From NCBI GenBank assembly GCA_029861085.1, contig JAOUAE010000030.1, forward strand, positions 1-12,369: 12,369 nucleotides of DNA, written 5' to 3'. The position numbers and the translations under genes are program-made. The DNA is from Candidatus Nitrosopumilus sp. (lineage in GTDB: Archaea > Thermoproteota > Nitrososphaeria > Nitrososphaerales > Nitrosopumilaceae). Of the stretch, positions 1-12,369 are shown one piece after another. Every line of letters begins with the position of its first letter. The first letter of the stretch is position 1. Under the pieces are notes generated by a model. That model ran no database searches. It worked only from the letters and a program-made list of their open reading frames with translations, and was not told where the DNA came from.

Positions 1-37
1 ATATATGAATAGTGCTCAGAATTAGTACTAGTGCCAA
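1..37 (-). promoter_or_regulatory. Putative promoter of a divergent gene lying left of the window
   Basis: CTAGTGCCAA at 28-37 is a one-base variant of the recurrent box (CTAGTGCTAA on this strand). An AT-rich TATA-like octamer lies at 1-8. With the spacing seen at other promoters here, both point to a minus-strand start about 21 bp left of base 1. A second partial copy (TAGTGCT) is at 10-16. This is inference from spacing only; the gene itself is not visible. Confidence 0.35.
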
Positions 38-139
38 TTGAGAATTCCTGCTTGAGAAAAAATATTAATTCCAATTTAAAATAATTTTAACCTTGACTGG
101 TTTATTTCTGCCAACCAGGTATTGCCACTAGATTATCTG

Positions 140-175
140 TTAGCATTAGAATTAGTTTTATCACTGTTTTAAATA
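140..175 (+). promoter_or_regulatory. Promoter of the 197-2184 gene run
   Basis: The upstream box TTAGCATTAG (140-149, one mismatch to TTAGCACTAG) ends 48 bp before the ATG at 197. The TATA box TTTAAATA (168-175) is centred 25.5 bp before that ATG, which predicts a leaderless mRNA. A second element, TTATCACT (158-165), lies just upstream of the TATA box where a BRE would sit. A further variant, TTGCCACTAG, occurs at 122-131. Confidence 0.65.
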
Positions 176-196
176 TCATAAATCATTTTTAATCTC

Positions 197-382
197 ATGG
201 CAGAAGAACAAGAATGGGCAAATTTACTGGCCGAAATCTTTGACAAGCTTACGCAAAAGCACGCCTCAATCACTTATGATTTTGAGAATCTTGAGATGCA
301 AGGTAAGGTCGAAAAAGAAGGCAAGACGATCCCAACAGGTACGGTTTCCCTGACCGGAAAACTGACAATTACGGCAAAATAA
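197..382 (+). CDS. Small conserved-looking hypothetical protein (61 aa)
   Basis: I do not recognise the family. The product is 61 residues, acidic at the N-terminus (MAEEQEWANLLAEIF) with a predicted amphipathic helix over roughly residues 1-20. It continues as a run of alternating polar and hydrophobic residues (YDFENLEMQGKV, TVSLTGKLTITAK) that reads as beta strands. No signal peptide, membrane segment or cysteine is seen. The ATG sits exactly where transcription should begin relative to the TATA box, so the message is probably leaderless. It is the first gene of a run: the next gene begins 7 nt after its stop and a Rossmann-fold protein follows. Its reality is supported by the promoter fit and tight packing; its function is unknown. 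Confidence 0.75.
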   Translation: MAEEQEWANLLAEIFDKLTQKHASITYDFENLEMQGKVEKEGKTIPTGTVSLTGKLTITAK

Positions 383-389
383 GGTGTAG

Positions 390-764
390 ATGTTAAAAAT
401 GAAAAACTTTGATATTCCCGCCAATTTTTTATCTTTCTTACAAGGTGGGAGGCTGAACGTCACATGTGATGGATCCCCATCAGTTAATTTTATGACAGAA
501 GGTAGCTCTCGAATCCTTGACATTATTGACATTCCGATTGAAATTACGAAAAGGCCTGGTCTGATCAAGCAACTATCAGAGGCAAAAGACCTTGCAAAAA
601 ATCTGAAACAGCAAAGTATTACGCTTGAAGTCCGATTGCAAGGAGAGACAGTACTCAAGCTGGGAGAAAAGGCAAATCCAAAACTTGCAAAGATTGTAAC
701 GCTAAGCAGCGACATTGAGATAACTGACTTGAGAAAACTCAAAAAACTCAGTGACGTGTTCTAA
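390..764 (+). CDS. Hypothetical protein (124 aa), second gene of the run
   Basis: Family not recognised. The 124-residue product has no signal peptide or membrane segment. It looks like a mixed alpha/beta protein, with a helical middle (about residues 52-75, rich in K, L and A) flanked by beta-like stretches such as ITLEVRLQGETVLKLG and the C-terminal IVTLSSDIEIT. It starts 7 nt after the preceding stop. A GGTG at 383-386 is a possible Shine-Dalgarno, 3 nt from ATG 390 and 12 nt from the in-frame ATG at 399, so the start could be either one. Sixteen nt separate its stop from the ATG of the SDR-type gene, suggesting co-transcription. The beta-rich 61-aa and 124-aa proteins may work as partners, which is inference from adjacency only. 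Confidence 0.75.
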   Translation: MLKMKNFDIPANFLSFLQGGRLNVTCDGSPSVNFMTEGSSRILDIIDIPIEITKRPGLIKQLSEAKDLAKNLKQQSITLEVRLQGETVLKLGEKANPKLAKIVTLSSDIEITDLRKLKKLSDVF

Positions 765-780
765 TCACAGGCTAGCAGGC

Positions 781-2184
781 ATGTCAGAAAATGAATCACC
801 GATAGAAATATCTCTACAATCAATCCAATCTTCTGTAAAAAACAAACCTTACAGCATCATGGTTACTGGTGCTACAGGATTTATTGGAACCCGTCTGATA
901 TCACATCTTTGCAAACTTGGATATTCAGTCAAGGGAATGTCCAGAAAGAAAATTTCAGATACTTCAAATGTAAAATATGTTCAGGCCGATGTCTTTGACG
1001 TGTCTCAACTGGAGAAGGCGTTAACCAGAATCGAGGTCGCATACTATCTGCTTCATTCAATGGAGGGAAGCAAGGATCACTGGAAGGAATTTGCGTCCCG
1101 TGAAAAGACTCAAGCTCAGAACTTCCTTAAAGCTGCAACATATGCAGGAGTAAAAAGAATAATCTACCTTGGTGGACTCGTAAATGACAGCCTGGAATTG
1201 TCCCCGCACATGAAAAGCAGAAAAGAGGTTGGAGAGATACTTGCATCTGGCAATATTCAGGTGACAGAACTGCGCGCATCACTGATCATAGGAGCCCAAG
1301 GTGGATCATATGCCATGCTAAGATATTTGGTAGAAAGGTTGCCAATAATGGTATGTCCCTCCTGGGTAAAGTCACTTGCACAGCCTATAGCAGTAGATGA
1401 CGTGATACAATATCTTGCAGGATGCATGACACATGATGAGACTGCAGGAAAAATCTACGAGATAGGAGGCAAGGACAAAATGAGTTACGAGCAGCTCATG
1501 CGAGTCTATGCAAAATATTTGAACAAGAAACTGTTTGTAATAGAGATTCCGTTTCTCACCACGCGGCTGTCCTCATACTGGGTTGACCTAATAACGCCTG
1601 TAAAGGCCTCATTGGCAAGGCCGTTGATAGACAGCCTGGTTCATGATACTGTAGTTACTGATGATTCCATTACCAAGATTATCCCATTGCAACTAAAGTC
1701 TGTAAGGGAGTCAATAGATATCGCGACAAAGGAAATCAGGGAAACCCCACCCATCACACCCGTTAGAGAAGAGAAGACAGGATTTAAGATTAACCAGAAG
1801 CTTTTGCTTGCATCACTAATCGCAATGACAATATTAGGAACCACCTACTATTGGCTGGATGATCGGACTGAACTCTTTGAACCCATTTGGATTTTGGCAG
1901 GAGTGCTTTGGTATATCGCAATAATAGCGGCAATTGTCTTTGTCAAAAGCAAAACAAGGTTGGGATTTCTTATTGGGGGAATACTCTCGTGGATAACCTT
2001 GGCATTCTGGCTCTTTGACAACTTTTATGTCGTGTTTGAAACTTCGCTGATAATTGACAAGCCAAACGAACTGATAACAATCAGGAATTTCATCTGGGCT
2101 GCATTGTCATCTATAGCTGTAATCGCATCACATAATACGTTTCACAAAATAATTGACTATCAGTACAAGGGAAAGCCAATATGA
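781..2184 (+). CDS. NAD(P)-binding SDR/NmrA-type protein with C-terminal membrane domain
   Basis: The 467-residue product has an N-terminal Rossmann fold with the dinucleotide motif TGATGFIG (about residues 29-36). It also has the AYYLLHSM segment (87-94) typical of the atypical/extended SDR subgroup that includes YbjT-like and NmrA-like proteins. The catalytic YxxxK of classical SDRs is not obvious, so a redox-sensing or isomerase role is as likely as dehydrogenation. From about residue 340 the chain becomes hydrophobic, with about four membrane spans (roughly 340-357, 368-387, 394-414, 438-452), placing the nucleotide domain at the membrane. I chose ATG 781; a GTG at 751 would overlap the upstream gene and adds only a non-conserved-looking 10 residues. 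Third in a run with the two small genes; its stop is 7 bp from a convergent gene. Substrate unknown. Confidence 0.85.
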   Translation: MSENESPIEISLQSIQSSVKNKPYSIMVTGATGFIGTRLISHLCKLGYSVKGMSRKKISDTSNVKYVQADVFDVSQLEKALTRIEVAYYLLHSMEGSKDHWKEFASREKTQAQNFLKAATYAGVKRIIYLGGLVNDSLELSPHMKSRKEVGEILASGNIQVTELRASLIIGAQGGSYAMLRYLVERLPIMVCPSWVKSLAQPIAVDDVIQYLAGCMTHDETAGKIYEIGGKDKMSYEQLMRVYAKYLNKKLFVIEIPFLTTRLSSYWVDLITPVKASLARPLIDSLVHDTVVTDDSITKIIPLQLKSVRESIDIATKEIRETPPITPVREEKTGFKINQKLLLASLIAMTILGTTYYWLDDRTELFEPIWILAGVLWYIAIIAAIVFVKSKTRLGFLIGGILSWITLAFWLFDNFYVVFETSLIIDKPNELITIRNFIWAALSSIAVIASHNTFHKIIDYQYKGKPI

Positions 2185-2191
2185 TCATGCT

Positions 2192-2458
2192 CTATTTTTC
2201 AAGACTTTCGGCATACCATGCTTCCACTGAACTGATGCATTTCACATATTCGTTTTTCTCATCTAATGCATCAGAATTTTCATAATTATTTTCACAGTGA
2301 TTCAAACCTGCTTGGTATGTCTGCTCTAAGTTTTGTGATTCATCAAAAGGTGTTTCTATAGACATTGGAAAGGTTTCTGAGACAATGGCATTTATGATAA
2401 ACAATGCTGCCAAAAATAGCGGCATTCCAACTGCAAGTATGACAAAAATTTGTCTCAT
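2192..2458 (-). CDS. Small membrane-anchored or secreted hypothetical protein (88 aa)
   Basis: Family not recognised. The N-terminal 25 residues form one long hydrophobic segment (FVILAVGMPLFLAALFIINAI) after a short basic start. It could be an uncleaved anchor or a signal peptide. The rest is acidic and hydrophilic, with cysteines at 55 and 74 spaced for a possible disulfide in a small helical extracytoplasmic domain. The start is the ATG at 2458. A weak AT-rich TATA-like octamer (TATTTTAG on the minus strand, 2480-2487) sits at the leaderless distance. The gene is convergent with the SDR-type gene and divergent from the DICT-like gene. The recurrent upstream box in that divergent spacer is at the right distance only for the DICT-like gene. 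Confidence 0.7.
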   Translation of the reverse strand: MRQIFVILAVGMPLFLAALFIINAIVSETFPMSIETPFDESQNLEQTYQAGLNHCENNYENSDALDEKNEYVKCISSVEAWYAESLEK

Positions 2459-2513
2459 GCTGTTATAATGTCGGTATCGCTAAAATAGGACATCATTATT
2501 TTGAATTTTAAAC

Positions 2514-2550
2514 TTAGCACTAGTTGAATAGTTTATCACTATGTTAAATA
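2514..2550 (+). promoter_or_regulatory. Promoter of the DICT-like gene
   Basis: A perfect TTAGCACTAG (2514-2523) ends 49 bp before the ATG at 2572. TATA box GTTAAATA (2543-2550) is centred 25.5 bp before it. TTATCACT (2533-2540) lies immediately upstream of the TATA box, as in the promoters at 158-175 and 4751-4767. Confidence 0.7.
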
Positions 2551-2571
2551 CTCCAAAAACCTGAATGATTC

Positions 2572-3132
2572 ATGAAAGACACATACAAAAGTTTCATGGA
2601 TGAAATCTGGAGCCAGTTTCCGGGACTTTCTGATCAGGCATTGACAGATCTCACGGATCACAATATTCTCTGGTCATTAGACGAATACGTAAAGGCTGGA
2701 TATGTCAATTTCAAAACAGGAACAAAGGAGTTGTACAGACTGAGCATACTGCTTGAAAATTACGCTGTAAAGCACCATGAACCGCTATTGTCAACTTTTG
2801 AGACTGAAGAGCGCTACAGATACGTAGAGGACAGATACGTTGAGATTCTAAAAAAAGTCCCAAAGGCATGGATAATAGGGGATTTTAAGAACTCACTTTT
2901 GGCCCCACAACCACCAGAAACGACTGAGGTAGTAAGCTGTGATGGAACAAACATCGTAGACATGTGGATAGTGGTTACAAACGGACCAGAAGGCCCATTC
3001 GGATTGGTTGCAGAAGATATTGGAGATAAAATGTACAGGGGATTCTTTTCAATTAGTCCAAAGGTGATAGGAAAGGCAATTCAGACCATCAATGAGGCAT
3101 TAATAATTAACATTGATATGTCAAAAAAATAA
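2572..3132 (+). CDS. DICT-like sensory domain protein
   Basis: The 186-residue soluble protein has an N-terminal helical part (residues 1-65). Its C-terminal half resembles the DICT domain: the IIGDFKN strand (101-107), a central beta strand DMWIVVTNGP (130-139), then GLVAEDIG and MYRGFFSISPKVIGKAI (154-170), a strand-turn-helix ending I recall from that family. DICT was described as a sensory domain fused to diguanylate cyclases and two-component proteins, with a proposed role in light response. Here it stands alone, without an obvious output domain. The start is fixed by the promoter: ATG 2572 is where transcription should start. It is a single-gene unit followed by a T-run. The family assignment is from memory of motif shape and should be tested by profile search. 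Confidence 0.6.
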   Translation: MKDTYKSFMDEIWSQFPGLSDQALTDLTDHNILWSLDEYVKAGYVNFKTGTKELYRLSILLENYAVKHHEPLLSTFETEERYRYVEDRYVEILKKVPKAWIIGDFKNSLLAPQPPETTEVVSCDGTNIVDMWIVVTNGPEGPFGLVAEDIGDKMYRGFFSISPKVIGKAIQTINEALIINIDMSKK

Positions 3133-3176
3133 TAGATTTCAAAACGTGATAACTTTTGAAAAATAATCTCTACCTA

Positions 3177-3183
3177 TTTTTTT
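3177..3183 (+). terminator. Poly-T terminator after the DICT-like gene
   Basis: Seven consecutive T residues on the coding strand, 45 bp after the stop and before the next promoter, match the usual archaeal U-tract termination signal. No hairpin is needed or seen. Confidence 0.45.
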
Positions 3184-3207
3184 AAAACCAATTTATGATG
3201 AAAAATA

Positions 3208-3243
3208 TTACCACTAGAATATTTTTTTGTTATTAATTAAATA
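3208..3243 (+). promoter_or_regulatory. Promoter of the zinc-ribbon gene
   Basis: TTACCACTAG (3208-3217, one mismatch) ends 48 bp before ATG 3265. TATA box ATTAAATA (3236-3243) is centred 25.5 bp before it. This selects ATG 3265 over the in-frame TTG at 3259. Confidence 0.65.
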
Positions 3244-3264
3244 ATATTTCAGAGAACATTGTTT

Positions 3265-3444
3265 ATGAATCAAAAGTATTCAAGCCGAGAAGCATTATTG
3301 GCAGACTGTCCTAACTGCAGACAGCCTTATCTCGTACTGTTGAAATCTGCATCAGGGAAAAAAGGAGAGGACTTGCTGGCATGCAAAAGCTGTAAGCTGG
3401 CGATATTTGCAGAGGAACTGAAAAAGAAACTGTTTACTGTTTGA
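3265..3444 (+). CDS. Small zinc-ribbon protein (59 aa)
   Basis: The 59-residue basic protein has two CxxC knuckles, C15-P-N-C18 and C40-K-S-C43, spaced 21 residues apart, as expected for a single zinc ribbon. A short helical tail (FAEELKKKLFTV) follows. No other domain is present, so it may be a nucleic-acid- or protein-binding adaptor; the exact partner cannot be read from the sequence. The promoter fit shows that translation starts at ATG 3265 on a leaderless message rather than at TTG 3259. The next gene starts 34 nt downstream on the same strand with no T-run between, so the two are probably co-transcribed. Confidence 0.75.
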   Translation: MNQKYSSREALLADCPNCRQPYLVLLKSASGKKGEDLLACKSCKLAIFAEELKKKLFTV

Positions 3445-3478
3445 TGAGGGGAATAAAGAACATGACAAGTGATAGACA

Positions 3479-3853
3479 ATGCCACATGTAGTTTTTGATA
3501 AAGAAATTGACCTTGAGTCTTTCTCTAAAGAATTCAGAGAAATGATGATAAAGAAGCCATTCTTCATAAAACTGCTTAACGTCTATACAGACAGGGAGAA
3601 AAGAACCGTATTGGTTCCCGCAGTAGTGATTGACAAACTGCATCAGCAATTTTTAATTGAGATTTCCACCAGAAAAGACAAAACCACAATCAGGCTATTT
3701 CCTGGAACGGATCCAGAAAAGACAGACGGCATCAAGATGTCACTGGGTTTGACTGCAAAAATAATTCAGGAGATGAATCCTAATCACAAAATCACAAAAA
3801 CAAACATTGACGCATTCTTGTTTAAACCAGAAGCAAATAAAATCAATGTATAG
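3479..3853 (+). CDS. Conserved-looking hypothetical protein (124 aa)
   Basis: Family not recognised. The product is 124 residues, basic and soluble, with no cysteine, signal peptide or membrane span. It reads as alpha/beta: an N-terminal helix (residues 12-25, DLESFSKEFREMMI), beta-like stretches over about 30-77 (TVLVPAVVIDK, FLIEISTRK, TTIRLFPG), then a helix (MSLGLTAKIIQEM). It lies 34 nt after the zinc-ribbon gene and probably shares its transcript. A GTGAT (3470-3474) just before the ATG could act as a weak Shine-Dalgarno. It ends 27 bp from the 3' end of the convergent broken monooxygenase gene. Confidence 0.7.
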   Translation: MPHVVFDKEIDLESFSKEFREMMIKKPFFIKLLNVYTDREKRTVLVPAVVIDKLHQQFLIEISTRKDKTTIRLFPGTDPEKTDGIKMSLGLTAKIIQEMNPNHKITKTNIDAFLFKPEANKINV

Positions 3854-3880
3854 TGAGATATTTTTGGAGTTTGTCTTATA

Positions 3881-4183
3881 CTATTGAGTTATCTCATGGA
3901 AAAGATCTACAGAGTTTGATTTTATCGCCTCGTTGATTGCCTGACGGGTCATGTTGTGGGATTGCCTGTGCAGATCACTTTTCATATAATTTTTGAATGA
4001 TTCCTCGTCCCTGAACCGAAAAATTCCTCTAAACTCGTTTGGATTTTTCTTGCTTCTCAAAAACTGCAGCCCTAAAAATCCGTCAACTGAATCGACTTAC
4101 CTGCTTCTTTCCTTAAATGACATCTCAAGTTCATTGGATATATCTTGGCTGATGTTAATTTTGGATATGGCGACAAAAACCAT
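3881..4183 (-). pseudogene. Antibiotic biosynthesis monooxygenase (HmoA-like) gene with one in-frame stop
   Basis: On the minus strand, ATG 4183 opens a 100-codon frame ending at TAG 3883-3881. It is interrupted only by a TAA at 4099-4097 (codon 29). Reading through gives a full-length ABM-fold (PF03992) protein: first strand MVFVAISKINI, helix ISNELEMSFKERSR, the family's DGFLGLQFLRS strand (codons 34-44), then FRGIFRFRDEESFKNYM and the helix SDLHRQSH. Family members of about 100 residues act as small dimeric monooxygenases or haem-degrading enzymes. The stop replaces a residue between SR and VD where relatives often have Leu, so TTA or TTG to TAA is a one-base change. No frameshift is present and codon use looks intact, so the loss appears recent, or it is a sequencing error. 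Confidence 0.75.
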
Positions 4184-4203
4184 GGCTTGGAATTACATTT
4201 CTC

Positions 4204-4213
4204 TTTTAAATAT
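4204..4213. promoter_or_regulatory. Shared bidirectional TATA box between two broken genes
   Basis: TTTTAAATAT is nearly symmetric and is the only TATA-like element in the 58-bp spacer between ATG 4183 (minus) and ATG 4242 (plus). Its centre is about 25 bp from the minus start (leaderless) and about 33 bp from the plus start (short leader of about 8 nt). The recurrent TTAGCACTAG box is absent here. Confidence 0.55.
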
Positions 4214-4241
4214 CTCTTTACGTTTTCTTGGTTGGGTAAAA

Positions 4242-4661
4242 ATGGAATTTCTAGATGATGAAGCAATTGAGAGATTAGCCAAGAAAATTACAGAAAAATA
4301 TTATTCATTTGACAAGGGTGCCTTGAGAAGATGAGGGGCTGAATGCAAAGAAAAGACTGCCTACAGTACCAAAAAGACGCTGCAAAGACTCAGAACATGC
4401 GTCGAGCTGGATGACCTTGAGAGATTTTGCAATTACTTGGAGTGGCTTACAACAGTTATGACTTCGAGAAAAATAAAATACAATGTGATATTTGATCATA
4501 CTGAAATCTGCTACAAGGCAATCAAATCAGAATGGATCAAAGAGAAAAACAAGTTCAAAAAGAACTCTGCTGCAAAATATGTTCATTTTATGAAAGAAGG
4601 ATTGGAGCATCTGAGAAACAATGCCCCCACACCAAAAAAAGATTCGATAGTTGCAGAATAG
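4242..4661 (+). pseudogene. Hypothetical gene (139 codons) with one in-frame TGA
   Basis: ATG 4242 opens a frame that ends at TAG 4659-4661, interrupted only by TGA at 4332-4334 (codon 31). Before the stop it reads MEFLDDEAIERLAKKITEKY, an amphipathic helix. After it come 108 codons with a helical, charged product with several cysteines (ECKEK, RTCVE, RFCNY, EICYK) and the stretch LERFCNYLEWLTTVMTSRKI. The downstream part has no good start before TTG 4437, so independent translation of the larger piece is unlikely. An AGA or CGA to TGA change would explain the break, as the preceding codons are both Arg. Family not recognised. It shares a promoter with the broken monooxygenase gene. It may be a recent pseudogene, a strain polymorphism or a base-call error. 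Confidence 0.55.
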
Positions 4662-4731
4662 TTGGAATCACATCTTTTGTTTATGATGAATTTTATGAAC
4701 ATATTTTGAAAATAATTGTGAAAACATACTG

Positions 4732-4767
4732 TTATCACTAGAATAATTTCTTATCACTAGTTAAATA
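4732..4767 (+). promoter_or_regulatory. Promoter of the candidate ncRNA, with a duplicated box
   Basis: TTATCACTAG occurs twice as perfect direct repeats, at 4732-4741 and 4751-4760. The distal copy takes the standard position 48 bp from the predicted start at about 4789. The proximal copy abuts the TATA box GTTAAATA (4760-4767). This is the strongest promoter-like signal in the stretch 4662-5134, which otherwise has no protein gene. Confidence 0.65.
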
Positions 4768-4788
4768 TCATAATGCAAAACAATCTAT

Positions 4789-4950
4789 GAAGGGTTTGGT
4801 TGTCGCCTGAAAACAGCAGTTTCAGGCCTTAAACCAATACTGAGACCAAAGTCGCCTCACCCGCATTGGAATCAGAGCCAAACTGTCGCCATTATACTCC
4901 TCCTGTTTCTGGCCTTAAGTTTTGAAAACCTTTTTTCAATTTTTTATTGT
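4789..4950 (+). ncRNA. Candidate structured non-coding RNA (about 160 nt)
   Basis: A full promoter predicts transcription from about 4789, and two T6 runs (4931-4936, 4940-4945) would end it. No frame of more than a few codons fits; ATG 4787 gives only MKGLVVA. G+C over 4791-4920 is 65 of 130 (50%), well above the AT-rich surroundings, as expected for a stable RNA. A strong stem-loop is visible: GCCTGAAA (4805-4812) pairs with TTTCAGGC (4820-4827) around a 7-nt loop. It is extended by TTGGTT (4796-4801) pairing with AACCAA (4832-4837) across an internal loop. GTCGCC occurs three times (4802, 4851, 4885) and GGCCTTAA twice (4825, 4911). I do not recognise it as SRP, RNase P or a C/D-box RNA. 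Confidence 0.55.
4929..4945 (+). terminator. Double poly-T terminator of the candidate ncRNA
   Basis: Two T6 tracts (4931-4936 and 4940-4945) lie directly after the GC-rich transcript, preceded by a small GTTTT/AAAAC symmetric stretch. This is a standard archaeal U-tract terminator. Confidence 0.5.
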
Positions 4951-4973
4951 TTTACATGAATTTTTTGAGCGGG

Positions 4974-5006
4974 AAAAAAATTCTACCCAGATTCTGCTGG
5001 GTAGAA
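4974..5006 (-). terminator. Hairpin plus T-run terminator for the 56-aa gene
   Basis: TTCTACCCAG (4981-4990) and CTGGGTAGAA (4997-5006) form a perfect 10-bp stem around a 6-nt loop. On the minus strand the stem is followed at once by a T7 tract (4980-4974), the layout of a bacterial intrinsic terminator. It ends the minus-strand unit about 130 bp after its stop codon and faces the ncRNA terminator. Confidence 0.6.
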
Positions 5007-5134
5007 GTTTCTAAGGTCTTCACATTCGAGAGGAATGCTAGTCTATATTGTCTTTCATTTTATAAAAAACCTCTTTGCAATTTTTACGGGTTAGCACCAG
5101 GTTACTCCATCTCATTTTTCATTTGTCTTTGTTG

Positions 5135-5305
5135 CTACCACTTTGCCATTCTAATTCCTCCAGCAACAGATACCAACCCAATCAAGATCCACACCATTGT
5201 GTCGTTCCAGTTAAAGTTACTCCCAATGTTGACCCCCTTCTTTTCTAGTATGTACTGTCTAACTGCCTCATGAGATTTGTTTCTGAATTGTGGAAGGTTT
5301 TTCAT
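5135..5305 (-). CDS. Small single-span membrane protein (56 aa)
   Basis: ATG 5305 to TAG 5137-5135 on the minus strand encodes 56 residues. There is a polar, basic N-terminal half (MKNLPQFRNKSHEAVRQYI), then NWNDTMVWILIGLVSVAGGI, one membrane span (about residues 37-51), and a short basic end (RMAKW). The positive residues at the end suggest a cytoplasmic C-terminus. The composition is protein-like throughout, with regular codon use, and a weak TATA-like octamer (CTAAATCA, 5327-5334) sits 25.5 bp before the ATG. The downstream hairpin terminator supports an independent unit. Family not recognised; a role as a small subunit or regulator of a membrane complex is possible but unsupported. The 178 bp between this gene and 5484 hold nothing else I can support. 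Confidence 0.6.
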   Translation of the reverse strand: MKNLPQFRNKSHEAVRQYILEKKGVNIGSNFNWNDTMVWILIGLVSVAGGIRMAKW

Positions 5306-5473
5306 TGTGTGTAATGGACAATATTATGATTTAGCGTCTTTGCCTCTTTTTTTACTAGGTTTTCTTCTTTTGTTTGTAGTCTATCAACCTAAAAATACAA
5401 TTCCCTGTTCTGGACACGATGATTAAGTAAAAGATTATTTTACAGATGTAAAGATAGAACCATACAAAGGGAG

Positions 5474-5479
5474 AAAAAA
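5474..5479 (-). terminator. Poly-T terminator after the 440-aa secreted protein gene
   Basis: A T6 tract on the minus strand begins 5 bp after the stop codon of the 5484-6806 gene. No hairpin is visible. Confidence 0.4.
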
Positions 5480-5483
5480 TTAT

Positions 5484-6806
5484 TCACTCCAAGTTTAATG
5501 GAATAGAAATACTACCAAAGTCCTCATTGATTCTAAAGAAATACTCTTTTGCAGAATCATACTCAAACTCGGTTCCACCATATCCAATGTTTGGACCAAA
5601 GAGCATGTTAAACTCTTTAGAATCCCCAGGATTCATTACAATTTGTCCGCTTGTAAAGTCCATTCCAGAATATTTGAAGGCCTTTTCACCATTCCAAGCA
5701 TCATAGGCGCATATTTGGGGACTGGTACAGTTTATTGCCGTGATTTCGGAGCTGGTATTCTCTGCAAGCATACGAACTGATAATATGGCTTGTCCAGTTG
5801 GAGTGATGTAAAATTCATTTCCTTCAGAACCAATACCTTGCCAATAATATGTGACTGGTCCTACATCAAACTTTTCAGCATCCATTTTGTAAGTGTGTAA
5901 AGTCATAGCCTTTTTGATTGGCTTTTCACAATCGATTCTCTTGTATGCTGTAACAATTTCTGAGCATTTATCCAATTCTGCTTGTAGTTCTGCTAATTCT
6001 GAATCCATATTTTTTGGTTTGGCAGATGTCATTTGTTCTGTATCTGCATTTGTAGAGACAGATACTAGTCCAGATTCAATCAAATGCTGAATGCCATTTA
6101 CAAATTCACCGTCAGAGATTGTTCCGTCTGCCCACCAACCGGCGTTACTTTTTACCCAAGCTGGAACGGCATCAGATGTTTGAGATGATGTGTCAGTTGG
6201 AGATACTGTTATGATTCCATCCTTAATCAAAAATTCTATCCCTGAAAGAAATTCACCATCAGAGATTGTTCCGTCTGCCCACCAACCGGCGTTACTTTTT
6301 ATCCAAGCTGGAATTTCATTTTGGACAGACGTCATAGGTCGTACAGCAGGATCAAGAGTGTTTAAAAGATCATCCATGTTTTGGCCTGAAATTTTTACAA
6401 CTGCAGCTGAAACAATTTCAGAAGTATTGCCATCAGGTAATGTAAAATCAACATATTTTGCATACAGTACATCGCCAGGATTAGATACCAGTCGATTTTT
6501 TGCGGTTTCACCAGAATCTGCAATGTATACAGTCCCTTTGAAAATTCCACTATACACCCCATTCTCTATAACTTGAATTTCTAAGCCATCAGGAGAAGTA
6601 TCAGACCAAACAGTAATTGTAAACTTGTCAGCAAAATTAGGATATTCTTTTTTATTCATATCGTCGTCTTTTACATAAATATCAGCAAAGGAATTGCTTG
6701 AAACAACATCATGTTTCCAATAAATTGTTCCAACATTAGAGGAATCTGCAAATGCTAAAGGAGTGACAATAATCAGCAATGGAAAAATAATTACAAGTTT
6801 GTTCAA
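5484..6806 (-). CDS. Secreted protein with two PAW(V/I)KSNAGWWADGTIS repeats (440 aa)
   Basis: Residues 1-20 form a cleavable signal peptide (MNKLVIIFPLLIIVTPLAFA). Residues 24-140 look like a beta-sandwich domain with acidic turns (YVKDDDMN, SPDGLE, GVYSGIFKG). Two copies of the Trp-rich repeat follow (about 166-196 and 215-245), then a helix with a C-x11-C pair (281/293) and a C-terminal Ig-like beta domain (about 310-440) with C360/C366. The repeat is common in exported proteins of ammonia-oxidising archaea, and its function is, as far as I know, unsettled. The start is TTG 6806: it fits the promoter spacing and gives a complete signal peptide. The C-terminal 170 residues are paralogous to the 6949-7857 product. 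Likely cell-surface or periplasm-like space; ligand unknown. Confidence 0.85.
   Translation of the reverse strand: MNKLVIIFPLLIIVTPLAFADSSNVGTIYWKHDVVSSNSFADIYVKDDDMNKKEYPNFADKFTITVWSDTSPDGLEIQVIENGVYSGIFKGTVYIADSGETAKNRLVSNPGDVLYAKYVDFTLPDGNTSEIVSAAVVKISGQNMDDLLNTLDPAVRPMTSVQNEIPAWIKSNAGWWADGTISDGEFLSGIEFLIKDGIITVSPTDTSSQTSDAVPAWVKSNAGWWADGTISDGEFVNGIQHLIESGLVSVSTNADTEQMTSAKPKNMDSELAELQAELDKCSEIVTAYKRIDCEKPIKKAMTLHTYKMDAEKFDVGPVTYYWQGIGSEGNEFYITPTGQAILSVRMLAENTSSEITAINCTSPQICAYDAWNGEKAFKYSGMDFTSGQIVMNPGDSKEFNMLFGPNIGYGGTEFEYDSAKEYFFRINEDFGSISIPLNLE
6121..6165 (-). repeat. 45-bp repeat unit, copy 1
   Basis: This encodes the VPAWVKSNAGWWADG-type motif. It is identical to the other three copies except for one base, which changes Val to Ile; every synonymous site is the same. 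Confidence 0.9.
6268..6312 (-). repeat. 45-bp repeat unit, copy 2
   Basis: Second copy within the 440-aa protein gene, carrying the Ile variant. Locally rich in CCG, GCG and GCC compared with the AT-rich surroundings. Confidence 0.9.
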
Positions 6807-6828
6807 TAATAAAATTTGATATTAAAGA

Positions 6829-6864
6829 TATTTAAAAAAAGCAGTCATTTTGAACTAGTGCTAA
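6829..6864 (-). promoter_or_regulatory. Promoter of the 440-aa secreted protein gene
   Basis: Minus-strand TTAGCACTAG (6864-6855, perfect) ends 49 bp before the TTG at 6806. TATA box TTTAAATA (6836-6829) is centred 26.5 bp before it. The spacing supports a leaderless message beginning at a TTG start codon. Confidence 0.7.
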
Positions 6865-6937
6865 AATTAAAATTCTGAAGAACTATAGGATTGAATTACT
6901 TTAGAAAATAAAATATTGAAATAAACTCAATAAAAAT

Positions 6938-6944
6938 AAAAAAA
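6938..6944 (-). terminator. Poly-T terminator after the 302-aa secreted protein gene
   Basis: A T7 tract on the minus strand begins 4 bp after the stop, followed by more T-rich sequence, separating this gene from its downstream paralogue. Confidence 0.45.
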
Positions 6945-6948
6945 GTGT

Positions 6949-7857
6949 TTATCCCAAGTTTAATGGGATAGAGTCACTACCATATGATTCATTGATTCTA
7001 AAGTGGTAATCTTTTGCAGAATCATACTCAAATGTTGTTCCACCGCCTCCGATGCTTGGCCCAAACATCATGTTGAATATTTTAGCCTCTCCTGGTTTTA
7101 GAACTACCTGACCGTTTGTAAAGTCCATTTGGGAATATTTGTATACATCATCACCATTTGTAATGTCATAGTTACAAATTGCAGGACCTGTACAGAAAAG
7201 TGCCTCATTTTTATCAGAACCAGTATTCTCAACCAATATTCTAAGATTTAACAATGCTTGGCCTGATGAAGTTATCTCAAAAGTATTTCCTTCAGTATCT
7301 AATCCTGTCCAATAGTAAGTAACCGGTCCAACTTGAAATTGTTGAGAATCACTTTTGATTTCATATGCAATGATCTCAAGTTTTGCATTTCTTTCACAAT
7401 TTAGTCTATCATATGCTTTAGTGATTTTGGCACAATTATCTAATTCTGCTTGGAGTACAATTAACTCTGAATCATTGACAATAGCAGATTCCTGTTGTGC
7501 AGGTGCACTTTCAGAACTTGAAACATTAACAATTCCAATTTTTATAAGATGTTGAATGCCATTTACAAATTCACCGTCAGAAATTGTTCCGTCTGCCCAC
7601 CAACCGGCGTTACTTTTTATCCAAGCTGGAACCCCTTCTTGCGTAGTTTCAGTAGATACAGTTGTTGGAGGTATTGTCAGTATTCCTTCTTTTATTAGAT
7701 GTTGAATGCCTGATACAAATTCTGTCTCAGAAATTGTTCCGTCTGCCCACCAACCGGCGTTACTTTTTACCCAAGCTGGAACTCCTTCTGCTGTAGCAAA
7801 TGGAGTAATTGATCCAGCTAGGAGAATTGCGGAGATTGCAATTATTGTTGCTTTCAT
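6949..7857 (-). CDS. Secreted paralogue with two PAW(V/I)KSNAGWWADGTIS repeats (302 aa)
   Basis: A signal peptide (residues 1-23, ending PFATAEG) is followed almost at once by two Trp-rich repeats (about 27-57 and 77-107). A helix with C142-x11-C154 and the same C-terminal Ig-like domain come next (about 172-302, with VGPVTYYW, C222/C228 and the ending SIPLNL). It lacks the N-terminal beta-sandwich of the 440-aa neighbour. The two proteins share cysteine spacing exactly, so the same disulfides are likely. ATG 7857 fits the TATA spacing, giving a leaderless message. Each paralogue has its own promoter with the recurrent box and its own T-run, so they form a tandem duplication with separate transcription rather than an operon. 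Role probably extracytoplasmic binding; ligand unknown. Confidence 0.85.
   Translation of the reverse strand: MKATIIAISAILLAGSITPFATAEGVPAWVKSNAGWWADGTISETEFVSGIQHLIKEGILTIPPTTVSTETTQEGVPAWIKSNAGWWADGTISDGEFVNGIQHLIKIGIVNVSSSESAPAQQESAIVNDSELIVLQAELDNCAKITKAYDRLNCERNAKLEIIAYEIKSDSQQFQVGPVTYYWTGLDTEGNTFEITSSGQALLNLRILVENTGSDKNEALFCTGPAICNYDITNGDDVYKYSQMDFTNGQVVLKPGEAKIFNMMFGPSIGGGGTTFEYDSAKDYHFRINESYGSDSIPLNLG
7586..7630 (-). repeat. 45-bp repeat unit, copy 3
   Basis: Located in the 302-aa protein gene, Ile variant, identical to copy 2 over all 45 bp although the two lie in different genes. Confidence 0.9.
7736..7780 (-). repeat. 45-bp repeat unit, copy 4
   Basis: N-terminal copy in the 302-aa protein gene, Val variant, identical to copy 1 over all 45 bp. 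Confidence 0.9.
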
Positions 7858-7878
7858 TGAGAATAATTTGCATTGATG

Positions 7879-7915
7879 GTATATAACCTGGTTCTAATTT
7901 ATTCCCTAGTGCTAA
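7879..7915 (-). promoter_or_regulatory. Promoter of the 302-aa secreted protein gene
   Basis: Minus-strand TTAGCACTAG (7915-7906, perfect) ends 49 bp before ATG 7857. TATA box TTATATAC (7886-7879) is centred 25.5 bp before it. Confidence 0.7.
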
Positions 7916-7942
7916 AATGTACTGTTAGATATTGTAAGAAAA

Positions 7943-7981
7943 CTAGTGGTAATTCGATTTTTAACTTTTTGGCTTTATATG
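7943..7981 (+). promoter_or_regulatory. Promoter of the YbgA-like gene
   Basis: CTAGTGGTAA (7943-7952) is the box in reverse orientation with one mismatch, still 48 bp from ATG 8000. TATA-like TTTATATG (7974-7981) is centred 22.5 bp before that ATG, slightly closer than usual; GTG 8003, one codon later, would fit the TATA spacing exactly. Confidence 0.55.
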
Positions 7982-7999
7982 CAATTGTCAGAATCTGAA

Positions 8000-8542
8000 A
8001 TGGTGAGTAGAGATTTTACACATTTGAATGCAGATCAGATACAAGTTACCGAAAAAGCCACTGTCAAGTTTGTATTGGATAGGTTTTCCCAGGTAAAAAA
8101 AGCAAAACGAATTAGAGAACTAGTTGAATTTCAGGCCATGAACAAGTACATGCTGATGGTTCACAATCAAGAAGAATTAAAGATACTTGGAAACCTGGTT
8201 GCCAGTCATAAAAAAATTTCATTATCGGATATTTTAGACAAATATGAAGAGCGCCTCAAAATTGCTCTTAGAAAGGAGCCTACAATAAAGACACATCTCA
8301 ACGTAATGATGCATATTTTTGGATATTTCTCAAATCATTTTAGTCAATCAGAAAAGGATCTGTTTAATGAATTGTTACGCCAATTCAAAGGGGGTCAAAT
8401 TACTACTGGTAAAATGTTATCCGAAATTGGCCCATTAATTTACAGATTCAATAACACATACTTGGCAAGGCAGACATATTTTTTGTTGTACGCAGACACA
8501 AGACCTGGAATTTTATTTGCAGTTTTTAATAATAAAAATTAA
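8000..8542 (+). CDS. ybgA: YbgA-like DUF1722 protein
   Basis: The 180-residue soluble protein matches the YbgA/DUF1722 family as I remember it: KFVLDRFSQVKKAKRIRELVEFQ (23-45), the family hallmark KYMLMVHNQEELKILGNLVA (49-68), a helical KYEERLKIAL segment and the KTHLNVMMHIFGYFSNHFS block (97-115). It ends with YLARQTYFLLY. Length is typical of the stand-alone domain. The biochemical function is not established. In E. coli, ybgA precedes the photolyase gene phr, and DUF1722 genes recur near light-response genes in other bacteria. Upstream in-frame starts (GTG 7946, ATG 7979) are rejected because they lie before the expected transcription start. The CarH-like gene follows 72 bp downstream with its own promoter. 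Confidence 0.8.
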   Translation: MVSRDFTHLNADQIQVTEKATVKFVLDRFSQVKKAKRIRELVEFQAMNKYMLMVHNQEELKILGNLVASHKKISLSDILDKYEERLKIALRKEPTIKTHLNVMMHIFGYFSNHFSQSEKDLFNELLRQFKGGQITTGKMLSEIGPLIYRFNNTYLARQTYFLLYADTRPGILFAVFNNKN

Positions 8543-8557
8543 TTTTTTAAGAATAAA

Positions 8558-8604
8558 TTAGCACTATAGTCACTAATAGGCATTAGTTAAATACACAGTG
8601 CTAG
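8558..8604 (+). promoter_or_regulatory. Promoter and possible operator of the CarH-like gene
   Basis: TTAGCACTAT (8558-8567, one mismatch) ends 48 bp before ATG 8615. TATA box GTTAAATA (8586-8593) is centred 25.5 bp before it. Unusually, a second, inverted half-box AGTGCTA (8597-8603) lies downstream of the TATA box, so that TAGCACT (8559-8565) and AGTGCTA flank it symmetrically. A protein bound to both arms would occlude the core promoter. Confidence 0.6.
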
Positions 8605-8614
8605 GAAATCCAAC

Positions 8615-9463
8615 ATGGTATACATCAGAGCCAAGAAAGTCAAAGGTGATCAATATCTTTACCTAGTCAAAAGTGTCTGGGATTCAAAGAAAAGCACATC
8701 GAAGCAGGAAATTATAAAATATCTAGGCAAGGCATCCCAAGTAATAAAAAATGACATACCAGTGGAGTACAGAGAGAATCCAAAAATTCTATCCGTTTTA
8801 GCATCGCACAGCCCACAAGATATTAAAAAAAGGGAAGAGGCATCAGGAAAATCCATAAAACAATTATACAAAAAACTGACAGATGGTGACATTAACAGTA
8901 GTGTTCAAATTTATGTTGACTACGTTAAGATTTTTAATTCTGCAGACTTTTTTGATAAAATTCTAAAACCTGTAATGTTTCAAATAGGAGATGAATGGGC
9001 AAACAACAAAATCAGTATAGCAACTGAACATGTTGCAAGCAACGTTGCACAAGCGCTTGTAAAAATCATCATGGATAAAGTAACTACTTCGGGTAACAAA
9101 AAGAAGATTCTCTTATGCGTGCCAGTGGGAGAAGAGCATCATCTGGGATGCGATGTTATCGAGACATTTCTTACAGGTAAAGGATACAAAGTTTTCAACA
9201 TGGGAACATCCATTCCATCCGAGTCAGTATTGCATTTCATTGAGCATAACAATCCGGATATCATTATGATTTCAATTACATTAGAAGATAATCTCAAAGC
9301 AGGGCAAAGATTGGTCAAAAAGATAAAAGAAAATTTTAAGGTTCCTGTTGTTGTTGGCGGTTATGCATTGGAACAAGAAAAAATACCAAAATTTGATGCG
9401 GAGATTTTTGTAAATACGACTCTAAATGATCTGCCAAAATTAATTCGTACATCAATCACTTAG
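8615..9463 (+). CDS. CarH-like adenosylcobalamin-binding photoreceptor-type protein
   Basis: The 282-residue protein has three parts. Residues 1-40 (YIRAKKVKGDQYLYLVKSV to IKYLGKA) resemble the small N-terminal module of some IS-type transposases, in place of the MerR domain of CarH. Residues about 80-155 form a four-helix cap with W128-x9-E138-H139, exactly the W-x9-EH signature that caps adenosylcobalamin in CarH. Residues 163-282 are a B12-binding Rossmann domain with E173-x-H175-x-x-G178 (lower axial His175; Glu in the first position as in CarH), S220-x-T222 and G248-G249. In bacteria such proteins are light-sensitive repressors of carotenoid and photolyase genes. ATG 8615 is at the predicted transcription start. 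It overlaps the convergent CrtI-like gene by 8 bp. A corrinoid methyltransferase subunit is the main alternative. Confidence 0.8.
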   Translation: MVYIRAKKVKGDQYLYLVKSVWDSKKSTSKQEIIKYLGKASQVIKNDIPVEYRENPKILSVLASHSPQDIKKREEASGKSIKQLYKKLTDGDINSSVQIYVDYVKIFNSADFFDKILKPVMFQIGDEWANNKISIATEHVASNVAQALVKIIMDKVTTSGNKKKILLCVPVGEEHHLGCDVIETFLTGKGYKVFNMGTSIPSESVLHFIEHNNPDIIMISITLEDNLKAGQRLVKKIKENFKVPVVVGGYALEQEKIPKFDAEIFVNTTLNDLPKLIRTSIT

Positions 9464-10793
9464 AATGCTTTAAGAAATTCTCTATTTTTGGACAGCATAG
9501 AATCGAACTATGTGCAGCAGAATCAGTCCCTATTCCGTAACTTATAGTCGAATCTCCCACAAAATATAGTCCCCTTACTTGCGATATATCATGAGGCATT
9601 TTTGATTTCCATACCAAGCCAGGCTCCTTTACTACTGATTCTACTAATTTCCAGGCCATGGGTCTATCCCAAAGTAATGATTTTTCAAACTCAGGATAGA
9701 TAGAATTTAATTCGTCTTTCATTTTTTCTACAATCTCTTTAATCTTTTTTGGGTTCTCAGATACCGAAGGATGAACCGGAGTTCCTGCAATCATCAAATG
9801 CTCTCCTGGTGGACATACTGATGGGGTGATATTTGAAATGAAGAAAAATCCCTTTGTGGTAAAATCCCCTACAGGAAAAACTATTTGCCTAGAGTCAATT
9901 TTTCTATTAAGAGCAAAATGAACTTCAACTACTGCGGTAGTCTTGTCTAATTTGTTTACTTTGTCAATAAAGTTTTGATCAAATACATCACGATCAAACA
10001 GTTGATTGATTCCCTGATATGCAGGCAATGATATGACAACGCACTCTGAAGGATGAAACATTCCATCTTTTGTAATTATTCCTTGAACTTTAGAATCCTT
10101 TACGACAATTTTTTTAATCGGTGAGTTCAGGTGAATTTGTCCATTATTTGCGATAACATAATCCCCCAAAACCCGAGATATTGCATCATAGCCACCATCA
10201 TCAGGATATGCAAATTCACTTGTCCCGCCTTTGAAAGGATTTGCCCGAATCATAGTTCGTGCAAACTCGCCCAGTGAAATATGATCAGCAGTATCTGCAA
10301 ATGCCAGCATGCAAATAGCTTCAAAGAAGGCATTTGTGTTAGGATCAAGTTTTTTTGTAATTTCAGTTAAAGAGAGATTGTCCCACTCTTCAGTTTTTTT
10401 TATCGATGTAAATGCCATTGGAAGTAATATTTTGAGAAGTTTAATTCTACTCCAAAACGAAATCAATGAAAGTTGAAGTAAATCTAAGATTCCTTTTGGA
10501 TAATTGTGAAATCCAGTATCAGAATAAAATGCAATTTTATCTACTTTGGCAAGTTTGAGATTAGATTCAATGTTAAGTTTTTTTAAAATTTGAAAGATTG
10601 CGGATTTTTTGTAAAAGGGCATTATGTGAAATCCATTGTCTAGAATGTGATTTCTGAAAGTGGTAGACGCAGTTCTGCCTCCTACTTTGCCCATTTTCTC
10701 AAAAACTTCAACAGAATTACCACTTTTGACAAGTAATGAGGCAGTAGTCAGTCCTCCTATTCCAGCACCAATCACATAAACGGGATAATCCAT
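9456..10793 (-). CDS. CrtI-like (phytoene desaturase-related) FAD oxidoreductase
   Basis: The 445-residue protein has an N-terminal FAD-binding Rossmann motif VIGAGIGGL (G9-x-G11-x-x-G14), with E32 at the end of the second strand for ribose binding. KVGGRTAS (37-44) follows, the GG motif of the amine oxidase/phytoene desaturase superfamily. Near the C-terminus is GLYFVGDSTISYGIGTDSA, the second FAD-contact motif of CrtI-type proteins. The substrate could be a carotenoid or another isoprenoid; the sequence alone does not decide. The start is ATG 10793: TATA and upstream box both fit it, and the TTG at 10808 lies before the expected transcription start. It overlaps the CarH-like gene tail to tail, 54 bp separate it from the SRPBCC gene upstream, and it has its own promoter. 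Confidence 0.8.
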   Translation of the reverse strand: MDYPVYVIGAGIGGLTTASLLVKSGNSVEVFEKMGKVGGRTASTTFRNHILDNGFHIMPFYKKSAIFQILKKLNIESNLKLAKVDKIAFYSDTGFHNYPKGILDLLQLSLISFWSRIKLLKILLPMAFTSIKKTEEWDNLSLTEITKKLDPNTNAFFEAICMLAFADTADHISLGEFARTMIRANPFKGGTSEFAYPDDGGYDAISRVLGDYVIANNGQIHLNSPIKKIVVKDSKVQGIITKDGMFHPSECVVISLPAYQGINQLFDRDVFDQNFIDKVNKLDKTTAVVEVHFALNRKIDSRQIVFPVGDFTTKGFFFISNITPSVCPPGEHLMIAGTPVHPSVSENPKKIKEIVEKMKDELNSIYPEFEKSLLWDRPMAWKLVESVVKEPGLVWKSKMPHDISQVRGLYFVGDSTISYGIGTDSAAHSSILCCPKIENFLKHSK

Positions 10794-10814
10794 ACGGTTT
10801 GGAACCAAAATTTG

Positions 10815-10851
10815 TATTTATAATCGGGCTAACTTTTTAGTCTAGTGCTAA
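10815..10851 (-). promoter_or_regulatory. Promoter of the CrtI-like gene
   Basis: Minus-strand TTAGCACTAG (10851-10842, perfect) ends 49 bp before ATG 10793. TATA box TATAAATA (10822-10815) is centred 25.5 bp before it. The box overlaps the last codons of the upstream SRPBCC gene (stop at 10850-10848). Confidence 0.7.
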
Positions 10852-11303
10852 TTTTTTGGATCATTCGAATCTAAAACAAATTTTTCAGCACAACCAAGAA
10901 ATTCATCCATAACTCTAGCCATTTGCTTTTTTATTAAAAATCCAAATGGTAAAAATAACTTTGAAATACCATTTAGCTTGATCGAAACATCGATTGTCAC
11001 ATTTGTCCCATCAGATATTTTATCGTATGATTCAACAAAAGATGATCCTCGTATTGGACCAGACAGTATATGAACTTCATGTATTTTGGGACGGACAATC
11101 ACGTGTTTTGTTTTTACAACTAAAAGACTGCCTAAAAAATGAATTTTTTCATCTACAAATATTTCATTTCCAATTGATTTTTTTATTATTATGGATTTAA
11201 AATATTTTGGTAAAATACTGGGAAAATTTTCAACATCTATACTAATTGAATAGAGTTTGTCCCTAGTCATCCTTGAATTTTTCTTTAAAGTAAAACGTAT
11301 CAT
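10848..11303 (-). CDS. SRPBCC (START/polyketide cyclase-like) ligand-binding protein
   Basis: The 151-residue protein has the order and hydrophobicity of the SRPBCC helix-grip fold: a first strand (MIRFTLKKNSRM), a helix (TRDKLYSISIDVENFPSILPKYF, the usual SxEDVxxFPxxLPxY-like region), five to six strands (11-123), and a long C-terminal helix (LIKKQMARVMDEFLGCAEKFVL). Such proteins bind hydrophobic ligands, including lipids and polyketides, and some are aromatase/cyclases or CoxG/COQ10-like carriers. The neighbouring CrtI-like gene makes an isoprenoid ligand attractive, which is inference. Predicted transcription start at about 11338 gives a roughly 35-nt leader with GAGGG about 9 nt before ATG 11303, so this gene, unlike most here, appears to have a Shine-Dalgarno leader. 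Confidence 0.75.
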   Translation of the reverse strand: MIRFTLKKNSRMTRDKLYSISIDVENFPSILPKYFKSIIIKKSIGNEIFVDEKIHFLGSLLVVKTKHVIVRPKIHEVHILSGPIRGSSFVESYDKISDGTNVTIDVSIKLNGISKLFLPFGFLIKKQMARVMDEFLGCAEKFVLDSNDPKN

Positions 11304-11360
11304 GCCAGGACGCCCTCTAGAAGAACTTTGTACAACAGTTTCATCTACAAGTGCTTTCGG

Positions 11361-11395
11361 ATATAAAAAAATTCAATATCGTCATATAGTGCTAA
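11361..11395 (-). promoter_or_regulatory. Promoter of the SRPBCC gene
   Basis: Minus-strand TTAGCACTAT (11395-11386, one mismatch) and a TATA box TTTTATAT (11368-11361) jointly predict a start at about 11338, leaving a leader of about 35 nt before ATG 11303. Confidence 0.6.
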
Positions 11396-11452
11396 CTTGA
11401 AATTATTTTTATTTATGAGGTACAAAAATTCAAACTCGATATGTGAATGTAA

Positions 11453-11488
11453 TTAGCACTAGACAGGTTTTCTTTTCTGGGTTAAATA
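11453..11488 (+). promoter_or_regulatory. Promoter of the 51-aa gene and TFB
   Basis: A perfect TTAGCACTAG (11453-11462) ends 48 bp before ATG 11510. TATA box GTTAAATA (11481-11488) is centred 25.5 bp before it. It is divergent from the SRPBCC promoter. Confidence 0.7.
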
Positions 11489-11509
11489 ATTTATTTTCTT
11501 AATTTAGTT

Positions 11510-11665
11510 ATGCCAATAACATTAACTTTAAAAAAAACTTTAGAAAAAAATATTTTTTTCAAGGATCTAAAAAACTATTTTGGGTATGATGCATGTGTTG
11601 TTAATGTACTAGATGTTTCTATTTTATCTAAAAATTGTAGATCTGTGTTACAAGGAGAAAAGTAA
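11510..11665 (+). CDS. Leaderless small protein (51 aa) upstream of TFB
   Basis: ATG 11510 lies exactly at the predicted transcription start, so this 51-codon frame (to TAA 11663-11665) is the leaderless first gene of the TFB message. The product has a basic, helical N-terminal half (MPITLTLKKTLEKNIFFKDL), then YFGYDACVVNVLDVSILS, a beta-like stretch, and a polar end; cysteines are at 29 and 43. No signal peptide or membrane span is seen, and I do not recognise a family. Its last codons carry the sequence AAGGAG (11652-11657), a Shine-Dalgarno for the TFB gene that begins one base after its stop, so translating ribosomes would deliver to TFB. It could be a functional small protein or mainly a regulatory leader ORF. 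Confidence 0.6.
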   Translation: MPITLTLKKTLEKNIFFKDLKNYFGYDACVVNVLDVSILSKNCRSVLQGEK

Positions 11666-11666
11666 A

Positions 11667-12369
11667 TTGAATGATTTGATTCATCTCAGAAATTGTAAAA
11701 AAATTGTAATTATAACTGATCTGGTAACTGGAGAAATTGCCTGTAGCTATTGTGGCGCAGTTGTTTCAGAAAAATCAGTAGATACTGGCAATGAATCCTC
11801 AAGTATTACTGGTGAGGAATATCTAAAAAATTCAAGAACGGGCCAAAAAATATCATTGAAGATGGCAGACATGGGACTGTCAACAATCATGGAATCCAAA
11901 GATAGGGATTCAACCGGAAGACCCCTTTCTGCTGAAAATAAGAGAATGTTTTATCGCCTGAGAATGTGGGATAGAAACAGCAGACTTGCAAATAATAAAT
12001 CACATACCAAGGCATTCACATTACTAGACGGTATAAGAGCAAAGCTAGGACTTCCAAATGCTGTAGTTGAAGAGACTGCCTATCTGTTTAGAAAAATGAC
12101 ATCAAAAAAAAGTCTTTCAGGTAGATCAACTATAGGGATTTTATGTGCCACAACATACATTGCATGCAGGTTAACTAACACCCCAAGAACAATTCAGGAC
12201 GTAGCCAATGCGGGAAATATAAAAAGGAAGCAACTTCAAAGTATCTCCAGATTTATTTTAAAAGAACTTGACATACATCCTGAATCATATAACCCGATTG
12301 AATTTGTAGCAAGAATTGCAAATGCAACAAATGCATCAGAAAAGACAAAACGCGATGCAATGAAGATTT
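11667..12369 (+). CDS. tfb: Transcription initiation factor TFB (TFIIB homologue), 3' end missing
   Basis: The frame encodes about 234 residues and runs off the window; archaeal TFBs are about 300, so the last quarter is missing. TFB bridges TBP-TATA and RNA polymerase. Visible parts are an N-terminal zinc ribbon (about 10-36), a B-reader/linker region (GLSTIMESKDRDSTGRPLS, 69-87) and the first cyclin repeat (about 110-205), with LSGRSTIGILCATTYIACRL as the characteristic helix. The second repeat starts near 206. The ribbon has C10, C26 and C29 only: the position of the first Cys is Leu7, with His6 adjacent, so zinc binding may be altered. The start is TTG 11667, one base after the previous stop, 9 nt after GGAG; ATG 11671 is out of frame. 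Group members often carry several TFBs, and this is probably an alternative one. Confidence 0.85.
   Translation, partial: MNDLIHLRNCKKIVIITDLVTGEIACSYCGAVVSEKSVDTGNESSSITGEEYLKNSRTGQKISLKMADMGLSTIMESKDRDSTGRPLSAENKRMFYRLRMWDRNSRLANNKSHTKAFTLLDGIRAKLGLPNAVVEETAYLFRKMTSKKSLSGRSTIGILCATTYIACRLTNTPRTIQDVANAGNIKRKQLQSISRFILKELDIHPESYNPIEFVARIANATNASEKTKRDAMKI

What the first reader, a model, noticed from the sequence alone, without database searches (positions are those of the whole stretch)
140..11462. A 10-bp box, TTAGCACTAG, at a fixed 48-49 bp upstream of eleven transcription starts
Distance is from the gene-proximal end of the box to the start codon or predicted start. Perfect copies: 2514-2523 (49 bp to ATG 2572), 6855-6864 (49 to 6806), 7906-7915 (49 to 7857), 10842-10851 (49 to 10793), 11453-11462 (48 to 11510). 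Variants with 1 change (2 at most): 140-149 (48 to 197), 3208-3217 (48 to 3265), 4732-4741 (48 to about 4789), 8558-8567 (48 to 8615), 11386-11395 (48 to about 11338), and 7943-7952 in reverse orientation (48 to 8000). The rigid phase, about 23.5 bp upstream of the TATA centre (21.5-24.5 across copies), on both strands and before unrelated genes suggests a basal promoter element or the site of an abundant regulator touching the TBP/TFB complex. I do not know it as a described archaeal element.
Basis: seen in the sequence. Interest (0 to 1): 0.85.

Follow-up and report, generated by a model that had tools for sequence, protein, structure and literature searches.

The report
Archaeal light-regulon operator beside B12 photoreceptor
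A short DNA tag found before a small set of genes in marine ammonia-oxidizing archaea looks like the docking site of a vitamin-B12 light sensor that controls sun-damage protection genes, a circuit known from bacteria but, as far as I could find, not described in these archaea.

Summary
The box is real and far beyond chance. It is not a basal promoter element: whole genomes of relatives hold 0-14 exact copies, often clustered at this locus. It looks like a regulon operator. Consensus TT(A/g)(G/c)CACTA(G/t), 47-49 bp before start codons, often with a weaker direct repeat 19 bp downstream abutting the TATA box. Targets include photolyase genes or operons (13 of 24 by a forward box, 4 more by a reverse box), DUF1722, a FAD amine oxidase, a dehydrogenase, a TFB paralog, a candidate small RNA and a cobalamin-binding protein (8615-9463). 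That protein carries the published CarH photoreceptor signature, but a three-stranded beta domain shared with some transposases replaces CarH's MerR domain. Its own gene has the box at 46-49 bp in 26 of 30 relatives; of 23 distant homologues, 15 have it within 130 bp upstream (10 at 46-52 bp). In 121 family genomes phased boxes follow this protein and sit at control level in 65 genomes lacking both it and the dedicated TFB; 16 of 22 genomes with the protein but not that TFB have at least three. Best reading: an archaeal B12 photoreceptor regulon. DNA binding, light response and sign are untested.

The parts
140..149 (+). box TTAGCATTAG, gap 47 to ATG 197
2514..2523 (+). exact box, gap 48 to ATG 2572
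2533..2542 (+). second direct repeat TTATCACTAT, 19 bp downstream, abutting the TATA box
3208..3217 (+). box TTACCACTAG, gap 47 to ATG 3265
4732..4741 (+). box TTATCACTAG before the candidate small RNA
4751..4760 (+). second direct repeat TTATCACTAG, abutting TATA TTAAATA
4787..4935 (+). candidate small RNA (no long ORF) under a two-site promoter; similar sequence in 3 other box loci
6855..6864 (-). exact box, gap 48 to TTG 6806
7888..7897 (-). second repeat TTAGAACCAG of the 7857 promoter, 18 bp downstream
7906..7915 (-). exact box, gap 48 to ATG 7857
7943..7952 (-). box TTACCACTAG in reverse orientation, gap 47 to ATG 8000 (DUF1722); a reverse box at about 51 bp recurs before DUF1722 in several relatives
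8558..8567 (+). box TTAGCACTAT, gap 47 to ATG 8615 (promoter of the cobalamin protein itself)
8577..8586 (+). second repeat TAGGCATTAG (3 mismatches), abutting TATA TTAAATA
10842..10851 (-). exact box, gap 48 to ATG 10793
11386..11395 (-). box TTAGCACTAT before the presumed start at about 11338 (35-nt leader to ATG 11303)
11453..11462 (+). exact box, gap 47 to ATG 11510 (small ORF followed by the TFB gene)
8615..9463 (+). cobalamin-binding protein, 282 aa, candidate photoreceptor-regulator: residues 2-39 three beta strands (model), 81-152 B12-binding_2, 165-256 B12-binding
8000..8542 (+). DUF1722 protein
9456..10793 (-). FAD amine oxidase family protein
10848..11303 (-). conserved 151-aa protein, no family match (SRPBCC-like by eye only)
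197..2184 (+). presumed operon: 61-aa protein, 124-aa protein, NAD-binding NmrA/epimerase-type dehydrogenase
2572..3132 (+). conserved 186-aa protein, no Pfam match; look-alikes by eye lead photolyase operons in two relatives (L255, L256)
3265..3853 (+). small CxxC-containing protein and 124-aa protein
5484..7857 (-). two secreted-looking proteins with repeats of the 'AWVKSNAGWWADGTIS' type
11667..12369 (+). transcription factor B paralog, cut by the window end (relative L012:5337-6236 has TFIIB repeats)

Best explanation
The box is the operator of a photoprotection regulon read by the cobalamin-binding protein encoded in the same cluster (8615-9463), an archaeal relative of the bacterial CarH/LitR light sensors. 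The C-terminal part would bind adenosylcobalamin, which light cleaves. The N-terminal beta domain, replacing MerR, would contact the 10-bp box, with two protomers head to tail on the direct repeats 19 bp apart. The distal site ends about 48 bp before the start codon (roughly +1 if the genes are leaderless, which I assume). The proximal site covers the BRE and touches TATA, so its occupancy should block TFB. I think dark repression released by light most likely for two-site promoters (about 0.55). Single-site promoters (the TFB gene and others) have the geometry of activation. Shown: box, phase, tandem repeat, regulon genes, co-occurrence with the protein, operator at the protein's own promoter across many relatives, photoreceptor signature. 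Inferred: DNA binding, cobalamin binding, light response, sign.
For: (1) Own promoter: of 30 cobalamin-protein genes (the 30 loci returned from 35 genomes), 26 have a box with at most 2 mismatches at gap 46-49, 22 with at most 1. All 30 boxed promoters of this gene in the first loci set have the second copy (at most 3 mismatches). Of 23 distant homologues in 21 of the 22 genomes with E between 1e-30 and 1e-75, 10 have a box with at most 1 mismatch at gap 46-52 and 5 more within 130 bp; four of the first five fetched have it at exactly 49 bp at 35-41% identity. (2) Co-occurrence in 121 family genomes: protein and dedicated TFB 31 genomes, mean 5.97 phased boxes (reversed-pattern control 0.90); protein without that TFB 22, mean 3.91 (0.73); neither 65, mean 0.52 (0.55). 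Class, 200 genomes: 53 with close protein 6.5 per genome, 125 without 0.38. G021, without a full-length homologue, has 5 exact copies, none at 44-52 bp from a start, and 0 phased boxes. (3) Signature: Wx9EH in 120 of 120 and the long B12 motif in 119 of 120 of the closest listed homologues (72% identity or more), both in 30 of 30 locus genes; Wx9EH in 5 of 5 distant homologues examined. All four SignatureFinder elements are in the window protein (PMC11796333). Foldseek's first PDB matches are CarH (E about 1e-11); the best NCBIfam model is CarH, over residues 82-273. (4) Targets: photolyase genes or operons, 13 of 24 forward plus 4 reverse. Photolyase, dehydrogenase, FAD oxidoreductase and a DUF1722 fusion are LitR light-regulon genes in Pseudomonas (passages of PMC9758184 and PMC11417400). 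(5) The N-terminal stretch recurs at the N-terminus of DDE transposases.
Confidence: 0.72

Rival explanations
1. The box is bound by the cobalamin protein, but the signal is cobalamin status or redox state, not light.
For: Cobalamin-binding motifs are intact; the His after the Trp of CarH is absent; Thaumarchaeota are named among the main cobalamin producers of soils (passages of PMC6908642).
Against: Photolyase and DUF1722 in the regulon and the light signature point to light.
Confidence: 0.13
2. Another regulator, not the cobalamin protein, reads the box; the cobalamin protein is only a target or partner.
For: The N-terminal domain has no proven DNA-binding relative of known structure; G139 and G249 have boxes without a detected protein; 8 of 23 distant homologues lack a forward box nearby.
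Against: Conserved operator at the protein's own promoter in many distant relatives, and family co-occurrence. I noticed no other obvious regulator in the six clusters mapped, but small genes were not tested one by one.
Confidence: 0.1
3. The dedicated TFB paralog reads the box as an extended BRE, making it an alternative basal factor site.
For: The TFB gene lies in the cluster and is itself boxed; the proximal repeat covers the BRE; two of three genomes with the TFB but no detected protein have boxes.
Against: 22 genomes have the cobalamin protein without the dedicated TFB, and 16 of them have at least 3 phased boxes, e.g. the genome of L055 (G026), where photolyase is boxed. The distal box is about 20 bp upstream of TATA.
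Confidence: 0.04
4. A general promoter element of these archaea.
For: Fixed phase to TATA and start.
Against: 0-14 exact copies per genome in 35 genomes; 130 of 229 TATA-bearing genes in these loci lack it.
Confidence: 0.01

Closest known systems
CarH / LitR (MerR-family B12-dependent photoreceptors of bacteria)
   Same: Helical plus Rossmann cobalamin module with Wx9EH and the D/ExHxxG...SxT...GG motif; direct-repeat operators overlapping promoter elements; light-protection targets.
   Different: No MerR domain; a beta domain shared with some transposases instead. 10-bp box with 19-bp period instead of 11-bp tandem repeats. Archaeal TATA/TFB promoter. The His after the Trp is missing.
Pseudomonas PplR/PmlR (class II LitR) regulon
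   Same: Photolyase, short-chain dehydrogenase and FAD oxidoreductase genes, and a DUF1722 fusion, tied to one kind of light regulator (passages of PMC9758184, PMC11417400).
   Different: Class II LitR is a MerR protein that does not need B12 and answers to a LOV protein.
Archaeal activators sited upstream of BRE/TATA (TrmBL1/Tgr, Ptr2, TFB-RF1)
   Same: Site just upstream of BRE/TATA, as for activation (passages of PMC4158304).
   Different: Unrelated proteins (by name; not compared here); palindromic sites for TrmBL1/Tgr rather than phased direct repeats.
Photocobilins and CtMerR (SignatureFinder photoreceptors)
   Same: Same light signature in the cobalamin module; photocobilins lead the second fold ranking.
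   Different: Different output domains; the main text of PMC11796333 has 0 occurrences of 'archaea'.

Membership tests
CarH/LitR B12 photoreceptor family | D/ExHxxG-x41-SxT-x22-27-GG cobalamin motif | tested here: met
   119 of 120 closest listed homologues, 30 of 30 locus genes; 2 of 5 distant homologues examined match the strict spacing; criterion from PMC9304148 (passages)
CarH/LitR B12 photoreceptor family | Wx9EH motif contacting the adenosyl group | tested here: met
   120 of 120 and 30 of 30; 5 of 5 distant homologues examined, absent from 2 of 2 paralogs
CarH/LitR B12 photoreceptor family | Light signature GxxW, EH, GxxH, GxxxP | tested here: met
   window protein residues 125-201; 21 of 24 in A1 and 95 of 120 listed homologues by one regular expression
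CarH/LitR B12 photoreceptor family | N-terminal MerR-type winged HTH | tested here: not met
   CarH model aligns only residues 82-273; no HTH Pfam match; residues 2-39 modelled as three beta strands, pLDDT 89.5
CarH/LitR B12 photoreceptor family | Operator of tandem 11-bp direct repeats | tested here: not met
   10-bp boxes with 18-19-bp period
CarH/LitR B12 photoreceptor family | Adenosylcobalamin binding and light-dependent DNA binding | not testable with these tools
   needs purified protein
Light-inducible LitR-type gene cluster | Photolyase under the same operator | tested here: met
   13 of 24 photolyase loci with forward box at gene or operon leader, 4 more with reverse boxes only, 7 none; no photolyase was seen in the window itself
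Basal archaeal promoter element | Present at most promoters | tested here: not met
   0-14 exact copies per genome, 35 genomes

The most novel reading that the evidence does not exclude
Class Nitrososphaeria carries an ancient archaeal green/blue-light switch: a CarH-type cobalamin photosensor fused to a transposase-type DNA-binding domain, controlling itself, photolyase, redox proteins, a private TFB and a small RNA through a phased direct-repeat operator next to the TATA box.
Probability: 0.55. Interest if true: 0.9.

Novelty: new variant of a known kind. Interest (0 to 1): 0.8.

Why it matters
Ammonia-oxidizing archaea are widely reported to be light-inhibited (recalled), yet none of the papers listed by ten full-text searches (at most 25 listed per search, up to 709 matching) appeared to describe a light-responsive regulator for them. 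This gives a named protein, a 10-bp operator and a gene list, so photoregulation in these archaea becomes directly testable. It also offers a B12 photosensor with a different DNA-binding domain working on a TATA/TFB promoter, of use for archaeal optogenetics and for the question of how archaeal regulators touch the basal machinery.

Tried and rejected
Rejected: basal element (genome counts). TFB paralog as reader (genomes with boxes and protein but no dedicated TFB). Chance.

Led nowhere: the N-terminal domain against solved structures by sequence (0 hits) and by fold (weak PC4-like and other hits only, which does not show the fold to be new). Rfam (gathering threshold) and tRNA scans of the window gave nothing. 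The sign of regulation could not be settled from geometry.

Cautions: alignments A1 and A2 and the 43 genes were picked with patterns that demand Wx9EH, the EEHHLG-type motif and a YLYL-type N-terminus, so their invariance at those residues proves nothing; the sets were found by similarity instead (in one search the 30 genes were recognised by a YLYL pattern). The 120 listed proteins are the closest of 1790. The logo uses boxes with at most 1 mismatch and starts at gaps 46-50, so it overstates conservation inside the box; the second repeat is free of that choice. The 48 promoters were chosen for having no box, so they show only that the second repeat is no general BRE feature, not that other promoters lack the box. 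and part (b) of 104 ran on 74 sequences, many of them orthologous regions of related species. ORFs were called by a simple length rule. Of the distant homologues, the first five were partly chosen after phased boxes had been seen near two of them (G129, G109); I then fetched all others of that E-value band except G167, which has only a C-terminal fragment. In one search, 7 of 24 photolyase loci were missed by my pattern; re-examined them: G025 and G026 boxed, G014, G006 second, G032 second and G035 second without, G003 a fragment with no ORF. Of the 13 forward ones, G009 has its box only at 93 bp; the four reverse-only are G007, G034 and G005 (51 bp) and G033 (83 bp). In 'protein present' means E<=1e-60; G030 (split fragments) counted as absent, unlisted genomes as absent. 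Counts were copied by hand into scripts 65, 71 and 104. The listing was cut, so clustering was judged only for listed genomes.
Full report
WHAT WAS CLAIMED AND WHAT IS THERE. All eleven copies exist. The true gap to the start codon is 47-48 bp. Nine of eleven point at start codons; one points at a conserved stretch without a long ORF (4787 on), one at a 35-nt leader. Chance is excluded in the window (27 matches with at most 2 mismatches against 8.51 expected) and in 70 sequences (158 exact against 2.4). The excess is outside genes and at 46-50 bp from starts.

NOT A BASAL ELEMENT. The window's own genome is not held. Relatives were reached through the amine oxidase protein (69 loci, mostly titled Nitrosopumilus, Nitrosarchaeum or Nitrosopelagicus). 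In 35 whole genomes the exact box occurs 0-14 times (34 of 35 genomes have one). The copies are often clustered at this locus: 7 of 8 within 10 kb in G007, 6 of 6 within 15 kb in G031, 9 of 14 within 19 kb in G006, 2 of 4 in G001, but only 3 of 10 in G015. A pattern of box plus correctly placed TATA gives 238 hits in those 35 genomes against 20 for the reversed pattern. In the fetched loci, 99 of 229 larger ORFs with a well-placed TATA have a box and 130 do not.

ANATOMY. In 132 non-redundant promoters (from 210) the box is followed 19 bp later by a weaker copy, TTrsCayTak, that abuts TTAAATA; the start codon comes at about position 57. In 48 promoters chosen for having no box, that region shows no such pattern, so the second copy is not a general BRE feature. 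The second copy splits the boxed promoters into two classes: 30 of 30 for the cobalamin protein, 3 of 3 for the dehydrogenase, 28 of 43 and 23 of 40 for a secreted repeat protein and the amine oxidase; 0 of 15 for TFB, 0 of 19 for the 124-aa family, 0 of 4 for a 115-aa family (at most 3 mismatches; upstream control 1 or 0 in each). A reverse-oriented box sits before DUF1722 in the window and in several relatives.

THE REGULON. Genes behind boxes include a cobalamin-binding protein, DUF1722, FAD amine oxidase, a dehydrogenase, a TFB paralog, small cysteine-rich proteins, and photolyase. Of 24 photolyase hits in 21 of 35 genomes, 13 have a forward box at the gene or operon leader (12 of them at 46-50 bp of a start, one at 93), 4 only a reverse box, 7 none. 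Bacterial LitR regulons contain photolyase, dehydrogenase, FAD oxidoreductase and a DUF1722 fusion (passages of PMC9758184 and PMC11417400). This points to light.

THE LIKELY READER. The protein at 8615-9463 has two cobalamin-binding domains. Its best named family is CarH, but below the family's cut-off and only over residues 82-273. CarH structures come first in Foldseek; a second aligner puts photocobilins and other cobalamin proteins first. Wx9EH and the long cobalamin motif, which PMC9304148 uses to recognise CarH (passages), are in 120 and 119 of the 120 closest listed homologues. The four-part light signature of PMC11796333 (passages, outline, sections 8 and 12) is in the window protein. 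Public names for the protein are 'cobalamin-dependent protein', 'MtbC1' or 'histidine kinase'. Residues 2-39 form three confident beta strands. The same stretch starts two DDE transposases of another genome (E 3e-6 and 0.006), which suggests a DNA-binding origin; no solved structure matches it clearly.

LINK BETWEEN PROTEIN AND BOX. In 26 of 30 relatives the protein's own gene has a box at 46-49 bp. Of 23 distant homologues from 21 of 22 genomes in that E-value band, 10 have a box with at most one mismatch at 46-52 bp, 5 more have one within 130 bp, and 8 have none in forward orientation. Two other paralogs, which lost Wx9EH, have none. In 121 family genomes, phased boxes average 5.97 and 3.91 with the protein (with and without the dedicated TFB), 3.33 in three genomes with only the TFB, and 0.52, close to the reversed-pattern control of 0.55, in 65 with neither. 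In 200 class genomes the averages are 6.5 with a close homologue, 2.05 with a distant one, 0.38 without (controls 0.85, 0.55, 0.30). Exceptions are told under evidence against.

HOW IT PROBABLY WORKS. By analogy with CarH, adenosylcobalamin-loaded protein would bind the direct repeats in the dark and leave or change on illumination. A protomer on the proximal repeat would sit on the BRE and shut TFB out, fitting autorepression and tight dark silence of two-site promoters. A protomer on the distal box alone stands where archaeal activators stand (passages of PMC4158304), so one-site promoters, such as that of the private TFB, may be activated. The sign is open; I put repression at two-site promoters at about 0.55.

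NOVELTY. None of the papers listed by ten full-text searches appeared, from title and start of abstract, to treat a light regulator or this box in ammonia-oxidizing archaea; the library covers open-licence papers only. PMC6593220 (passages) notes putative photolyase in two Nitrosopumilus strains, and the passages name no light regulator. The system works like CarH/LitR, but the MerR domain, a defining feature, was tested and is absent. It is therefore filed as a new variant, not a member.

Noticed in passing
window 4722-4960; L117, L091, L112: A stretch of about 150 nt behind a two-site box promoter has no long ORF and is similar (83% over 218 nt, 71% over 226 nt, 79% over 107 nt, promoter included) in three other box loci; two similar stem-loop units with TTGTCGCCTGA and GGCCTTAA are seen by eye. 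Folding z-score -1.9. Candidate light-controlled small RNA, no Rfam match.
   Followed up: partly
G015, G035 paralogs (L255, L256): A second cobalamin-protein paralog near photolyase lacks Wx9EH and the box; it has TTGGTACTCA at 44-45 bp instead, reminiscent of the CarA/CarH split.
   Followed up: partly
L185, L186, L187: In Nitrosopelagicus-type genomes the box and its repeat lie at a shifted place in the cobalamin-protein promoter.
   Followed up: no
L055 7030-7039: One box lies between divergent photolyase and DUF1722 genes, about 47 and 49 bp from their starts, so a single site may serve both.
   Followed up: no
L259 and L057 (same genome, G028; L057 is 62% G+C): The box survives before the cobalamin protein and, as TTGGCACCAT, before the amine oxidase in a G+C-rich relative.
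   Followed up: partly
L294, L295 (G207, G195): These distant cobalamin-protein genes have an exact copy of the box in reverse orientation (CTAGTGCTAA) in the 70 bp upstream, seen by eye.
   Followed up: no
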